64,000 nucleotides of DNA from Sphingosinicella sp. CPCC 101087 (lineage in GTDB: Bacteria; Pseudomonadota; Alphaproteobacteria; Sphingomonadales; Sphingomonadaceae). This document shows, piece by piece, positions 1 through 64,000 of this stretch. A program made the translations under genes and the position numbers. The notes below the pieces were generated by a model that was not told the DNA's origin, ran no database searches, and was given only the letters and a program-made list of their open reading frames with translations. The stretch spans positions 1 to 64,000 of the forward strand of contig NZ_SBFF01000009.1 in assembly GCF_004151485.1 (NCBI RefSeq). Reading direction: 5' to 3'. Positions within the stretch are counted from its first letter, which is position 1, and every line of letters starts with the position of its first letter.

Positions 1-2113
1 CGCTGGACCGACCGGGGAGCGTTCCCACCGCCACCGGACCGTCATTGGTGCCGGTCACCGTCACCTCGAGCGTGGCCGTGTCGGTGCCGCCCTCGCCGTC
101 GCTGACCGTGTAGGTGATGCGCGTCGTCCGAGTCTCGCCGACCGCGAGATCGTCGAACTGGCCATTCGGGTCGAAATCGTAGCTGCCGTCGGCGTTCAGC
201 GTGAACGTGCCGCCATTCGTGCCGCCCACCGAGGTGCCGACATTCGCCTCGGCGCCGTTCACCGCCCGCACCACCAGCGTGTCGCCGTCCGGATCGGCGT
301 CATTGTCCAGCACGCCGTCCGCCGCGCTTACCACCAGAGGCGTGCCTTCGTCCGTCGTGTTGGCGTCGTCTGTTGCCGTCGGTGACGGATTATCTACCGT
401 CCAGGTGAAGGTCTGCGTCGCCCTGCCGCCATGGCCGTCGTCCGCGGTCACCACCACGGCGTAGACTCCGGCCGGATTGCCGGGCGTGCTCGACTGGCTT
501 GCCGAGGGATCGATCGTTCCGCTGATGATTCCGGTGACCGGGTCCAGTGTCAGGCCCGGCGGCAACCCGGTCGCCGTGTAGGCCAAGCCGTCGCCCTCCG
601 GGTCCGAAAAGCCGGACTTGACGTCGACGTCCGTGATCGAATCCGAATCTGCGTCGGACCGTTCCGGGAGCGTGCCCGGGACGGGCGCATCGTTCACCGG
701 CGTGACCCTGATGTCGAGAGTGCTATCGGCGGTGCCCCCGTCATTGCCGTCGGTGACGGTGTAGGTGACGGTCGGAACCGAGCCGTTCCAGTTCTGGTCG
801 GGCGTGAAGCTGTAGTTCCCGCTCGGGTCGATGACCAAGGTTCCGACACCGGGTATCCGGGCAGTCTCTCCGGCTGGATAAGCCTGTCCGTTCACCTCGA
901 AGCCGGTCACCCTGAGCGGATCGCCGTCGGGATCGCGGTCATTGTCCAGCACGTTGCCGCTCAGCGGCGTGTCTTCCGGAGTCGTCTCCACTTCGGGGAA
1001 CGCTTCGGGCGCCGTGTTCATGACTTCAATCGTCACCGTCGTCGTCTCGGCGACCCCGCCCGCGACAACGGTATAGGTGTAGCTGTCCGGGCCGACATAG
1101 CCGTGGTTGGGCGTATAGGTGATCGTGCCGTCGGGGTTGATGACGACCGTGCCGTGCTCGCCCTGCGTCACGGCCGTGACTTCCGCCGCGCCATTTTCGA
1201 ACGTATCGTTCTCGAGCACATCGGTGGTGACGGGATCGCCCGAACGGGTGGTGATCGCATCGGGCGCAATGTCGGCGACCGGCTCGACTTCGATGTCGAG
1301 CGTGCTGGTGGCGAATCCGCCGCGGCCGTCGTCGACCGTATAGGTGATCGTCGGCACGACGCCGTTCCAGTCGGACACGGGGGTGAAGCTGTAGCTTCCG
1401 TCGGGGCCGATCAGGACGGTGCCGACCCCCGTTATGGTCGCGGTTTCGCCGGCCGAATAGACTTGGCCGCCGACTTCGAACCGAATGACCGCCAGCGCCC
1501 CGTTTTCAGGATCGCCATCATTGTCGAGCACGTTGCCGGTCGCGGTCTCGTCTTCCTGGATGACCCGTATGTCGGGCACGGGTTCCGGCGCCCGATTGGT
1601 CGGCCGCTCCTCTTCCCGGCCGCGGCTGTAGCGCCACTCGAGGGCTTCGTCGGTCGGGTCCTCCCAATCGATCGTCATCGGCGGGACGACTTCCTGCACC
1701 CGTGCCAGGTTGAGAGGGGTGACGGCGTCGGTCTCCAGATCCTGGTCGATCCGGACGAGCTGGACGAATCGATAACCGTCTCCGGCCCGCTCAGCCGGAG
1801 CACGATCGGCTTCGCCTTCATCCTTGCCCAGCAGATCCTCTTCGATCATCCGTACCAGATCGGGCGGAGCCACGAACGCTTCGTCCTGATCGGGCGGGAC
1901 GATGCTGAAGCCGCTGCCCTGGGGCCCTTCGAGTGTGACGAGCTCGGCTTCGGCGCCGGCGCCGTAGCTGACCGTGATCGTGGCGCCTGCGGCGAGGATG
2001 AGCGTTTCCTTGCCGGTCAGTTGGTCGCCGACGGAGAGTTGGCGCAGCGAGCCGTCGTCCGCTCTTGCCCAAACCTCTCCCGTGACGCCGACGACGATCC
2101 CGCTCTTGCTCAT
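1..2113 (-). CDS. Large repeat adhesin with N-terminal retention-module-like region (partial, continues beyond position 1)
   Basis: The reading frame opens at an ATG at 2113 and stays open to the window edge, giving about 704 residues. An ATG two codons upstream (2119) is in frame, but GAGGA lies about 7 bases before 2113 and would abut 2119, so 2113 is preferred. The N-terminus (MSKSGIVVGVTGEVWARADD, then a GDxL-type turn) resembles the retention module of LapA/BapA-like surface adhesins. From about residue 190 there are tandem cadherin/Ig-like repeats of roughly 90-100 residues with recurring motifs such as GNVLDND, SYSFTP and VTYTV-DG, typical of calcium-binding extracellular repeats. It follows the exporter genes by 47 bases in the same direction, so it is probably their substrate and is held at the outer membrane for adhesion or biofilm formation. 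The C-terminal secretion signal is outside the window. Confidence 0.88.
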   Translation of the reverse strand, partial: MSKSGIVVGVTGEVWARADDGSLRQLSVGDQLTGKETLILAAGATITVSYGAGAEAELVTLEGPQGSGFSIVPPDQDEAFVAPPDLVRMIEEDLLGKDEGEADRAPAERAGDGYRFVQLVRIDQDLETDAVTPLNLARVQEVVPPMTIDWEDPTDEALEWRYSRGREEERPTNRAPEPVPDIRVIQEDETATGNVLDNDGDPENGALAVIRFEVGGQVYSAGETATITGVGTVLIGPDGSYSFTPVSDWNGVVPTITYTVDDGRGGFATSTLDIEVEPVADIAPDAITTRSGDPVTTDVLENDTFENGAAEVTAVTQGEHGTVVINPDGTITYTPNHGYVGPDSYTYTVVAGGVAETTTVTIEVMNTAPEAFPEVETTPEDTPLSGNVLDNDRDPDGDPLRVTGFEVNGQAYPAGETARIPGVGTLVIDPSGNYSFTPDQNWNGSVPTVTYTVTDGNDGGTADSTLDIRVTPVNDAPVPGTLPERSDADSDSITDVDVKSGFSDPEGDGLAYTATGLPPGLTLDPVTGIISGTIDPSASQSSTPGNPAGVYAVVVTADDGHGGRATQTFTWTVDNPSPTATDDANTTDEGTPLVVSAADGVLDNDADPDGDTLVVRAVNGAEANVGTSVGGTNGGTFTLNADGSYDFDPNGQFDDLAVGETRTTRITYTVSDGEGGTDTATLEVTVTGTNDGPVAVGTLPGRSS

Positions 2114-2160
2114 ACCCATTCCTCAGTAATCAAATAGTCTTCGGCGCGTAGGCGGGCCGG

Positions 2161-3606
2161 CTAGCGTTCGCTCAAGGCATTCTGCCTGGCCCTCGATATC
2201 GGCTTCAAAAGATAGGAAAGCACCGTGCGCTTGCCCGTCAGAATGTCGAGCTGGACCGTCATGCCGGGGATCACCGGCAGGCCTTGCCGGAACTGGTTCC
2301 CGGTGGTTTCGGCCCTGACGATATAATAAGTGTTGCCATCGTCATCGGTGATGCTGTCGGGGCTGATGTGGGTCAGCGTCGCCTGCATTCCCCCGTAGAC
2401 CGAGAAGTCGTAGGCGGTGAACTTCACCACGGCCGGCAGCTCCGGACGAAGGAACGCGATGTCGCGCGGCGACACCTTGGCCTCGACGACCAGCCGGCCT
2501 TCCGTCGGGACGACCTCGACCACCGCGTGGCCCGGCTGCACGACCCCGCCCACGGTGTTGTAAAGCACGCGCTGCACGAGCCCGGAGACGGGCGAGCGGA
2601 TCTCGGAATATTTCACGCGGTCGGCGAGGCCGGTGACGTTCGGCCCGAGGCTGTTCAACTCGGCCATCGCGGCCGAGAGCTCGGCACGCCATTCATTCTT
2701 CGTCGTCACCTCGACGTCCCGGATACGGGTTTCCGCCTCCTGGATCCCGGAAGCGAGCTGCGCCCGCCTTGCACCGGCCTGCTGGCGTTCGCCCTGGGTC
2801 CGGGAGACCTCTCGCTCGAGCCTCAATATGTCCATCCCCGAGACGGCGCCCGATGCCAGCAACGGACGGGTGATGGTGATTTCCTCCTGCGCCATCCGGT
2901 GAGCGCGCTCCGCGGTCCGAAGCGCCGCCTCCACTTCCCGCAGTTCGTTGCGCCGCTGCGCGAGTTGCTGCCGGGCGATGAGGAGTCTCTCGTCGAGCTG
3001 CCTTCTGCTCTCAAAATAATATTGGCGCTCCTGCGCCAGGATCATCGCGGCTTCGCTGCCCTGGCCCGCCTCGGCCCCGGCAGGCTCATCCGGCTCGTAG
3101 GGCGTGCCGTCGACCAAGGCGCTCAGCCGCTCGATCTTCGCGTTCAGGGCGAAGGCCCTTGCCCTTCCCTCCGTCAGATTTGCGACGAAGCGGGTCGGAT
3201 CGATCCGGACGAGGAGCTGGCCCTGCTGGACGCGCTGGCCTTCCCTGACGAAAATCTGCTCCACGACGCCGCCGTCGACCGACTGGACGATCTGCAATTG
3301 GCGTGACGGTATCACCTTGCCTTCGCCGCGGGTGACCTCGTCCACCGTCGCAAAGGCGGACCAGATCAGCAGGATCACGAATATCGCAACGACGCCGTAA
3401 AGGAGTCCGCGCGCCCGAATGACCTGTTGCCGGTCGATCGCATATCTCGCGCTCTCCCCCCAATCGCGCAGATCTCGCGACTGTCCCGACCAGAAGGGCC
3501 TGAACAAAGTGTCGAGCCACTTGCCGGCGCGCACGGCGCCGGCCGCACGGTCCAGCCCGTCGAACAAGCGCCTTTCGACCGGACGGCTATGGTCCATGCT
3601 CGTCAT
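2161..3606 (-). CDS. HlyD-family periplasmic adaptor of a type I secretion system (LapC-like)
   Basis: This 481-residue protein has a cytoplasmic N-terminus, one transmembrane segment near residues 68-88 (GLLYGVVAIFVILLIWSAFA), a lipoyl/biotinyl-like half-motif after it (VDGGVVEQIFVREGQRVQQG), a long alpha-helical hairpin rich in Arg/Glu/Gln (about 190-320), and a second beta-rich half with SPVSGLVQRV. This is the standard layout of membrane fusion proteins that link an inner-membrane ABC exporter to a TolC-type channel. Its ATG overlaps the stop of the ABC exporter gene (ATGA), which implies translational coupling. Length is normal for the family. The substrate is inferred to be the adhesin encoded just downstream. 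Confidence 0.93.
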   Translation of the reverse strand: MTSMDHSRPVERRLFDGLDRAAGAVRAGKWLDTLFRPFWSGQSRDLRDWGESARYAIDRQQVIRARGLLYGVVAIFVILLIWSAFATVDEVTRGEGKVIPSRQLQIVQSVDGGVVEQIFVREGQRVQQGQLLVRIDPTRFVANLTEGRARAFALNAKIERLSALVDGTPYEPDEPAGAEAGQGSEAAMILAQERQYYFESRRQLDERLLIARQQLAQRRNELREVEAALRTAERAHRMAQEEITITRPLLASGAVSGMDILRLEREVSRTQGERQQAGARRAQLASGIQEAETRIRDVEVTTKNEWRAELSAAMAELNSLGPNVTGLADRVKYSEIRSPVSGLVQRVLYNTVGGVVQPGHAVVEVVPTEGRLVVEAKVSPRDIAFLRPELPAVVKFTAYDFSVYGGMQATLTHISPDSITDDDGNTYYIVRAETTGNQFRQGLPVIPGMTVQLDILTGKRTVLSYLLKPISRARQNALSER

Positions 3607-5738
3607 CCTGCCGCCCTTTGGATGTTGCCATTGTTCAGGCTCTCGAGGACCGCTGACTTGGGGCCGTCCGCGACGATCTTGCCCTCATCGATCACGATCA
3701 GCCGGTTCACCAGCTCCAGCATGGCCGGCTTGTGGGTGATCAGCAGCATGGTCCGGTGCTCCGCATAAGCGGCCAAGGCCCTCGTCACATGCGCCTCCAG
3801 CCGCCCGTCCATCGCGCTGGTCGGCTCGTCGAGCACGAGGATGCTTGCGTCCATGGCGACCGCCCGGGCTATCGCAACGGCCTGACGTTGGCCGCCCGAC
3901 AGCCTGTTCCCGCCTTCTCCGACCGGCATTTCCAGGCCTTCGGCGTTGGCGCCGAGCATCGGAACCAGACCCGAAACGTCCATCGCCGCCGCCAGCCTTC
4001 GTTCTCGATTCTCACGGGGGGCGCCGAGCATGATGTTGTCGTGCACGGTGCCGAACAACAGCACCGGTTCCTGCGGGACATAGCCGATCCGCCGCCGCAG
4101 CTCGTCCGGATCGATCTGGCCGATGTGGACTCCGTCGACCATGACCATGCCCGCGCTGGGCTGATACAGCCCGAGGAGCAGCTTGCCGATCGTGCTCTTG
4201 CCCGAGCCGACGCGGCCGATGATTCCCACCTTCTCGCCCGCCCGGATGTGGAAACTGACCCCCTTCACCGCCTCCGCCTGGCTGCCCGGATAGTTGAAGG
4301 CCACGTTGCGGAACGCGATGTCGCCGTTGATGACCGGACGACTGATCCAGCTCCTGCCGACAGGTCGCTCCTGCGGCTGAGCCACGGTCTCGTCGAGTTG
4401 AACGAGCGCGGTGCGCGCCTGATAGAAGGAAGTCATCAACGATGCCGTCTGGGCGATCGGCGCCATGGCGCGGGACGAGAGCATGTAGGCGGCGATCATC
4501 CCGCCCTGGGTGATGTTGCCGTTGATAACCAGGTACACGCCGACGATGATCAGGACGCAGCCCACCGCCTGCTGGACCTGCGCAGTGACGCTGCCGACCG
4601 AACCCCCGAGCAGCCGCTGTCTTGCGACCTGGGACGACAGATATTCGGTCGCCTGCTCCCACACCTTCTGGACGCGGCTCGTGGCGCCGAAAGCCTTGAG
4701 AGTCTCGAGCGCGAAGAGGCCTTCCACCAGGGTGGCGTTGCGATGGGCTCCGGCCCGGCTCACCTCGTCGGATAGCGCGCTCAGTCGGGCGGCCACCGAC
4801 AGCGCATAGAGGATGGCGATTGCGGTGCCGACCAGGAGGGGCAGCACCATCCAGAAGGAGATGAGCCCGATGATGAGCGCGAACAGCAGGAAGAAGGGCA
4901 TGTCGACCAGGGTCAGCACCGTCATCGACCCGATGAAGCCGCGGACCGATTCGAAGGACTGCACGCTCGTGGCGTAGCTGCCGACGGAGGCGGGGCGTTG
5001 CTCGAGCCGCATTCCGAGCACGCGTTCCATGATGCGAGCGGAAAGGCGATTGTCGGCGCGGGCCGCCGCCGCATCGACGAACCAGCTGCGCATGTGGCGC
5101 AGCACCAGGTCACCGATCAGTACGATCAGGATGCCGGCGGACAGCACCCAGAGGGTGTCGGTCGCCTGGTTCGGCACGACGCGGTCATACACGTTCATCA
5201 CGAACAGCGGCATCGCCATGGCGAAGAGATTGACGAACAGCGCTGCGATCAGGACGTCGGCATAGAGCCTTCGATTGCCCCTGATCACGTCCCAGAACCA
5301 GTGCCCCTCCGCTTCTTCGGAAGGCGAGCTGACACGCTCGTCCGGCCGATAAACGGGGCGGCAATAGATCGCCTGGCCGAGGTAGCGAGGCTCGAGCTCG
5401 TCCAGCGCGAGATGGACCCTCTGATCGACCGATCCGAGGTCGGGAAAGACCACCGAAGCGGTTCGGGCTTCGGAATCCACCGAATAGATGATGCAGGCAT
5501 GCTCGTCGCGGAGCAGCAGCACGGCCGGCAGCAGCGCGGGGTTCAGTCCGGCGATCGGCGTCTCGGCCAGGCGGGCCGTGAAGCCGATACGCTCTGCGGC
5601 GCGCGGAAACAGCGCTGGCGTCAGGGAGCCGTCGAGAGGCAGGCCCGAAGTCAGGGCATCGCGGGTCGTCGCGGTGCCACGCTCTCCGGCGAGCAGAAGC
5701 AGGCAGCTCAGGAGATCGTCTCTGCCTCGATGCTCCAT
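3603..5738 (-). CDS. Type I secretion ABC exporter with N-terminal C39-like domain (LapB-like)
   Basis: The 711-residue protein has three parts: an N-terminal domain of about 140 residues resembling the C39-like domain of LapB/HlyB exporters, a membrane domain with about six hydrophobic segments (about 165-440), and an ATPase domain. Visible ATPase motifs are Walker A GRVGSGKST, signature LSGGQRQ, Walker B ILVLDEPTSAMD and the H-loop in LITHK. I see no clear catalytic DCG-type cysteine motif in the N-terminal domain, so it probably binds substrate without cutting a leader peptide, as known for RTX and adhesin exporters. The gene lies between the TolC-like gene (55-base gap) and the HlyD gene (4-base overlap). 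It powers export across the inner membrane. Confidence 0.94.
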   Translation of the reverse strand: MEHRGRDDLLSCLLLLAGERGTATTRDALTSGLPLDGSLTPALFPRAAERIGFTARLAETPIAGLNPALLPAVLLLRDEHACIIYSVDSEARTASVVFPDLGSVDQRVHLALDELEPRYLGQAIYCRPVYRPDERVSSPSEEAEGHWFWDVIRGNRRLYADVLIAALFVNLFAMAMPLFVMNVYDRVVPNQATDTLWVLSAGILIVLIGDLVLRHMRSWFVDAAAARADNRLSARIMERVLGMRLEQRPASVGSYATSVQSFESVRGFIGSMTVLTLVDMPFFLLFALIIGLISFWMVLPLLVGTAIAILYALSVAARLSALSDEVSRAGAHRNATLVEGLFALETLKAFGATSRVQKVWEQATEYLSSQVARQRLLGGSVGSVTAQVQQAVGCVLIIVGVYLVINGNITQGGMIAAYMLSSRAMAPIAQTASLMTSFYQARTALVQLDETVAQPQERPVGRSWISRPVINGDIAFRNVAFNYPGSQAEAVKGVSFHIRAGEKVGIIGRVGSGKSTIGKLLLGLYQPSAGMVMVDGVHIGQIDPDELRRRIGYVPQEPVLLFGTVHDNIMLGAPRENRERRLAAAMDVSGLVPMLGANAEGLEMPVGEGGNRLSGGQRQAVAIARAVAMDASILVLDEPTSAMDGRLEAHVTRALAAYAEHRTMLLITHKPAMLELVNRLIVIDEGKIVADGPKSAVLESLNNGNIQRAAG

Positions 5739-5793
5739 AGATGTACCTTCACTTCCTGACGCGAGCGGTTACGGGCGCTCCTGTTCACGACAC

Positions 5794-7257
5794 CTAGCGA
5801 ACCGAGGCGAGGGCCCCGCCGCAATCGATCGAGGCGGGCTGTGCGTCGTCGTCGAACGCGCTGATGGCCGGCATTCCTTCGCGCGACTGGCCGAGCACGT
5901 CGAGCAGAATGCCCATGGCGCGCAGCGTGCGGTAATAGGCCTTGGTCAGCTCATGCTGCGCCTGGGCATAGGACCGCTCGGACTGGAATGCTTCGTTCTT
6001 CGCGTCCAGCACATCGAGCAAGGTGCGGCGACCGATATAGAATTGCTGTTCATAAGCGGTCGCGACATTGGCCGAACGCATACGGTGGGCGTCGAGCGCC
6101 TCCAGCCGGGCCCTGAGGCTGACGACGTTGTTCCAGGCGATCGACGCGTTCTGGCGCAGATCCACGCAAGCCTTCTGGAGCAGATCCTCGCTTTGATAGA
6201 GCCGCCGCACCGCCGCCTCGCTGCGCGCCTGGTCGGCGCCGCCGCGAAACAGGTTGTAGCTGAAATTCAGCCCTACGAAGGCTTCCTCGCCTCGACCGCG
6301 GGGGTCGAACTGGGCGTCGAAGCTGCTGCTGTTGCGATAGGTTCCGCCGCGCGCGGCAACCGAAACCCTCGGATAATAAGCCGCCTTGCTTTCGGCGACG
6401 GCCGCCCTCGCCGCCTCGATCGTGGCATTGGCAGCGTAGAGGCTCGGATGATTGCGGACCGCCTGGTTCAGCACCGACTCCAGATCGGCGGGCACGCTGG
6501 TGCTGGCGACGGCGAAATCCTCGAGCGCCTCGGCAGGCGGGCGGCCCACGATTCGTTGGAAGCGGGCAGTCACGTCGTGGAGATTGGCCTGCTCGGTAAG
6601 CATATTGGCCTCGGCGAGGGCGAGACGGCCGGCCGCCTGCTCGAGATCCGCCATGTTGCTGACGCCCGATTCCGCGCGCTCGCTGATCAGTGCATGGACG
6701 CTCTGGTGCGTCGCATAATTCTCGCGGGCCAGAGCGAGCGTCTCGCGAAACTGACGCACGTCCTCATAGGCTTCGATCGCCTCGAGCGCCTTGTTCTGCA
6801 CTTCGTCGAGCAGTTCATAGTAACGCGCGAGCCGATTCTGGTCGGCCTCCTCAAGCTGGCTGCGCACCAGGAAGCCATCGAACAGCATCTGGCTGATCTG
6901 CAGCTCAACATAGTCGCGAGTGAACCAGCCGCGATCGTCATATTCGCGTGTGGCCGCGCCATATTCGCCGTTCACGTCGACGGAGGGGAGATAGCCGCCC
7001 CTGGCAGCGCGCCGGTCCGCGCTCGAGGCGCGGAAGGCCTCCCAGCGTGCCTGAACCTCCGGTTGGGTGTTGATGGCCAGGTCGACCGCCTGGTCGACCG
7101 TCGCCACCGCCGCTGCGGGGGCGACTTCCTGCGCCGAAAGGCCGCCACTCGCCGTGATGCTCAACGCGAATATCGCCGCGCAACCGCTCAAATTCCTGAT
7201 GAGCGTCCCACTCTTTCCAGCCAAACGAGGCTGGCCCCCTCTGCATGCGCGACCCAC
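5794..7257 (-). CDS. TolC-family outer membrane channel for the type I secretion system
   Basis: This 487-residue protein carries a signal peptide (hydrophobic stretch CAAIFALSITASGGLSA preceded by a long basic n-region) and then two long helical repeats typical of TolC/AgnE-type trimeric channels, including FVGLNFSYNLFRGG and a second-half FYIGRRTLLDVLDAKNE motif that is common in these proteins. The start at 7257 gives an unusually long n-region, but I see no better ATG/GTG nearby. It is the first gene of the exporter-adhesin operon, so the promoter should lie upstream of 7257. It forms the exit duct in the outer membrane. Confidence 0.9.
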   Translation of the reverse strand: MGRACRGGQPRLAGKSGTLIRNLSGCAAIFALSITASGGLSAQEVAPAAAVATVDQAVDLAINTQPEVQARWEAFRASSADRRAARGGYLPSVDVNGEYGAATREYDDRGWFTRDYVELQISQMLFDGFLVRSQLEEADQNRLARYYELLDEVQNKALEAIEAYEDVRQFRETLALARENYATHQSVHALISERAESGVSNMADLEQAAGRLALAEANMLTEQANLHDVTARFQRIVGRPPAEALEDFAVASTSVPADLESVLNQAVRNHPSLYAANATIEAARAAVAESKAAYYPRVSVAARGGTYRNSSSFDAQFDPRGRGEEAFVGLNFSYNLFRGGADQARSEAAVRRLYQSEDLLQKACVDLRQNASIAWNNVVSLRARLEALDAHRMRSANVATAYEQQFYIGRRTLLDVLDAKNEAFQSERSYAQAQHELTKAYYRTLRAMGILLDVLGQSREGMPAISAFDDDAQPASIDCGGALASVR

Positions 7258-7992
7258 TTAATACCTTTCTACTCGACAATTCATGTCAAAGCGGCATCGC
7301 TTCCAGGACGATACCGGACGTAAATGTGCGCGGCCCGGAAAGCAGACGCCTCCGGAGCATCGACGATGTGCGGTGAGAGCGATCGGTCCTGGCGGCCCCC
7401 GCGGCCGTCGGCCCATCTCGCTGCTAGGAGAACCCCCCGTTGTCGACGAGAGCGGGATGCCGGAAAATAGTTAATAAAGTCTTAAGAAATTGTAAAATGT
7501 TATCAAATATCATGTACTTGCACCAGCAAGTAGATGGCCGGCTTCGCCCCTGAGTCAAGAGCGAGTGCAGCGCACCGGCAAGACCCGTGGAGGTCCTTCG
7601 GCCGCGCGGCCGCTCACTGGCGGGAGGTGATCAACAAAAGGTAAAACTTCCTTACCGCACCTTCCGCTTGGAGGTCCCGCCGCCGTCACCGTGCGGGCTG
7701 CTGAAGGTTCGTCGGCGGCGCGCCGGATCGCCGGCTGCGAACCTTTGCGCCTCCACCGCAGGAAAGGCGATGCCGCGGCGGATCGGGGGCGGACTTAGGG
7801 GAGTGGCTAGATCGCTGTCGCCGCGGACCGCGGCCGAGCCGTGATCACATCTGCGCTCAACGGGAGGGTCCGGATGAGCGCGCGGGGCCTGAGCGCGGCC
7901 TTGACCGGCCGCGCCAATGCAGCCCGACAACAGCAGAGCTCCGCCTCCCAGTCCGGGCCGAGGCCGGCATCGGTCGCATCCGGAGGGCCGTC
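7258..7992. other. Intergenic region upstream of the type I secretion operon
   Basis: No convincing gene is present in these 735 bases. Short open frames here lack good start signals and family features. A distinctly AT-rich stretch at about 7460-7525 stands out from the GC-rich surroundings and is the best place for the promoter of the minus-strand secretion operon. A short inverted repeat (GGTAA ... TTACC) lies at about 7640-7655. I could not assign a regulator. Confidence 0.5.
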
Positions 7993-9153
7993 CTAATCGT
8001 CGTGCTGCGAGACGGAGAAACGAAACTGCACGAGGTTTCGATAGGTTTCGCCGGGATCGAGCCGGACGGAGCCAAACTCCGGCCGGTTCGGCGCATCGGG
8101 GAACATCTGCGGCTCCAGCACGATCGCGTCGCCCTGACGGTACAGCTTTCCCGCTTTTCCCACGATCGTCGCGTCGAGGAAATTTCCCGAATAGAACTGA
8201 ATTCCCGGCTGGTTCGACAGCACCTGCATGACCCTGCCGGATGTCGGCTCCTCCACCCGGGCGAGCAGTCTCGGCTCAGGCGCCAGGTCGCGCGCTACGA
8301 CCCAATTATGGTCGTAGCCCTTCCCGAACACGATCTGCTGGTCCGCGTCGCGTACGCGCGCACCGATCGGGGTTGGCATCCGGAAATCGAACACGGTGCC
8401 TTCCACGGGCCTGAACTCGCCGGTGGGGATCAATGTCGAGTCCACCGGCGTGAAATGGTCGGCCGGAATTGTGAGCAAGTGACCCATGGCGCCCTGGGGC
8501 GAGCCCTCGCCGGCAAGATTCCAGTAGGCGTGGTTGGAGATGTTCACCACGGTGGGACGATCGGTGGTAGCGCGATAATCCACCGACAAGGTGTTCGTCT
8601 CATCCAGCGAGTAGGTCGCCGTTACCGTGAGCGTCCCCGGATAGCCTTGGTCCATGTGCGGGCTGACGTAGCGCAGAGTGACGCTCGGCGTCGGCCCCTC
8701 CTGCACTTCGACGACCTGCCACAGTACCTTGTCGAAGCCTTTCGTGCCGCCGTGAAGGGCGTTCGGCCCGTCATTGACCGGGGTCTGGTAAGCCTGGCCG
8801 TCCAGCGTGAACCTTCCCCGGGCAATGCGATTGGCGACACGGCCCACGGTCGCTCCGAAGAACTCCCCCTTGGCAAGATAGCCGTCGAGCGTGGGATATC
8901 CGAGCACGACGTCGCTTCGCTCGCCCTTTCGGTCCGGCACCAGCAGCGACTGCAACGCCGCACCGTAGGTGATGATCCGCGCTTCCAGCCCTCGATCGTT
9001 GCGAAGCGTGATCGCTTCCACAGTCTCTCCGGTCGGCATCTGCCCAAAGGCGGACCGTGATGCATCGGCGGCCGATGCTCCCGAAGATGCGCCCAGGGCG
9101 CCCACATAGCCCAGCAATGTCATGGCGAATCGGAGCCCCTTCCTCACCAGCAT
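7993..9153 (-). CDS. galM: Secreted aldose 1-epimerase (galactose mutarotase family)
   Basis: This 386-residue protein has a signal peptide (MTLLGYVGALGASSGASAA within the first 30 residues) and a full GalM fold. Family motifs include ATVGRVANRIARGRF, NDGPNALHGG, VVNISNHAYWNLAG, IPTGEFRPV, YDHNWV and QPGIQFYSGNFL, with the catalytic His and Glu regions present (the Glu in the late LEPQMFPDAPN segment). It interconverts alpha and beta anomers of aldoses. The signal peptide places it in the periplasm, where it could supply the anomer preferred by transport or by the arabinose dehydrogenase. It stands alone on the minus strand, divergent from the dehydratase gene, with a regulon box 35 bases upstream of its start. 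Confidence 0.92.
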   Translation of the reverse strand: MLVRKGLRFAMTLLGYVGALGASSGASAADASRSAFGQMPTGETVEAITLRNDRGLEARIITYGAALQSLLVPDRKGERSDVVLGYPTLDGYLAKGEFFGATVGRVANRIARGRFTLDGQAYQTPVNDGPNALHGGTKGFDKVLWQVVEVQEGPTPSVTLRYVSPHMDQGYPGTLTVTATYSLDETNTLSVDYRATTDRPTVVNISNHAYWNLAGEGSPQGAMGHLLTIPADHFTPVDSTLIPTGEFRPVEGTVFDFRMPTPIGARVRDADQQIVFGKGYDHNWVVARDLAPEPRLLARVEEPTSGRVMQVLSNQPGIQFYSGNFLDATIVGKAGKLYRQGDAIVLEPQMFPDAPNRPEFGSVRLDPGETYRNLVQFRFSVSQHDD

Positions 9154-9187
9154 CCTCCTCAGAAAGGCGTCGATCGAAGTTCCACCA

Positions 9188-9201
9188 TTTGTATGAGTAT
9201 A
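9188..9201 (+). promoter_or_regulatory. Variant copy of the 14-bp arabinose-locus box, upstream of galM
   Basis: The sequence TTTGTATGAGTATA matches the locus box TTTGTCTGAGTAAT at 11 of 14 positions and sits about 35 bases before the galM start, a position suited to repression. It is the most divergent of the six copies. Confidence 0.5.
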
Positions 9202-9300
9202 TCACCACAGCACAAGAGCAACCTTTCGGTCCCGGCCGGACTGGACGCTCGCACATAGGCTGCGCACGGTGACCCTTGCCGAGTTCACAATTCTTTGGCA

Positions 9301-9314
9301 TTTGTCTGAGTAAT
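9301..9314 (+). promoter_or_regulatory. 14-bp arabinose-locus box (exact copy) upstream of the dehydratase gene
   Basis: TTTGTCTGAGTAAT is identical to the copies at 17435 and 29229. It lies about 108 bases before the dehydratase start and between the divergent galM and dehydratase genes. It is inferred to be bound by the GntR/FCD regulator encoded at 22709-23500. Confidence 0.75.
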
Positions 9315-9421
9315 GTGCCTAGCCCGAACCGATGGCGGACTACCCTTCCGGGAGCCGGAACGTACGCGCGCTCGATCTGGCACTTATTCCGGCAACCTGA
9401 CGCGAGTGGTAGATAATCAAG

Positions 9422-11227
9422 ATGAGCACTGATCCGACCGTCGGCCGCAAACGCCTGCGCTCGCGCGCCTGGTTCGACGACCCGTCGAATGCCGACATGA
9501 CGGCCTTGTACCTCGAGCGGTACATGAATTTCGGCGTCTCCCTCGAAGAACTGCAGTCGGGCCGCCCGATCATCGGCATCGCTCAGACCGGCAGCGACCT
9601 CAGCCCGTGCAACCGCCACCACCTGGTCCTCGCCGAGCGCGTGCGGGCGGGCATCTCGGAGGCCGGGGGGATTCCCTTCGAATTCCCGGTCCATCCGATC
9701 CAGGAAACAGGCAAGCGGCCCACCGCCGGCCTGGACCGGAACCTCGCTTATCTGGGCCTTGTCGAGATCCTGTTCGGCTATCCGATCGACGGCGTGGTGC
9801 TGACCACCGGATGCGACAAGACCACGCCCGCCTGCCTGATGGCCGCCGCCACGGTGAACATACCCGCCATTTCCCTGTCCGTGGGGCCGATGCTCAACGG
9901 CTGGTACAAGGGAAAGCGGACCGGGTCGGGCACTATCGTCTGGCAGGCGCGGGAGATGCTCGCGTCCGGAGATATCGACTATCAGGGATTCATCAGGCTC
10001 GTGGCGTCGTCGGCGCCTTCGACCGGCTTCTGCAACACGATGGGCACCGCAACGACGATGAACTCGCTGGCCGAGGTGCTTGGCATGTCGCTTCCGGGTT
10101 CCGCCGCCATTCCGGCCCCCTATCGGGATCGCCAGGAGGCCGCCTACCGCACCGGACTTCAGATCGTCGAGATGGTCGAGGCGGACCGGAAGCCCTCGGA
10201 CATCATGACGCGCGAATCCTTCATCAACGCCATCCGCATCAATTCGGCGATCGGCGGCTCGACGAATGCCCCGATCCATCTTGTGGCGCTCGCCCGTCAT
10301 GCGGGCGTCGAGCTCTCGATCGACGATTGGGAGACATATGGCCGCGACGTTCCGCTCCTCGTCAACCTGCAGCCGGCGGGCGAGTATCTCGGCGAGGATT
10401 ATTACCGCGCGGGGGGCGTGCCTGCGGTGGTGGCCGAGCTGATGCGCCAAGGTCTCATCTACGAGGACGCGCTGACGGCGAACGGGCGCACCATCGGCGA
10501 AAATTGCCGAGACGCCCTCATCGAGGACGTCGACGTCATTCGGCCATTCGACCGTCCGCTCAAGGAAGCGGGAGGCTTCCTGGTGCTCCGCGGAAATCTC
10601 TTCGACAGCGCGATCATGAAGTTGAGCGTCATCTCCGACGAATTCCGCCAACGTTATCTCTGCAATCCCGACGATCCCGACGCGTTCGAAGGCCCCGTCG
10701 CGGTCTTTGACGGGCCCGAGGATTATCACGCCCGGATCGACGATCCCTCGCTCGGCATCGACGACAACACCCTGCTCGTGATGCGCGGGGCCGGCCCGAT
10801 CGGCTATCCGGGCGCCGCAGAGGTGGTCAACATGCGCCCGCCGGCCAAGCTCATCCGCGCCGGCATTCATGCCCTGCCCTGCATCGGGGACGGCCGCCAA
10901 TCGGGGACTTCGGGAAGCCCGTCGATCCTCAACGCGTCACCCGAAGCCGCGGCGGGCGGCGGGCTCGCGCTGCTGCGCAACGGGGACCGGGTGCGGATCG
11001 ATCTCAAGACCGGCCAGGCCAATATCCTGCTGCCGCCCGGCGAGCTCGAACAACGGCGCGCCGAGCTCGAGGCGCAGGGCGGCCTCGCCTATCCCGAGAG
11101 CCAGACGCCGTGGCAGGAGCTCCAGCGCGCAACCGTGGGGCAGAACGGCGAAGGTGCGGTGCTGGAGCCTGCGGTCAAGTATCAGCGCCTCGCCCAGCAC
11201 TTCGGCGTGCCGCGCCACAATCACTGA
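9422..11227 (+). CDS. Sugar-acid dehydratase of the IlvD/Edd family (L-arabinonate / D-xylonate dehydratase type)
   Basis: The 601-residue protein closely resembles the Caulobacter xylonate dehydratase XylD in motif order: RSRAWFD near the start, [23 protein letters not shown] (Cys63), [14 protein letters not shown] (Cys131) and GFCNTMGTA (Cys204), which are the iron-sulfur cysteines of the sugar-acid branch, ending in the characteristic HNH. It should dehydrate a pentonate to 2-keto-3-deoxypentonate. Given arabinofuranosidases and an L-arabinose dehydrogenase-like gene in the same regulon, L-arabinonate is the likeliest substrate, with D-xylonate possible. It is not a typical branched-chain dihydroxy-acid dehydratase. 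No strong Shine-Dalgarno is visible before the ATG. Confidence 0.9.
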
Positions 11228-11277
11228 TGCCGCAATAGCGCGGACCCAAGCGAGCCGATCGCCCGCGGGCCGGAGGT

Positions 11278-13638
11278 TCAGCCGACGGAGCGCGCGGCGA
11301 TCCGATCGGGCGGAGATGCGAGGATCCGGCATTCGTAGACCGGCGCGTCGCTGCCCCGGGTCTCGAAACGCACGCGCACCTTGTCCTTGCCGCGCGTCAG
11401 GGCCGGGGGAATCGGATATTCGACCGTGACGAAACGCCTGCTCGGTGCGCCCGCGCGCCGTTCGTTGGCGATGCGCGTTCCGTCGACGAGGATGTCGAAA
11501 TTCTTGTCGACCTCCTCGCCCCAATAAAGAGCGGCGAGGGTCATCGGCCCGGAACGCACCGCCAGCGTGAACTCGATATAATTGCCCTCGCCCCACCAGG
11601 CCTGGCGACCGCTTCGGCCATTCCAACTCAGCAGGTCGGCATGATTGGCGACGAAGTCATGGTCGCGCTCGGGCTGCATCTCGCCCAGGTGGATCACGTC
11701 CACCGTGCGCGCCTCGAGGTCGGCCTTCTCGCGCTGAGCCTGCTGCCAATGCGCTTGCTCGGCTCGCCACTGCTCGCGGGTGAAGATCGGGAAATAGACA
11801 GCAGTGCGGCGATCATATTGGTTGAAGAACGGCTTCAGAATCAGCTCCTGCGGAACCGCGCCACTCGTCCGGTACACATGCGGCTCCCCACCGACCGGCT
11901 GGAGCATGCGCGCCGGATCGACGGACACCAAAGCCGGAGGAAGCGCATCGAACGGAGCATCCGCCGGCCCGAGATCGGCGGCGAGGACGAGGGGGCCGTG
12001 GAGAAAGGCCAGCAACCGCGGATTGTCGGGCGTCGCTTCGGTTCTCAGCGCCATCGGCAGGTCCAGGCGGAGACGGTCGCCGGGCTCCCAGCGGCGCGTA
12101 AGCACCGCATAACCCTGCCGGAGGTCGAAGGCCGCCGCCTCGCCATTGAGCGTGAGGACCGGGCCTTCGCACCAGCCGGGCAGCCGAAGCGCGATCGACA
12201 GCGGTTCACCCGGAGCTCGCGTGATTCGGAAGTCCACCCGGCCGGAGAAGGGATAGGCGGTATCGAGCTCGAACCGGCCCCGCTCCGCCCAATCGAGCGT
12301 CGAGGGGATGAAGAGGTTGACGTAAAGGGTGCGGCCATCCTCCCAGTAAATGGACTCGCCATGCTTGGAATGGCTCTCGATGCCGGACCCGACGCAGCAC
12401 CAGAAGCTGTCCTCCGGCGTGGAATAGGTGCGCCGGGCGCCGGAGGTGAGCGGCATGAAATAGGCGAACATCCCCGTTTTCGGGTGCTGGTGCGCCATGA
12501 TGTGGTTGAGATGCGCGCGCTCGTAATAGTCGAACATGGCGGCGTCCGGCTGCCAGGCGTAAAGGTGCCGGGTCAGCTTCAACATGTTGTAGGTGTTGCA
12601 GGCTTCGCACGTACGGTCGGTGATGAAGGGCGCGAGGATTCCGGGTTGGCCGAAATGCTCGCGATCCGAATTTCCGCCGATGACATAGCTGTGGTCCCTC
12701 ACCACCGTCTGGTGGAAGAAGCGTGCCGCCGCTGCGTGGCGCGGTTCGCCGCCCAATTCGTGGAGCCGGGCCAGGCCGATGACCTTCGGTATCTGCGTGT
12801 TGGCGTGCAGGCCCGGCAGGTTGTTGCGTCCTTCCGCGAGCGGATCCAGCACCCGGCGGTCACGTATGCGCTCGGCGAGGGCCAGGTAGCGCCGATCGCC
12901 CGTCAGCGCATAGGTCTCGGCATAGCTGTCGTTGAGGCCGCCATATTCGGCCGCAAGCAGTCGCTGCATCTGCGCGTCGTCGAGGCGTTCGAGGATGGCG
13001 GCGAGGTAATCGGCCATGCCCAACATCACGCCCAGGGCGAGAGGATCACCCGCATGACGGTGGGCATCGATCAGGCCCGCATGGACCTTGTGCCAGGTGT
13101 ACAGCGGCACCCAGCCGCCATTGATGTCGAAGCCCCCGGTGCGAATGTCGCCGCGGCGTATCTCCTCGAAGACGATCTTGCCGTCGAGGAGCTCGCCATC
13201 GCGTTCGACGGTCGTCCCGCCGACATAGCCGTCCCCATGCGCAGCCTGGATGCGCGCAAGCTCGGCCACGATGTACAACACCCGGTCCCGCAAGGCCGCA
13301 TCGCCGGTCTGCGCAAAAGCGAGGGAGCAGGCGGAGAGATAATGGCCGAGCGTATGGCCGGCGATTCCACGCGCCTCCCACCCGCCATAGCGGTCACCCT
13401 TGACCGGCAGGCCGGCGCTCTTGTGGAAATTGTGCAGCAGCCGGTCGGGCTCGAGCGCGAGAAGATAAAGGCGGTTCGCCGTCACGGCCTCCGCGTAGAT
13501 GGACGGCTTGAGGCGTACGGCGGAAAGCGGGAGCGGCCGGGCCTTCACGCGGCCCGCCTCGCGGACCGCGGCGGCCATCGCCGGGCCGGCGAGCGCGAGC
13601 GCGCTCGCCGAGAGAAGAAACACCCGGCGCGAGAGCAA
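11278..13638 (-). CDS. GH127 beta-L-arabinofuranosidase with Tat-type signal peptide
   Basis: The frame can be read back to an ATG at 13701, but that would overlap the upstream GH51 gene by 59 bases. A TTG at 13638, just after the GH51 stop, gives a clean twin-arginine signal (LLSRRVFLLSASALALAGPAMA) and a 786-residue protein, so I chose it. The family signature is clear: a Glu-x-Cys (TCEACNTYNMLKLTRHL, about residue 360) and a Cys pair (SFWCCVGSGIESHSKHG, about residue 435), which in characterised GH127 enzymes bind zinc and supply the nucleophilic cysteine. It would release L-arabinofuranose from beta-linked side chains. A C-terminal beta-sandwich region (YIEFTLAVRSGPMTLAALYW) follows. Last gene of the minus-strand operon 17153-11278. 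Confidence 0.9.
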   Translation of the reverse strand: MLSRRVFLLSASALALAGPAMAAAVREAGRVKARPLPLSAVRLKPSIYAEAVTANRLYLLALEPDRLLHNFHKSAGLPVKGDRYGGWEARGIAGHTLGHYLSACSLAFAQTGDAALRDRVLYIVAELARIQAAHGDGYVGGTTVERDGELLDGKIVFEEIRRGDIRTGGFDINGGWVPLYTWHKVHAGLIDAHRHAGDPLALGVMLGMADYLAAILERLDDAQMQRLLAAEYGGLNDSYAETYALTGDRRYLALAERIRDRRVLDPLAEGRNNLPGLHANTQIPKVIGLARLHELGGEPRHAAAARFFHQTVVRDHSYVIGGNSDREHFGQPGILAPFITDRTCEACNTYNMLKLTRHLYAWQPDAAMFDYYERAHLNHIMAHQHPKTGMFAYFMPLTSGARRTYSTPEDSFWCCVGSGIESHSKHGESIYWEDGRTLYVNLFIPSTLDWAERGRFELDTAYPFSGRVDFRITRAPGEPLSIALRLPGWCEGPVLTLNGEAAAFDLRQGYAVLTRRWEPGDRLRLDLPMALRTEATPDNPRLLAFLHGPLVLAADLGPADAPFDALPPALVSVDPARMLQPVGGEPHVYRTSGAVPQELILKPFFNQYDRRTAVYFPIFTREQWRAEQAHWQQAQREKADLEARTVDVIHLGEMQPERDHDFVANHADLLSWNGRSGRQAWWGEGNYIEFTLAVRSGPMTLAALYWGEEVDKNFDILVDGTRIANERRAGAPSRRFVTVEYPIPPALTRGKDKVRVRFETRGSDAPVYECRILASPPDRIAARSVG

Positions 13639-13642
13639 GGCT

Positions 13643-15211
13643 CTACTCGACCGCGACCACGGCGACCGACTTGGCCGGAAGGTCGAACACCAGCCGGCCA
13701 TTCTCGACTCGGCCGCTATAAGCGACCGGCCGGATCCTGTTCGGCTGGTCGAACGTGTTGTGGGTGTCGAGCGCCGGCCCGGTCAGCACGCGTCCGCTGG
13801 CCCCGCGCACGTTCTGTCCCGTGACGTTGGCGACGACGCGGGCCGGCCGGTTGGGGTCGAGGTTCACGAGCGAAAGGTGAAGCCGTCCCGACGTATCCCG
13901 GGCTGCCGAGACGTCGACGCGCGGGAGCCGCGTTTCCCCGAACCGATATTCGGGTGCCTCCACGCTTGCGGCGAGCGGGGTCGCCCCCTGGAACGAGCGA
14001 TACATGTCGAAAACGTGGTACGTCGGCGTCAGGACCATCCGAGGGCCGTCGGTCAGGATCATCGCCTGAAGCACGTTCACCATCTGGGCGATATTGGCCA
14101 TGCGCACCCGGTCGGTGTGACGATGGAAAATGTTGAAGGTCAGTGCCGCGACATGGGCGTCGCGCAACGAGTTCTGCTGGTAGAGGAAGCCCGGAGTCGA
14201 GCCCGGCTCCTGATCGTACCAGGTTCCCCATTCGTCGACGAACAGGCCGACGCGCCGTTCCGGATCATGCCGGTCCATGATCGCCTTGTGCCGAGTGATC
14301 AGCTCGTCCATTCGCAACGCGTTGCGCAGCGTCGAAACCCACTTGTCCTCGCCGAAGCCCGTCGCCGGGCCCTTGTCCTCCCAGCTGCCGGGGAAGGTGT
14401 AATAGTGAAGGCTGAGCGCATCCATCTGGTTGCGCGCGCGGTCCATCATCACTTCGGTGAAGTTGTAGTCGTCGACATTGGCGCCGGTCGCGACCTTCAC
14501 GATAGGCACGCCGCGCGGCGTCTTCACGAAGGTCTGGTAGCGGCGGTGGAGGTCGGCCGAATATTCCGGCCGCATATTGCCGCCGCAGCCCCAGCTTTCG
14601 TTGCCGACTCCGAAGAATTGCACGCGCCATGGCCGGTCGCGACCATTCCTGCGACGCTCGTTAGCGAGGGTCGATTGGCTGTCGGAGGTCATATATTCGA
14701 CCCACTCGGCCATCTCGCGCGGCGAGCCGCTGCCCATGTTGCCGGCAACATATGCCTCGGCCCCGATCAGCTCGGCGAAATTCAGAAACTCGTGCGTGCC
14801 GAAATGGTTGTTCTCGGTGACGCCGCCCCAGTGGGTATTGACCCGCACCGGACGCTGATCGCGCGGCCCGATTCCGTCGCGCCAATTATATTCGTCGGCG
14901 AAGCAACCGCCGGGCCAGCGAACCACCGGAATCCTGAGGTTTCTCAGCGCCTCGACGACGTCGTTGCGATACCCCGCGGTATTGGGGATCGGGGAATCCT
15001 CTCCGACCCACACGCCCTCATAGATGCCGCGGCCGAGATGCTCGGCGAAATGGCCATAGATGTTGCGGTCGATGACCGGACCCGCCTGCGCAGTGTCTAC
15101 CGTGACCGTCACCGGCACGGGCGTGCTGTTCTGGGAGATCGCCGCCGTCCCGCTCATTCCGGCAATAGCCGCCACTGCCAGCAGGCATTTCTTGATGATT
15201 TTCCGGCTCAT
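13643..15211 (-). CDS. Secreted GH51 alpha-L-arabinofuranosidase
   Basis: The 522-residue protein has a signal peptide (KKCLLAVAAIAGMSGTAAIS) followed by the GH51 barrel. The acid/base glutamate is in FGVGNESWG (Glu205) and the nucleophile in GLFVDEWGTWY (Glu327); NIYGHFAEHLGRGIYEG and VRWPGGCFADEYNWRDGIGP are further family motifs. It removes terminal alpha-L-arabinofuranosyl units from arabinan or arabinoxylan fragments in the periplasm or outside. It is about 25 residues longer than the cytoplasmic GH51 at 23554-25062 because of the export signal, and the two are clearly different in sequence. It sits 35 bases downstream of the dehydrogenase gene. Confidence 0.94.
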   Translation of the reverse strand: MSRKIIKKCLLAVAAIAGMSGTAAISQNSTPVPVTVTVDTAQAGPVIDRNIYGHFAEHLGRGIYEGVWVGEDSPIPNTAGYRNDVVEALRNLRIPVVRWPGGCFADEYNWRDGIGPRDQRPVRVNTHWGGVTENNHFGTHEFLNFAELIGAEAYVAGNMGSGSPREMAEWVEYMTSDSQSTLANERRRNGRDRPWRVQFFGVGNESWGCGGNMRPEYSADLHRRYQTFVKTPRGVPIVKVATGANVDDYNFTEVMMDRARNQMDALSLHYYTFPGSWEDKGPATGFGEDKWVSTLRNALRMDELITRHKAIMDRHDPERRVGLFVDEWGTWYDQEPGSTPGFLYQQNSLRDAHVAALTFNIFHRHTDRVRMANIAQMVNVLQAMILTDGPRMVLTPTYHVFDMYRSFQGATPLAASVEAPEYRFGETRLPRVDVSAARDTSGRLHLSLVNLDPNRPARVVANVTGQNVRGASGRVLTGPALDTHNTFDQPNRIRPVAYSGRVENGRLVFDLPAKSVAVVAVE

Positions 15212-15246
15212 ACCCTTCTCCCTCGTTTCGCCTCTCGGGGGCGGAT

Positions 15247-16170
15247 TCAGTCTTCGAACGGTTCGACCTCCAGGCGACGACCCAACAGGAAGGCGTCCGC
15301 CACATGCCGGAAGGGCGCGAGATCCGCGTCGACCGCGCGCGCACGGACCAGCTCGGCAAAGCGGGCGTAGAGGTTCGGATATTCGGCTTCCGGCGCTTCG
15401 AACACGACTTGGCCATCCACCGCCATCGCCGCGCCGCCGCTGGAGAGCGTCAGCTGCCCGCTATCGGTCTCGACGATTATGTCCCAGGTCTGCGGGCCGA
15501 TCTGGCGCCAGTCGAGCTCGACCTCGACCGGCGCCCGGTCGTGCGTGAAGCTCAGGCGCGCCGCGATTGGGGCCTGCCGGTTGGCGGGATAGAAGAGCTC
15601 GGCTTCGTGCAGCACCATGGCCTGCGGAAGTATTCGGGTCGCGATCGAAAGGGCATTGATGCCGGGATCGAAGATCCCGAGACCGCCCGGTTCCCAGATC
15701 CATGCTTGCCCCGGATGCCATCGGCGGACGTCTTCCTTCCAGACGATGCCCACCGAATGGATGCCTCGCCCGGAAAGCCAGGTGCGGGCGGTCTCGACCG
15801 CCGGCGCTTCGCGCGAATGCCAGGTCGCGAACAGGGCCACCCCCTTGTCGCGGGCGAGCGCGATCAGCGCCTCCACCTCCGCGACCGTTGCGCCGGGGGG
15901 CTTTTCGAGCATGACATGATAGCCGCGCTCGATCGCCTCGCGCGCAAGCGCGTAGCGGCCCTGGGGCGGCGTGCAGAGCGAGATGGCGTCGACATCGGGC
16001 CGCGCTGCGGCGAGGTCCGCAAGCGTGCGGAAGCCGTCGAGCCCGTCCGGCGGTTCGTGACGGGTGACGCCGCCGACGAGGTCGAAGTCGGGGTTGGCCG
16101 CCAGTGCCGGCAGGTGCTGATCCCGCGCAATCTTGCCAATGCCGACGATCGCGACCCTGATCGGGCTCAC
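15247..16170 (-). CDS. NAD(P)-dependent L-arabinose/D-galactose 1-dehydrogenase (Gfo/Idh/MocA family)
   Basis: This 307-residue protein starts with a Rossmann motif (VAIVGIGKIARDQHLPAL) and shares several distinctive stretches with the Azospirillum L-arabinose 1-dehydrogenase: SLCTPPQGRYA, GYHVMLEKPPGAT, FATWHSREAPAVE, WKEDVRRWHPGQ, WIWEPGGLGIFDPGINALSI. The EKP lysine is the usual catalytic residue. It would oxidise L-arabinose to L-arabinono-lactone, the first step of non-phosphorylative arabinose breakdown; D-galactose may also be used. The start is GTG and overlaps the upstream FAH gene by four bases (GTGA). No lactonase gene is visible in the window. Confidence 0.88.
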   Translation of the reverse strand: MSPIRVAIVGIGKIARDQHLPALAANPDFDLVGGVTRHEPPDGLDGFRTLADLAAARPDVDAISLCTPPQGRYALAREAIERGYHVMLEKPPGATVAEVEALIALARDKGVALFATWHSREAPAVETARTWLSGRGIHSVGIVWKEDVRRWHPGQAWIWEPGGLGIFDPGINALSIATRILPQAMVLHEAELFYPANRQAPIAARLSFTHDRAPVEVELDWRQIGPQTWDIIVETDSGQLTLSSGGAAMAVDGQVVFEAPEAEYPNLYARFAELVRARAVDADLAPFRHVADAFLLGRRLEVEPFED

Positions 16171-17153
16171 AGCGCGCGCACTTCTGGAACGCTGCTCTCA
16201 CCGCGGACGAGCCGGTTGCGCAGCGGCATCGTGAACGGTTCGGCCGAAATCTCGAACTCGTCTCCTTCCTGCGTCTCGATCTCGTCGGCGAAGGACAATG
16301 TCGCCGTGCCGAGGAAGTGCACGTGCACGTCGCCGGGCCTTCGGAACAGATCGTATTTGAAGTGATGATGTTCCAGATTGGCGAGGCTGTGGGACATGTT
16401 GGCCTCGCCCGACAGAAACGCCTTCTCCCAGAGCACGGCTCCGTCCCGCAAGATGCGGCTGGTGCCGCGAATCTCTGCCGGCAATTCCCCGGTCAGGAGT
16501 TCGGCGCCGAGGGCGGCCGGCCGCAGCTTGGAATGGGCGAGCCAGAGATAGTTTCCCCGCTCGGTCACGTGGTCCGAAAATTCGTTGGCGAGCGCGAAGC
16601 CGAGGCGCCAGGGACGGCCCTCGTCGTCGATCAGGTAGATTCCGGCAATCTCGGGTTCCTCGCCGCCGTCGAGCGCGAATTCGGGCGCAGCGAGCGGCGC
16701 GTCCGGCCCGACCAGGCACGAGCCGTCTCCCTTGTAGAACCATTCGGGCTGAACGCCGACGGCGCCCGCACCGGGCTTTCCGCCCTCGACGCCCATCAGG
16801 AACATACGCATCGAATCGGTCGCCGCGCCGGCCGCGGCCGCCTTGTGCATCCTATCGCGCCCCTCGGCGGAGCCGAGATGGGTGAGGCCCGTGCCGGTCA
16901 AGTGTAGATGGGCTGGATCGGGATGATCGATCGGAGCGAGGATGCGCCTCTGGGATCTTGCTGCTTCGAGGTCGACCGCTCCGCCGAGCCGCGAGCGCGC
17001 AGCATCCGCGAGCGTCGTGCCTTCGGCCAGTGCGAGACGGGCAAGCGCATAGCTGCTCTCGATGCCCTCGACGCGGCGGACCTGGCCTTGATCGATCGCC
17101 GCCACCAGCCGCTCGCCGCCGGTGTCGCGCAGTTGAACCAGATGAAGCGCCAT
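16167..17153 (-). CDS. FAH-family protein (AraD1-type), probable 2-keto-3-deoxy-L-arabonate dehydratase
   Basis: The frame extends upstream, but MALHLVQLRDTGGERLVAAI at 17153 with GGGAGGATC before the ATG is the natural start, giving 328 residues. The C-terminal half has the fumarylacetoacetate-hydrolase-fold signature, including metal-ligand acidic residues around PEIAGIYLIDDEGRP and GFALANEFSDHVTE, and a VHFLGTATLSFAD stretch. Members of this branch (for example Caulobacter XylX) convert 2-keto-3-deoxy-pentonate to 2-oxoglutarate semialdehyde. Its place as the first gene before the dehydrogenase supports that role here; substrate is inferred, not shown. A regulon box lies about 110 bases upstream. 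Confidence 0.8.
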   Translation of the reverse strand: MALHLVQLRDTGGERLVAAIDQGQVRRVEGIESSYALARLALAEGTTLADAARSRLGGAVDLEAARSQRRILAPIDHPDPAHLHLTGTGLTHLGSAEGRDRMHKAAAAGAATDSMRMFLMGVEGGKPGAGAVGVQPEWFYKGDGSCLVGPDAPLAAPEFALDGGEEPEIAGIYLIDDEGRPWRLGFALANEFSDHVTERGNYLWLAHSKLRPAALGAELLTGELPAEIRGTSRILRDGAVLWEKAFLSGEANMSHSLANLEHHHFKYDLFRRPGDVHVHFLGTATLSFADEIETQEGDEFEISAEPFTMPLRNRLVRGESSVPEVRAL

Positions 17154-17260
17154 GATCCTCCCCGAATGCCCGGCGGCCTGTGGCCCAGGCTGGAATCGAG
17201 GAAGTGCCTGCTGCCGGTTGCGTGCGGCACGCCTCGTCGCCTTGTGTTTCTTCGTGGATA

Positions 17261-17274
17261 ATAACTCAGACATT
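17261..17274 (-). promoter_or_regulatory. 14-bp arabinose-locus box facing the FAH-dehydrogenase-GH51-GH127 operon
   Basis: On the minus strand it reads AATGTCTGAGTTAT, 11 of 14 identical to the TTTGTCTGAGTAAT box. With its flanks this copy forms an imperfect inverted repeat (AATnnCTnAGnnATT). It lies about 108 bases upstream of the FAH start. Confidence 0.65.
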
Positions 17275-17387
17275 AAGACGCAAGGCTTGATGGAGCATGC
17301 AAAGCCGGCGCGCTCTCGAACCGAGCGATCGGGGCGGCGCGGGGCCTCTCCGCTCCACCTATGCGCTTGAAGTTGCCAGCTATTCCA

Positions 17388-17401
17388 AATGTCTGAGAAA
17401 T
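17388..17401 (+). promoter_or_regulatory. 14-bp arabinose-locus box, distal copy upstream of the TonB receptor
   Basis: AATGTCTGAGAAAT matches the box at 11 of 14 positions. It is the first of two copies in the same orientation, 47 bases apart, before the receptor gene, which could allow cooperative binding. Confidence 0.6.
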
Positions 17402-17434
17402 CCCTTGCAACTCGGCATCGGCCGCGTTACTCCT

Positions 17435-17448
17435 TTTGTCTGAGTAAT
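17435..17448 (+). promoter_or_regulatory. 14-bp arabinose-locus box (exact copy), proximal to the TonB receptor
   Basis: TTTGTCTGAGTAAT, identical to copies at 9301 and 29229, lies about 60 bases upstream of the receptor ATG at 17509. Confidence 0.75.
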
Positions 17449-17508
17449 AACAGAAATGGGCGGGCGGGCGGTTCCCCTCGCGCCAGATACTCAAAAGGGG
17501 AGGATAGG

Positions 17509-20346
17509 ATGGCTCGCAAGCTTGCCCTGTCATGCGCGGCTTCAGTGATGGCCCTTTGCGCGCCGGTCGCGCCGGCCTTGGCGCAGCAGCAGACACAAGA
17601 AGAAGGTCTCGTTCCGTCGGAAGGTCAGCCTTCGGCCGGCCAAACGCCCGACGAGGTGATCGTCGTCACCGGCGTTCGCGCGGCGCTTGCCGAGGCACTC
17701 GAGATTCGCCGCGAGTCGACCCAGATCGTCGACTCCGTCGTTGCGGAGGATATCGGCAAGCTCCCGGACAACAATGTGATCGAGGCGCTTCAGCGCATTA
17801 CCGGTATCCAGGTGACCAATCGCGGAGCGGGCGAGGCGGCAGCCATATCGATCCGCGGCCTGCCGGACGCGCTGACGACCATGAACGGTCGCAACATCTT
17901 CACGGCTTCCGACCGCGCCTTCGCCCTCCAGGACATCCCGGCCAATCTCGTCCGGCGAATCGATGTCTACAAGACGCGTGCGGCCGAGCAGATCGAGACC
18001 GGGATCGCGGGCCAGATCGACGTGTTCACGCGTCGGCCGTTCGATTTCGACGGATTGGCGATCTCCGGTGTCGCCCGCGGCATTTACAACGAGCAGGCGG
18101 ACAGCATCAATCCAAACGTCTCCGCGCTCATCAGCAACCGCTGGACCACTGGGATTGGCGACATCGGCATCCTCGTGAATGCCAGTTATGCCCGCACCGA
18201 ATTCCGCGAGCAGAGCATCACCGCCGGTGCGATGGTGCCGTTCGCGACGGAGAATCCGCCCCCCGGCTCGGGCTTCACGCCGCTTCAGCGCATCTTCCCC
18301 GGAGACGGGAACGTCAACTGGCAGCCCGGTCTGGAGCGAGGCCTTTCGACCGAGCCCGGGTCGACGCTCAGGATCAACGGCGTCGACGTGCCTTATTATC
18401 TGTCGCGCGATGCGGTGTTCAGCCCGGATGTGGCCGGCGAGCGTGAACGGCCGGCGATCAATGCCGCGGTACAATGGTCGCCCAATCCAAGCTCGACCTA
18501 TACGTTCGAATTCTTCTGGAACAGCTTCCGCCAGACGACCTTCAACAACCTCTTCTTCAGCTTCGTCGACTGGTGGGAGGCGCTCGGCCCGAATCCTGCC
18601 GAGACCTTCGAGCTGATCGACGGCACCAACATCATCAAATCGCGCCGGGTCGGCAACGTGTTCGGGTTCAACTCGGGCGACCTCACGAAGAGTCGCACGG
18701 ACACGTTCGTCTATGCCCTCAACGGCCAATGGGAGGTCGACGACCAAAGTTCTATCAATGCGGACATCTCCTATCAGAACAGCCGCTTCAAGACCGAGTT
18801 CATGGCGATGCGGATCACCCGCGTGGCGTCGCTGATCGATGTCGACTTCAACGAGGGCGGCGGCTTTCCCGCTTACAATTTCAGCGACAACAGCCTGCTG
18901 ACGGATCCGTCGCAGTGGGATGTCGGCGAATTTTACGACAATGCCAACCGCTCCGAAGGTTCGGCGATGACGTTGCACCTCGATTATACGCGCGAGTTCG
19001 ACGGCATCCTGCGCCAGTTCAAGACCGGCATCCGCTACGATGATCGCGAAGCGATGGATTCGCTGCGCGCCCAGGACGCGCCGGGGCTGGGCGTGCGGTT
19101 CAGCTCGCTGGATCCCGCCCTCGTCTACAGCAACGACGATTTTTTCCAGGGGCGGGCCAACGTGCCGACGTCATGGATCGCACCCAACGGCTATCATATC
19201 TACCGTAACGCCGACACGATCCGGCAGCTTTATCGCAACTCGGTCGATCCGGGCATCCTGCTTTCGGACGAGCTCGAACTGATCGACGTCTTCGACATCA
19301 ATGAAATCACGATGGCTGCTTACGCCCAAGCCGATTTCGAGGTCGAACTGTTCGGCCGGCCACTGCAGGTCCAGATTGGCGCCCGCTACGTCAACGTCGA
19401 CACGGACCTGGCCTTCACCGACCAATTCACGCGCGAGAGCACGTCGGGCTCGCAGAGGACCGAAAAGCTGCTGCCGAGCGCGACGGTGCGATTCGAGCCG
19501 TTCGACAATTTCCGCGTTCGCTTCAATTATGGCGAGACTCTCCGACGGCCCTCCTTCCCGGACCTCAACCCCAACTTCAACCTCACCGGAGACCTCACCG
19601 GCATCGGACGGGGCTCGGGTACCGGCGGCAACGTCAACCTGCAGCCCACCTCGTCCAGGAATTACGATCTCGCCCTGGAATATTATTTCGCTCGCGACAG
19701 CGCCATCTACACCACCCTGTTCCGCCGCGAGATCGAAGGTCTGGTGGTGCCGATCACGTCCCTGCTCACCATCCCCGGAACCGGGCTCAACACCGACATC
19801 TTCTCGGTCACGCGGCCGGAAAATGCCTCGAACGGTGTCCTGGAAGGTGTGGAGGTGGGCCTGACCTTGTTCCCCCGTCTGCCGGGCATCCTGGAAGGCT
19901 TCGGTGTGCAGGGAAGCCTCACCGTTCTGGATTCGTCGCAGAACATCCCGCTCACCGACAGCAACGGCAACATCGTCGGCCAGACGCGATCCGCCTTCTT
20001 CGGTGTGTCGGATCTGTCGTACAACATCACCGCCGCCTATGAACGCGGGCCGGTCGGCGCGCGTCTCTCCTACGTCTGGCGCAAGGCGTTCCTCGCCAAT
20101 AACGAGCAGCGCCTGTTCGCCAATCCCATCGGCGTGTGGCGGCGTCCCGAGAAGAGCCTCGACTTCCAGCTGACGATCGACGTGACTCCGCGGATCGGCG
20201 TCACCTTCGACGCGGTGAACCTGACGAACGAAGTGCAGCAGAGCTATTACCGCTTCGAGGAAGCGGGCGGGCCGGATACACATAATCTCGGCACAACGGC
20301 GCTGCCGCGCACCTTCGCGCTCGGGGTCCGTTACTCGTTCGACTAA
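17509..20346 (+). CDS. TonB-dependent outer membrane receptor, probable arabino-oligosaccharide importer
   Basis: The frame opens upstream of the real start; MARKLALSCAASVMALCAPV at 17509 follows a strong AAAAGGGGAGGATAG site and begins a signal peptide ending in PALAQ. The 945-residue protein has a TonB-box/plug entry (DEVIVVTGVRAALAEAL), plug motifs (ISIRGLPDALTTMNGRN, DIPANLVRRIDVYKT) and a long beta-barrel ending in the aromatic GVRYSFD. The plug type is the one common in Sphingomonas and Caulobacter carbohydrate loci. It is the first gene of a plus-strand operon with GH43 and an MFS permease, so arabinan fragments are the likely cargo. Two locus boxes lie upstream. Confidence 0.93.
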   Translation: MARKLALSCAASVMALCAPVAPALAQQQTQEEGLVPSEGQPSAGQTPDEVIVVTGVRAALAEALEIRRESTQIVDSVVAEDIGKLPDNNVIEALQRITGIQVTNRGAGEAAAISIRGLPDALTTMNGRNIFTASDRAFALQDIPANLVRRIDVYKTRAAEQIETGIAGQIDVFTRRPFDFDGLAISGVARGIYNEQADSINPNVSALISNRWTTGIGDIGILVNASYARTEFREQSITAGAMVPFATENPPPGSGFTPLQRIFPGDGNVNWQPGLERGLSTEPGSTLRINGVDVPYYLSRDAVFSPDVAGERERPAINAAVQWSPNPSSTYTFEFFWNSFRQTTFNNLFFSFVDWWEALGPNPAETFELIDGTNIIKSRRVGNVFGFNSGDLTKSRTDTFVYALNGQWEVDDQSSINADISYQNSRFKTEFMAMRITRVASLIDVDFNEGGGFPAYNFSDNSLLTDPSQWDVGEFYDNANRSEGSAMTLHLDYTREFDGILRQFKTGIRYDDREAMDSLRAQDAPGLGVRFSSLDPALVYSNDDFFQGRANVPTSWIAPNGYHIYRNADTIRQLYRNSVDPGILLSDELELIDVFDINEITMAAYAQADFEVELFGRPLQVQIGARYVNVDTDLAFTDQFTRESTSGSQRTEKLLPSATVRFEPFDNFRVRFNYGETLRRPSFPDLNPNFNLTGDLTGIGRGSGTGGNVNLQPTSSRNYDLALEYYFARDSAIYTTLFRREIEGLVVPITSLLTIPGTGLNTDIFSVTRPENASNGVLEGVEVGLTLFPRLPGILEGFGVQGSLTVLDSSQNIPLTDSNGNIVGQTRSAFFGVSDLSYNITAAYERGPVGARLSYVWRKAFLANNEQRLFANPIGVWRRPEKSLDFQLTIDVTPRIGVTFDAVNLTNEVQQSYYRFEEAGGPDTHNLGTTALPRTFALGVRYSFD

Positions 20347-20357
20347 AGGGGTCGTCA

Positions 20358-21383
20358 GTGGGGTCGATGAGGTGGTTCGCAGGCGGTCTGGCGTTCTTGG
20401 CCGGTCTGGCCGCGGCCACCTCTCCTGACACGACGGCGCTTTCGGGCGACGTCAGTCCGGTCCACGATCCGGCGATCATCCGCTCGGGCGATCACTATTA
20501 TCTCTTCGCGACCGGCCATGCCTCGGATCCCACGGGGCTCCTGCCCATGCGAAGCTCGCGCGACCTCGTCACGTGGACGTTCGAGCAACCCGCTCTGCCT
20601 TCGATTCCCGATTGGGCGCGGGAGAAGATCCAAGGCACTCGCGGTCTCTGGGCGCCCGATATCGTCCGGAGCCATGGCGAGTACCGGCTTTATTATTCCG
20701 TCTCGACCTTCGGGAAGAATCGCTCGGCAATCGGTCTTGCCACCGCCTCCACCATCGATCCCGACGCGCCGGGCTACGGCTGGACCGATCGCGGACCGGT
20801 CATCGAATCCCATCCGGACGACGATTTCAACGCCATCGATCCGGCCGTCTTCACCGATCGCGAGGGGCATCAGTGGATGGCGTTCGGCAGCTTCTGGTCG
20901 GGGATCAAGCTGATCCGGCTTGATCCCGAGACGGGGTTGCGCTCGGACCAGGACCGCGCGATCCACTCGATCGCGCGGCGGCCCAGCCCCGGCGCCGTCG
21001 AGGCACCCTTTGTGATCGAGCGGGACGGCTTTTATTATCTCTTCGTCTCCTTCGACTTTTGCTGCCGAGGTGCCAGAAGCACCTATCATACCGTCGTGGG
21101 ACGCTCGCGCTCCCCGACCGGCCCTTATGTCGATCGCGACGGCAGACCGATGATGGAAGGCGGGGGAACGCTCGTTCTCCACGAAACCCTCGAGCCTGGC
21201 GGGCGCTTCGCCGGACCGGGACACGTCGCGGTGCTGCGCGACGGGGATGTCGATCACATCGTCTACCATGCGTATGACAGACGGGCCGAAGGCGCGCCGA
21301 CGCTTCGAATCAGGCGCCTGGTCTGGTCCGACGACGGATGGCCAACGGCGCAACTGGCTTCGGTTGGGGCAAGGGAGGGATAA
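20358..21383 (+). CDS. GH43 family arabinanase/arabinosidase with signal peptide
   Basis: The 341-residue protein has an N-terminal hydrophobic signal (MRWFAGGLAFLAGLAAATS) and a five-bladed propeller catalytic domain. The three acidic residues expected for GH43 are visible: Asp37 (VHDPAII), Asp161 (NAIDPAVF) and Glu215 (GAVEAPFVI), with GPGHVAV and YHAYDRR towards the end, as in endo-alpha-1,5-L-arabinanases. Translation starts at GTG 20358 or at ATG 20367; an AAAGGGG site fits the first. It starts 11 bases after the receptor stop and would cut arabinan in the periplasm or at the surface. Confidence 0.88.
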   Translation: MGSMRWFAGGLAFLAGLAAATSPDTTALSGDVSPVHDPAIIRSGDHYYLFATGHASDPTGLLPMRSSRDLVTWTFEQPALPSIPDWAREKIQGTRGLWAPDIVRSHGEYRLYYSVSTFGKNRSAIGLATASTIDPDAPGYGWTDRGPVIESHPDDDFNAIDPAVFTDREGHQWMAFGSFWSGIKLIRLDPETGLRSDQDRAIHSIARRPSPGAVEAPFVIERDGFYYLFVSFDFCCRGARSTYHTVVGRSRSPTGPYVDRDGRPMMEGGGTLVLHETLEPGGRFAGPGHVAVLRDGDVDHIVYHAYDRRAEGAPTLRIRRLVWSDDGWPTAQLASVGAREG

Positions 21384-21389
21384 TAAGGC

Positions 21390-22697
21390 ATGGCTACAGG
21401 CGTTCCGACCGATGCGGCGGCCGAAAATGCACGCCACGGCCCCAGCGTCTATCGCGGCGCGCTGGCGATGCTCGCCACGCTCTTCTTCATGTGGGGCTTC
21501 ATCACCGTCATCAACAACACGCTGCTGCCGCACCTGCGCAGCGTGTTCGACCTCAGTTACACCCAGACGACGCTCATCGAGAGCGTCTGGTTCATTGCTT
21601 ACTTCGTCGCTTCCATTCCCTCGGCAAAGCTGATCGAGCGGATCGGATATCGTGCCGCCCTGGTGGTCGGGCTGGCTATCATGGCGGCAGGCGCGGTGCT
21701 GATGGTGCCGGCGGCGACCCTTCCCTCCTACGGCGTCGTGCTGACCGCCTTGTTCGTGATCGCCTCGGGCATCACCTTGCTGCAGGTTGCGGCCAACCCC
21801 TATGTCGCCGTGATCGGTCCGCCCGAGACCTCCTCGTCGCGGCTCAACCTCGTCCAGGCCTTCAACTCCTTCGGAACGACGCTCGCGCCCCTGTTCGGCG
21901 GCTATCTGATTCTGGGGCGAAGTGCCTCGGGCACGGTCGAAGGCGGGGCGGCGGCGCTGACGACGGAGCAACGGCTTGCCGACGCCCAATCGGTGATCCT
22001 GCCCTATCTCATCGTGGCCGCCGTGCTGGTCGTTCTGGCGATCGTCATCGCCCGATTCCCGCTGCCGACGCTGGGCAAGGCGGCGCGCCGGGCCCTCGCC
22101 GAAGAACGCAGGCACCTGTCGCTCTGGCGGCACCGGAATCTGGTGTTCGGCGTGCCGGCGATCTTCATCTACCTCATCGCGGAAATCGGCGTCTCCAACC
22201 TGTTCATCAACTTCATCTCCGCGCCCGAGATCGGCAATCTCACCCATGAGGAAGCTTCCCGCTACCTGTTCCTGCTCTGGGGCGGGATGATGGTCGGCCG
22301 CTTCGCGGGCAGCTACCTGATGCGCGGGATCGAGCCGGAGCGCGTGCTTGCCGCGGCCGCGATCGGAGCCTTCGCGGTGATGATCGTCACCGTCCTGGCC
22401 GACGGCCCACTCGCCATGTGGGCGCTCATCTCCGTCGGCCTGTTCCATTCGATCATGTTCCCGACGATCTTCACGCTCGGAATCCGCGGCCTCGGTCCGC
22501 TCACCGAGGAGGGGTCGGGCTTGCTCATCATGGCGATTGCGGGGGGAGCGCTTGTGATCGTCCAGGGATGGCTCGCGGATCTGTACGGCCTTCAGCTCTC
22601 CTTCCTGCTGACCGCGGCCTGCGAACTCTACGTTCTCTTCTACGCGCTCTGGGGCGCCAAACCCACCAACGCCCTTCCCGACGAACGGATCGACTGA
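21390..22697 (+). CDS. MFS sugar permease of the FucP/GluP type
   Basis: This 435-residue membrane protein has about twelve hydrophobic segments and motifs of the L-fucose/glucose-galactose proton symporters: LFFMWGFITVINNTLLPHL, VWFIAYFVASIPSAKLIERI, LLQVAANPYVAVIG and RLNLVQAFNSFGTTLAP. These proteins import monosaccharides with protons. It begins 6 bases after the GH43 stop and completes the operon, so it probably takes up L-arabinose released in the periplasm. The specificity is inferred from context only. It converges on the GntR gene, with 11 bases between them. Confidence 0.92.
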   Translation: MATGVPTDAAAENARHGPSVYRGALAMLATLFFMWGFITVINNTLLPHLRSVFDLSYTQTTLIESVWFIAYFVASIPSAKLIERIGYRAALVVGLAIMAAGAVLMVPAATLPSYGVVLTALFVIASGITLLQVAANPYVAVIGPPETSSSRLNLVQAFNSFGTTLAPLFGGYLILGRSASGTVEGGAAALTTEQRLADAQSVILPYLIVAAVLVVLAIVIARFPLPTLGKAARRALAEERRHLSLWRHRNLVFGVPAIFIYLIAEIGVSNLFINFISAPEIGNLTHEEASRYLFLLWGGMMVGRFAGSYLMRGIEPERVLAAAAIGAFAVMIVTVLADGPLAMWALISVGLFHSIMFPTIFTLGIRGLGPLTEEGSGLLIMAIAGGALVIVQGWLADLYGLQLSFLLTAACELYVLFYALWGAKPTNALPDERID

Positions 22698-22708
22698 GCG
22701 CGCGGCGT

Positions 22709-23500
22709 TCAGTCCGGATCGGGTGCCGGCAGGCCAGTCGGGGCGGGGCTGCGCCGGGCAGCGCCGGAGCGCGAGCGAGTCGTGTCGAGAAACGCCATGT
22801 CGACCAGCTCTCCCATGGCCCGCCGCGCACCCTCGGCATCGCCATCGGCGACCGCCTCATAGACGCGGCGATGATCGGGCAGGGGGTCGCGCCGCAATGG
22901 CATGGTCCGCTGCTTGAAGATCGTCGTCCAGGCAACCGCGGCACCGACGCCGCTGGTCAGCGTCACCAGGAAGGGATTGGCCGAGGCGTCGAGCAGCGCA
23001 GCGTGGAACCTGTGGTCCGCGATCCGCCCCTCCTCCACCGCGAGCGTGTGCTTCTCCATACCCTCGAGCGCCTCGGCCATGGTTCGGAGGTGGACGTCGG
23101 TCCGGCGCTGGGCGGCCAGAGCGGCCGCCTCCGGCTCCACGATCTTGCGCAGCTCGAACAGGCTGGCGAGCAGGTCGTCATCGGGCTCGAACTCGAAGAT
23201 CCAGGCGAGCACGTCCGGGTCGAGCATCTGCCATTTGTCGCGCGGGCTCACCCGCGTGCCCGTCTTGGGGCGCGATTCCACCAGACCCTTGGCCGAGAGG
23301 ATGCGCAGCGCCTCTCGATAGGCGGTGCGTGAAACGTGCAGCCGGTCGCTCGCGGCGACCTCGCCGTTCAATATGTCGCCGGGCTTGTAATGGCCGGAGA
23401 CGATCAGGATGCCGAGGTCACGGGCGATCGTGCCGTGGATTCGCAGCGACTTGCGCTCGGGCGCATCGGGACGGGTCGGCGGCGTGCCGCTGTCGGTCAT
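22709..23500 (-). CDS. GntR/FadR-type (FCD) transcriptional regulator, probable repressor of the arabinose locus
   Basis: The preferred ATG at 23500 (MTDSGTPPTR) gives 263 residues. A winged helix-turn-helix lies at about 20-85 (LGILIVSGHYKPGD, VSRTAYREALRIL, VESRPKTGTRV) and an FCD effector domain at about 110-240 with metal-ligand-type residues in DHRFHAAL (Asp162, His166) and DHRRVYEAV (His210). Such regulators usually release DNA on binding a sugar acid or pathway intermediate. It is on the same strand as the ABC importer-GH51 genes and begins 53 bases after the GH51 stop, so it may be the last gene of that operon and be controlled through the box at 29229. It is the only DNA-binding regulator in the locus and hence the best candidate to bind the six boxes. 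Confidence 0.9.
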   Translation of the reverse strand: MTDSGTPPTRPDAPERKSLRIHGTIARDLGILIVSGHYKPGDILNGEVAASDRLHVSRTAYREALRILSAKGLVESRPKTGTRVSPRDKWQMLDPDVLAWIFEFEPDDDLLASLFELRKIVEPEAAALAAQRRTDVHLRTMAEALEGMEKHTLAVEEGRIADHRFHAALLDASANPFLVTLTSGVGAAVAWTTIFKQRTMPLRRDPLPDHRRVYEAVADGDAEGARRAMGELVDMAFLDTTRSRSGAARRSPAPTGLPAPDPD

Positions 23501-23553
23501 CGCCGCATTCTTAGCGCCGCCGGCGGCGGACACAACAAGCCTGGCTTGGCCGA

Positions 23554-25062
23554 TCATGCACGCCGGGTGACGAACACGTTCCACGACAGCGGCTTGAGCG
23601 TCGCCGTCAGCATTCCGTCCTTCAAGGCGGCAGCGGGATGTGCCCGCGGCGAGACCTCATGCTCGTTATCGCGGGTGTTGATCGCCTTGAGGTCCGAATG
23701 ATGCAGCTCGAAAGCTTCCGCCAACTCGCGGTCGCCAAGCCCTCTCAGCTCCGCGGTAAGCGCCATTTTCTCGGTGATGCTGCGGTTGAGCGCGAACAGG
23801 GTCGCCTGGCCGGTCTCGGGATCGTGCACGACCGTCGTGACCAGCAGCGGTGCCTTCGTCTGTCGGCCGGCGGCGAAGGTCCCCGTATCGACCTTGAGCC
23901 GCAGCACCTCGCCGTGACCATAGCGTGACGCCAAGGCAAAGGGATGGAAGATCGTCTGGCGCCAGGCAGGACCGCCCGTCTCGGTCATGATCGGCGCAAT
24001 CGCGTTGACGAGCTGCGCGATGCACGCCGATTTCACCCGATCCGCAGCGTTCATCATCACCAAGAGCGCTCCGCCGACGATCAGCGCATCCTCGAAATTG
24101 TAGATTTCCTCGAGCAACCGCGGCGCCTGAGGCCAGCCGCGGGCGCGCAACTGCTCGCCCGATCGCGCGCGATACCAGACATTCCATTCATCGATCGACA
24201 GCATGATGCGTTTGACGGACCGGCGCTTCGCCGCCACCGCGTCGGCGATCGCCGCGACCTCGGTGATGAAACCTTGCAGATCGTCGATCGCCGTCAGGAA
24301 GCGATCGATCTCGTCTTCGTGATTCTCGAAATATTGATGCAGCGAGATGAGATCGACATGCTCGAAGCACTGGTCGAGCACGGTATATTCCCACTCGCCA
24401 TAGGTCGGCATGTCGCAGAAGGATGATCCGCAGACGGCAAGCACGAGCCCCTCATCGGTCCAGCGCATCACCTTGGCCGTCTCGGTCGCGATCCGGCCAT
24501 ATTCGAGCGCGGTCTTGCTGCCCGTTTGCCATGGCCCGTCCATCTCGTTCCCGAGGCACCAGAAACGGATGTCGTGCGGCTGCTCCCACCCGTGACTTTT
24601 CCTGAGTTCGCTGAAATGCGTGCCGCCGGGATGGTTGCAATATTCGAGGAACTGCTGCGCCTCGCGCGGCCCGCGCGTGCCCAGGTTCACGGCGAACATC
24701 GGTTCCACCTCGGCCTTGCGGCACCAGTCGATGAACTCGTTGGTGCCGAACTGATTGGTCTCGGTCGAACCCCAGGCGACGTCGAGCCGCACGGGGCGCT
24801 GTGCCTTCGGGCCGACGCTATCCTCCCAGTCGAAGCCCGAGACGAAGTTGCCGCCCGGATAGCGTACGATCGTGACGCCGAGCTCGCGCGCCAAAGCGAG
24901 CACGTCGCCGCGAAAGCCGTTCTCGTCGGCCGTGGGATGGCCGGGCTCGTAGATTCCGCCATAGACGCAGCGGCCCAGATGCTCGACGAAGGTTCCGAAC
25001 AGACGGCGGTCGAGCGAGGCGACGACGAAGTCTCTGTCGGCGATGACATGCGACTTGAGCAT
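23554..25062 (-). CDS. abfA: Cytoplasmic GH51 alpha-L-arabinofuranosidase
   Basis: The 502-residue protein has no signal peptide and the classic intracellular AbfA layout. The acid/base Glu173 is in WCLGNEMDGPW and the nucleophile Glu292 in SIDEWNVWY, nearly the same numbering as in Geobacillus AbfA (175 and 294). Other motifs: FGTFVEHLGRCVYGGIYEP and TIVRYPGGNFVSGFDWEDSV. It would hydrolyse arabino-oligosaccharides brought in by the ABC importer encoded immediately upstream (20-base gap). The pairing of an oligosaccharide importer with this enzyme supports the role. Confidence 0.95.
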   Translation of the reverse strand: MLKSHVIADRDFVVASLDRRLFGTFVEHLGRCVYGGIYEPGHPTADENGFRGDVLALARELGVTIVRYPGGNFVSGFDWEDSVGPKAQRPVRLDVAWGSTETNQFGTNEFIDWCRKAEVEPMFAVNLGTRGPREAQQFLEYCNHPGGTHFSELRKSHGWEQPHDIRFWCLGNEMDGPWQTGSKTALEYGRIATETAKVMRWTDEGLVLAVCGSSFCDMPTYGEWEYTVLDQCFEHVDLISLHQYFENHEDEIDRFLTAIDDLQGFITEVAAIADAVAAKRRSVKRIMLSIDEWNVWYRARSGEQLRARGWPQAPRLLEEIYNFEDALIVGGALLVMMNAADRVKSACIAQLVNAIAPIMTETGGPAWRQTIFHPFALASRYGHGEVLRLKVDTGTFAAGRQTKAPLLVTTVVHDPETGQATLFALNRSITEKMALTAELRGLGDRELAEAFELHHSDLKAINTRDNEHEVSPRAHPAAALKDGMLTATLKPLSWNVFVTRRA

Positions 25063-25082
25063 GAGAGAGCGGGCTCCGTTTC

Positions 25083-26408
25083 CTAGAGTTGGCTGAGGAT
25101 TTCATTCACGCGCCGCTCCATGTCGGCGAGCGCCTGATCGATGGGCTTGGCCCCTGAAATGGCCGCGGCGGATTCCTGGCCGACGATCGTCTCGATCGGG
25201 AATTGCCGGCGCACGCCCTTGGGCAGCGGCACGGCCGTTTCGGCCAGCGGCGCGAGCGCGTCGCGGTGCGGCAATGCCCTCCACTCGCGGCTGTCGATGA
25301 CGTCGCGAAATACCGGCAGGTGGCCGGTCCGCGCCCAGTCGAATTGATGGCGCGCGAAGAAAGCGAGGAAGCGCATCGCCGCCTGACGCTCCTCGGGCGA
25401 ACGTTCTGAATCGGCGGGCATCACCCAGACATGCCCATCGGCGAAGGTGACGTTGCGGTTCGGGAAAAGCTGCGGAAAGGGCATGACCGCATAGCCGCCG
25501 GACAGGGGTCGGCCACGGCTCTGGGACTCGCCGTGGAAATCGCCGACCATCCAGGTACCGACCGGAAAAACCCCGCCTTGGCCGTTGATGAAGCCGGCGA
25601 CGGCCGCGCTATAGTCCTGATTGATCGTCGTCAGCCGCCGATCGTGGATCTCCCTGAAGAGCGCCAACGCCCGGCGCGCCTCGTCGGTCGTGAAGTCTGC
25701 CCGGCGCGGCTCGGGATAGAGCACCCCGTCCTGCTGCATGACGGAGGTATAGAAGTTGCGGGTGAAGGCCGCATATTCGTTGGCGGTGGACTGGACGAAA
25801 TAGGGCTTGCCGGTGCGCGCCTTGAACTGCTCGGCCTGGGCGATCAGCTCTTCCCGGCTGCGGGGCAGCACCGGTTGCCCGTCCCGTACCAGCCCCGCTT
25901 CCCGGAACAGGTTCATGTTGATGTGCCAGAGCGGCGCCCAGGTATCGATCGGCAGGCCCCAGATGCGCCGATCGATAGTCACCGCGGCGCGCGCCGCCTC
26001 GGTCAGCCGCTCGGGCGGCGCACCGATGGCGGCGAGATCCGTCGCAAGCAGCGGCTCGAGAAGGCCGCGCGCCTGATAGTCCGATATGACCGAGCCGTGC
26101 ATGGTCACAAGGTCCGGCGCATCGTTGGAGGCGAGCTGCGCGGTGAGCTGGTCGTAACCCGGCCAGAAGACGATATTCTCTACGACCCGGATGTCGGGAT
26201 TCTCGCGTTCGAAGCGATTGATGAGGGCGGTCATGATGCCGCACTCGCCCTCGGCCTCCGCAGGGTCGTCGACGGCGCCATATTGGGCCTCGCACGCGCC
26301 GAAGAAGCGCTGGACGACGAGCTCGGTGCGCGTATCCTCCATGCCGCGCCCGCAGCCGAGCAGCGCGGCCGACATGATGGCCGCCGCGAGCCAAGTCGCC
26401 AGCTTCAT
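25083..26408 (-). CDS. Sugar ABC transporter substrate-binding lipoprotein (family 1)
   Basis: The open frame extends upstream, but the ATG at 26408 overlaps the permease stop (ATGA) and begins a lipoprotein signal MKLATWLAAAIMSAALLGCG with a lipobox Leu-Leu-Gly-Cys. The mature part (about 420 residues) has the family-1 extracellular binding protein pattern: INRFERENPDIRVV, YDQLTAQLASNDAPDLVTMHG, AVAGFINGQGGVFPVGTWMVGDF. It would bind an oligosaccharide in the periplasm and hand it to the two permeases. Arabino-oligosaccharide specificity is inferred from the adjacent GH51. Confidence 0.9.
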   Translation of the reverse strand: MKLATWLAAAIMSAALLGCGRGMEDTRTELVVQRFFGACEAQYGAVDDPAEAEGECGIMTALINRFERENPDIRVVENIVFWPGYDQLTAQLASNDAPDLVTMHGSVISDYQARGLLEPLLATDLAAIGAPPERLTEAARAAVTIDRRIWGLPIDTWAPLWHINMNLFREAGLVRDGQPVLPRSREELIAQAEQFKARTGKPYFVQSTANEYAAFTRNFYTSVMQQDGVLYPEPRRADFTTDEARRALALFREIHDRRLTTINQDYSAAVAGFINGQGGVFPVGTWMVGDFHGESQSRGRPLSGGYAVMPFPQLFPNRNVTFADGHVWVMPADSERSPEERQAAMRFLAFFARHQFDWARTGHLPVFRDVIDSREWRALPHRDALAPLAETAVPLPKGVRRQFPIETIVGQESAAAISGAKPIDQALADMERRVNEILSQL

Positions 26409-27232
26409 CGGCCCGCCGCTCCCGCCACCGCCTGGACGATATACTTCTGGAAGAGGAGGTAGACGATCAGGATCGGAAGCCCTGCAAACACCGCCTGTGC
26501 CATGAGGAATCCCAGGCCTTCGGTCTGCGCGAAGTTCATCTGGGTAGAGGCGATGCCGACGGTCAGCGTGAACATCTCCTTGTTGGTCGCGGAGATGAGC
26601 GGCCACCAATAATCGTTCCAGGCGGACAGGAAGGTGAAGATGCCGAGCGTCGCCTGCGCGGGGATGGTGAGCGGCAGCAGGAGCTTCCAGAAAATGGTGA
26701 AGCGCGAAGCGTTGTCGAGCAAGGCGGCTTCGTCGATCTCCTTGGGAATGGCGCGAAAATATTGCGTCATCAGGAACACGCCGAACGGCGCGGACAGGCC
26801 GGGAAGGATCAAGGCGCCATGGGTGTTGTGGAGCTCCGCCCAGCTGAACAGCTGGTGGCGGGCGATGATGACCGCCTGCTCGGGCACCGCGAGGCCGAAC
26901 AGGACGATCACGAACAGGAGACGCCGCCCGGGAAATTCCAGTCGCGCGAATCCGTAGCCGGCAAGCGAGGAGAGGATCAGCACGCCCGCGGTCATACCCA
27001 GGGAGACGATCAGGCTGTTGGCGATCCAGCGGAAGACCTGGCCGTCCCCGACCAGATCGGCATAGTTCTGAAGCGTGTAGCGGCCGTTGAAGACCGAATG
27101 GGTGTCGGCCATGAGCTCTGCGTTGGACTTGAGCGACAGCGCCAGCACCCAGAGCAGCGGCACGAGCATCAGCACGGCCCCGACGACGACGAGGGCGACC
27201 GCCACCCGACCGGAGAGAGCGGGACGCGTCAC
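26405..27232 (-). CDS. Sugar ABC transporter permease (MalG/AraQ type)
   Basis: A GTG at 27232 overlaps the preceding permease stop (GTGA) and is preferred to the longer frame, whose first 34 residues are unlike a permease. It gives a 275-residue protein with six hydrophobic segments and the CUT1 EAA loop (KEIDEAALLDNASRFTIFWK). It pairs with the permease at 27229-28122 to form the membrane channel of the importer. Confidence 0.92.
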   Translation of the reverse strand: MTRPALSGRVAVALVVVGAVLMLVPLLWVLALSLKSNAELMADTHSVFNGRYTLQNYADLVGDGQVFRWIANSLIVSLGMTAGVLILSSLAGYGFARLEFPGRRLLFVIVLFGLAVPEQAVIIARHQLFSWAELHNTHGALILPGLSAPFGVFLMTQYFRAIPKEIDEAALLDNASRFTIFWKLLLPLTIPAQATLGIFTFLSAWNDYWWPLISATNKEMFTLTVGIASTQMNFAQTEGLGFLMAQAVFAGLPILIVYLLFQKYIVQAVAGAAGR

Positions 27233-28122
27233 CGGTCGTCCTTGCGGGAGGCGACGAAATATTGCGCCATCGCCGCGATGAGGATCATGGCGAACAGCAC
27301 CTGCGCCGCCGCGGCGGCATAGCCGAGTTCCCATTGCCGCCAGCCGGTCTCGTAGATGAACAGCACGATCGGCCGCGTCGCGTTGTTGGGGCCACCCCGG
27401 GTCATGAGCTGCGGCTGCCCGAACAGCTGGAACTGGAGGATGATCTCGATGATGACGACGAGCAGGAAGGTGCGGCGGATCGACGGCAAGGTGATACGGG
27501 TCAGGGTCTTCCAGCGCGACGCATTGTCGAGCCGGGCCGCCTCATAGAGATCGCGCGGCACCTGCTGCAGCGCAGCGAGGAACAGCACCATCGGCAGGCC
27601 GATGCACCACCAGATGGTGGTGACGGCGATCGCCGGCATGGCGAGATCCTGGTCGTTCAGGAAGGCGACGGGGCTTCCGCCCAGCGCCTCGGCGGCCACG
27701 GCAATGAGTCCGCCGTCAGGGGTGAAAACGAGCTGCCAGACGAGCGTCACCACCGTGACCGATAGGACGGTCGAAACGAAGAAGATGGTGCGCAGCACGC
27801 TTGCCCAGCGTGCCGGGCGATTGAGTACCAGCGCCAGCCCGAGGCCGATGAGCGTCAGCGCCGGCACCGTCAGCAGGACGAAATAGAAGGTATTCCACAC
27901 CGTCTCCAGGAAGATCGGATCGCGTGCGAGGCGCGTGAAGTTGGCGAACCCCACCTGAGCCTCGACTCCGAACAGGTCCGACTTGGTGGTCGACAGCCAC
28001 ATGCCCATCGCGAGCGGCACGACGATCATCGCAACGAAGACGATGAGGTAGGGAAGCACGAACAGCGCGTTGGCCCAGCCGGCAGGCCGGCGACGCGCGC
28101 GCGCAGGAGCATCGATGGCCAT
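27229..28122 (-). CDS. Sugar ABC transporter permease (MalF/AraP type)
   Basis: The 297-residue protein has about six transmembrane segments and an EAA loop (RDLYEAARLDNASRWKTLTR). Its ATG overlaps the ATPase gene stop (ATGA). It is the first of the two permeases and typical in length for the MalF-like subunit of CUT1 importers lacking the extra periplasmic loop. Confidence 0.93.
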   Translation of the reverse strand: MAIDAPARARRRPAGWANALFVLPYLIVFVAMIVVPLAMGMWLSTTKSDLFGVEAQVGFANFTRLARDPIFLETVWNTFYFVLLTVPALTLIGLGLALVLNRPARWASVLRTIFFVSTVLSVTVVTLVWQLVFTPDGGLIAVAAEALGGSPVAFLNDQDLAMPAIAVTTIWWCIGLPMVLFLAALQQVPRDLYEAARLDNASRWKTLTRITLPSIRRTFLLVVIIEIILQFQLFGQPQLMTRGGPNNATRPIVLFIYETGWRQWELGYAAAAAQVLFAMILIAAMAQYFVASRKDDR

Positions 28123-29207
28123 CAGCCGGCCGCGTGATGGCCGCGACCCGCGGCATCGAACAGATGGGCGCGTGCGCCGTCGATCGAGAGACCCACTTCG
28201 TCACCTGCGCGGACGGTGGAGAGGCCGGCATCCTCGGCAACCAGCATCGCCCCGCCCTTCAGCTCGACATGAACCAGGGTACGCTCGCCCAGGCGCTCGA
28301 CGACGCGCGCGGTGCCGCGCGCCGCCGCGCCCTCGCTTGCTATCCGGACATGTTCGGCGCGCAGCCCGACCGTCGTGTCGCCCTGGGGCAAGGCGGCTGT
28401 TGGAACGGCCGTCTGGACAAGGGTTCCGTCGGGCAGAGTGGCGCGCGCAAGGCCCTCCGCTGCGGCCTCGATCCGCACCGGCAACAGGTTGATGCGCGGC
28501 GACCCGACGAAACCAGCGACGAAGCTCGTCGCCGGACGCAGATAGATGTCCATCGGCGTGCCGACCTGCTCGATCCGGCAGTCGTTGAGCACGACGATTC
28601 GGTCGGCGAGAGTCATCGCCTCGACCTGGTCGTGCGTCACGAAAATCATTGTCGTGCCGAGCCGCTGATGGAGGCCCGCCAGCTCGACCCGGGTGCGCAC
28701 GCGCAGCGACGCGTCGAGATTCGACAGCGGCTCGTCGAACAGGAAAACCTGGGGCTGCTTGACGATGGCACGGGCGATCGCGGCGCGCTGGCGCTGGCCG
28801 CCGGAAAGCTGGCCCGGCCGTCGCTCCAGGAGATGCTCGATCTCCAGGCTGCGAGCCGCGGCTGCGACGCGTGCAGCAATCTCGTCGCGCGCGACGCCGA
28901 CATTTCTGAGCCCGAAGGCCATATTGTCGCGGATCGTCATGTGCGGGTACAGCGCATAATGCTGGAACACCATCGCGACGCCGCGCTCGCCCGGCGGCAG
29001 GTGGTCCACGCGGCGGCCCCCGATCCGGATCTCCCCGGAATCGACGGTCTCGAGCCCTGCGATCATCCTGAGCAACGTGGACTTGCCGCACCCGGAAGGG
29101 CCCAGGAAGACCATGAACTCATTGGGGTTCAGGCTCATCGACAGTCCGTCGATGACGGCCGTCCTACCGAAGCATTTGCTGATGTTGGTCAGCTCGACGG
29201 TTGCCAA
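28122..29207 (-). CDS. Sugar ABC transporter ATP-binding protein (UgpC/MsmK type)
   Basis: The frame extends upstream but a TTG at 29207 (giving MATVELTNISKCFGRTAVID) with AGAGGA a few bases before it matches where UgpC-type proteins begin; the resulting 361 residues is the family length. Motifs: Walker A GPSGCGKST, Q-loop VFQHYALYPHM, signature LSGGQRQR, Walker B VFLFDEPLSNLD, H-loop VTHDQVEA, followed by a C-terminal TOBE/OB domain. It energises the importer. It is the first gene of a probable six-gene operon (ATPase, two permeases, binding protein, GH51, GntR) with a locus box 22 bases upstream of the start. Confidence 0.93.
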   Translation of the reverse strand: MATVELTNISKCFGRTAVIDGLSMSLNPNEFMVFLGPSGCGKSTLLRMIAGLETVDSGEIRIGGRRVDHLPPGERGVAMVFQHYALYPHMTIRDNMAFGLRNVGVARDEIAARVAAAARSLEIEHLLERRPGQLSGGQRQRAAIARAIVKQPQVFLFDEPLSNLDASLRVRTRVELAGLHQRLGTTMIFVTHDQVEAMTLADRIVVLNDCRIEQVGTPMDIYLRPATSFVAGFVGSPRINLLPVRIEAAAEGLARATLPDGTLVQTAVPTAALPQGDTTVGLRAEHVRIASEGAAARGTARVVERLGERTLVHVELKGGAMLVAEDAGLSTVRAGDEVGLSIDGARAHLFDAAGRGHHAAG

Positions 29208-29228
29208 GCGATCCTCTCTGTTGGTGTT

Positions 29229-29242
29229 TTTGTCTGAGTAAT
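29229..29242 (+). promoter_or_regulatory. 14-bp arabinose-locus box (exact copy) upstream of the ABC importer operon
   Basis: TTTGTCTGAGTAAT lies 22 bases upstream of the ATPase start codon, so it should overlap the promoter or transcript start of the minus-strand operon. It is identical to copies at 9301 and 17435. Confidence 0.75.
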
Positions 29243-29611
29243 TGACGTGGAGGGGGTCGTCAACGCTTCTGAGGGCGCACGCATGCCTCATGATGATCGG
29301 CGTCCGACGCAGGGCGCGGCCAAGGCTCCGATCGGCGACGGCGGACTCTGTTCGAAGGCAGACCTGTCCAGGTCGGCCGAAAGGAGAAGCTCAGACCCGA
29401 GAAAGCGTACAGCCTCGCTCCACGAGGGCCGCAACCTTTACCGGTCGGCATTGCGTCGGCAGACTGATTGAGGCGATATTTCCGGATCGGCGTGCAGGCG
29501 TCGTTCCGAGGCCGGCGTCGGCCCCTCTCCGCCCACTCGCCGGCTGACGAGCGAGATCCGGAAAACCTGCCGCTGCGGATCCAGACTCTGGCTGCCGTGC
29601 GCCGGACCGGA
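29243..29611. other. Intergenic region between the eCIS operon end and the ABC importer operon
   Basis: About 370 bases without a convincing gene. It must contain the 3' end of the eCIS transcript and the promoter of the importer operon. A weak hairpin (GATCCG at 29555-29560 with CGGATC at 29576-29581) lies 30-55 bases after the last eCIS gene stop and lacks a T-run, so it is only a possible terminator. Confidence 0.4.
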
Positions 29612-30016
29612 TCAGCGCTTCCTCGATCCCCGTGCGGGCTTGGGCGCGGCCTTCGCCGCTTTCGGTGCCGCCTTGGACTTTCCGGAAGGCGCCCTTTCCG
29701 CCGGCTCGCGCGCCGTCGCTTCCTTCGACCCGCGTGAACGCAGGACCGGCTCGATCAACTTGCGGTCGGATTCCACCTTCCGGTCGAACGCCTCGAGCTC
29801 GCTCCTGAGTGATTTCACGGCCACGTCGATCCGGGCAGCGTAGTCGGCCTTCTCCTTTTCGAGCCGCTCGACCCTGAGCTTGAGCGCGGCCCGGCGGCGT
29901 TCCTGCAGATCGACCGGCAGGGAAAGAGTGGCAGTGCCGGGCGAATCGAAACGGGATGCCTTGTCCATGTCCTCGACCAGCCTCTCCTGCTGCTCGAGCA
30001 ATTTGGCGATGCTCAT
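29612..30016 (-). CDS. Small coiled-coil protein with Lys/Ala-rich tail, last gene of the eCIS operon
   Basis: I do not recognise a family for this 134-residue protein. Residues about 1-95 are strongly charged and predicted-helical in appearance (KLLEQQERLVEDMDKAS, RRRAALKLRVERLEKEKADY), and the last 35 residues are Ala/Lys/Pro-rich (KSKAAPKAAKAAPKPARGSR), reminiscent of histone-H1-like nucleic-acid-binding tails. GGAG lies 8 bases before the ATG. It is 18 bases downstream of the beta-helix gene and on the same strand, so it is probably co-expressed. It could be an assembly factor or a fibre-associated protein; function is unknown. Confidence 0.65.
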   Translation of the reverse strand: MSIAKLLEQQERLVEDMDKASRFDSPGTATLSLPVDLQERRRAALKLRVERLEKEKADYAARIDVAVKSLRSELEAFDRKVESDRKLIEPVLRSRGSKEATAREPAERAPSGKSKAAPKAAKAAPKPARGSRKR

Positions 30017-30034
30017 GCTTGTTCTCCGATCCTG

Positions 30035-33000
30035 TCAGGCGATCATGTTGAAATTGTTCTCGGGCATCGGGAACTGGTTGGCAGGGGGCCGCCCCCAATT
30101 CCCCGAATGCGAGACATTGCCGATGAAGGGCCCCGGCATGTTGTGAAAATGGTAGGACCGGAACGATCGCGTCATCGCCTTGACGTGATTGTTCGCCACC
30201 GAGCAGCGCCGCCCGACGAGCGACACGGTCGCAGCCTGGAATGCGTCGTTGAACGGCAAGCTGGCGTGGAAGCAGTAATTGCCGGTGAAGATGACACGCT
30301 CGAACCGAATGTTGATATTGTCGTTGATCGGCTGCGACAGAAGCTCGACCAGGGCCGTCGCGCCCGTGCCGATGAACTTGTTGTCGGCGATCTGGATCGG
30401 GAAGCCGAGCACGATCTGCCCGTCGGCAAGATCGAGGGGATATTCGAGATATCCGCGCATCAGCAGGGCGCGATCTTCGGCTGTCGGCGGCCGGGCGTTC
30501 ATATCAGAATAGGTGACGAGATTTCCTTGCACGCTGGCTTCCAGGATCAGGTCGCAGGATATGCCCCGCGCCACCGGCGCCACCGGTCCGCCCGCCTGCA
30601 GCGGAAGCCCGATGTTCATGATCTCGTTGCGTTCGATGACCATTTCTCCGAACACCAGATAGGCGCTGATTCCGGTTCCCGTCTCGCTGCCGGAGCCGCA
30701 ATTTTCGATGCGGTTCTCGATCACCTCGAACCGGCCGAGCAGCTGAACGGCCGCGATCCCTTGCGCCGAAAGGCCCGTCATTCGGTTCATCGACACCGTC
30801 GGGCCTGTCTCACGGTACAGGCCGACGCCGATGCCGCCCCCACCCTCGAACCGGTTCCCGGAAATCCGGTTGCGCTCGCCCTCGATTGCGAAGACGCCGA
30901 TAAGGGCGCCGGAAACCTGATTGTCCGAGACCAGCGCCGCGTCGGCGTTGGTAAGCCCGACCCCCAGTCCGGAGGTCCTGCCCGACTGGGCCAGCCTGTT
31001 GCCGGTCACCGACACATGGGCGGCCCCGAGCACGGTGATGCCGTGCTGCGCGCCTTCCACGATGTTTTCCGTGACGATGACTCGCTCGACGGGCAGATAC
31101 TCATTGTCCTCGCCGAACCCGACCGTCACCGCGACCGACTGGCCGACCGCGTCGGCCGCCGACCGGATGACATTGGCGTCGACGATGCTGCCGTCTCCCG
31201 CCACGCGGATGGCGGTGATCCGGCCGCCCTGATGCTCGATCCGGTTGCCGCTCACGATGACGGCCGCAGGGGCGGCGTCGATTCCGAAGCTCGCCTGTCC
31301 GCCGGCCGGCGCCGCGATCAGAGCGATCCGATTTGCGGCGAGCCGGGAGCCAATGGCGAGCGATTGCGGCGGCCCTTCCAAGGTGTCGTTCAGGATTATC
31401 CCGTTGACCGCCTGCTCGATATCGTTGCGCTCGGCGACGAGCGGTCCGATCAGGCCGCGCGCGAAGATGCCGATGGTCGTCGGCTGGTTCGCGGAGATCC
31501 CGGTCGTCGCGATCCTGTTCGACGAGACCTCGACATCCGCGCAGCCGCGATCGAGATGAACGCCGATCGCGACTCCTTCGATCTCGCAGCCGACGATGCA
31601 CAGGTCCTGGGCCTGAAGGGCGATCACGCCCACGGAACCGCCCCGGGCGAACGATTGCAGGCGATTGTCCTCGAACACCATCCCGCTGGTGCCGCGTATG
31701 GCGATCATCGCCGTGCCGCCCGACGCCTCCCCTTCGCGCCAGGTGATGCCGTGGACGCGAATGCCGGGCTGGCCGGGCGCGAAGACGTTGAGCAGGCTGG
31801 AGCCGCCCGACCCCTGCACCACCGCGCCGAGGCTTTCGCCGTGGAGCGAGACGTTGCCGCGATCGATCAGGATCGGTGCCGCTATCGCGTGCAGGCCGGA
31901 TTTTAGGCAGACGCAGCCGCCTTCGTCGGGAAGGGAGTCGATCGCGGCCTGAATGCTGTCGCCGGGCTGGACGACGACGGTGCAGCAGCCGACCGATTCG
32001 GTCGGGCGGGGCCGGCAATCCTCCACCACCTGCGGTGCGCCGCCGGCCGGAACCTCGACCACGGCGAGCCGGCAATAATGATGATGGATTCCGAGCGGCG
32101 GAGCCTCGACGAGCGTCTCGACGACGCGACCCGCCGTGCGCGCCGTGAACAGCCAATGGTCGCCGGGCCTGAACGCACCCCCTGCCGGGTCCAGGCTGAA
32201 GCTCACTTCGACGCCGTCGCCGAGCTGGACGAAGGTGCCTGGAGGCGGGACGGGGATGAGCCCGGCCGAGCCGGGCGCCCCCAGGTCGACCAGCATGTTG
32301 CCGTCGGAGTCGCGGACCACGCCGGACTGGTCCCATTTGCGCAGACGCGGGTGGAAGGCCTGGTCGAGCTCCGGCCCGGCGCCGTCGAAAGCGAGCGTTC
32401 CGGCCGGAAGCGCCGCGCCCAGCGTCACCGTCTGTGCGCCATCGTCGACCGACTGAACCTGCCGGAAGATGCCGGGCGTGCCTTCGAGCTCGCGCCGATC
32501 GTCGGTCACCTCGACCCAGTCTCCCGGATTGAAGCGCATCACGTCGTCGCGCGCGACGCGGGCGACGCGCAGCACATCGCCTGCCGGCAGCGACAGGATC
32601 GCCGTCGCGACGGTCGCATTGTGAATCGCCCATTTGAAGCGGAAGGCGCCAGCCGGGTCCCGGTCGTGGATCTCGACCCGATACAGTCGGTTCTCGAGGC
32701 CGGTATAGCCGCTTCCCGGGGGCAGAAGGCAGGGATCGTTCTGCGGCGGCCCGACATGGGCGCGGCTCGACAGGCGGCCGGCCGAAGGCGTGACGATGTC
32801 GAGCCAACCCGGCACCTCGCCGTCGGGAGTCGCACAGCCCGCATCGCCGACGTCGTCCAGCTCGCGGACCTGCCAGACGGTCTGGCCGCGCCCCGTCGTG
32901 TCGACCGCGACCGCCGGCTCGATCAGGGTCGGATCCTCGAGGTAAGTGACCGTGCGCTGCCAGACGTCGAGATAGAAAATGTGGCGCCCCGGACCGAGCG

Positions 33001-33373
33001 GCCCGGGCGCGAAGCCGGGACGCCAGGGCTGTTCGTCGAAGGGAACGACGCCCATACCCTGCCGCTCGGCGAGGATCGGATTCCACGCGAAAGGCGCATT
33101 GCCGTGATTCTCGGCCTGCAGTCCGTCGACGTAGAGCCGGCCCGGCTGGATGACGATTTCGCCCGCCACGACATCGATCCTGAAGCTGTCCGGCAATGCC
33201 GCCGGCAGCGCCACACGATCGAGGATGTCGAACGTTTCCGAGCGCCACCGCCGATCCTGGATCGCCTCACCCTCCAGGGAATCGGCATCGAGCCTCACCC
33301 GGCCCTGCTGTTCGATCGTCCAGGCATAGTTGTTCCGCGGATCGAAACGAACTCTACTGATGTCCACGGTCAT
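30035..33373 (-). CDS. eCIS-associated giant protein: DUF6519-like N-terminus plus right-handed beta-helix
   Basis: The ATG at 33373 with GAGGAGG six bases upstream starts a 1,112-residue protein, MTVDISRVRFDPRNNYAWTI. The first part (QQGRVRLDADSLEGEA) matches the DUF6519-type entry domain seen in phage-tail-like clusters. From about residue 490 (VVVQPGDSIQAAIDSLPDEG) to near the end there are many PbH1/NosD-type repeats: short turns such as ISGNRFEGG, VTGNRLAQSG, VIENRIENCG. Right-handed beta-helices are used in phage tailspikes and pectate-lyase-like binding proteins, so this is a good candidate for a tail fibre or receptor-binding component. It follows the tail-protein-I gene by 10 bases. 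A glycan target is inference. Confidence 0.8.
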   Translation of the reverse strand: MTVDISRVRFDPRNNYAWTIEQQGRVRLDADSLEGEAIQDRRWRSETFDILDRVALPAALPDSFRIDVVAGEIVIQPGRLYVDGLQAENHGNAPFAWNPILAERQGMGVVPFDEQPWRPGFAPGPLGPGRHIFYLDVWQRTVTYLEDPTLIEPAVAVDTTGRGQTVWQVRELDDVGDAGCATPDGEVPGWLDIVTPSAGRLSSRAHVGPPQNDPCLLPPGSGYTGLENRLYRVEIHDRDPAGAFRFKWAIHNATVATAILSLPAGDVLRVARVARDDVMRFNPGDWVEVTDDRRELEGTPGIFRQVQSVDDGAQTVTLGAALPAGTLAFDGAGPELDQAFHPRLRKWDQSGVVRDSDGNMLVDLGAPGSAGLIPVPPPGTFVQLGDGVEVSFSLDPAGGAFRPGDHWLFTARTAGRVVETLVEAPPLGIHHHYCRLAVVEVPAGGAPQVVEDCRPRPTESVGCCTVVVQPGDSIQAAIDSLPDEGGCVCLKSGLHAIAAPILIDRGNVSLHGESLGAVVQGSGGSSLLNVFAPGQPGIRVHGITWREGEASGGTAMIAIRGTSGMVFEDNRLQSFARGGSVGVIALQAQDLCIVGCEIEGVAIGVHLDRGCADVEVSSNRIATTGISANQPTTIGIFARGLIGPLVAERNDIEQAVNGIILNDTLEGPPQSLAIGSRLAANRIALIAAPAGGQASFGIDAAPAAVIVSGNRIEHQGGRITAIRVAGDGSIVDANVIRSAADAVGQSVAVTVGFGEDNEYLPVERVIVTENIVEGAQHGITVLGAAHVSVTGNRLAQSGRTSGLGVGLTNADAALVSDNQVSGALIGVFAIEGERNRISGNRFEGGGGIGVGLYRETGPTVSMNRMTGLSAQGIAAVQLLGRFEVIENRIENCGSGSETGTGISAYLVFGEMVIERNEIMNIGLPLQAGGPVAPVARGISCDLILEASVQGNLVTYSDMNARPPTAEDRALLMRGYLEYPLDLADGQIVLGFPIQIADNKFIGTGATALVELLSQPINDNINIRFERVIFTGNYCFHASLPFNDAFQAATVSLVGRRCSVANNHVKAMTRSFRSYHFHNMPGPFIGNVSHSGNWGRPPANQFPMPENNFNMIA

Positions 33374-33383
33374 GACGGCCTCC

Positions 33384-35468
33384 TCAGGTCGCGAAGATGG
33401 CGCCGGCTTCCAGCCCGGCGACGAGATATTCTTCCATGCGGATGCGCAGATTGGCCTCGCGCTGCGGCTGATAGAGCTTGTGGAACACGCCCATCTCGCT
33501 TTCGTCGTCCGCGCCGGTACGGATCTCGACCGGCGCCGCCCGCAGCAGTTGGGCATAGCCCGGCCGGCCGTAGCGAAGGTCGGTCCAGGACGGACGCAGC
33601 CGGTCCCGCACGGCATCGACGATCGCATCGGCCTCGGCCGCCGAAAGCATCGGGTTCGCTTCTCGCGCCGTCCTCAGCGCGGCCGCGACGGCGTGGCTCG
33701 GCTGGCAGCGGTGGCGGCGCGGCACCGCCGATCCGGGCGGCACGTAGCTGAACCGGACGCAGCCGATCTGGCGCCGCTCCGCGCGGACCGGGGCGGTCCA
33801 GGTGTCCGCCGGGGCGAGCGCCGCGGCCAGGATGCTGTTGGAAACCAGAGCCATCGTCGCGACATGGATCTTCCCGAACACCGTCGTGTCGATCATGTGC
33901 AAGGTGGGGCCGACGTCGGCACCGTCTGCGCCCGCGATTGCGGGCAGCATGCTGTCCGTCGCGTCGACGATGGAATCGATGATGTGCAGCTGGGTCGAGC
34001 GATCGGCGTGGATCGGCCCCAGGATGGATTGCTCGATCTCGACGAGAACATTCTCGGCCTCGATGAGCAGGCTCGGCGCGCCGGGATTGGTGGGCAGCCC
34101 ATCGAGGCCGAGCCCGTGACCCGGCACCAAGGTGGAATGGCGGATGCGCAGCCGCCGCAGCGCATTGTTCGCCGCCGGCACCCGGATCCGCCCGCCCGCG
34201 ATCAGCAGCCCGTTGAGGGTGACCTCGGCGCCCGCCGCGCCGGTGATGACGAGCTCGCCCGGCAGGTCGATCAGCGGCCGCTGCTGGTTGGCCGCGCGCA
34301 ACTCCACGCGAACGTCGGCGTCGGCCGCAACAGAGACGGAACCCGCATAAGCGAGGCTGTCCGCGATTTCCACCGCACCGCCTCCCTGGACCTGGTCGAG
34401 CTCCGGCTGCAGGACGGTGCCGCCGGAGACGGGACGGACCGGCGCCAGTTCTTCCGCGAAGCTCGCCGCCCGCTCATAGGGTCCGCCGCCGACGTCGGCG
34501 CTGAAGCCGTGATTCCAGCTGACGATCACGACGTCCGGCGCCGGCCGGTTCGGCGGAAAGCTGATCCGGCCCAGCACCGGATCGATGGCGACGACGTCGT
34601 CGGGAGCATGGGCCCAGGCGCCGGCGCCGGCATCGCCGAGATGGCAGCCGCGCACGTCGGCGAGGTCGAGCGCGACGCCGTCCGCCTCGATCGACAAAGC
34701 GCGTGGATAATAGTCCGCGGTGAACTGCGCGAACCGCCGTCGGCCGATCGGCTCGGGGACGTTGAGCGGCCCCGCCAGCGCCACGATGTCCGGTTCCGCG
34801 ACCGGCGCATTGAACAAAGGCGCATCGGCAGCGAGCGGATTGAAGAAGAAGCGCCGCGGATCGGCGGGATGGCGCCCCGCCGCGACCCGCTGAAGCGGGT
34901 AGGCGCGCAGGCGCCACAGGAACAGGCCGATATTGCGGATGTTGTGCCGTCCCTCCCCGATCGCGATGCGGCCCACGTCGATCGTATGGGAGAGGCTGTC
35001 GAAGGCGCTTTCGAGCCGCTCCAGCGGCTCCCAGTGCCTGAGATCAGGGCTGGCCCCGTTGAGCGGGCGTACATGGTTCAGATTCTGGTTCGTGAGCAGG
35101 ATCTGGAAGAATTCCTTCGCGTGCGCCGGCCATCCGGTGACATCGCGCGCAAGCTGCTCGAGCATCACGACGGTGCCCTTGCGCCGACGATAGGCGATGG
35201 TGTTCGCAATCTCCGCGCGCCGGCCGATCGCTGCGGGGATGCCGTGGATCGTGCGATATCCGATCAGGTCGCCGATATAAGGCAGCACCCAATCCGCCGC
35301 GGTTTCGACGAACGCATTGTCGTAGAGGAAGGCAGCGTCCTCCTCAAGGATCCGGGCCTGCTCGCCGAGCACGGTCAGGAACTGGCGAAGCGGATGATCG
35401 AGCTCCGCATCGCGGGTCCGGTGAACCTCCGGCAGCAGGTCGAAAAGCGCTTGTCCGTCCCAGTTCAT
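33384..35468 (-). CDS. eCIS tail-protein-I-like protein with beta-helical C-terminal region
   Basis: The 694-residue protein begins with a phage tail protein I-like domain (FDLLPEVHRTRDAE, FVETAADWVLPYIGDLIGYR, YRRRKGTVVMLEQLARDVTGW), a region shared by eCIS baseplate-periphery proteins. The C-terminal part (about 350-600) has beta-strand repeats resembling a parallel beta-helix (LIAGGRIRVPAANNALRRL, VLVEIEQSILGPIHADRS). Its ATG overlaps the preceding baseplate gene stop. It probably links the baseplate wedge to fibres. Assignment to a specific Pvc number is uncertain. Confidence 0.8.
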   Translation of the reverse strand: MNWDGQALFDLLPEVHRTRDAELDHPLRQFLTVLGEQARILEEDAAFLYDNAFVETAADWVLPYIGDLIGYRTIHGIPAAIGRRAEIANTIAYRRRKGTVVMLEQLARDVTGWPAHAKEFFQILLTNQNLNHVRPLNGASPDLRHWEPLERLESAFDSLSHTIDVGRIAIGEGRHNIRNIGLFLWRLRAYPLQRVAAGRHPADPRRFFFNPLAADAPLFNAPVAEPDIVALAGPLNVPEPIGRRRFAQFTADYYPRALSIEADGVALDLADVRGCHLGDAGAGAWAHAPDDVVAIDPVLGRISFPPNRPAPDVVIVSWNHGFSADVGGGPYERAASFAEELAPVRPVSGGTVLQPELDQVQGGGAVEIADSLAYAGSVSVAADADVRVELRAANQQRPLIDLPGELVITGAAGAEVTLNGLLIAGGRIRVPAANNALRRLRIRHSTLVPGHGLGLDGLPTNPGAPSLLIEAENVLVEIEQSILGPIHADRSTQLHIIDSIVDATDSMLPAIAGADGADVGPTLHMIDTTVFGKIHVATMALVSNSILAAALAPADTWTAPVRAERRQIGCVRFSYVPPGSAVPRRHRCQPSHAVAAALRTAREANPMLSAAEADAIVDAVRDRLRPSWTDLRYGRPGYAQLLRAAPVEIRTGADDESEMGVFHKLYQPQREANLRIRMEEYLVAGLEAGAIFAT

Positions 35469-38182
35469 GGCATCAGCACCAGAGTGTCGAGGGGTCCGGG
35501 GTCGAGCGACAGCAGCTCGGCGCCCCGCAAGGCGCCGTTCGGCTCGCGCCGCGGCGGATCGGCGTGCAGGCGCGCGGCATTGCCGCCGCCGGACTCCGCG
35601 CGATAGAGCGCCGTCAGGCGCGCCGCGACCACGCCGGAGACGCCATGCACCGCGGCGAGCACCTCGCTCGCCGCCACCGGCTGGGCAAAGCCGCGCCTTT
35701 CGAAGCCGAAGTCGGCACGCAGCGCCGCCTCGACCGCGCTCAGCACGTCGTCGGCGACGAAGGCGGCATCGGCCTTCACGGCCAGCCCGACGCGGAAATG
35801 CACCGGAACATGGTCGCCGACGTGGAACCGGGCATAAGGATCGCCGGCCCCGGCGACCGCCGCCGTCAGCGCGGAGCGGATGGTTCCGGGGTCCGGAATC
35901 GGATCGCCCCCTTCGGCCGCCGCCGTGACGAAGACGAGCTCGCCGACGCCGTCCCAGATCGGCACCGCCAGCGCCTTGGCGATGCCGGCATAAGCCCGCA
36001 CGAAATCCTCATAGTCGAGCAGCGAGACGGTGCGGTCGAGCGTGCGCACCTGGACGGGCGCGCTCTGCCGGATCGCATCGCCCGCCTCCGCATCGGCTCC
36101 GCCCTCGGCGGGAAGCGGGTTGTCGACGCCGACCAGCCCGAGCGGGCGGGTCGTGGGCTGGTTGAGCTGGTGCGCCCGCACCCGGCCCTCCAGGCCGAGT
36201 CCCTTGCGATACTCGCACCGGACATTGTCGATTCCGGTCGGAAGGCGGGCGCCGGTGATCCCGTCGCCGAACGTGATGATGCTATGGCCTTCGGCATCGA
36301 TGCGGGTGACATAGATGCGCTCCTGCGGGCCATGACCAAGCAAGGTCGGGACCTCGGTCCACAACATGTCGTTGACGCGGACCTTCAAGGTGGGCGCGGC
36401 CCCGCCGGGCACGGGCGCGGTGAGGTGGGTCTGCGGCGCCTGCCGCGTGCGGAAGGTCTGGAAAGCGACGCGGCTGTCGCCGCCGCCGAGCACTTCGAAC
36501 ACGCTCTCGCCATGGGTCGCCTCGGCGACGTTCGCATTGATCCGGACGGATCTGCGCAGCAGCGCATCGGTCAGCGCCGGCGTGATCCTGCTTCGCGTGC
36601 CTCCGCCCGGCGCGAAGACATGCTCGACCTCCGCCAGGGCAACGGCCCGCGCGGCGGGCTCGGCGCCACCCCCGGAGAGGCCGCCGCTCAACAGGACCGG
36701 CCGGCCCGGCTCCAGGCCGGGATACCAGCCGTCCAATTCGATGGGGCTCGCATTGCCGTCGATCACCGCGTCGGCGATCGGCTCCTCCGCCAGCGTCAGC
36801 AGCTCGCTCTCGACATAGGCGCTGGCGGTGCGGATCTTGAAGCTGGAGAAGCCCGTGCTGGCATGCAGCGTCAGGCGCGTGCACTTGCCCGAGACGGTGA
36901 ACTCGCTTTTGGTCAGCTCGGTGGCCGCGTCGATCTGGTAGAGGCTCCAGGTGGAGCCGTCGCGAAGCACGACGTAGCTGTCGGTGTCCGCTCCGTCATA
37001 GACGGCGTCGAGATAGACGTTGCTGCCGCCGTCGCTCAGCAGCGTCAGGTCGCCGGTATCCGCCCACTGCGCCTCGGTCTTTCCCTTGAACGGGCCTGGG
37101 ATGATTTCGTCGATGACGACGTCGCCATTCTCCTCGATCTCATAGGTGATGGTGTCGCCGATCAGCGATTGCGGAAGCGTCTTCAGCCGGGGCGCGGCAT
37201 GGCCGAAGATGGCGGCGCGCCGGCGGAAGACGAGCACCTGCCGCGGCGGCGCGGGGAGGTCGCGATAGGGCCCGAACAGCGCCGCCTCATCCACGCCCGC
37301 GTCGGTGATCAGCTTGGTGACATCTCCGGCGCTGAGCGTCTGACCCAGCACCGATTGCGCGACCGGCGTTAGCGAGACGGCGGGCGTCGCCGGCGTCGGA
37401 TCGATGCTGGGAGCGGGTGACGGAGCGCCGCCGACCCGCTCGATCCTGACCTCGGTCATGTCCACCGATGCGGGATCCGCGGCACGGTCGGCCGGAAGCA
37501 CCTTCACCCGCCTGACCAGCGCGAACACGCTCTGGCCGTCGTCGGCGCGGTACCACAGGCCGTCACCCGGCCTGACTCCGGTGGCGGCGCCCGCCAGCAG
37601 CAGCCGCGTCTGCGTCGCCGGCAGCGGGTGCGGCCGGGTCAGCCGAGGGCGGATGCCGTTCCACTCCGGACGGGCGACGATGCCCGACAGGGTCTCGAAC
37701 GTCACCGGCATCTCGTCCTCGCCGGGCGTGCTCATCACCTTGGCGCCGGCCTTGATCTCCACCGAGGCGGGCGCGCCGGGCGCATCGCTCATGGCGAAGG
37801 CGAGCCGTGCGCCGGCCGCAACGCCGGGGCTCGGGCGATAGCCGATCAGCCGGGTCAGCTCGCGCAACGACTGGGGCTCCACCGCCGTCGCGACCAGCGC
37901 TTCGTTCGCCAGCCGCTCGGAATAGAAAGCGAGGATATCGCCCACGACCGACCAGGCATCGACCAGCGCGATCGAGAAGTCGTCCGTCTCCCGGGTGCGC
38001 AACTCCGATAGCTTGCCCAGCGCCGAGGAGCTGAGCAGGGCCTGCTGGGTCCGCCGGAAGCTCCCATAATCCCCGATCCGCACATCGACCGAGGGCAGAC
38101 CGGGCCTGTTGTCCGGCTGGCGCGGCGCCTCGGCGGTCACGCCGGCGCAGCCGCGGCAGGCCTGATCGAGAACGGTGGCCAT
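35465..38182 (-). CDS. eCIS baseplate J-like protein (second copy, Pvc12-like)
   Basis: At 905 residues this is one of two long baseplate proteins in the operon. Visible features are the eCIS baseplate pattern SIALVDAWSVVGDILAFYSERLANEALVA, a J-like core with HSIITFGDGITGARLPTG, and the segment VRTLDRTVSLLDYEDFVRAY that is typical of gp6/J wedge proteins. A CRGC motif lies near the N-terminus. It follows the other J-like gene by 8 bases. The two proteins probably form the wedge ring around the hub, as gp6/gp7 do in T4. Confidence 0.83.
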   Translation of the reverse strand: MATVLDQACRGCAGVTAEAPRQPDNRPGLPSVDVRIGDYGSFRRTQQALLSSSALGKLSELRTRETDDFSIALVDAWSVVGDILAFYSERLANEALVATAVEPQSLRELTRLIGYRPSPGVAAGARLAFAMSDAPGAPASVEIKAGAKVMSTPGEDEMPVTFETLSGIVARPEWNGIRPRLTRPHPLPATQTRLLLAGAATGVRPGDGLWYRADDGQSVFALVRRVKVLPADRAADPASVDMTEVRIERVGGAPSPAPSIDPTPATPAVSLTPVAQSVLGQTLSAGDVTKLITDAGVDEAALFGPYRDLPAPPRQVLVFRRRAAIFGHAAPRLKTLPQSLIGDTITYEIEENGDVVIDEIIPGPFKGKTEAQWADTGDLTLLSDGGSNVYLDAVYDGADTDSYVVLRDGSTWSLYQIDAATELTKSEFTVSGKCTRLTLHASTGFSSFKIRTASAYVESELLTLAEEPIADAVIDGNASPIELDGWYPGLEPGRPVLLSGGLSGGGAEPAARAVALAEVEHVFAPGGGTRSRITPALTDALLRRSVRINANVAEATHGESVFEVLGGGDSRVAFQTFRTRQAPQTHLTAPVPGGAAPTLKVRVNDMLWTEVPTLLGHGPQERIYVTRIDAEGHSIITFGDGITGARLPTGIDNVRCEYRKGLGLEGRVRAHQLNQPTTRPLGLVGVDNPLPAEGGADAEAGDAIRQSAPVQVRTLDRTVSLLDYEDFVRAYAGIAKALAVPIWDGVGELVFVTAAAEGGDPIPDPGTIRSALTAAVAGAGDPYARFHVGDHVPVHFRVGLAVKADAAFVADDVLSAVEAALRADFGFERRGFAQPVAASEVLAAVHGVSGVVAARLTALYRAESGGGNAARLHADPPRREPNGALRGAELLSLDPGPLDTLVLMP

Positions 38183-38190
38183 TCCGCCTC

Positions 38191-40680
38191 CTACTTTCCG
38201 CCCCGGAGGACGAGGCGGAACTCGCCCCGCTCGGGAAAATTGGGATCGCTGTCCAGCCGCGGCACCTCGAGACGGTCGAAGGCGAGCTGGCCGGCGGCGA
38301 TGCCGTCGCTGAGCGGCTCCCCGAGCCGTCGGAACGCGATTGCCTCGACAGAGGCGACGCCGGGCACAGCCTGAGCCGCGGCGATCAGGGCGCTGAGATA
38401 GACCGTCTCGCCGAAGCTGAGCCGGTCCGGGTGGAACAGGCTCAGACTGCCGTCGGGCAGGCGCCGGTTACTGAATCGTTCGGCCAGCGCGACCGCGACG
38501 CCGGACCGGAAATATTCCGGCCTGACGCAGACGGCGAGCTCCAGCTCGAGCGCGACGTCCCGCGGCTGGTCCACCGCCAGGTCGCGCCCGGCGAGACGGT
38601 AGGGTTCGAGGAAATCGCGCACGTGCCCGGCAAATTCGGCATCGACCGGCAGACCGCCCACGCGATCCGGCGTCACGAATATCGTGTGCCAGCTGCCGGT
38701 GTGGCGCCAAGTGGCGCGCGAAGCCTGCAGCTCGCCCATGCGCAGCGGGACCTTCGTATAATCATCGCGGGTGACCACCCGCTCCTGCGTCCGAAAGGCG
38801 AAGGGCGCGCGCTGCCGGACGCTCTCGATCGTCTCGGCATCGGCGCCGCCGGTCGCGGCAAGGGGATTGCGGACGACAATGATCTCGGGCGCGTCGAGCC
38901 GGACATGGACGAGCGTGTCCCGCCCGATATTGCCCGCCTTGCCGTTGCCGAACCGATAGTCCGCGGCGAAGCTGGTCCCGGCATCCGGCCGCTGGCCGTG
39001 CACGTCGTCGCCGAAGCGCAGATAGGCGGTGCCGCCATGCTCGACCTCGGCGACGAAATGGGTGTCGAACGCGCCGCTGTTGAGCAGGTCGAGCCGCGGC
39101 GTCCATTCGGCCACGTTCGGGCCGAGCGCGCTCGCAAGGCGCATTCGGGAAGGCAGGATCGTGCCCGAAGGGGCCAGCATCGCCGTCGCCGCGGCGGCCG
39201 GATCGATCGCACAAGCCTGGGTCAGCGGCTCGTTTCGGAGGCTCGGCCTGAACCGGGGCGCGATCTGCCGAAGGTCGGTTGGTGCGCAGGGATCCCCGCC
39301 GCAGGGCCCGGCCCAGGCAAGATCGGCGGCGGGAACGAGGCCCAACGCTTCGTCTCGCACCGTCCGTCCATGATCGGCCAGCACGATGTTTCCACGGGCG
39401 ACGCTCACTTCGGGCACGGTGGTGGCGCCGAAAGCCTCGTCGGTGACGGTCGAAATGCAGAGGGCAAAAGGCAAGGCATCTTCCGCGCGCCACTCAATCT
39501 CCGTCACCGGCGCGCCGGTCACCGGATCCGTGCGGGGGGCGGCGCCGTCTAGCGCGTCGACCGACACGAGCCGCACCGGGTGGCGCTTGGCAGGATCGGC
39601 GTCGGCTTCGTTCCCGGTGCGAGGCCCGACCACCTCCTCGAAGATCAGGACCTCGCCGACGCGCAGATCGGGAAAATGGCCCGCGAGCGTCGCGCGGGTC
39701 GACCCCGCCGGCAGCATGCAGCGTGAATCGCTCCAGCCATAGAAGGGCATGCGGCCGTGCGCCGCGAACAGGGCCTCGACCGCCTCCATCGCCTCGAAGA
39801 CCGCGCTTGCCTGATCGAGCAGCGCCGGATCCGCCCCGATCGTGGCGCTCGGGCCGCCGAGCCGGGTGGTGAAGGCGGTGCCGATCGGCACCGCCGGAGG
39901 ATCGCCGGGATTGAGCGGCCGCACGTCCGCGCTGACGCCGATATGGACGAAGGTGCGCGCGTTGACACCGTCGCTCATCCGATAATCGACGAGACGGGCC
40001 AGCCGGCGCACAGACGCGCGCCGCCTCGCACGGCCGAGAAATGCTTCGGTATGCGCGTCCTCCTGGCGCCAGCTGAGGTCGTCCGCTGCATAAGCCAGCA
40101 GCTCGACCAAAGTGACGCCGAGATCCGACGGGTTGCGCTCGGTCCAGTTCGGAATCGTCGCCGCCATCCGGTCGAGCATCACCCGGCGGAAACTCTCATA
40201 ATCCCTGGCCAGATAATCGATGGCCGGCGTCTCTTCGGTCGGACAGGGGCAGATCCAGCGCGGACGGCAGTCGAAGGCGCTCGGGCATTCCGCCTTGAAC
40301 GAGAATTCGACGCTGGCGAGCTGCGGGTCGAACCCCTGCGGCGGCGACGGATCGACCGCGCTGGCGACGAGCGTCAGCCGGTATCCGGAAAAGTCGCCGG
40401 CCTGATCGACCTCCACTTCGACGACGTTGGCCTGCCCTCCGGCCGCCATCATGACGGCGGTGGCGCGAATATCGCGGATGCGGACTCCGCCCTCGATGAG
40501 GATGTTGGCGGGCGTGAAAACGAGCGGAGCCGGATCGCGGATCAAGTGGATCTGGATGATTCGCTGCCGCAGCGCATCGCTGGGCGCGTCCAGGTCGACG
40601 ATCTCGACGAAGTCGATACCGTTCAACGAGCTTGCCGCGGTGGCGGAGCGGCGCAATGTGTCGCAGCAGAAGTAGATCAT
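38191..40680 (-). CDS. eCIS baseplate J-like protein (first copy, Pvc11-like)
   Basis: The ATG at 40680 overlaps the gp25 gene stop, giving 829 residues (MIYFCCDTLRRSATAASSLN). Family stretches: YLARDYESFRRVMLDRMAA, NWTERNPSDLGVTLVELLAY, RRASVRRLARLVDYRMSDG, AYLRFGDDVHGQRPDAGTSF and RTQERVVTRDDYTKVPLR. These are the hallmarks of the large putative baseplate assembly proteins in eCIS and related phage-tail-like clusters. It is expected to be a wedge component next to gp25. Confidence 0.85.
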   Translation of the reverse strand: MIYFCCDTLRRSATAASSLNGIDFVEIVDLDAPSDALRQRIIQIHLIRDPAPLVFTPANILIEGGVRIRDIRATAVMMAAGGQANVVEVEVDQAGDFSGYRLTLVASAVDPSPPQGFDPQLASVEFSFKAECPSAFDCRPRWICPCPTEETPAIDYLARDYESFRRVMLDRMAATIPNWTERNPSDLGVTLVELLAYAADDLSWRQEDAHTEAFLGRARRRASVRRLARLVDYRMSDGVNARTFVHIGVSADVRPLNPGDPPAVPIGTAFTTRLGGPSATIGADPALLDQASAVFEAMEAVEALFAAHGRMPFYGWSDSRCMLPAGSTRATLAGHFPDLRVGEVLIFEEVVGPRTGNEADADPAKRHPVRLVSVDALDGAAPRTDPVTGAPVTEIEWRAEDALPFALCISTVTDEAFGATTVPEVSVARGNIVLADHGRTVRDEALGLVPAADLAWAGPCGGDPCAPTDLRQIAPRFRPSLRNEPLTQACAIDPAAAATAMLAPSGTILPSRMRLASALGPNVAEWTPRLDLLNSGAFDTHFVAEVEHGGTAYLRFGDDVHGQRPDAGTSFAADYRFGNGKAGNIGRDTLVHVRLDAPEIIVVRNPLAATGGADAETIESVRQRAPFAFRTQERVVTRDDYTKVPLRMGELQASRATWRHTGSWHTIFVTPDRVGGLPVDAEFAGHVRDFLEPYRLAGRDLAVDQPRDVALELELAVCVRPEYFRSGVAVALAERFSNRRLPDGSLSLFHPDRLSFGETVYLSALIAAAQAVPGVASVEAIAFRRLGEPLSDGIAAGQLAFDRLEVPRLDSDPNFPERGEFRLVLRGGK

Positions 40681-41045
40681 GTCGCGACGCTCCGGCTGAA
40701 GCTGTCGACCCGCGCCTCGCCGGTCTCGCGCAGGACGTAGCGGACCGTCACCTCGATAGAGCCCTCGCCCGCCAGCACGCTGACCTCCTGCGGCTCGATC
40801 TCGTCGCTCAGCCATTGCTGGAGCGCCGACTGGACGATCATCTGGGTCGCGGCGGCGAGGTTGGTGCTCGCGGGTCCGAACAGCAGAGCCATCAGCCCGG
40901 TGCCGAAATCGGGCCGCATGACCCGCTCACCGGGCGCGGTGAAGAGCAGCTGCTCGATCAGCTCGCGGACATGGGCCGCGCGGTCGGCCGCGCCGGCAGT
41001 GCGGCCGCGCCCGTCGAAGCGATAGGGATAGCCGACTTCGGTCAT
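40677..41045 (-). CDS. eCIS baseplate wedge protein, gp25-like (Pvc9-like)
   Basis: The 122-residue protein has the gp25/TssE signature: HVRELIEQLLFTAPGERVMR followed by PDFGTGLMALLFGP, containing the conserved EQLLFT...GER...PDFG arrangement found in T4 gp25, Pvc9 and Afp9. Four-base overlaps join it to both neighbours. In known systems this protein seeds sheath assembly at the baseplate. Confidence 0.93.
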   Translation of the reverse strand: MTEVGYPYRFDGRGRTAGAADRAAHVRELIEQLLFTAPGERVMRPDFGTGLMALLFGPASTNLAAATQMIVQSALQQWLSDEIEPQEVSVLAGEGSIEVTVRYVLRETGEARVDSFSRSVAT

Positions 41046-41365
41046 GTCGCGATCGCCCTCGGTTGCACCACGGTGGGGATGAGCGGCGTGCCGGTCGGCG
41101 CGCAGATCGCCTGGCTGTCCATCAGCAGCAATGGCTGACCCATCGCCAGCACGCGCAGCGCCGACGTGACGAACTGGGCCGTGACGCACGGCCCGTTGGC
41201 GGCGGGCGGCGGCGGAAGGGCGCAGCCGGCGACGAGCCACGGCGCCGGGAGGGTCGCCACCGGCTGGCCGCTGACCAGAACCCGCGGCACGGTGACGCTC
41301 GGCGTCCCCTGGCCGGCATGGGCGCAAAGCACGGTCGCGCCGAGATGGAGGATCGGCCCGGGCAT
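41042..41365 (-). CDS. eCIS spike-tip protein, PAAR-like (Pvc10-like)
   Basis: The 107-residue protein begins MPGPILHLGATVLCAHAGQG and is rich in Gly, Pro and short hydrophobic beta segments with His/Cys residues suited to metal binding, as in PAAR-repeat cone proteins that sharpen VgrG spikes. The classical PAAR motif is not clearly repeated, so this is a family-level call helped by position directly after the OB-fold spike gene, with which it overlaps by one base. Confidence 0.75.
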   Translation of the reverse strand: MPGPILHLGATVLCAHAGQGTPSVTVPRVLVSGQPVATLPAPWLVAGCALPPPPAANGPCVTAQFVTSALRVLAMGQPLLLMDSQAICAPTGTPLIPTVVQPRAIAT

Positions 41366-41886
41366 CAGGTCACCGTCAGCGCGCCGACATTGATGTCGAC
41401 GGTGGGGCCGACCATCGAAATCTGCGCGCCCTTGCCATTGTTGATGATGATCCCGACGTCGCTGACCGAGATGGTCGCGCCGGTCGTGCTCTGGAGGACG
41501 ATCCCGCCGACCCCCATCGGTCCCAGCCCGTCCGAAACGACGATGCCGTTCTTGAGCGGCGTCGAGATGGCGAAAGCCGGCGTGGGCGGCGGCGCCGTCA
41601 GCGCCAGGGCGGGAACTTCCGCAGCCGTGCCCCAGAACCCGCCGACCCAGATCGGATAATCGGGATCGCCCTGCTCGAACTCGACCCAGACTCCGGAACC
41701 GGGAATCGGCACGGCAAAGGTGCCCGTCTGGATTCCGGCCACCGAAACGCAGGGCATCGCCCAGCTCGACAGCATCACGCCGGAAACTGCCGGGACCATC
41801 ACCTGGATGCGCCCGATCATCATGGGATCGACATTGTTGACGACCGTGCCGCGATACTTGCCGAGAAAAGGAGGCCGCGAACTCAT
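41365..41886 (-). CDS. eCIS spike protein, gp5/VgrG-like OB-fold part (C-terminal part of Pvc8)
   Basis: This 173-residue protein contains the gp5-type OB fold (KYRGTVVNNVDPMMIGRIQV, WAMPCVSVAG, VPIPGSGVWVEFEQGDPDYP, WVGGFWG) followed by a short beta-helix-like needle region (GGIVLQSTTGATISVSDVG). In most eCIS these domains are fused behind a gpD-like hub domain in one protein; here they are a separate gene whose ATG overlaps the hub gene stop. It would form the puncturing spike. Confidence 0.85.
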   Translation of the reverse strand: MSSRPPFLGKYRGTVVNNVDPMMIGRIQVMVPAVSGVMLSSWAMPCVSVAGIQTGTFAVPIPGSGVWVEFEQGDPDYPIWVGGFWGTAAEVPALALTAPPPTPAFAISTPLKNGIVVSDGLGPMGVGGIVLQSTTGATISVSDVGIIINNGKGAQISMVGPTVDINVGALTVT

Positions 41887-43013
41887 GCCGCAATCCTGTC
41901 GGCGGTCGAAAGCAGGCCGTTCCGGCTCAGCTCGAACGCCTGCTTGAATTCGCCGCGCGCGATGATGCTCTTGACGGAATCGACATAATAGAGGCCGTCG
42001 AAGGCCTTGCCGGCCCCACGGACGCCGACCAGCTTGCGCGGTTCGAGCAGCCGGCCACAGCTGCGCACGTCGAGCGTGCCCCTGCCGGTGACCACCTTGC
42101 CTGACGCCTGCGCCGCCTTCGCCATGCCGACGATCACGCCCTGCAGCGGATTGTATTTGGCGGTCTCGGTGATCGGTTCGATTCGGAGCGGCAGCGCCGG
42201 GATCGCACCCAAGGGCGGGCTCAACGGCGTGATGTCGGGGACCGGTATCGGAATCGGAACCTTGGTCTGCTGGTTGTGGATGTAGACGATCGGCAGCACC
42301 GCCTTCGAGGCATCGTAAGAGAAGCTCAGATCCTCGACCGTGCTGCGCGCATCGAAGTCGAGGCTGAGGGCGGGCTGCTCGCGCCCAACCTTTATCTCCG
42401 GTCCCCAATAGCCGAAGCTGGTCCCGACCTCGGGGCCCGGCTCCATGTAAAAGACGTAGCCGACCCGATCGGCGAGTGCCTGGATGTATCCCAGGTCCTT
42501 GCCCTTGTGGGTGGGAATGCTCTCGATCGGAATGGGGACGTCGAGCAGAATGCTCGGGATCACCTTCGGAATGATGCCGAGAAACGCATATTTGGCGAGG
42601 ATCAGCGCCACCCGGGCGAAATCGGGCATAGCCGGATAGGGAATGCCGCTGAAGTCGATGAGGTCGAGGATGCGGGAGAGATCCTCGCCGATGATCGTCA
42701 GCGAGGCGGTGCCGGGGCGGGCGCCGCGCCCGGTTTCGTGATGGGTCATCACGCCGTCGATCAGTATCTGGCGCCGGCCGCCGATCACGACGGCGATGAC
42801 GACCCTGACGATGGGGACCGAGACGCCTCCGGAAAGGAGGAACAAGGTGTGAAGCGGCGAGCGGGTCGAGATGTCGAACACCAGCTCGAAGACGCTCGGC
42901 CCGCTGCCCGCCGTCGTCACCGTCACCGATTGCAGGGCGTCGAGCACGTCCTTCGACACCGGCAACGGGACCGCCGGGCCGATATAGAGTTCGAGGTCGG
43001 TCTTCTCAGGCAC
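41883..43013 (-). CDS. eCIS hub protein, phage late-control-D-like (N-terminal part of Pvc8)
   Basis: The 376-residue protein starts at GTG 43013, overlapping the LysM gene by 8 bases, with GGGAG eight bases upstream. It resembles gpD/gp27-type hub proteins: an early MxxHH-type module (LIDGVMTHHETGRGARPGTA), LTIIGEDLSRIL, HKGKDLGYIQALADRVGYVF and a closing GLYYVDSVKSIIARGEFKQAFELSRNG, which is typical of the D-protein fold. It should trimerise at the tube end and join the OB-fold spike encoded next. Confidence 0.85.
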   Translation of the reverse strand: MPEKTDLELYIGPAVPLPVSKDVLDALQSVTVTTAGSGPSVFELVFDISTRSPLHTLFLLSGGVSVPIVRVVIAVVIGGRRQILIDGVMTHHETGRGARPGTASLTIIGEDLSRILDLIDFSGIPYPAMPDFARVALILAKYAFLGIIPKVIPSILLDVPIPIESIPTHKGKDLGYIQALADRVGYVFYMEPGPEVGTSFGYWGPEIKVGREQPALSLDFDARSTVEDLSFSYDASKAVLPIVYIHNQQTKVPIPIPVPDITPLSPPLGAIPALPLRIEPITETAKYNPLQGVIVGMAKAAQASGKVVTGRGTLDVRSCGRLLEPRKLVGVRGAGKAFDGLYYVDSVKSIIARGEFKQAFELSRNGLLSTADRIAA

Positions 43014-43362
43014 CGGATTTGCTCCCGCCGGCGCGGGTGACCGCGACGTGGAGCGTGTCGCCCGGCCGCGCGGTCAGAGAGGGGGCGTCGAGCAGGTTGG
43101 CGTCGCACAGCCGCCACATCTGGGTGGGATCGCCGAACTGACGCGCCGCCACATGGTCGGCGCGCTCTCCCGGCGCGACGCGGTGCCGCCCCACGACGTC
43201 GAGGTCGGAAGGCTGCGGCGCGAACCGCCGCTTGAGATAGACCCGTGTCTCCCCGTTCGGCAGCAGGAGCAGGTTGACGCCGAGCCCGTGATAGCGGCTG
43301 TTCGGCGAAAAGGCGCTGGCCTCGAGTCCCGGCGCGGCGAGCATGGCGGCTATGTCGGTCAT
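43006..43362 (-). CDS. eCIS small baseplate protein with LysM / tail-X-like domain
   Basis: This 118-residue protein has a C-terminal segment (RHRVAPGERADHVAARQFGD, TQMWRLCDANLLDAPSLTAR, GDTLHV) matching the LysM/tail-X pattern used to stabilise the hub in phage tails and in Pvc7. The N-terminal half contains NSRYHGLG and YLKRRFAPQP. It overlaps both neighbours. Together with the preceding gene it probably corresponds to a split Pvc7. Confidence 0.75.
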   Translation of the reverse strand: MTDIAAMLAAPGLEASAFSPNSRYHGLGVNLLLLPNGETRVYLKRRFAPQPSDLDVVGRHRVAPGERADHVAARQFGDPTQMWRLCDANLLDAPSLTARPGDTLHVAVTRAGGSKSGA

Positions 43363-44003
43363 GGCAAGGCTCCGATGCCCAGAGTCTCCAGGCCGGCGGT
43401 CGGAAACCTGCTCGCGAGCTGCTCCTTAACGACCAGGTGATTGAGGAAGATCTGTCCGCCCTTCGCGGCAAATCCGAGGTCGTCGACGGTCAACACGCGC
43501 AGGCCGAGAGTGATCGTGGCTCGGATCGGGTTGAGCGCCGGATCGAACGCTTCCTCATTGATCGACAGCTCGCCGATCCGCACGGGCACCACCCGGTTCT
43601 TGCCCCAGACGAACAGCGTCAGCGGCTGCTGCATCGGGAGGATCTCGAGCACGCCGCGCTGTGCCTGACGGTCGACCTCGAGAAGCTGCCCGCTTTCCGG
43701 CGAGGCGAGCAGTTCGAGTGCCGCCAGGTGGCTGGCAATGCCGCTCGATCCCGCCAGGCTGTCGCCATTCTCGAGCGCGTCGGTGGCATCGATCACCGCT
43801 TCGAGCGAGATGGTCTCGACGGCCGGCCCGGTGAGCCTCAGGGCCTCGGACCGGTCCGCCTGCTCGCCGAGAGTCTTCAGCTGGAAGGCCCGACTGAGCC
43901 GCGTCGGATTGATCTGCATCGGAATGACGCGCCTCAGCGCGCCTGTCGTGGGGTCGGCCACGACGAGGCCGGCCTTGGTGATGCGGGGCGCCGTGCTCAG
44001 CAT
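43359..44003 (-). CDS. eCIS baseplate protein resembling the N-terminal part of Pvc7
   Basis: The 214-residue protein has a short INPTR motif (IPMQINPTRLSRAFQ) like the FNPxxY segment of Pvc7/Afp7, and a later block TLFVWGKNRVVPVRIGELSI, FDPALNPIRATITLGLRVL that recurs in these tail-like clusters. It lacks the LysM domain, which is encoded by the following gene. The longer upstream frame overlaps the DUF4157 gene and is rejected; the ATG at 44003 lies 2 bases after its stop. Confidence 0.7.
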   Translation of the reverse strand: MLSTAPRITKAGLVVADPTTGALRRVIPMQINPTRLSRAFQLKTLGEQADRSEALRLTGPAVETISLEAVIDATDALENGDSLAGSSGIASHLAALELLASPESGQLLEVDRQAQRGVLEILPMQQPLTLFVWGKNRVVPVRIGELSINEEAFDPALNPIRATITLGLRVLTVDDLGFAAKGGQIFLNHLVVKEQLASRFPTAGLETLGIGALP

Positions 44004-44005
44004 CG

Positions 44006-46153
44006 TCAGCTTCCCCTGACTTCGAAGGCGAGCGTTGCGCCCGAGATGACGGGGACGAGCCGCTTCTTTGTGATGGTCGTGCCGGACTTGTCGGCTTCGG
44101 CGTTCGAGATGCCCGTCTTCTCGCCCTTGACCTCCTCCTTGCCCCTGCGATCCTCCCTGCCGACCTGCTTGCCGGTCTTGCGGCCGGCCTCCTTCTCCTT
44201 CGATCGTTCCTTCGAGCTGCCTTCCTGCTGGCTGCTGCGGTCGATCTTGACGTCGCTGGAGCCGGTCCGCTCCTCGGACCCTTCCGTCCGGGAGTGGCGC
44301 TCGCCGGTTTCGTCGGTGACCACCGTGCCGGTCGTCGTCGTGGTGAGGTCGATCCACTTGCGCGCGATCTCGCCCTTCAGCGTGCCGCCGATCGAGAAGG
44401 TGCCGTTGGCCTCGATCTTCAGGTTGAGCCCGCTCGCATCGTCGTCGTCGAGGAAGGGGAGGTACTTGAGCCCCCGCTTGACCAGCCCCTTCAGCTTCCC
44501 GAACAGCCCCTTTGAAAGCCTGCCGATCGGGAGCGCCAGTCCGACCAGGTCGCCGATCCCGATCCCCAGCTCTGTAGCGAGCTCGGCCTTGAAGTTGCCG
44601 TCCAGCTTTCCGGAAATCTCGTTGGTGAGGGTGACGGTGGTCTCGGTTCCGGTCTGCTTCGACGTTTCGTTCTTGGTGTCGGTGGCATCGCGCTTGCTGG
44701 TCTCGTCGGTCTTCTCCTGCTTCTTCACGTCCTCGCGCGTTGTGCCCTTCTGCTGCTCCTTGCCGACCTCGCGCCCCTTGGTCTCCCCCGCTTTCTCTCC
44801 CTCGCGCACGACCTCGGTCTCTTCCTCCGAGCGGATCTCGCTGTCGGTGCGCTCGTGATATTCTTTCCGTTCGAGAGACTCTTCGCGGGTCCGGATCTGC
44901 TCCTCCGAATGCTCGGTCATGTTGGCGATCTGATCCTGCTCCATCCCCTCCACTGTGGCGGACAGTTTCACGACGACGGTATGATTGAACGGAGAGATTG
45001 CGGGATAAGGCGCGCTGACCGGTTCGGGCACGCGCGTGTCCGGCGCGACGTCGCCCGACGAATCGATCCGCCCGACCATGAAATCGGCTCGGCCGCTGCC
45101 GTCCTTGCCGCGAGGGTGCTTCATGGCCCGGCGGAGAAGGACTTCCTTGGCGCCCTGCTGGCCCATCGACTCGTTCGAGGCCAACGTCAGCGGCTCGTCG
45201 GCGCCGCTTGGCTTGATCGAGAGATTGTTGAGGAAGATGCCGAGCGGGCCCTTCAGGTCGGGAAGCTTGCTTCCGCCCTTGACGTCATATTCGAAACGCC
45301 AGTCGAGCGGGACCTCGTCATGCATGTGGTCGGCGACGCTGCCGAGCAGCTTGAGCAGCTCATCCTCCTCATCCCCGTGAAAGTCCTCGCGCAGCTTCTT
45401 CGGACCGCCCAGCTGATCCACCAGCCATTCGCGCTCCGGAAGCGTCGCGTCCTTCAGGATCGCGAGGATAGCCTGCTCGTCGTCATTGCCGGTGAAGCCG
45501 GAGATCATCTCCCGGATCAGCGCGAGGCGGACCTCCTTGCTCCGCGACTGGTGCATCTTCTTGGCGACCACCTGGCGGGCCATGTCGTCGCCCTCGCTGC
45601 CGCCGACCGGCTCCTTGGATTTCTCGACCTCGAGCAGATAGACCTTAAGCTCATCGTCGCTGTACGTGCCCTCGCCCACCAGCCGGGCGAACCATTCGCC
45701 CACGCCAAGGCGGCGAACCGTCCGCGGCTCGTCCTCTCCCCGCTCCTTGGCGACGACGTGCGCGAGCTCATGCGTCAGCGCGCCCGTTTCCCCTCCAGGC
45801 AAGGCGATGTGCGAGCCGACCGTGAAGGCGCGCGCGCCGATGCCGGCGGCCGCCACCTTTGCGGACTGGTCGGAATGGATGCGGACGCGGCCGAAATCGT
45901 GTCCGAACGCGGTCTCCATGATGCGGCGCTGCGACGCGGGCAGCGGCTGGCCTGGCGTCCGGGCGACCTGATCAACGGCGGGCGGTGCTGCGAAGTCGCT
46001 GTCGGAGGGATCGTGGCTCACGGCCGGCCTCGACGATAGGCCCAGCTTCCGCTCGGCCGTCCGGGCCCGCGCATCGGCCGCGTGTTCGGCTTGTGCGCCG
46101 TGGCGGCCGACGGTCGTGCGCCCGGGTTCGGCGAAGGCGCGCGTGCCGCTCAT
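44006..46153 (-). CDS. DUF4157 eCIS-associated protein with HELAH metallopeptidase-like motif and charged linkers
   Basis: The 715-residue protein has the eCIS-core DUF4157 domain near the N-terminus (about 70-140: LPASQRRIMETAFGHDFGRV, RIHSD, ARAFTVGSHIALP, THELAHVV) with the HExxH motif at residues 128-132. Residues about 150-400 look globular. Two extremely charged Glu/Lys/Arg/Thr-rich stretches follow (about 410-500 and 605-690), flanking a segment with an amphipathic helix (GRLSKGLFGKLKGLVKRGLK, about 545-564). DUF4157 proteins are strongly linked to eCIS loci and some are toxins or carry toxin domains, so this is the leading cargo candidate. I recognise no known toxin domain in the C-terminal part. 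It could alternatively be structural. Confidence 0.9.
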   Translation of the reverse strand: MSGTRAFAEPGRTTVGRHGAQAEHAADARARTAERKLGLSSRPAVSHDPSDSDFAAPPAVDQVARTPGQPLPASQRRIMETAFGHDFGRVRIHSDQSAKVAAAGIGARAFTVGSHIALPGGETGALTHELAHVVAKERGEDEPRTVRRLGVGEWFARLVGEGTYSDDELKVYLLEVEKSKEPVGGSEGDDMARQVVAKKMHQSRSKEVRLALIREMISGFTGNDDEQAILAILKDATLPEREWLVDQLGGPKKLREDFHGDEEDELLKLLGSVADHMHDEVPLDWRFEYDVKGGSKLPDLKGPLGIFLNNLSIKPSGADEPLTLASNESMGQQGAKEVLLRRAMKHPRGKDGSGRADFMVGRIDSSGDVAPDTRVPEPVSAPYPAISPFNHTVVVKLSATVEGMEQDQIANMTEHSEEQIRTREESLERKEYHERTDSEIRSEEETEVVREGEKAGETKGREVGKEQQKGTTREDVKKQEKTDETSKRDATDTKNETSKQTGTETTVTLTNEISGKLDGNFKAELATELGIGIGDLVGLALPIGRLSKGLFGKLKGLVKRGLKYLPFLDDDDASGLNLKIEANGTFSIGGTLKGEIARKWIDLTTTTTGTVVTDETGERHSRTEGSEERTGSSDVKIDRSSQQEGSSKERSKEKEAGRKTGKQVGREDRRGKEEVKGEKTGISNAEADKSGTTITKKRLVPVISGATLAFEVRGS

Positions 46154-46329
46154 GACCCTTCTCCCCCGGCCGCGCGAGCGATGCGCGTGACGACCGCGCG
46201 CGCCGACGCTCGGTCCGCTGCCCGATCCGGCTCGATCTCTCGCGCGATCATTCGGCGGAATCGGTCGGCGTCGAACCCGGCGCCGACGGACAGGGCGCCG
46301 ATCCGGATCCTGATGTCGCGACCGCTCAT
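46150..46329 (-). CDS. Small 59-residue protein between the eCIS ATPase and DUF4157 genes
   Basis: The frame MSGRDIRIRIGALSVGAGFD...is joined by four-base overlaps to both the ATPase gene stop and the DUF4157 gene start, the same coupling used across the operon, which supports it being a real gene. It is Arg/Ala-rich with no recognised domain. It could be an assembly chaperone or adaptor for the DUF4157 protein; that is speculation from position. Confidence 0.7.
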   Translation of the reverse strand: MSGRDIRIRIGALSVGAGFDADRFRRMIAREIEPDRAADRASARAVVTRIARAAGGEGS

Positions 46330-48176
46330 GCCCGCCTCCGCCCGCGCGCCAGCTGGAGCATCATCTGCGGGGCCCCCAGCTTCGCCCCCTCGGCGCCGAT
46401 CGCGCCCCTTATGTGCTCGGGGCCGATCTTCCGGCCCGCCTCGGCGGCATTGAAGGCCGCATTGAGCGCGATGTTGCGGATGCTGCCGCCGGCAAGCGAC
46501 AGGTGCGAGAGCTCGGCCCAGTCGGGCGAGCCGGCGACGAGCGTGGCCGGCAGGGCTCGACGCCACAATTCCTCCCGCAGGCGCCGATCGGGGAAGGGGA
46601 AATGGACGACGAAGCGGATCCGGCGCAGGAACGCGTCATCGATCGCCGATTTCTGATTGGTGGTCAGGATGGCGAGGCCGCGATAGGCCTCCATCCGCTG
46701 GAGCAGGTAGCTGACCTCGAGATTCGCGTAGCGGTCGTGGCTGTCATGGACTTCGCTGCGCTTGCCGAAGATCGCATCGGCTTCGTCGAACAGCAGAACG
46801 GCGCCGCCCGCCTCGCCCGCGGCGAAGACCCGGTCGATATTCTTCTCGGTCTCGCCGATATATTTGCTTACCACCTGGGACAGGTCGATGTGGAGCAGGT
46901 CCAGGTTCAGCTGCGCCGCGAGGGCCTCCGCGGCGGTCGTCTTGCCCGATCCGCTCGGCCCGGAGAACAGGGTGGTGATGCCGAGGCCGCGGTCGCTCTT
47001 GCCGGCCATTCCCCAGCTTCCATAGACTTTCGCCTGATGGCGCACCTGCGCCCCGATCGCATCGATGGAGCGGCGCTGAGCCTCGGGCAGGACGATATCG
47101 TCGAGCGTCACGGAAGAGATCACCCGTCGCACGATCGGTCCGGCGTCGCGCCGGGTACGCCGCCGCGCCTGGTCCCACGCGCGCTCGACGATGGGGCGCC
47201 TGCCGCGCTCCGCCTTCGCCTCGGCGCCGGCGCTTGCGATCTCCGCCGGGGACAGCGCGAACTGCCAGGCGAGGCGCTCGAGATCCGGGTCGCCGGCATC
47301 GACGTGAAGCGCCCCGGCCCAGAGTATCGCTCGCTCGCGAAAGCTGACAGGCGGGAGCTCGACGCGAAGGAGATCGCGTTGGGTCATGCCAACTCGGCCC
47401 ACCATGAAGAGCGGACCGGAGAAACTGTCGACGAACGGCGCGAGCCAGGGGCTGGGCGCGTCTCCCGGGTCGATGACCGGAACGATCCCCGCAAGGAGCA
47501 GGTCGCGCTCCCATAGTCGCGCACTGTCGCGCAGGGATTCGCCGTCGGCCAGCAGTGCGGTCAGCCCGACCCGATCGGCCGCGGCCTGAGCGACGGCGAG
47601 ACGATCGGACCGGCTGCCCCCGTCCAGCTCGAATGCGGGCACGGGCGAACCTGCACGCAGGCGGCGAGCGAGCTGTTCTGCCAACTCGACATGCGCGCCG
47701 GGCAGGGTCCCGGCTTCGATCGACGCAGCTTCGCGGCTGACGTCGCTGGTCCGCTCGGCGGTCCCGGTGAGCCAATGCAGAAGCGCCGGATCGACTCGAA
47801 GGGGGGCCTGGATGAGAGGTCTGCCCTGCTGAACCTCGATCAGTCGCCAGCGGCGAAGCGACTGGTCGGGTGAGAGCGCGCTCCAGTGCGGTTCGGCCAG
47901 AGTGGCGAAGGCGACCTGCGCCGTCGGAGCGATGCCGGATGCCGCAAGGCCGCCGTCGAGCTCGACCGCCACCGCCATGATCAGCAGTTCCCGCTCGAAG
48001 GCGGTCAGCGACAGACGGTCGGAAAGGAGGTCGATCCTGAACGGCTTGCCCTTGATAGGGGCAGGTGGCTTTGGCTGAGCTCCTTCGCTGTTCGTCATCA
48101 GCGCCGCGACGCGGCCGATCTCCGCCGCGAGATGGTCGCGATTTGCTTCCAGCCAACTGGAACGGGTGCCGCTCAT
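46326..48176 (-). CDS. eCIS AAA+ ATPase (Pvc15-like)
   Basis: The ATG at 48176 overlaps the DUF4255 gene stop and gives 616 residues. The C-terminal AAA+ module has Walker A GPSGSGKTTAAE (about residue 405), Walker B VLLFDEADAIFGKR, sensor-1 LTTNQ and arginine-finger region FLRRIRF. The N-terminal 350 residues form a divergent domain typical of Pvc15/Afp15 (LLSDRLSLTAFERELLIMAV). In Photorhabdus this ATPase is needed for cargo loading or assembly. It is one of the most diagnostic eCIS genes since phages lack it. Confidence 0.95.
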   Translation of the reverse strand: MSGTRSSWLEANRDHLAAEIGRVAALMTNSEGAQPKPPAPIKGKPFRIDLLSDRLSLTAFERELLIMAVAVELDGGLAASGIAPTAQVAFATLAEPHWSALSPDQSLRRWRLIEVQQGRPLIQAPLRVDPALLHWLTGTAERTSDVSREAASIEAGTLPGAHVELAEQLARRLRAGSPVPAFELDGGSRSDRLAVAQAAADRVGLTALLADGESLRDSARLWERDLLLAGIVPVIDPGDAPSPWLAPFVDSFSGPLFMVGRVGMTQRDLLRVELPPVSFRERAILWAGALHVDAGDPDLERLAWQFALSPAEIASAGAEAKAERGRRPIVERAWDQARRRTRRDAGPIVRRVISSVTLDDIVLPEAQRRSIDAIGAQVRHQAKVYGSWGMAGKSDRGLGITTLFSGPSGSGKTTAAEALAAQLNLDLLHIDLSQVVSKYIGETEKNIDRVFAAGEAGGAVLLFDEADAIFGKRSEVHDSHDRYANLEVSYLLQRMEAYRGLAILTTNQKSAIDDAFLRRIRFVVHFPFPDRRLREELWRRALPATLVAGSPDWAELSHLSLAGGSIRNIALNAAFNAAEAGRKIGPEHIRGAIGAEGAKLGAPQMMLQLARGRRRA

Positions 48177-49462
48177 GCCGGCACCGTGATGAACTGTGCC
48201 GGTTCGAAGACCGGCGGTCGCTGCGTGCGATCGATCAGCCAGCTGTCGACGCCGTCGATGCGCAGCCGCGCCGGCTGGCTGCCGGCGGGCAGCGCTTCGA
48301 ACCGGAAATGCAGCTGGTCGGCGGGCGCCGGCAAGGCATCGGTGACGGCCTCGCGGCTGCCGATCGTCAGTGAGACGATCTGGCCCGGCCGCACGCGCGG
48401 AACGACGTCGAGATCGACATCGACGCTGCCGTCGGGCGCGCGCACAATGGCCATTGGCGGCAGGTCCATCACTGGCGCGATGGCGAGGCCGAAGCCGTTG
48501 GTGCGGCGCGGCGCGGGCTCGCCGGCGAGCTGGACGTCCAGCTCGATCGTGAACGGACCGGCACCCCAGTTTGCGGCATCGTTGGGGATCTCGACCTCGA
48601 CCTGCCGGTCGCTGACGCCGGCCGCCGGAACCAGTATGGGATCCTCGAAGCGCGGATTGGTGAAGCGGGCGACCACCGGGTTTCCGCCGAGATGGTGACC
48701 ACGAAGAATGATCGTGTCGCCGAGCCGCGCGCTCGGCTGGCCCAACGGCAAGGTCAGGCCGGCGATGGCCGGATAGGGCGGCACGAGGTCCGGCTGCAGC
48801 GTCACGCCCGTATGCCCGACGCCGAGCGTCAGCACGGGCAGCGGATTGCGCGCTGGCCGCGTCGCCTCGATCAGCAGGACTGTGACGACATAGGCGGCCG
48901 AGCTGCGGAGGCTCGCCGCGCACGCCGTCCAGAGCTTCGACTGATCGTCGAGGCTGAGATAGGCCGGGTTGATTCGGATCTGCTCGAGCTGATCGGCAAG
49001 CCCGGTATTGGCGAGCGACTGGAGGGCGGGCGGCAGATCGCCGCCGATCAGCGGAAGCGAGTCGAGCGCCGTTCGGATCTCCTCGCGGCCGATGACCGGA
49101 TGCTCGTGGAGGATCTGGAGCACGTGGCCGAGCAGGATCTCGGCATGAAGATCGGCCGCGCCATAGGCGCTCACCAGATAGTGCAGATCGATGGCGAGCG
49201 GCGTGTTCGCGACGCGATCGCCGTTCGCGTTGCGGGTCGGCAGAACCTGGTTCGCGAGACCCGTATTGAGGCTGATCCGGTGCATGAACATGTTCAGCAC
49301 CGACTCGCCTTCCTGAATCTCCTCCTCCACCAGATCCGGTGCGCGGGCCCGGACGTTGACGTTGCCGCCGAGAGTGCCGGAAACGTCCGCGTCGATCATG
49401 GCGTCGTTGACCAGGTCGCGCAGGATCTGCGTCACCCCGGCGATGGCGAGTGCCGTGCTCAT
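48173..49462 (-). CDS. eCIS DUF4255 (Pvc16-like) tail-cap protein with IPT/TIG-like extension
   Basis: The ATG at 49462 (MSTALAIAGVTQILRDLVND) starts a 429-residue protein. Residues about 1-190 match DUF4255: VLNMFMHRISLNTGL, LAIDLHYLVSAYGAADLHAE, ILLGHVLQILHEHPVI. This region caps the tube-sheath end. The C-terminal half, absent from short Pvc16 proteins, contains an IPT/TIG-like Ig fold (ARLGDTIILRGHHLGGNPVV) and further beta-rich sequence, so the cap may carry surface-exposed Ig domains. Overlapping starts and stops join it to both neighbours. Confidence 0.9.
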   Translation of the reverse strand: MSTALAIAGVTQILRDLVNDAMIDADVSGTLGGNVNVRARAPDLVEEEIQEGESVLNMFMHRISLNTGLANQVLPTRNANGDRVANTPLAIDLHYLVSAYGAADLHAEILLGHVLQILHEHPVIGREEIRTALDSLPLIGGDLPPALQSLANTGLADQLEQIRINPAYLSLDDQSKLWTACAASLRSSAAYVVTVLLIEATRPARNPLPVLTLGVGHTGVTLQPDLVPPYPAIAGLTLPLGQPSARLGDTIILRGHHLGGNPVVARFTNPRFEDPILVPAAGVSDRQVEVEIPNDAANWGAGPFTIELDVQLAGEPAPRRTNGFGLAIAPVMDLPPMAIVRAPDGSVDVDLDVVPRVRPGQIVSLTIGSREAVTDALPAPADQLHFRFEALPAGSQPARLRIDGVDSWLIDRTQRPPVFEPAQFITVPA

Positions 49463-50136
49463 CGCCGCCCCTCGCGACGGGCTGCGCGATAATCGTCGAG
49501 CGTCAGCATCCGCGCTCTGGCCGGCGCTGGCGAGGCGACCTCGATGCGGCCGATCTCGATCGTCACGCGATCCGGCGCGGCCGGGGCCTGCGGGACGGTC
49601 GAGACAGCAGCGGTCGGCGCCGTCGGTGCGGTGGCCGGTGGCTCGACCCGAGGCACGGCAGCCTTTCCTGCATCGCGACCTTCCTCGCGGACGGGCACGA
49701 GCTTGGCGATGCGCTGCCGCTTCTCCGGCTCGAGCGGCGACCTTGAGGGGCGGCGCGCGGGCCTGAGACCCGCCGACGCGGGCTCGGGGCCCGGGCGGCA
49801 GACCGGCTCCTGCACCGGATCGGGGGCATCCGGCCGAAGGAGCCCGGTCTCGAGGTGCGGTGCGGAGCGCGGGGGCTCGCGGCCGGCTTTCTCGGGATCT
49901 GGCTTCGCTTCCGGCTCCTGCCCCGCCGGCTGATCCGTGCGCGCGGCCCGGACGTCGGCGGCGACGTGACTCTCGCGTCGCATCGCAATCGGTCGCGAGC
50001 TCGCACCGCCCTCTCCCAGCGGCTCGCTTTCCCATGGCTCATCCGCTTCCGGCTCCGCCACCATCGGCGGAGTGATCGGCCGGACGGCACTCTGTCCTTC
50101 GACCACGCGGGCGATGAGGCCGTCCAGCGCGCTCAT
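49459..50136 (-). CDS. Proline-rich, probably disordered eCIS protein
   Basis: The 225-residue protein (MSALDGLIARVVEGQSAVRP) starts by overlapping the zinc-binding gene stop and ends by overlapping the DUF4255 start. Its middle is dominated by Pro, Glu, Arg and Ala without hydrophobic core, and it ends in a conserved-looking segment TIEIGRIEVASPAPARARML-TLDDYRAARREGRR. No family is recognised. Similar low-complexity genes are common between tube and cap genes in eCIS loci; a role in length control or as a scaffold is possible but unproven. The longer frame upstream is a shadow of the neighbouring gene. Confidence 0.7.
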   Translation of the reverse strand: MSALDGLIARVVEGQSAVRPITPPMVAEPEADEPWESEPLGEGGASSRPIAMRRESHVAADVRAARTDQPAGQEPEAKPDPEKAGREPPRSAPHLETGLLRPDAPDPVQEPVCRPGPEPASAGLRPARRPSRSPLEPEKRQRIAKLVPVREEGRDAGKAAVPRVEPPATAPTAPTAAVSTVPQAPAAPDRVTIEIGRIEVASPAPARARMLTLDDYRAARREGRR

Positions 50137-50807
50137 GCCGCCGAAAGCTCCAGATAGGCCGCCCGGCGTGCTTCCGGCAGCTTCAGAATCTCGCTTTCCG
50201 TCCAGCCATAGGCGCAGGCCAGGCGGTGAATCTGGGACAGCAGATGCCGCGCCCGATCTTCCACCTTGGCCCACAGGAAGGCGCCGACGTCGAATCCGAA
50301 CACCGTCTCGGCTCCGCAGTCCGGGCAGGTCACGGCAATCTGGGGATCGAGCAGAGGATCCGCGGCGAGAAGCGCGGCGCCCACCTGCTCGGCCTCGCCC
50401 GCTCCGAGCTCGCCTTTCCCGGCGCACAGTTCGGCAAGGCGGCGCGACGGGTCCGGAGCCGCGACGGCGGCGAGGACATCGTGCGTCGTCGGAAATCGCA
50501 CCGGGACTCGCTCGCCGTCGATCTCGACCAGGATCGGCGCGGTCGGCGGCCCGGACATCAGCATGTCCACGGACGCCGCCACCTCGATCGCGCCACCGCA
50601 GGAATCGCATTCCGCGACGCCGGCCAGATGAGCCCCGGCCATGCCGGCAAAGAGCTCGAGCAGCCGCCGGTCGCGCACACCGATCGGCAACCGCTCGGGT
50701 TCGGCTTCGCCGCCGAGCCTCGCGAGCAAGGTCGCGGCACGCCGCGCCGGCGGCTGCGGCCGCGCATGCGTCCAGGCGTCGAGAAAGAGGCGGGCGCCGT
50801 CGGTCAT
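50133..50807 (-). CDS. eCIS baseplate/hub assembly protein with two CxxC zinc-binding motifs
   Basis: The ATG at 50807 overlaps the tube gene stop, giving 224 residues (MTDGARLFLDAWTHARPQPP). Two cysteine pairs, CDSCG at about residue 78 and CPDCG at about residue 161, would bind zinc. The overall plan (Cys pairs, an acidic/helical C-terminus with SQIHRLACAYGWTESEILKL) resembles the T4 gp26/gp28-like baseplate hub proteins that often lie beside tube genes in Mu-like and eCIS loci. The IHxLA-YGW-xxEIL pattern is the clearest mark of that family. Confidence 0.78.
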   Translation of the reverse strand: MTDGARLFLDAWTHARPQPPARRAATLLARLGGEAEPERLPIGVRDRRLLELFAGMAGAHLAGVAECDSCGGAIEVAASVDMLMSGPPTAPILVEIDGERVPVRFPTTHDVLAAVAAPDPSRRLAELCAGKGELGAGEAEQVGAALLAADPLLDPQIAVTCPDCGAETVFGFDVGAFLWAKVEDRARHLLSQIHRLACAYGWTESEILKLPEARRAAYLELSAA

Positions 50808-51331
50808 AGCGGCTCGGTGAAGCTGGGCTCGGACGGCTCGGTGACTTCGGGATCGCGCTCCCACCCCTCATTCTCGAGCTTCAGGGTCTGGATCGCGATG
50901 GCGCTGGCGCTCGCATCGAGGTCGGGCAGCGACTGGAACTCGGATACCCAGCAGCGGAACAGCTTGTAGGCGATGGCGAGCTGGCCGGCCTCGTTATAGA
51001 CCTCGATGATCAGGTCCTTGCGGAAGTCCTTGAGCGACACTTCCGCCCCCAGTCCCGAACCGAAGTTCCAGACCTTGTTGGCCCATTGCTCGAAATGCTT
51101 GTCATGGGTGACGCCGCGTTCGAGCGTCACGGCTTCATATTTGGTCTGACCGGGCGAGCGGCGGACGCTGCTTGGATCGCCGCCTTCGCGATGTTCGACC
51201 ACCTCGGTGGTGCGCTTGAGCGCGCTCACCTTGCTGATGCCGGCGACATAGTCGCCGCCGACCTCGCGGACGCGGAACTTGAAGCTCTTGTAGGGATCGA
51301 AGCGTTGCGCGTTGACCGTGAACCTGGCCAT
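50804..51331 (-). CDS. eCIS inner tube protein (phage tail tube, gp19-like)
   Basis: The 175-residue protein has the Pvc1/gp19 tube pattern: DPYKSFKFRVREVGGDYVAG, SKVSALKRTTEVVEHREGGD, PGQTKYEAVTLERGVTHDKH, FEQWANKVW, and KDLIIEVYNEAGQLAIAYKL. It is 12 bases downstream of the sheath gene. Only one tube gene is present, whereas Photorhabdus cassettes have two or three. The C-terminus is extended by an acidic tail. Confidence 0.94.
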   Translation of the reverse strand: MARFTVNAQRFDPYKSFKFRVREVGGDYVAGISKVSALKRTTEVVEHREGGDPSSVRRSPGQTKYEAVTLERGVTHDKHFEQWANKVWNFGSGLGAEVSLKDFRKDLIIEVYNEAGQLAIAYKLFRCWVSEFQSLPDLDASASAIAIQTLKLENEGWERDPEVTEPSEPSFTEPL

Positions 51332-51343
51332 GGCCGTCTCTCC

Positions 51344-53326
51344 TTATGCCTGGGCCTGGCCAGCAAGCAGCTGCAGGCTGATGATGACGAATTCGGCCGG
51401 CTTGAGCGGCGCGAAGCCGACGAAGACGTTGACGATGCCGGCGTCGATGTCGGCCTGGGTGGTCGTCTCGGCATCGCATTTGACCAGATAGGCCTCGCGC
51501 GGCGACTTGCCCTGAAACGCCCCCTGCCGGAAAAGCCCCTGCATGAAGGATCCGGCCGCGGCACGGATCTGCGCCCAGAGCGGTGCGTCATTGGGCTCGA
51601 AGACGACCCATTGCAGGCCACGGAAAAGCGATTCCTCGATGAACAAGGCGGTCCGCCGCACCGGCACATATTTCCAGTCGGAAGCGAGCGCATCGGCGCC
51701 GACCAGGGTTCGGGCGCCCCACAGGACGTTTCCGGGCAGGTCGAACGTCCGGACGGCATTGAGGCCGACCGGGTTGAGCTGCCCATGCTCGGGATCGCTG
51801 AGCTTGTAGTCGATGTCGATCACGCCCCGAAGCGTCGTCTCGATTCCGGCGGGCGCCTTCCAGACGCCGCGCGCGGCGTCGGTGCGGGCATAGATACCCG
51901 CGACCGTGCCGCTGGAGCCGATCAGGCGCGGCCGCCCCTGGTTCAGCGGGTCGGGAATGGCGAGCCGCGGGAAATATGCGGCGGCGTTGCGGTGGCGCAG
52001 GCCGGCGGTCGTGACCTCGCCCAGCCAGGTCTGCGCGCCGTCCAGCGAGCCTGTGTTCGGCTCGACGTCGACCAGCACGAAGGCACGGCGCTGCTCGGCG
52101 AAGTTGATCGCCCCGCTCATCACCTGCGAGAGGTCGGCGACGCTGCCGAGAAGCGCCGCGTCCGGGATGAACAAGATGTTGAACAGGTCGATTTCCTCGA
52201 GCGCGAAGACGCCGGTGCGGCTTCCCGTCGTGCCGAGCAGGTCAGCCGCCGCCAGCGGATCGCTTTCCGTCCCGGCCACCGCCGAGCGCATGAAGCCGGC
52301 AGGCAGGGCGGCAGCGCTTCCGAGCGCATATTGCTGTACGTTCTCCGTCGCGTCGTCGGCTGCGCGCAGGGCAAGCCGCTCGGCGAGATTGCCCGCATTG
52401 TCCGCGAAGGTGACGATGATGTCGGGTCGGTAGGTCGCGGCGTTCCGGCCGGCGAGCACGCGCAGGCGCCCGTCCTGCGTGGTCTGAACGGTCGCACCCG
52501 CCCACAAGGGATCGCCGGGCTGAGCGGCGCGGATTGCGGCTTCGAGCCGGCCGCGCGCGTCGGCGAGGGTGGTGATCGGGTTGAGGTTCACGTCGTTGAC
52601 GACCACCGGCTGCGCGCCCGCACCGAAATCGACATCGATCGTATTGTCGTCGGCGATCGTGCCGAACTGGGTGATGTCGATGACGGCGCTCACCGTTCCG
52701 GTCGCGGCGGGCCGGAACAGGCCCCAGCCATTATCCCGCGAAAGCTGGATCATCCTGGATCCGGAATTCACCACTTCGATCACATTGTTGGGCGCGCCCT
52801 CGACCATGGTGAGATTCCGGAAGGTCTCGGTACGGGCGACGATCTCGCGGCCGTCCTCGAGCCGGACCTCGCTGACGGTGAGGTTGAATTCGGCTGCCGC
52901 GTCGCGCGCGTCATGATCGACGTCGATGCGCAGATTGTCTCCCCAGGGGCCGGGATCGTCGACGCTGACGCCGCGGATCATCCGGCCGGCGGTGGCCTCG
53001 AGCGACTCGCCTTGCCCGCCGGCGTCATTATGATCGAAGACCGCCGACGCTGCCCCGGCACCTGGGGCAACCCGAACGATCCAGATCTGGGATCCGCCGT
53101 TCAGGAAATATTGCTGAACCTGATAGCTGGCCTCATGATCGATCGCGAGGCCGCCGAAATCCCGCTCGAAATCCCCGAGGTTGAACGCCGCGACGGCCGC
53201 ATCCGCCGGCCCGCGCGCAAAGGTGCCGACGATCGCGCCGATCGAGGTGGCGACACCGATGATCGGCCGGACGCCACTGGGCAGCTCCTGAATATAGACA
53301 CCGGGATAAGTGGGAGAAACGGGCAT
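51344..53326 (-). CDS. eCIS contractile sheath protein
   Basis: The 660-residue protein begins with the sheath signature PTYPGVYIQELPSGVRPIIG, ATSIGAIVGTFARGP, and ends with the strongly conserved C-terminal block: GIYARTDAARGVWKAPAG, GARTL, WKYVPVRRTALFIEESLFRG, QWVVFEPNDAPLWAQIR, ETTTQADIDAGIVNVFVGFA, PLKPAEFVII. The middle (about 130-400) is larger than in Pvc2 (about 355 residues total), so this sheath carries a big outward-facing insertion. AAGGAG lies about 8 bases before the ATG. One sheath gene only is present. Confidence 0.97.
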   Translation of the reverse strand: MPVSPTYPGVYIQELPSGVRPIIGVATSIGAIVGTFARGPADAAVAAFNLGDFERDFGGLAIDHEASYQVQQYFLNGGSQIWIVRVAPGAGAASAVFDHNDAGGQGESLEATAGRMIRGVSVDDPGPWGDNLRIDVDHDARDAAAEFNLTVSEVRLEDGREIVARTETFRNLTMVEGAPNNVIEVVNSGSRMIQLSRDNGWGLFRPAATGTVSAVIDITQFGTIADDNTIDVDFGAGAQPVVVNDVNLNPITTLADARGRLEAAIRAAQPGDPLWAGATVQTTQDGRLRVLAGRNAATYRPDIIVTFADNAGNLAERLALRAADDATENVQQYALGSAAALPAGFMRSAVAGTESDPLAAADLLGTTGSRTGVFALEEIDLFNILFIPDAALLGSVADLSQVMSGAINFAEQRRAFVLVDVEPNTGSLDGAQTWLGEVTTAGLRHRNAAAYFPRLAIPDPLNQGRPRLIGSSGTVAGIYARTDAARGVWKAPAGIETTLRGVIDIDYKLSDPEHGQLNPVGLNAVRTFDLPGNVLWGARTLVGADALASDWKYVPVRRTALFIEESLFRGLQWVVFEPNDAPLWAQIRAAAGSFMQGLFRQGAFQGKSPREAYLVKCDAETTTQADIDAGIVNVFVGFAPLKPAEFVIISLQLLAGQAQA

Positions 53327-53382
53327 GGTCGCGCTCCTTGGAAAAGTGTCTCATGCGGCCGGCGTCGCCGGGTCGGCATTAA

Positions 53383-53742
53383 TCATGGGAGAAGCTCCGC
53401 CACCTGCCTCACGGCGTTGGCGAAGGCCGAATCGTTGTCCTGGTCGAACCGGACCCGCCGGGCCGCGATGTCGACCGCCCGCCCTTCTCTGCCGTCGCGA
53501 GCGATGGCGAAGATCTTGAGTGGCGGGCGGCGCAGTATCGCCTCCAGACAAGTGGTGCCGGTCGCCGTGGGCTCGATCGTGATCAGCATGTCGGCCTGCT
53601 CCTCAAGCGCTCGGACCAGCGGGTCTTCCTCGGGCCCGGTGCTGCCGACCACGACGAGGTCGGCCTCGCGGCTGATCAGCTCTTCGACGCCGGCGAGCAA
53701 AGTCGCGGGCATATGGCTGAGGTGAATGCGTATCGGATCCAC
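53383..53742 (-). CDS. Small hypothetical protein with receiver/Rossmann-like features, first gene of the eCIS run
   Basis: I chose a GTG at 53742, giving 119 residues (VDPIRIHLSHMPATLLAGVE); the frame is open further up and an ATG at 53712 is also possible. The sequence alternates beta strands and helices: EADLVVVGSTGPEEDPLVRA, ADMLITIEPT, KIFAIARDG, resembling a receiver-like or Rossmann-like alpha/beta protein, but I cannot assign a family. It ends 57 bases before the sheath gene on the same strand, so it is probably the first gene of the eCIS operon and a candidate regulator or adaptor. Confidence 0.6.
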   Translation of the reverse strand: MDPIRIHLSHMPATLLAGVEELISREADLVVVGSTGPEEDPLVRALEEQADMLITIEPTATGTTCLEAILRRPPLKIFAIARDGREGRAVDIAARRVRFDQDNDSAFANAVRQVAELLP

Positions 53743-54175
53743 GGAACCCCGCCGCTCGTCGAAGTCCTGCTTGTGACCGGGAACCGCGGCCGCCGTAATC
53801 GGCCAGGAGGCGCGAAAATGGCCCAGGCGAGGACAGGGGACCGTTTTCGAGCCGATCGGGAAGAAGGGCCCGTGCAACCCGGGGGAAGTCGGCCTCCCGC
53901 ACGCGACGGTCGAAAGAAGCAGGACCGAATGGTCCGGGACCGTCTGATAGGGTCGCACGTGCAGAAGGGCCCCGCCCGAACCTTCGCCCGTCAGAATCGA
54001 TTCACAATGTTTTCATTTTGGCGAGGGCCGACCTCGTGATAATTATTCTGGCGCCGGCCGGAGCCGGGGCGACACGGCCTTGGCCGGCCTGATCAAGCGA
54101 ATTCGCAACACATTGCGAGCATGAAACGGAGACCCGACAGGTCGGTTGTGGTTCGCCTGCGAGTCGGAGGGTGTT
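53743..54175. promoter_or_regulatory. Divergent promoter region between the eCIS operon and its NarL-type regulator
   Basis: About 430 bases with no convincing gene. A clearly AT-rich stretch lies at about 53997-54055, split by a short inverted repeat (CGAGG at 54022-54026 and CCTCG at 54032-54036). This is the most likely promoter zone for the minus-strand eCIS operon, and a possible binding site for the regulator encoded at 54176. I cannot place -35/-10 elements with confidence. Confidence 0.45.
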
Positions 54176-54889
54176 ATGAGCTTGTTGGACCCCGACGCGT
54201 CAGCCCGGAACGAGGTCTCCGGCGCGAGCAAGCCCAGGGTCGTCATCATCAGCAACGTGCTTCTTTATCGCGAGGGGCTGGCTGCCAGCCTCACGAAAGA
54301 TGGCCGTCTCGAGGTCGCATCGGCGCTCGGCTCCGGCAGCGCCCTGGCGGCGATACAGGCCATCGGTCCAGACGCGGTCCTGCTCGACGCCTCCACTTCC
54401 GGCGCTCTCATTCTTGCGCGCCAAGTCCGCGCTTGCTGTCCATCGGCTCGCCTGGTCGGGTTCGGCATCGCCGGGGGCGCCGACGCGTTCCTCGCTTGCG
54501 CTGAAGCCGGTGTCGCCGCGTTCGTCGACTCGAACGGGACGGTAAGCGAGCTGGTCGCCGCGGTCGAAGGTGCCCTGCGCGGCGAGTTGCGCTGCTCTCC
54601 GCAAGTCACCGCACTCCTCTGCGACCGCCTTGCGTCGCTGGCGGACACCCGGGACAGCAGCGCAGAGACCCTGACTCGGCGCGAACGCGAGATTGCCGTC
54701 CTGGTGGCGCAGGGGCTCTCGAACAAGGAGATTGCGAGCGACCTCAACATCGGGCCGGCCACCGTCAAGAATCACGTTCACAACATCCTCGACAAGCTGA
54801 AGGTACGCCGCCGCGCCGCCATTGCCGCGCATCTGACCCGGCCGGCGCCGAACGGCGCGAAAGGCCCTGCCGAGTGCAGGCCCGCTTAG
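54176..54889 (+). CDS. NarL/LuxR-family response-regulator-like protein with degenerate receiver
   Basis: The ATG at 54176 follows CGGAGGGTGTT; the 237-residue product has an N-terminal receiver-like domain and a C-terminal LuxR helix-turn-helix (LTRREREIAVLVAQGLSNKE, IASDLNIGPATVKNHVHNIL). The usual acidic pair is replaced by Ser26-Asn27 (VVIISNVLLYREGL), the phosphoacceptor-like Asp71 remains (VLLDAS), and the conserved lysine position is Asp118 (AAFVDSNG). It may therefore act without phosphorylation. It is divergent from the eCIS operon and is the most likely regulator of it. No sensor kinase is nearby. Confidence 0.88.
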   Translation: MSLLDPDASARNEVSGASKPRVVIISNVLLYREGLAASLTKDGRLEVASALGSGSALAAIQAIGPDAVLLDASTSGALILARQVRACCPSARLVGFGIAGGADAFLACAEAGVAAFVDSNGTVSELVAAVEGALRGELRCSPQVTALLCDRLASLADTRDSSAETLTRREREIAVLVAQGLSNKEIASDLNIGPATVKNHVHNILDKLKVRRRAAIAAHLTRPAPNGAKGPAECRPA

Positions 54890-55011
54890 AGGTTGAGGCC
54901 GCTGGGCCGGGGTTATGGATGGCATGGAGAGGTTGGTCCGCCCCGTTCATCCCTTTTCCGACCCGGGACCGGCATGGTCGCTGCACCGCCGATCCGGGCC
55001 GGAACGACGAA

Positions 55012-55035
55012 CGGCCCGGCATTTCTGCCGGGCCG
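55012..55035. terminator. Perfect 10-bp hairpin between convergent genes, probable terminator
   Basis: CGGCCCGGCA, loop TTTC, then TGCCGGGCCG form a perfect 10-bp stem. It lies between the regulator (ends 54889, plus) and the RcnB-like gene (ends 55055, minus). There is no long T-run, so it may act as a bidirectional stem-type terminator. Confidence 0.65.
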
Positions 55036-55054
55036 CCGGGTCGAATGACCTGGT

Positions 55055-55507
55055 TCAGTAGCGGTTGACGGCCACCTGGAGCACACGACCGGTGCGCGTG
55101 TTCACCAGCAGCAGATCATTGCCGTAGCGGATCCAGCGCTGGTTGCGCGCTGCCGGGCGAAGGCGATACTGCGCCGGGTTCGCGATGTGGTAGCGCGAGC
55201 CATAGAAGGCCGGGCGAAGCCGGTGGCCGGTACGGACGGCATTATAGTGCCAGTTGCGGTAGGGCGCGACATATTGGCTGCGGCGCCGGTCCCGGCGATC
55301 CTCCCGCAGCTCCTGGCGCGCTTCCCGCAGCTCCTCGCGCTCCTGCCGAGCGTCGCGGCGATCGCCCCGCTGGCGGGCGTCACGCAGATCGTCCCGCTGC
55401 TCACGCACCTCTTCCCGGTCACGCCTGATCTCACCGCGCGATTGCGACTGCGCGGCTGCGGGAAGGGCGACGGCAGCCATGAGGCCCAGCAAGATAAACT
55501 TACGCAT
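55055..55507 (-). CDS. RcnB-like secreted/periplasmic protein
   Basis: The ATG at 55507 begins a signal peptide (MRKFILLGLMAAVALPAAAQ) in a 150-residue protein. A long Arg/Asp/Glu/Gln-rich helix follows (EVREQRDDLRDARQRGDRRD), then a C-terminal domain ending in RWIRYGNDLLLVNTRTGRVL-QVAVNRY, the pattern of RcnB-family proteins common in sphingomonads. RcnB in E. coli affects nickel/cobalt efflux, but metal binding is not evident here. It is a separate transcription unit from the eCIS operon. Confidence 0.78.
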   Translation of the reverse strand: MRKFILLGLMAAVALPAAAQSQSRGEIRRDREEVREQRDDLRDARQRGDRRDARQEREELREARQELREDRRDRRRSQYVAPYRNWHYNAVRTGHRLRPAFYGSRYHIANPAQYRLRPAARNQRWIRYGNDLLLVNTRTGRVLQVAVNRY

Positions 55508-55891
55508 CGATAATTCCTTCGCATTCCGTTCACCGCCAAGGTCTGGCCCGATCCGGAACATGCATCTCCCTAGAACGGCGGCGATGAACGGCGCCAACAT
55601 GGCCCCGTCAGCTGATCGAAAGGTAGCGCCGTATCTGCGGCCCTTCGCAAGCGGAGGGCGGTCAAGAGAATCCGGTATCAAGGTCCTTGCTGCGACGGCG
55701 CGCGAAGCTCGACCCGGTCCCGGTTCTCCGGGCAGATCGGTCGCTTTCTCACTGATCGCGAAAAGGAGGCGGAACGTCGCGGGCGCCGCGCCGGCCGGAT
55801 GCCGCCAGCTTCCTGGATCGGCTAAAAGCAGGCTGCGGGCGGGGTGCAGGACCGCTCTCCGATGGGGGAGCGGCGAGCGGGAGTAAGGCTT
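55508..55891. other. Intergenic region between the divergent RcnB-like and RTX genes
   Basis: About 385 bases. I see no gene, tRNA or clear repeat. It should hold the promoters for the two divergent genes. Confidence 0.45.
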
Positions 55892-57793
55892 ATGCCTGTC
55901 CGAATCGGCACCGAATTCGTCGTCAACACCGGCAATACCTTCGGCACGCAGAACATGCCCGACATCGCCGGCACCGACGATGGCGGCTTCGTCGTCGCCT
56001 GGCGCAGCCAGTTCCGGCCGGACGATCCGCGCGAGCTCGACTTCGAGATTCAGGCGCGCGCCATCCTGCCCGACAGCCCCGACACGGGCGAGTTCCAGGT
56101 CAACGCCATCACGGCGGACGCGCAGTTCAACCCGACTGTCACCGCACGCCCGGATGGCAGCTTCGCGATCGCTTACTCGAGCGGTGAGGAAAACCGGCTG
56201 GAAGGCACATCGGTCAACACCCGTTTTCTCGATGCTGAGGGCAGGCTGACCGGTCCCGAGCACCTCACCGCCTATGATTATTACCACCAGCACCCCGAGA
56301 TCGCGGCCTTCTCCGATGGCAGCGTCGTGACGATCTGGAGCGGCGAATATGTGGGCGAAGGAGAGATTCGTTCGCCCGACGGCGCGGTCCAGTCGGAATT
56401 CACCTTCGGCTGGGAAGGGGCTGCAGGGCCGAAGGCGCTCGCGGTGATCTCCGATACGAGCTTCGTGGTCGCCTGGCACGGCTATCGCAGCGAGGAAGAG
56501 GCGATGGAAGGCGGCGACACCGGCTTCTACGGCCAACTCTTTCAGCGCAACGGCCTGGCGGGACCGATCTTCGAGATCGGCGAGGCTCCGGGCGGCCGCC
56601 CCGATCCGTCGATCGCGCGCCTCGCCAATGGCAACTTCGCCATGGTGTGGACCGCCGGCCTGTTCGCCGCCGATCCGATGAGCGGCGAAGGCGCGAACGT
56701 GATGGCGCGGATCTTCACGCCCGACGGCAACCCGATCGGCAATGCCTTCATCGTCCATTCCGGTCTCGAGCTCGACCAGCATAATGCGGACATCGCCGCC
56801 TTGCCCGACGGGCGCTTCGTGGTCGTCTGGCAGAACGGCGCCGATCATCCGGAGCTTTCCTCGCCCCTCAACACGGTCCGCGGCCAGATCTTCGATGCAG
56901 ACGGCACACGCGCCGGCGAAGAGTTCCAGGTCCATGCCGATTCGTCGACCAGCTCGATCGATCCCAGCGTCTCCAGCCTGGGCGACGACCGGTTCGCGGT
57001 CGCCTGGAACGGCGACGAGGGCAATCTCGGTGTCGATGGAGGCATCCTGGTCCAGCTCTTCGCCGCCGACGAAGTACCGGAGGACGAAACCATCACCGGG
57101 ACGGGCGGTGCAGACCACCTCACCGGCGGCTTCGGCGACGACCTGATCTTCGGAGGCGCCGGTCCCGACAGGCTGTTCGGAAGTGCCGGCGAGGACCGGA
57201 TCCTCGGCGAGAAAGGCGAGGACCGAATCCATGGCGGCATCGGCGACGACGAACTGCTCGGCGGCTGGCAGAGCGACATCCTCTACGGCGAGTTGGACGA
57301 CGACATATTGTTCGGCGACAATCCGGCGATCGGCGTCGGCAGCCGGGGCGGCAACGACCAGCTGTTCGGCGGAGAGGGAAATGACGTCCTGTACGGCGAC
57401 GGCGCCTCGATCGCGGCCGGCGGACGCGGCGGAAATGACGTGCTGGTCGGCGGCTCGGGAAACGACCAGCTTTTCGGCGACAGCGCTCCCGCCGGGCCGC
57501 TGGCCATCGGCGGCCACGACACGATCGCGGGAGGAGAAGGCAATGACCAGATGTGGGGCGGCGGCGGCAACGACCGCTTCATCTTCACCGGCCTGACCGG
57601 GTCCGACGTCATTTGGGATTTCGGTCAGGAGGCGGGCGACAACGATCTGCTGGACCTGCGCCAGACCGAGGCGGCCTTCCAGGGCAATCTCAATGTCTTC
57701 TATCTGGGCGGAAACACGATCGTCGACTTCGGAAGCGGCCAGGTGACGTTGATGGGCGTCACCCATCTCGATTCATCGGACTACCTGATCTAG
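55892..57793 (+). CDS. RTX calcium-binding protein with repeated beta-propeller-like blades
   Basis: The ATG at 55892 (GGAGTAAGG upstream) gives 633 residues. The first 390 residues contain repeats with a shared blade motif (DGGFVVAWRSQ, DTSFVVAWHGY, NGNFAMVWTAG, DGRFVVVWQNG, DDRFAVAWNGD), suggesting a propeller-like lectin or binding domain. Residues about 395-565 have RTX nonapeptides (GGxGxDxLxGG: GFGDDLIFGGAGPDRLFG, GGEGNDVLYGDG, GGSGNDQLFGD), and the end (SDVIWDFGQEAGDNDLLDLR) is a typical C-terminal type I secretion region. No signal peptide is visible. It may leave by the exporter at 2161-7257 or another one; that is inference. Confidence 0.9.
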   Translation: MPVRIGTEFVVNTGNTFGTQNMPDIAGTDDGGFVVAWRSQFRPDDPRELDFEIQARAILPDSPDTGEFQVNAITADAQFNPTVTARPDGSFAIAYSSGEENRLEGTSVNTRFLDAEGRLTGPEHLTAYDYYHQHPEIAAFSDGSVVTIWSGEYVGEGEIRSPDGAVQSEFTFGWEGAAGPKALAVISDTSFVVAWHGYRSEEEAMEGGDTGFYGQLFQRNGLAGPIFEIGEAPGGRPDPSIARLANGNFAMVWTAGLFAADPMSGEGANVMARIFTPDGNPIGNAFIVHSGLELDQHNADIAALPDGRFVVVWQNGADHPELSSPLNTVRGQIFDADGTRAGEEFQVHADSSTSSIDPSVSSLGDDRFAVAWNGDEGNLGVDGGILVQLFAADEVPEDETITGTGGADHLTGGFGDDLIFGGAGPDRLFGSAGEDRILGEKGEDRIHGGIGDDELLGGWQSDILYGELDDDILFGDNPAIGVGSRGGNDQLFGGEGNDVLYGDGASIAAGGRGGNDVLVGGSGNDQLFGDSAPAGPLAIGGHDTIAGGEGNDQMWGGGGNDRFIFTGLTGSDVIWDFGQEAGDNDLLDLRQTEAAFQGNLNVFYLGGNTIVDFGSGQVTLMGVTHLDSSDYLI

Positions 57794-57819
57794 CTTTTTC
57801 CGACCGGCCGCAGGCCGGA

Positions 57820-58308
57820 TCAATCCGGCGCGCCGCGATCGATGGCGCCGGTATCGAGCAACGGCGCCGCATCGATCGCGTCGGCGTCCAGAACTCCGCT
57901 GAGCCGCTCGAGTGCGGCGAGGATCATGGCCTGCTCCCAGCCATCGAGGGCCGGGAAGCGCTCGCGGAACTGCTGCTGCAGCATGTCGGGCGCCGCCTCG
58001 ATCGCCTCGCGGCCAGCAGGCGTGGCGCGCAGGAAGATCTGGCGCCGGTCCTTTTCGCTGCGCTGGCGCGACACCAGGCCGGAACGTTCGAGACGATCGA
58101 CGATGTTGGTGATCGTCGCCTGACCGAACTGGAGCGCGGCAGCGATCGCGCTGGGCGTGGTCTCGCCGCGCCGCTCGATCTCCTGAAGGACAAGCAGCTG
58201 GGACGGCGTCAGGCCGGTCGCGGCGGCCAGCCGCCTGCCGGCAAGGTCCGCCGCTCGCAGGATGCGGCGCAGCGCGCGCAGCGCTCGGGTTGAAAGGTCA
58301 GTGTCCAT
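57820..58308 (-). CDS. MarR-family regulator of the ectoine cluster (EctR-like)
   Basis: The ATG at 58308 gives 162 residues; the longer frame adds only a basic tail upstream. A winged helix-turn-helix is seen at about 25-110: LTPSQLLVLQEIERRGETTP, SAIAAALQFGQATITNIVDRL, SRQRSEKDRRQIFL (the DxRR wing). It is divergent from ectA, as EctR1 is in methylotrophs, and a 25-bp inverted repeat lies in the region between. It probably represses ect genes under low salt. This regulatory role is inferred from arrangement. Confidence 0.9.
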   Translation of the reverse strand: MDTDLSTRALRALRRILRAADLAGRRLAAATGLTPSQLLVLQEIERRGETTPSAIAAALQFGQATITNIVDRLERSGLVSRQRSEKDRRQIFLRATPAGREAIEAAPDMLQQQFRERFPALDGWEQAMILAALERLSGVLDADAIDAAPLLDTGAIDRGAPD

Positions 58309-58345
58309 CGCCGCCGAAGCTAATCTGGAGCGCCCCCGGCGCCAA

Positions 58346-58370
58346 TTCCCATAATGATTCATTTGTGGAA
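58346..58370. promoter_or_regulatory. 25-bp inverted repeat, candidate operator for the MarR/EctR regulator
   Basis: TTCCCATAATGA (58346-58357), one spacer base, then TCATTTGTGGAA (58359-58370); the two arms agree at 9 of 12 positions. It is 38 bases upstream of the marR start and about 230 bases upstream of the conserved part of ectA. MarR proteins bind palindromes of this size, so it is a strong candidate for autoregulation and perhaps for ect control. Confidence 0.65.
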
Positions 58371-58601
58371 GTAATGCGGATGCGAAACGTCTTCACAGAG
58401 GCAGGATCTCGGCCTCAAAGGGTTGAAAGTCCTCTCTCGGAGGCGTAAATGGACGGTCAAGCGGGCGCACGCCCCGCAGCAAAGAAAACTTCGGGAGTTT
58501 AACTAATCTCCAGCTCTATTGCGCAAGCGACCGACCGGCCGCCGATTCATGGCGCGAACCGGGGACGATCCGGGGCATCGGGCTTCAAATTTCGCGAACC
58601 G

Positions 58602-59111
58602 GTGGCCGAGGACGGACCCCAGGTGACGGCGCTGATCGCCTCCTGTCCACCGCTCGACACCAATTCGGCCTATTGCAACCTGCTGCAATGCACCGATTTC
58701 GCCGCCACCTGCGTCGTCGCGGAGCGCGAGGGTCACATCCGTGGCTGGATCTCTGCCTACCGGCCGCCCTCGGCGCCGGATCGGCTGTTCGTCTGGCAGG
58801 TGGCCGTTCATCCGGACGCCCGCGGAACCGGCCTTGGGGGACGCATGCTCGACGCACTGATCGAGCGACCGGCGGCGATCGGAGCCCAATGGCTGACGAC
58901 GACCGTCACGGCTGACAATCGCGCCTCCTGGGCCCTGTTCGAAGGCTTTGCCCGCCGCCGTGGCCTCGATCTGAGCAAGGCCGAACGCTTCACCCGGGAC
59001 GCCCATTTCGCGGGCGGCCACGCAACCGAATGGCAGGCCAGCATCGGCCCGCTCCCCGCTGCGAAGATTGCGCGGCACGAACCCCATGATCCGGAGACAT
59101 CCCCCTCATGA
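58602..59111 (+). CDS. ectA: L-2,4-diaminobutyrate N-acetyltransferase (ectoine synthesis), N-terminus uncertain
   Basis: From GTG 58602 the frame encodes 169 residues of an EctA GNAT enzyme: PPLDTNSAYCNLLQC, FVWQVAVHPDARGTGLGGRM (acetyl-CoA motif), TVTADNRASWALFEGFA. It acetylates L-2,4-diaminobutyrate. The conserved first strand of EctA (F-R-x-P-x-x-x-D-G) is encoded just upstream in the same frame (KFREPVAEDG, from about 58587), yet that frame has no ATG/GTG/TTG back to the stop at 58500. An ATG at 58549 is in another frame (MARTGDDPGHRASNF...) and would join the conserved part only with a +1 base near 58590. The gene is therefore either started at a rare codon, frameshifted, or affected by a sequencing error. 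It overlaps ectB by 4 bases. Confidence 0.85.
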   Translation: MAEDGPQVTALIASCPPLDTNSAYCNLLQCTDFAATCVVAEREGHIRGWISAYRPPSAPDRLFVWQVAVHPDARGTGLGGRMLDALIERPAAIGAQWLTTTVTADNRASWALFEGFARRRGLDLSKAERFTRDAHFAGGHATEWQASIGPLPAAKIARHEPHDPETSPS

Positions 59112-60412
59112 CCAGCCTTCCACGACCGAGCCAGGACATACCCGACATCGCGATCTACCAGCGGCGCGAATCGGGGGTGCGCAGCTATTCGCGTTCGATG
59201 CCGCGGCAGTTCGGACGCGCCCAGGGCGTGTGGATCCATGATAGCCAGAACGGGCGCTATCTCGACTTCCTGTCGGGCTGCTCGACGCTCAATTACGGCC
59301 ACAACCATCCGGTGCTGAAGCAGGCGCTGCTCGACTACATAGAGTCCGACGGCATAGCCCATGCCCTCGACCTCCACACCGACGCGAAGGCCGAATTTCT
59401 CGAGACGTTCGAATCGCTCATCCTGAAGCCGCGCGACCTCGACTATCGGGCGATGTTCACCGGCCCCACCGGGACCAACGCCGTCGAGGCGGCGATCAAG
59501 CTCGCCCGCAAAGTGACCGGGCGGGAGCTGGTGGTCGCCTTCACAAACGGCTTCCACGGCATGACGCTGGGCGCGCTTGCCTGCACCGGCAATGCCGCCA
59601 AGCGCGGAGGCGCGGGCGTTCCCCTGGGTCATGTCGCCCATGAGGCCTATGACGGCTATTACGGCCCCGACGTGGATACGGCGGCGCTGCTCGAGCAGCG
59701 CCTGTCGGACCCGTCGAGCGGACTGGACGCGCCTGCCGCGATCCTCGTCGAGACGGTACAGGGCGAGGGCGGTCTCAACGCCGCCTCGCCGGATTGGCTG
59801 CGGGCGATCGCGGCCATCGCCAAGCGCCATGGAGCGCTGCTGATCGTCGACGACATCCAGGCCGGATGCGGCCGCACCGGCGGCTTCTTCAGCTTCGAGA
59901 ACATGGGCTTCAAGCCCGATATCGTCACCATGGCCAAGTCGCTCTCCGGCATGGGCCTGCCCTTCGCGCTTACCCTGTTCCGCCCGGAACTCGATATCTG
60001 GTCGCCCGGCGAGCATAACGGCACCTTCCGCGGCAACAATCACGCCTTCGTGACCGCTACGGCAGCGCTCCGGCACTTCTGGAGCGACGACCGCTTCGAG
60101 AAGGAGGTCCGCGCCAAGGGCGACCTGCTGGGCCGGCGTCTCGACCGGATCGCTACCCGCCATTCCTTGTCGACGCGAGGCCGCGGCATGATGCGGGGAA
60201 TCCATGTCGGCTCCGGCGAGATCGCCGCGAGCGTCACTTCCGCCTGCTTCGCGCTCGGCCTGATCGTCGAAACGAGCGGCCCCCATGACGAGATCGTCAA
60301 GGTGCTGGCCCCGCTCGTCATCGACGAGGCCACGCTCGGCGCCGGGCTCGACATGATCGAGCGTTGCGTCGGCGAAGCCCTGAACGCCACGTGCGGCATT
60401 GCCGCCGAATAA
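59108..60412 (+). CDS. ectB: Diaminobutyrate-2-oxoglutarate aminotransferase
   Basis: The 434-residue protein is a class-III PLP aminotransferase of the EctB branch: FTGPTGTNAVEAAIKLARK, ETVQGEGGLN, LIVDDIQAGCGRTG (Asp249) and VTMAKSLSGMG with the PLP lysine Lys277. It converts aspartate semialdehyde to L-2,4-diaminobutyrate with glutamate as amino donor. The ATG overlaps the ectA stop. Length matches the family. Confidence 0.97.
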   Translation: MTSLPRPSQDIPDIAIYQRRESGVRSYSRSMPRQFGRAQGVWIHDSQNGRYLDFLSGCSTLNYGHNHPVLKQALLDYIESDGIAHALDLHTDAKAEFLETFESLILKPRDLDYRAMFTGPTGTNAVEAAIKLARKVTGRELVVAFTNGFHGMTLGALACTGNAAKRGGAGVPLGHVAHEAYDGYYGPDVDTAALLEQRLSDPSSGLDAPAAILVETVQGEGGLNAASPDWLRAIAAIAKRHGALLIVDDIQAGCGRTGGFFSFENMGFKPDIVTMAKSLSGMGLPFALTLFRPELDIWSPGEHNGTFRGNNHAFVTATAALRHFWSDDRFEKEVRAKGDLLGRRLDRIATRHSLSTRGRGMMRGIHVGSGEIAASVTSACFALGLIVETSGPHDEIVKVLAPLVIDEATLGAGLDMIERCVGEALNATCGIAAE

Positions 60413-60424
60413 GAGGAAATCTCC

Positions 60425-60823
60425 ATGATCATTCGCAAGCTCAAGGACCTGCGCAACACCGACCGCGACGTGAAGTCGAACGGATGGGACAGCGCCCGGC
60501 TGCTGCTCAAGGAAGACGGGATGGGATTCTCCTTCCACGTCACCAAGATGTACGCCGGCAGCGAGCTCAGGATGCACTACCAGAACCATCTCGAGGCGGT
60601 GCTCGTGCTGAAGGGCACGGGGACGCTGGAAGATCTGGGCACCGGCAAGACCCATCGGCTGCGGCCGGGCGTCATGTACGCGCTCGATGCCCATGACGAG
60701 CATATCGTCCGGCCGGAGACGGACATTCTCACCGCCTGCGTGTTCAACCCGCCGGTGACCGGCCGCGAAGTCCATGACGAGAATGGCGCCTATCCGGCGG
60801 ATCCGGAAGTCAAAGCGGCCTGA
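60425..60823 (+). CDS. ectC: Ectoine synthase
   Basis: The 132-residue cupin matches EctC throughout ([16 protein letters not shown]). The iron ligands known from the structure are at the expected numbers: Glu57 ([11 protein letters not shown]), Tyr85 (GVMYALD) and His93 (DEHIVRP). It cyclises N-gamma-acetyl-diaminobutyrate to ectoine. It begins 12 bases after ectB. Confidence 0.97.
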
Positions 60824-60880
60824 GCCGACGACGCCGATCTGACCTGACCTGACAATCTTGACCCGAAGCAAGGACGTTTC

Positions 60881-61798
60881 ATGACTGACCTCTATCCGTC
60901 CCGGATCGCGCCGGAGCCGGAAATGCTGCCGCGCCAGGATCCGGTGCTGCATCGCCCCTGGACGCCCGAGGCGCCGGTGACCCGCGAGCAGGCCGAGCAA
61001 TTCGACCGCGACGGCTATCTGGTGCTCGACGGCATCTTCTCGCCCGAGGAGGTGACGTTGCTGCAGCGCGAGGCGGGGCGGCTGCTCGCCGACCCCGACG
61101 CGCTCGATGCGGAGACCGTCATCACCGAACCCGGTGGAACCGAAGTGCGCTCGATCTTCGAAATCCACGCCCAGAGCCGGCTGATGAAAAGGCTTGCGGC
61201 CGACGCACGGCTGGCGGAGGTCGCCCGCTTCCTGCTCGACGACGCCGTCTACATCCATCAGTCGCGGCTCAACTACAAGCCCGGCTTTCAGGGCAAGGAA
61301 TTCTACTGGCATTCCGATTTCGAGACGTGGCACGTCGAGGACGGAATGCCTCGGATGCGCGCGCTGTCCATGTCGGTGCTGCTCGCCGAGAATAATGCGA
61401 ACAACGGACCGCTGATGCTGATCCCGCGTTCGCATCGGCTCTTCCTGACCTGCGTCGGCCGGACGCCCGCCAATCACTACAAGGTTTCGCTGAAGAAGCA
61501 GGAATATGGCGTGCCGGACGAGGACAGCCTCGCCGAGCTGGCCCACGGCAACGGAATCGTCGCGCCGGTCGGCCCGCCCGGTACGGTGATCCTGTTCGAC
61601 TGCAACATGATGCACGGCTCGAACGGCAACATCACCCCGTTCCCGAGGGCCAACGCCTTCTTCGTCTACAATGCGGTCTCCAACCGGCTGCAGGCGCCGT
61701 TCGGCGTCGACACGCCCCGGCCGCGATTCATCGCCGCGCGCGAGGTCGAGGAGGTTTGCCCGGTCGCGGGCCCGCTCACCGAAAAGGTGGCCGCATGA
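60881..61798 (+). CDS. ectD: Ectoine 5-hydroxylase
   Basis: The 305-residue protein has the EctD signature FYWHSDFETWHVEDGMPRMR with the iron-binding His144 and Asp146, and His245 in CNMMHGSNGN. QSRLNYKPGFQGKEF precedes it. It is an Fe(II)/2-oxoglutarate-dependent dioxygenase converting ectoine to 5-hydroxyectoine. It follows ectC after 57 bases and its stop overlaps the aspartate kinase start (ATGA). Confidence 0.97.
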   Translation: MTDLYPSRIAPEPEMLPRQDPVLHRPWTPEAPVTREQAEQFDRDGYLVLDGIFSPEEVTLLQREAGRLLADPDALDAETVITEPGGTEVRSIFEIHAQSRLMKRLAADARLAEVARFLLDDAVYIHQSRLNYKPGFQGKEFYWHSDFETWHVEDGMPRMRALSMSVLLAENNANNGPLMLIPRSHRLFLTCVGRTPANHYKVSLKKQEYGVPDEDSLAELAHGNGIVAPVGPPGTVILFDCNMMHGSNGNITPFPRANAFFVYNAVSNRLQAPFGVDTPRPRFIAAREVEEVCPVAGPLTEKVAA

Positions 61799-63234
61799 CC
61801 TGCGGCCACAAGGTCGAGAAAGTCGGCGGCACGTCGATGGCGGCGACACGGACCCTGCTCGATAATGTCCTGATCGCCGGCCGCAGCGGCGCCGACCTTT
61901 ATAGCCGAATCTTCGTCGTTTCCGCTTATGCGGGCATGACGGACCTGTTGCTCGAGCACAAGAAGAGCGGGGAACCGGGCGTCTATGCCTGCTTCGCGCG
62001 CAATGACGGCGAGCGCGACTGGCGCGATGCGCTGGAGACGGTTCGGCTGAAAATGCGCCAGCGAAATGCCTCGATGCTCGACGGCGACCTGCTGAAGGAG
62101 GCGGACCGGTTCGCCGACCAGCGCGTGGCCGCCGTCGGCGCCTGCCTGGAGGACGTCGACCGGCTGCGCGCGCATGGCCGCTTCCGCCTCGAGGAGCCGC
62201 TCGCCACGATGCGCGAGATGCTGGCGGGGCTCGGGGAGGCCCACAGCGCTCACAGCACCGTGCTTCTGCTGCGCAGCCGCGGCGTCAATGCCCGGCTGGT
62301 CGACCTCACCGGCTGGAAGTCGACCGAGCTGCCGAGCCTGGACGACCGCCTGCGCGATGCGCTGTCGCCGATCGACCTGGCCACCGAGATGCCGATCGTG
62401 ACCGGTTATGCCGGATGCGAGGGCGGCATGGTGCGGCGCTACGCCCGCGGCTATACCGAAATGACCTTCTCGCGCATCGCCGTCGTCACCCAGGCGGAGG
62501 AGGCGATCATCCACAAGGAGTTCCACCTCTCCAGCGCCGATCCGCGTCTGGTGGGGGTCGGACGGGCCCGGAAGATCGGGCGGACCAATTACGATGTCGC
62601 CGACCAGCTCGCCAATCTGGGCATGGAGGCCATCCATCCGCGCGCGGGCCGCGGTCTGCGGCAGGCCGGCATCCCCTTGCGCGTGCGCAACACGTTCGAC
62701 CGCGAGGATGCCGGCACGCTCATCTGCGGCGACTATGTGACGGACGAGCCGCGCGTCGAGATCATCGCCGGCATGCCGCTCCTCTACGCGCTGCAATTCT
62801 TCGAGCAGGATATGGTCGGCGAGAAGGGCTATGACGCCGCGATACTGGAGGCGCTGACCCGCCATCGCGCTTGGATCGTCAGCAAATCCTCCAATGCCAA
62901 TACGATCACCCATTATCTCGCGGCCGATACCGCCACGGTGGGGCGGGTGATCGACGAGCTTTCGGCCCGCTACCCCGGCGCGGCGATCGTGTCGCGCCGG
63001 GTCGCCATGGTCTGCGTGATCGGCAGCGACATCTCGCAGCCCGGTCTCGTGCCCGAGGCGTTGCAGGCGCTCGCCGACGTCGGGATCACGATGGTGGCGA
63101 TGCAGCACCAGATCCGCAACGTCGACGTTCAGTTCGTCGTCGAATGCGCGGATTACGAGCCGGCGATCCGGGCGCTGCACCGTATCTTGATCGAGAAGAA
63201 GGCCGAGCCCGCGAAGGTTCGGCGCGCCGCTTGA
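61795..63234 (+). CDS. Ectoine-specialised aspartate kinase (Ask_ect)
   Basis: The ATG at 61795 overlapping the ectD stop starts MTCGHKVEKVGGTSM, the typical beginning of Ask_ect; total 479 residues. Kinase motifs (VEKVGGTSM, VTGYAGCEGG) and a C-terminal pair of ACT-like domains (SNANTITHYLAADTATVGRV, IGSDISQPGLVPEALQALAD) are visible. It phosphorylates aspartate to feed aspartate semialdehyde into ectoine synthesis. Ask_ect enzymes resist feedback inhibition by threonine and lysine, as known for the family. Confidence 0.93.
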   Translation: MTCGHKVEKVGGTSMAATRTLLDNVLIAGRSGADLYSRIFVVSAYAGMTDLLLEHKKSGEPGVYACFARNDGERDWRDALETVRLKMRQRNASMLDGDLLKEADRFADQRVAAVGACLEDVDRLRAHGRFRLEEPLATMREMLAGLGEAHSAHSTVLLLRSRGVNARLVDLTGWKSTELPSLDDRLRDALSPIDLATEMPIVTGYAGCEGGMVRRYARGYTEMTFSRIAVVTQAEEAIIHKEFHLSSADPRLVGVGRARKIGRTNYDVADQLANLGMEAIHPRAGRGLRQAGIPLRVRNTFDREDAGTLICGDYVTDEPRVEIIAGMPLLYALQFFEQDMVGEKGYDAAILEALTRHRAWIVSKSSNANTITHYLAADTATVGRVIDELSARYPGAAIVSRRVAMVCVIGSDISQPGLVPEALQALADVGITMVAMQHQIRNVDVQFVVECADYEPAIRALHRILIEKKAEPAKVRRAA

Positions 63235-64000
63235 GCGCCGGTCCGCTGATCGACCTCGCAGGGCTCGGGATCGTCCAGCCCTGGGCGCAGAGCGCGGTGG
63301 CGCTCGGCGCGCTCCTGGCGGTTGCGTTCATCGCCAACTGGGTGGCCAAGCGGATCGTCCTGAACCTGATCCAGCGCGGCCTGGCCTTGTCGCCCCTCGC
63401 GGCCGGGAGCGTGCAGCTCGGCCGGATCGTGCGCAGGCTCTCGAACGCGGTGCCGGCGCTGATCATTCAGCTCGGCATCGGCGTCGTCCCGCATCTGCCG
63501 CCGCAGATCCCGCTCCTCGTCGCCAATGTCTGCGCGGCCTTCATCATCCTCACCGTGGCAATCGCGATCAGTGGCGCGCTCGGCCTGGCGAACGATCTCT
63601 ATCAAGCCCGCCCGGAAGCCGCGAGCCGGCCGATCAAGGGCTATGTGCAGGTCGGCAAGCTGCTGGTCTATGCGGCCGCTGCGGTGCTGGCGATCGCGGC
63701 GTTGATGGACCGCTCGCCGCTTCTGCTCCTTTCGGGGCTCGGCGCACTCGCGGCGGTGCTGATGCTGGTGTTCAAGGACACGATCCTGTCGCTGGTCGCA
63801 TCGGTGCAGATCAATTCCAACGACATGGTGCGCGTGGGCGACTGGATCGAAATGCCCCAGCTCGACGCCGACGGCGACGTGATCGACGTGGCGCTTCACA
63901 CCGTGAAGGTTCAGAACTGGGACAAGACGATCACCACGATCCCGACGCACCGGCTGATCAGCGAGTCGTTCCGCAATTGGCGCGGCATGGCCGAATCCGG
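63231..64000 (+). CDS. MscS-type mechanosensitive channel (partial, cut by the right edge)
   Basis: A TTG at 63231 (TTGA overlap with the kinase stop) starts LSAGPLIDLAGLGIVQPWAQ; at least 256 residues are in the window. It has several hydrophobic segments, a pore-lining-type helix (LLSGLGALAAVLMLVFKDTI), and the MscS beta-domain start (VRVGDWIEM, ADGDVIDVALHTVKVQNWDK). The pattern is that of MscS-family channels of the YbdG/MscM kind. A co-transcribed channel would let cells release ectoine or ions on a drop in salt; several ect operons carry one. C-terminus lies outside. Confidence 0.88.
   Translation, partial: MSAGPLIDLAGLGIVQPWAQSAVALGALLAVAFIANWVAKRIVLNLIQRGLALSPLAAGSVQLGRIVRRLSNAVPALIIQLGIGVVPHLPPQIPLLVANVCAAFIILTVAIAISGALGLANDLYQARPEAASRPIKGYVQVGKLLVYAAAAVLAIAALMDRSPLLLLSGLGALAAVLMLVFKDTILSLVASVQINSNDMVRVGDWIEMPQLDADGDVIDVALHTVKVQNWDKTITTIPTHRLISESFRNWRGMAES

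What the first reader, a model, noticed from the sequence alone, without database searches (positions are those of the whole stretch)
29612..53742. Complete extracellular contractile injection system (eCIS) locus in a sphingomonad-like genome
One strand over about 24 kb carries sheath, tube, zinc baseplate protein, DUF4255 cap, AAA+ ATPase, DUF4157, LysM, hub, spike, PAAR-like, gp25, two J-like proteins, tail-I-like and beta-helix genes, almost all joined by 4-base overlaps. Phage head, replication and lysis genes and T6SS membrane genes are absent. The DUF4255 plus Pvc15-like ATPase plus DUF4157 set is characteristic of eCIS. Target cells and cargo are unknown.
Basis: partly seen in the sequence, partly recalled or inferred. 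Interest (0 to 1): 0.88.

Follow-up and report, generated by a model that had tools for sequence, protein, structure and literature searches.

The report
Bacterial nanosyringe operon with shared switch
This stretch encodes what looks like a complete phage-tail-like protein-injecting nanosyringe of a widespread known type, and beside it sits a small two-gene control module that also turns up next to different nanosyringes in related bacteria.

Summary
A 19-gene minus-strand operon (53326-29612) plus an upstream gene (53742-53383) encodes a contractile injection system of the eCIS family; 11 of 18 junctions are 4-base overlaps. It is the genome's only Pvc16_N and eCIS_core locus, and T6SS IcmF was not found. 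Its core gene order is complete in 63 of 80 relatives' loci from many phyla. So it is a new member of a known kind: single sheath and tube, split hub and spike, no recognised tape measure. "Extracellular" is plausible (DUF6519/beta-helix fibre, no anchor seen) but unproven: the nearest solved sheaths come from the cytoplasmic Streptomyces and the membrane-bound archaeal systems.

Not found in print is the switch: a divergent LuxR-type regulator with a degenerate receiver, and a stand-alone pseudo-receiver as first gene. The regulator occurs in 9 of 397 family genomes; eight carry Pvc16_N, and all eight have the pseudo-receiver gene upstream of the eCIS. Six of the other seven show a different, double-sheath machine (the seventh contig ends too early), and the Sphingobium sister locus lacks the pair. 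A palindrome (GGACCN4GGTCC) is shared by several loci. How the pair works is inferred.

The parts
54176..54889 (+). LuxR/NarL-type regulator with degenerate receiver (acidic pair, switch Thr and Lys lost; Asp kept)
   Evidence: GerE 66.8 bits; Response_reg only 14.3 bits against cut-off 30.2; alignment with two canonical regulators
53922..53935 (.). palindrome GGACCN4GGTCC, candidate operator between the divergent regulator genes
   Evidence: 10 exact places in the 4.70 Mb own genome
53383..53742 (-). stand-alone pseudo-receiver protein, 119 aa (GTG start assumed), first gene of the operon
   Evidence: no Pfam match
51344..53326 (-). contractile sheath, 660 aa
   Evidence: Phage_sheath_1C; best solved relative 8bky
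50804..51331 (-). inner tube, 175 aa
   Evidence: Phage_T4_gp19 145.5 bits; 79-88% identical in the 80 loci kept
50133..50807 (-). zinc-ribbon baseplate-like protein, 224 aa
   Evidence: sub-threshold T4_baseplate and zinc ribbon; matched in 79 of 80 relatives' loci
49459..50136 (-). low-complexity, probably disordered protein, 225 aa
   Evidence: no family and no sequence match in the 80 loci; many relatives have an unmatched gene at this place
48173..49462 (-). tail cap/terminator, Pvc16-like, 429 aa
   Evidence: Pvc16_N 138.9 bits, cut-off 27
46326..48176 (-). AAA ATPase, Pvc15-like by position, 616 aa
   Evidence: AAA 89.1 bits; matched in 66 of 80 relatives' loci
46150..46329 (-). small protein, 59 aa, at the place of an about 85 aa gene in many relatives
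   Evidence: no sequence match found
44006..46153 (-). DUF4157/eCIS_core protein, 715 aa, HELAH motif, helical middle domain, charged C-terminal part with hydrophobic helices: candidate cargo
   Evidence: eCIS_core 67.5 bits; only one in genome
43359..44003 (-). CIS_tube-family protein, 214 aa
   Evidence: PF19266 29.4 bits, cut-off 27
43006..43362 (-). small baseplate protein, 118 aa (LysM-like by eye only)
   Evidence: no Pfam match; matched in 27 of 80 loci, many of which end before it
41883..43013 (-). hub, 376 aa
   Evidence: no Pfam or PDB match; position and relatives
41365..41886 (-). spike OB-fold protein, 173 aa
   Evidence: Phage_base_V 71 bits
41042..41365 (-). PAAR/DUF4280-like tip, 107 aa
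   Evidence: sub-threshold matches
40677..41045 (-). gp25 baseplate wedge, 122 aa
   Evidence: GPW_gp25 63.5 bits
38191..40680 (-). baseplate J-like protein 1, 829 aa
   Evidence: Baseplate_J; TIGR02243; best solved relative 9gtp
35465..38182 (-). baseplate J-like protein 2, 905 aa
   Evidence: Baseplate_J
33384..35468 (-). tail-protein-I-like baseplate protein, 694 aa
   Evidence: no Pfam match; 67% identical Sphingobium counterpart
30035..33373 (-). tail fibre: DUF6519 (eBAP5) anchor and right-handed beta-helix, 1112 aa
   Evidence: DUF6519 109.3 bits, Beta_helix 77.6 bits; PMC12923769 passages
29612..30016 (-). small Lys/Ala-rich protein, 134 aa, last gene
   Evidence: 30% identical Sphingobium counterpart at the same place

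Best explanation
The locus encodes one contractile injection system of the eCIS family. Sheath and tube polymerise on a baseplate made of the hub, spike, tip, gp25, the two J proteins and the tail-I-like protein, and are closed by the Pvc16-like cap. The AAA ATPase probably serves loading or assembly. The DUF4157 protein is the most likely cargo. The DUF6519/beta-helix fibre probably binds a surface molecule of a target cell and triggers contraction, which drives tube, spike and cargo through the envelope. Release to the outside is the most likely mode, since there is a fibre and no membrane anchor was seen. Expression is most likely set by the divergent LuxR-type regulator together with the pseudo-receiver encoded as the operon's first gene; with their receiver active sites degraded and no kinase gene among the neighbours, control would be by protein contact or dose rather than by phosphorylation. 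Shown here: gene content, order, relatives, and co-occurrence of the regulator pair with eCIS. Inferred: particle formation, release, target, cargo activity and regulation.
For: Family matches. Core order in 63 of 80 relatives' loci, and 17 of the 19 genes matched in the same order in Sphingobium arseniciresistens. Sole Pvc16_N and eCIS_core locus of a genome rated 99.96% complete, IcmF absent. Fibre anchor class known. No clear transmembrane segment by a simple hydropathy scan; the one window above 2 is in the hub. Regulator pair: 9 of 397 family genomes carry the regulator, 8 of these carry Pvc16_N, and the pseudo-receiver gene lies upstream of the eCIS in all 8; the window pseudo-receiver scores 28.9 bits against a profile of the others, best of 300 shuffles 8.2.
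Against: The closest solved sheaths belong to systems that do not act outside the cell. No lysis gene was recognised. No tape-measure gene was recognised, though the Streptomyces and haloarchaeal systems are also reported without one. Cargo activity is untested. The palindrome is imperfect in several loci, absent at two or fewer mismatches from G419 and from the G302 upstream stretch, and not enriched in the genome. The structure model of the pseudo-receiver is poor (mean pLDDT 46).
Confidence: 0.62

Rival explanations
1. A cytoplasmic contractile injection system like that of Streptomyces coelicolor, which stays in the producing cell and fires at its own membrane under stress.
For: Best solved sheaths are 8bky and 8bl4, deposited with the Streptomyces system, and the best solved J relative is 9gtp, the Streptomyces particle (PMC10066040 and PMC12237407 passages). 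Both systems lack a typical tape measure.
Against: A DUF6519 fibre follows the baseplate genes, where Streptomyces has the membrane-protein gene cisA, and no transmembrane protein was seen in the operon. The tube profile matches the cyanobacterial tube best (73 bits) and the Streptomyces tube weakly (35 bits).
Confidence: 0.2
2. A membrane-anchored, T6SS-like system as in haloarchaea, or one like the thylakoid-anchored system of cyanobacteria.
For: The haloarchaeal sheath 9ezm is the third-best solved relative, 218 bits against 239 for the best; that system also lacks a tape measure and carries DUF4157 genes in its interspacing region.
Against: No anchor-like membrane gene seen in the operon; IcmF absent genome-wide.
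Confidence: 0.12
3. A defective prophage or R-type tailocin.
For: Sheath, tube, spike, gp25 and J also match phage tail families.
Against: Pvc16_N and eCIS_core are eCIS marks; no capsid, portal or terminase in the window; all frames intact; order conserved across phyla.
Confidence: 0.02

Closest known systems
The same operon in Sphingobium arseniciresistens H39-3-25 (JARFNK010000020.1; loci L035 and L185)
   Same: 17 of the 19 genes matched in the same order; sheath 70%, tube 88%, hub 82%, spike 92%, fibre 55% identical
   Different: No pseudo-receiver gene found in the held stretch upstream (six-frame scan) and no close regulator in the genome: best 81 bits against 206-355 bits for the eight eCIS-linked ones; cargo only 36% identical. 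The variable gene after the zinc protein and the 59 aa gene gave no match
Streptomyces coelicolor cytoplasmic CIS (type IId; PMC10066040 and PMC12237407, passages read)
   Same: Closest solved sheath and J protein; no typical tape measure
   Different: Reported without a conventional tail fibre and dependent on the membrane protein CisA; here a DUF6519 fibre is present and no such membrane protein was seen
Halogeometricum borinquense T6SS-like CIS (PMC11566945, passages read)
   Same: Third-closest solved sheath, tape measure missing, DUF4157 genes inside the cluster
   Different: Acts bound to the membrane, with a putative six-helix anchor of which no counterpart was seen here
eBAP5 (DUF6519) tail-fibre class (PMC12923769, passages read)
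   Same: DUF6519 anchor and beta-helix tip
   Different: That paper correlates the class with Actinobacteriota; this is a relative from the order of a Sphingobium-like genome
GerE/LuxR regulators beside eCIS (PMC8213781, passages read)
   Same: A LuxR-type gene next to an eCIS operon, reported for 25.8% of loci
   Different: The degenerate receiver, the pseudo-receiver partner and its use by two machine types are not in the passages I saw

Membership tests
eCIS family | contractile sheath and gp19-type tube | tested here: met
eCIS family | Pvc16-like cap (Pvc16_N) | tested here: met
   138.9 bits, cut-off 27
eCIS family | AAA ATPase in the operon | tested here: met
   AAA 89.1 bits; no Pvc15-specific model was run
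eCIS family | eCIS_core (DUF4157) protein | tested here: met
   67.5 bits, cut-off 22
eCIS family | baseplate: spike, gp25, J proteins | tested here: met
eCIS family | tail fibre with a known eCIS baseplate-anchoring domain | tested here: met
   DUF6519, listed as eBAP5 in PMC12923769
eCIS family | no phage head genes beside it | tested here: met
   Pfam on 28 flanking genes of the window; beyond the window not tested
eCIS family | no T6SS membrane complex | tested here: met
   IcmF-related family absent from the genome; other T6SS genes not tested
eCIS family | tape-measure gene (Afp14) | tested here: inconclusive
   none recognised by Pfam; reported lacking also in Streptomyces and haloarchaeal relatives
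eCIS family | particle released to the outside | not testable with these tools
   needs microscopy
cytoplasmic CIS of Streptomyces (type IId) | sheath closest to the Streptomyces sheath among solved ones | tested here: met
   239 and 230 bits to 8bky and 8bl4; haloarchaeal 9ezm close behind at 218
cytoplasmic CIS of Streptomyces (type IId) | CisA-like bitopic membrane protein after the baseplate genes | tested here: not met
   that place holds the DUF6519 fibre; no clear transmembrane segment by hydropathy
cytoplasmic CIS of Streptomyces (type IId) | no conventional tail fibre | tested here: not met
   DUF6519 fibre present
receiver domain (the 119 aa protein) | homology to receivers | tested here: met
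   12 of the 34 weaker matches of its profile were read and all 12 are ordinary receivers, 17-37 bits; Pfam itself finds nothing
receiver domain (the 119 aa protein) | catalytic acidic pair and phospho-Asp | tested here: not met
   by eye; hence pseudo-receiver
annexin (middle domain of the DUF4157 protein) | annexin repeat | tested here: inconclusive

The most novel reading that the evidence does not exclude
Sphingomonad injection systems are run by a kinase-free switch made of two degenerate receivers, one on a LuxR-type DNA-binding protein and one stand-alone and encoded as the first gene of the weapon operon. The switch is a unit in its own right that has been joined to unrelated injection machines, so that machines are exchanged beneath a conserved control module.
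Probability: 0.42. Interest if true: 0.62.

Novelty: new member of a known kind. Interest (0 to 1): 0.45.

Why it matters
The machine adds an intact, single-copy example from a sphingomonad-like genome to a widespread branch in which the mode of action is undecided, with one clear cargo candidate. The regulator pair gives a handle on two open matters: what turns eCIS operons on, and how pseudo-receivers are controlled, which a 2025 review calls a mystery (PMC12632262, abstract and passages read).

Tried and rejected
Prophage or tailocin: rejected, no head genes in the window and eCIS marks present.

Tape-measure role for the DUF4157 protein: considered because it lies between ATPase and the CIS_tube gene. 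Held unlikely, because that slot holds one to three DUF4157 genes of very different length in many relatives, and in others none was recognised there (a single gene of about 1,600 aa in L042, L071 and L079; a 221 aa gene in L107 and L114). Not excluded.

Annexin-like middle domain: suggestive fold only, no sequence support. Foldseek gave no match at E 0.001 or better.

Structure of the pseudo-receiver from one sequence: poor model, not searched. DUF4157 model: only about residues 160-277 confident.

Operator: GGTCC-0-GGACC, GGACC-4-GGTCC and CGGCC-2-GGCCG tie as best palindromes with summed mismatches 9 over seven upstream stretches; the best of each of 150 Markov shuffles was never below 10. 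The third may be base composition. In the window, copies with at most one mismatch are not clearly beyond chance (9 found, mean 4.84, 6 of 100 shuffles as many). The exact pattern is not enriched in the genome (10 places, 24 for the reversed control). Single shared words were not clearly beyond chance (a 6-base word in all seven stretches, reached by 7 of 30 shuffles; a 7-base word in six, reached by 2 of 30).

The regulator tree does not nest the window copy inside the double-sheath set (it falls beside the other five of a 96/96 group, 81/83), so the direction of exchange is open. In the sheath tree four of five single-sheath family loci that I tried to add were lost because my pattern missed them; 13 rows remained. 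The gene caller failed on several GC-rich loci (for example G196; L041, L045, L062, L101, L105); one search repeats the order test without it.

My first paper search on sphingomonads was too loose to test anything: all 15 listed papers had no CIS term. replace it.
Full report
WHAT IS THERE. The minus strand from 53326 to 29612 carries 19 intact genes, with 11 of 18 junctions overlapping by 4 bases. A further gene, 53742-53383, lies 56 bases upstream, and a regulator gene diverges at 54176-54889. Pfam assigns sheath, tube, Pvc16_N cap, AAA ATPase, eCIS_core, CIS_tube, Phage_base_V spike, gp25, two Baseplate_J proteins, and DUF6519 plus beta-helix, each over a curated cut-off. The zinc baseplate, PAAR-like, hub and tail-I-like genes are not confirmed by Pfam and rest on position and relatives.

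ONE OF A KIND IN ITS GENOME. The 4.70 Mb genome, rated 99.96% complete, has one Pvc16_N match, one eCIS_core match and no IcmF match. Among 296 genomes of the order, own included, 15 have Pvc16_N; among 397 of the family, 29. So such loci are an accessory trait of some 5-7% of genomes.

RELATIVES. A tube alignment found 459 relatives in genome contigs; the best 80 were kept. Sheath, tube, zinc protein, cap and ATPase are all found in this order in 63 of the 80, with a DUF4157 match after the ATPase in 54; in the other 17 fewer were found, in order; none was out of order. The hosts include Nitrospira, Lysobacter, Chloroflexota, cyanobacteria and archaea. The tube is 79-88% identical in these loci, which were chosen by tube similarity and so are biased; median identity of the other parts that gave matches lies between 33 and 61%. 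In Sphingobium arseniciresistens 17 of the 19 genes are matched in the same order; the variable gene after the zinc protein and the 59 aa gene gave no sequence match, though a 62 aa gene sits at the latter's place.

WHICH BRANCH. By sequence the nearest solved sheaths are 8bky and 8bl4 (239 and 230 bits; Streptomyces paper) and 9ezm (218 bits; haloarchaea), then 9qgl, which I did not identify (161), and PVC, the cyanobacterial and Afp sheaths (144 to 134; origin of the first three from passages). The J protein agrees; the tube does not, its profile scoring best with the cyanobacterial tube and weakly with the Streptomyces one. Like those two systems, this one has no recognisable tape measure. 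Unlike Streptomyces it has a DUF6519 fibre, a class described in 2026 as eBAP5, often ending in beta-helix folds. The hot-spring CIS paper warns that mode of action cannot be read reliably from sequence alone (PMC12998442, passages). I therefore put release to the outside first, but not firmly.

CARGO. The slot after the ATPase holds one to three DUF4157 genes of very different size in many relatives. DUF4157 is a known mark of eCIS toxins (PMC8213781, passages), and haloarchaeal DUF4157 proteins were among the CIS-dependent secreted proteins (PMC11566945, passages). Here the protein has the HELAH motif, a helical middle domain (about residues 160-277, the only confident part of the model) and a long charged part with hydrophobic helices. 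Against Sphingobium it is 36% identical; only the last gene, at 30%, is lower among the matched genes. An annexin-like fold of the middle domain is possible but unproven; annexin domains fused to DUF4157, and annexin among eCIS-linked domains, have been reported (PMC3894181 and PMC8213781, passages).

THE SWITCH. The regulator 54176-54889 has a GerE domain and a degenerate receiver: acidic pair changed to Ser-Asn, switch Thr to Gly, Lys to Asp, Asp kept. In the three eCIS-linked relatives aligned with it Thr and Lys are also lost, Asp is kept, and the first acidic residue is lost, while two of the three keep an acidic residue at the second place. In 296 genomes of the order, four genomes, own included, have a match of 42% identity or more, and all four matches lie beside eCIS genes; three further genomes have weaker matches, 27-34% (neighbours). 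With a profile of these four, 9 of 397 family genomes match at 1e-40. Eight of the nine have Pvc16_N; of the five genomes not used to build the profile, four do. In seven of the eight the regulator lies beside the eCIS; in G302 it is on another contig. The ninth, G525, has the gene at the edge of a contig in an assembly of about 430 contigs and no Pvc16_N match. In a class-wide sample of 289 genomes only two match, both of the family.

The small gene lies directly before the first machine gene in all eight. Leave-one-out profiles over seven members give the window copy 28.9 bits against a best of 8.2 in 300 shuffles; six of seven pass, G019 does not (7.4 bits, 1 of 300 shuffles as high). The G302 copy, not used there, was found at 2e-8 before its cap gene. 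A six-frame scan of the 171 loci then held found it at no other eCIS locus; the next matches, about 17 bits, are receivers of ordinary regulators or the G419 regulator itself. For four of the 29 eCIS genomes (G105, G480, G511, G518) I held only some 1.5 kb either side of the Pvc16_N match. In 298 family genomes 39 match the eight-member profile at 1e-5: the eight members score 92-128 bits, by construction, and the others 37 bits or less. Twelve of those 34 weaker matches were read, and all are ordinary receivers. So the protein is a receiver without its catalytic residues. Because members are so divergent, a far relative elsewhere could have been missed.

The window machine is single-sheath and lies with Sphingobium. 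Six of the other seven loci with the pair have two sheath and two tube genes (in G238 the second sheath by position only); the G454 contig ends before the sheath genes. In the sheath tree those six fall in a group of eight with 100/99 support, which also holds G005 and G177, without the regulator. The regulator clade holds both kinds (100/100). The Sphingobium locus lacks the pair. Hence pair and machine have separate histories, in which direction I cannot say.

OPERATOR. Between the two genes the window has GGACCATTCGGTCC, read on the minus strand (53922-53935). G454 has a perfect copy, G039 and G238 one mismatch, G019 and G409 two, G419 three; none at two or fewer before the G302 small gene. 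None of 150 shuffles gave a palindrome as well shared, but two other palindromes tie. The exact pattern occurs at 10 places in the genome, against 24 for the reversed control.

PAPERS. Two papers hold both 'contractile injection system' and 'Sphingomonas'; the passages show that neither describes a sphingomonad system. No held paper has both 'contractile injection' and 'pseudo-receiver', and PMC8213781 has no 'receiver' or 'response regulator' in its main text. The library holds open-licence papers only. The dbeCIS type scheme (Chen et al. 2019) is known to me only through other papers. The host genus was not named by any search; 'sphingomonad' rests on the closest named locus and is likely, not shown.

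VERDICT. Observation right, filing right at family level, extracellular mode open. The machine is ordinary of its kind; the regulator pair is the part worth following.

Noticed in passing
55892-57793 (+), with 2161-7164 (-): An RTX calcium-binding repeat protein beside the eCIS regulator, and a type I secretion set (ABC exporter, HlyD, outer membrane efflux protein) at the left end of the window.
   Followed up: no
50804-51331 and the 80 loci: The tube protein is about 80% identical between this genome, Nitrospira, Chloroflexota and an archaeal locus while other parts have medians of 33-61%. The loci were chosen by tube similarity, so the size of the effect is biased.
   Followed up: partly
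L034:9104-10204 (genome G062): A lone tube gene (66% identical to the window tube) with a short gene matching Pvc16_N and no sheath match nearby: perhaps a remnant.
   Followed up: no
L032:10424-10702 (genome G177): A double-sheath eCIS locus without the regulator pair has another small gene before the cap, DUF3467-like by eye only; L163, L167 and L168 have a gene of like size at that place whose sequence I did not look at.
   Followed up: no
L027 and L028 (genome G064): A single-sheath operon in which two DUF4157 genes lie at the end, after a gene similar to the fibre, rather than after the ATPase.
   Followed up: no
58602-63234 (+): Ectoine cluster: acetyltransferase, class III aminotransferase, ectoine synthase, PhyH dioxygenase and aspartokinase-like genes.
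   Followed up: no
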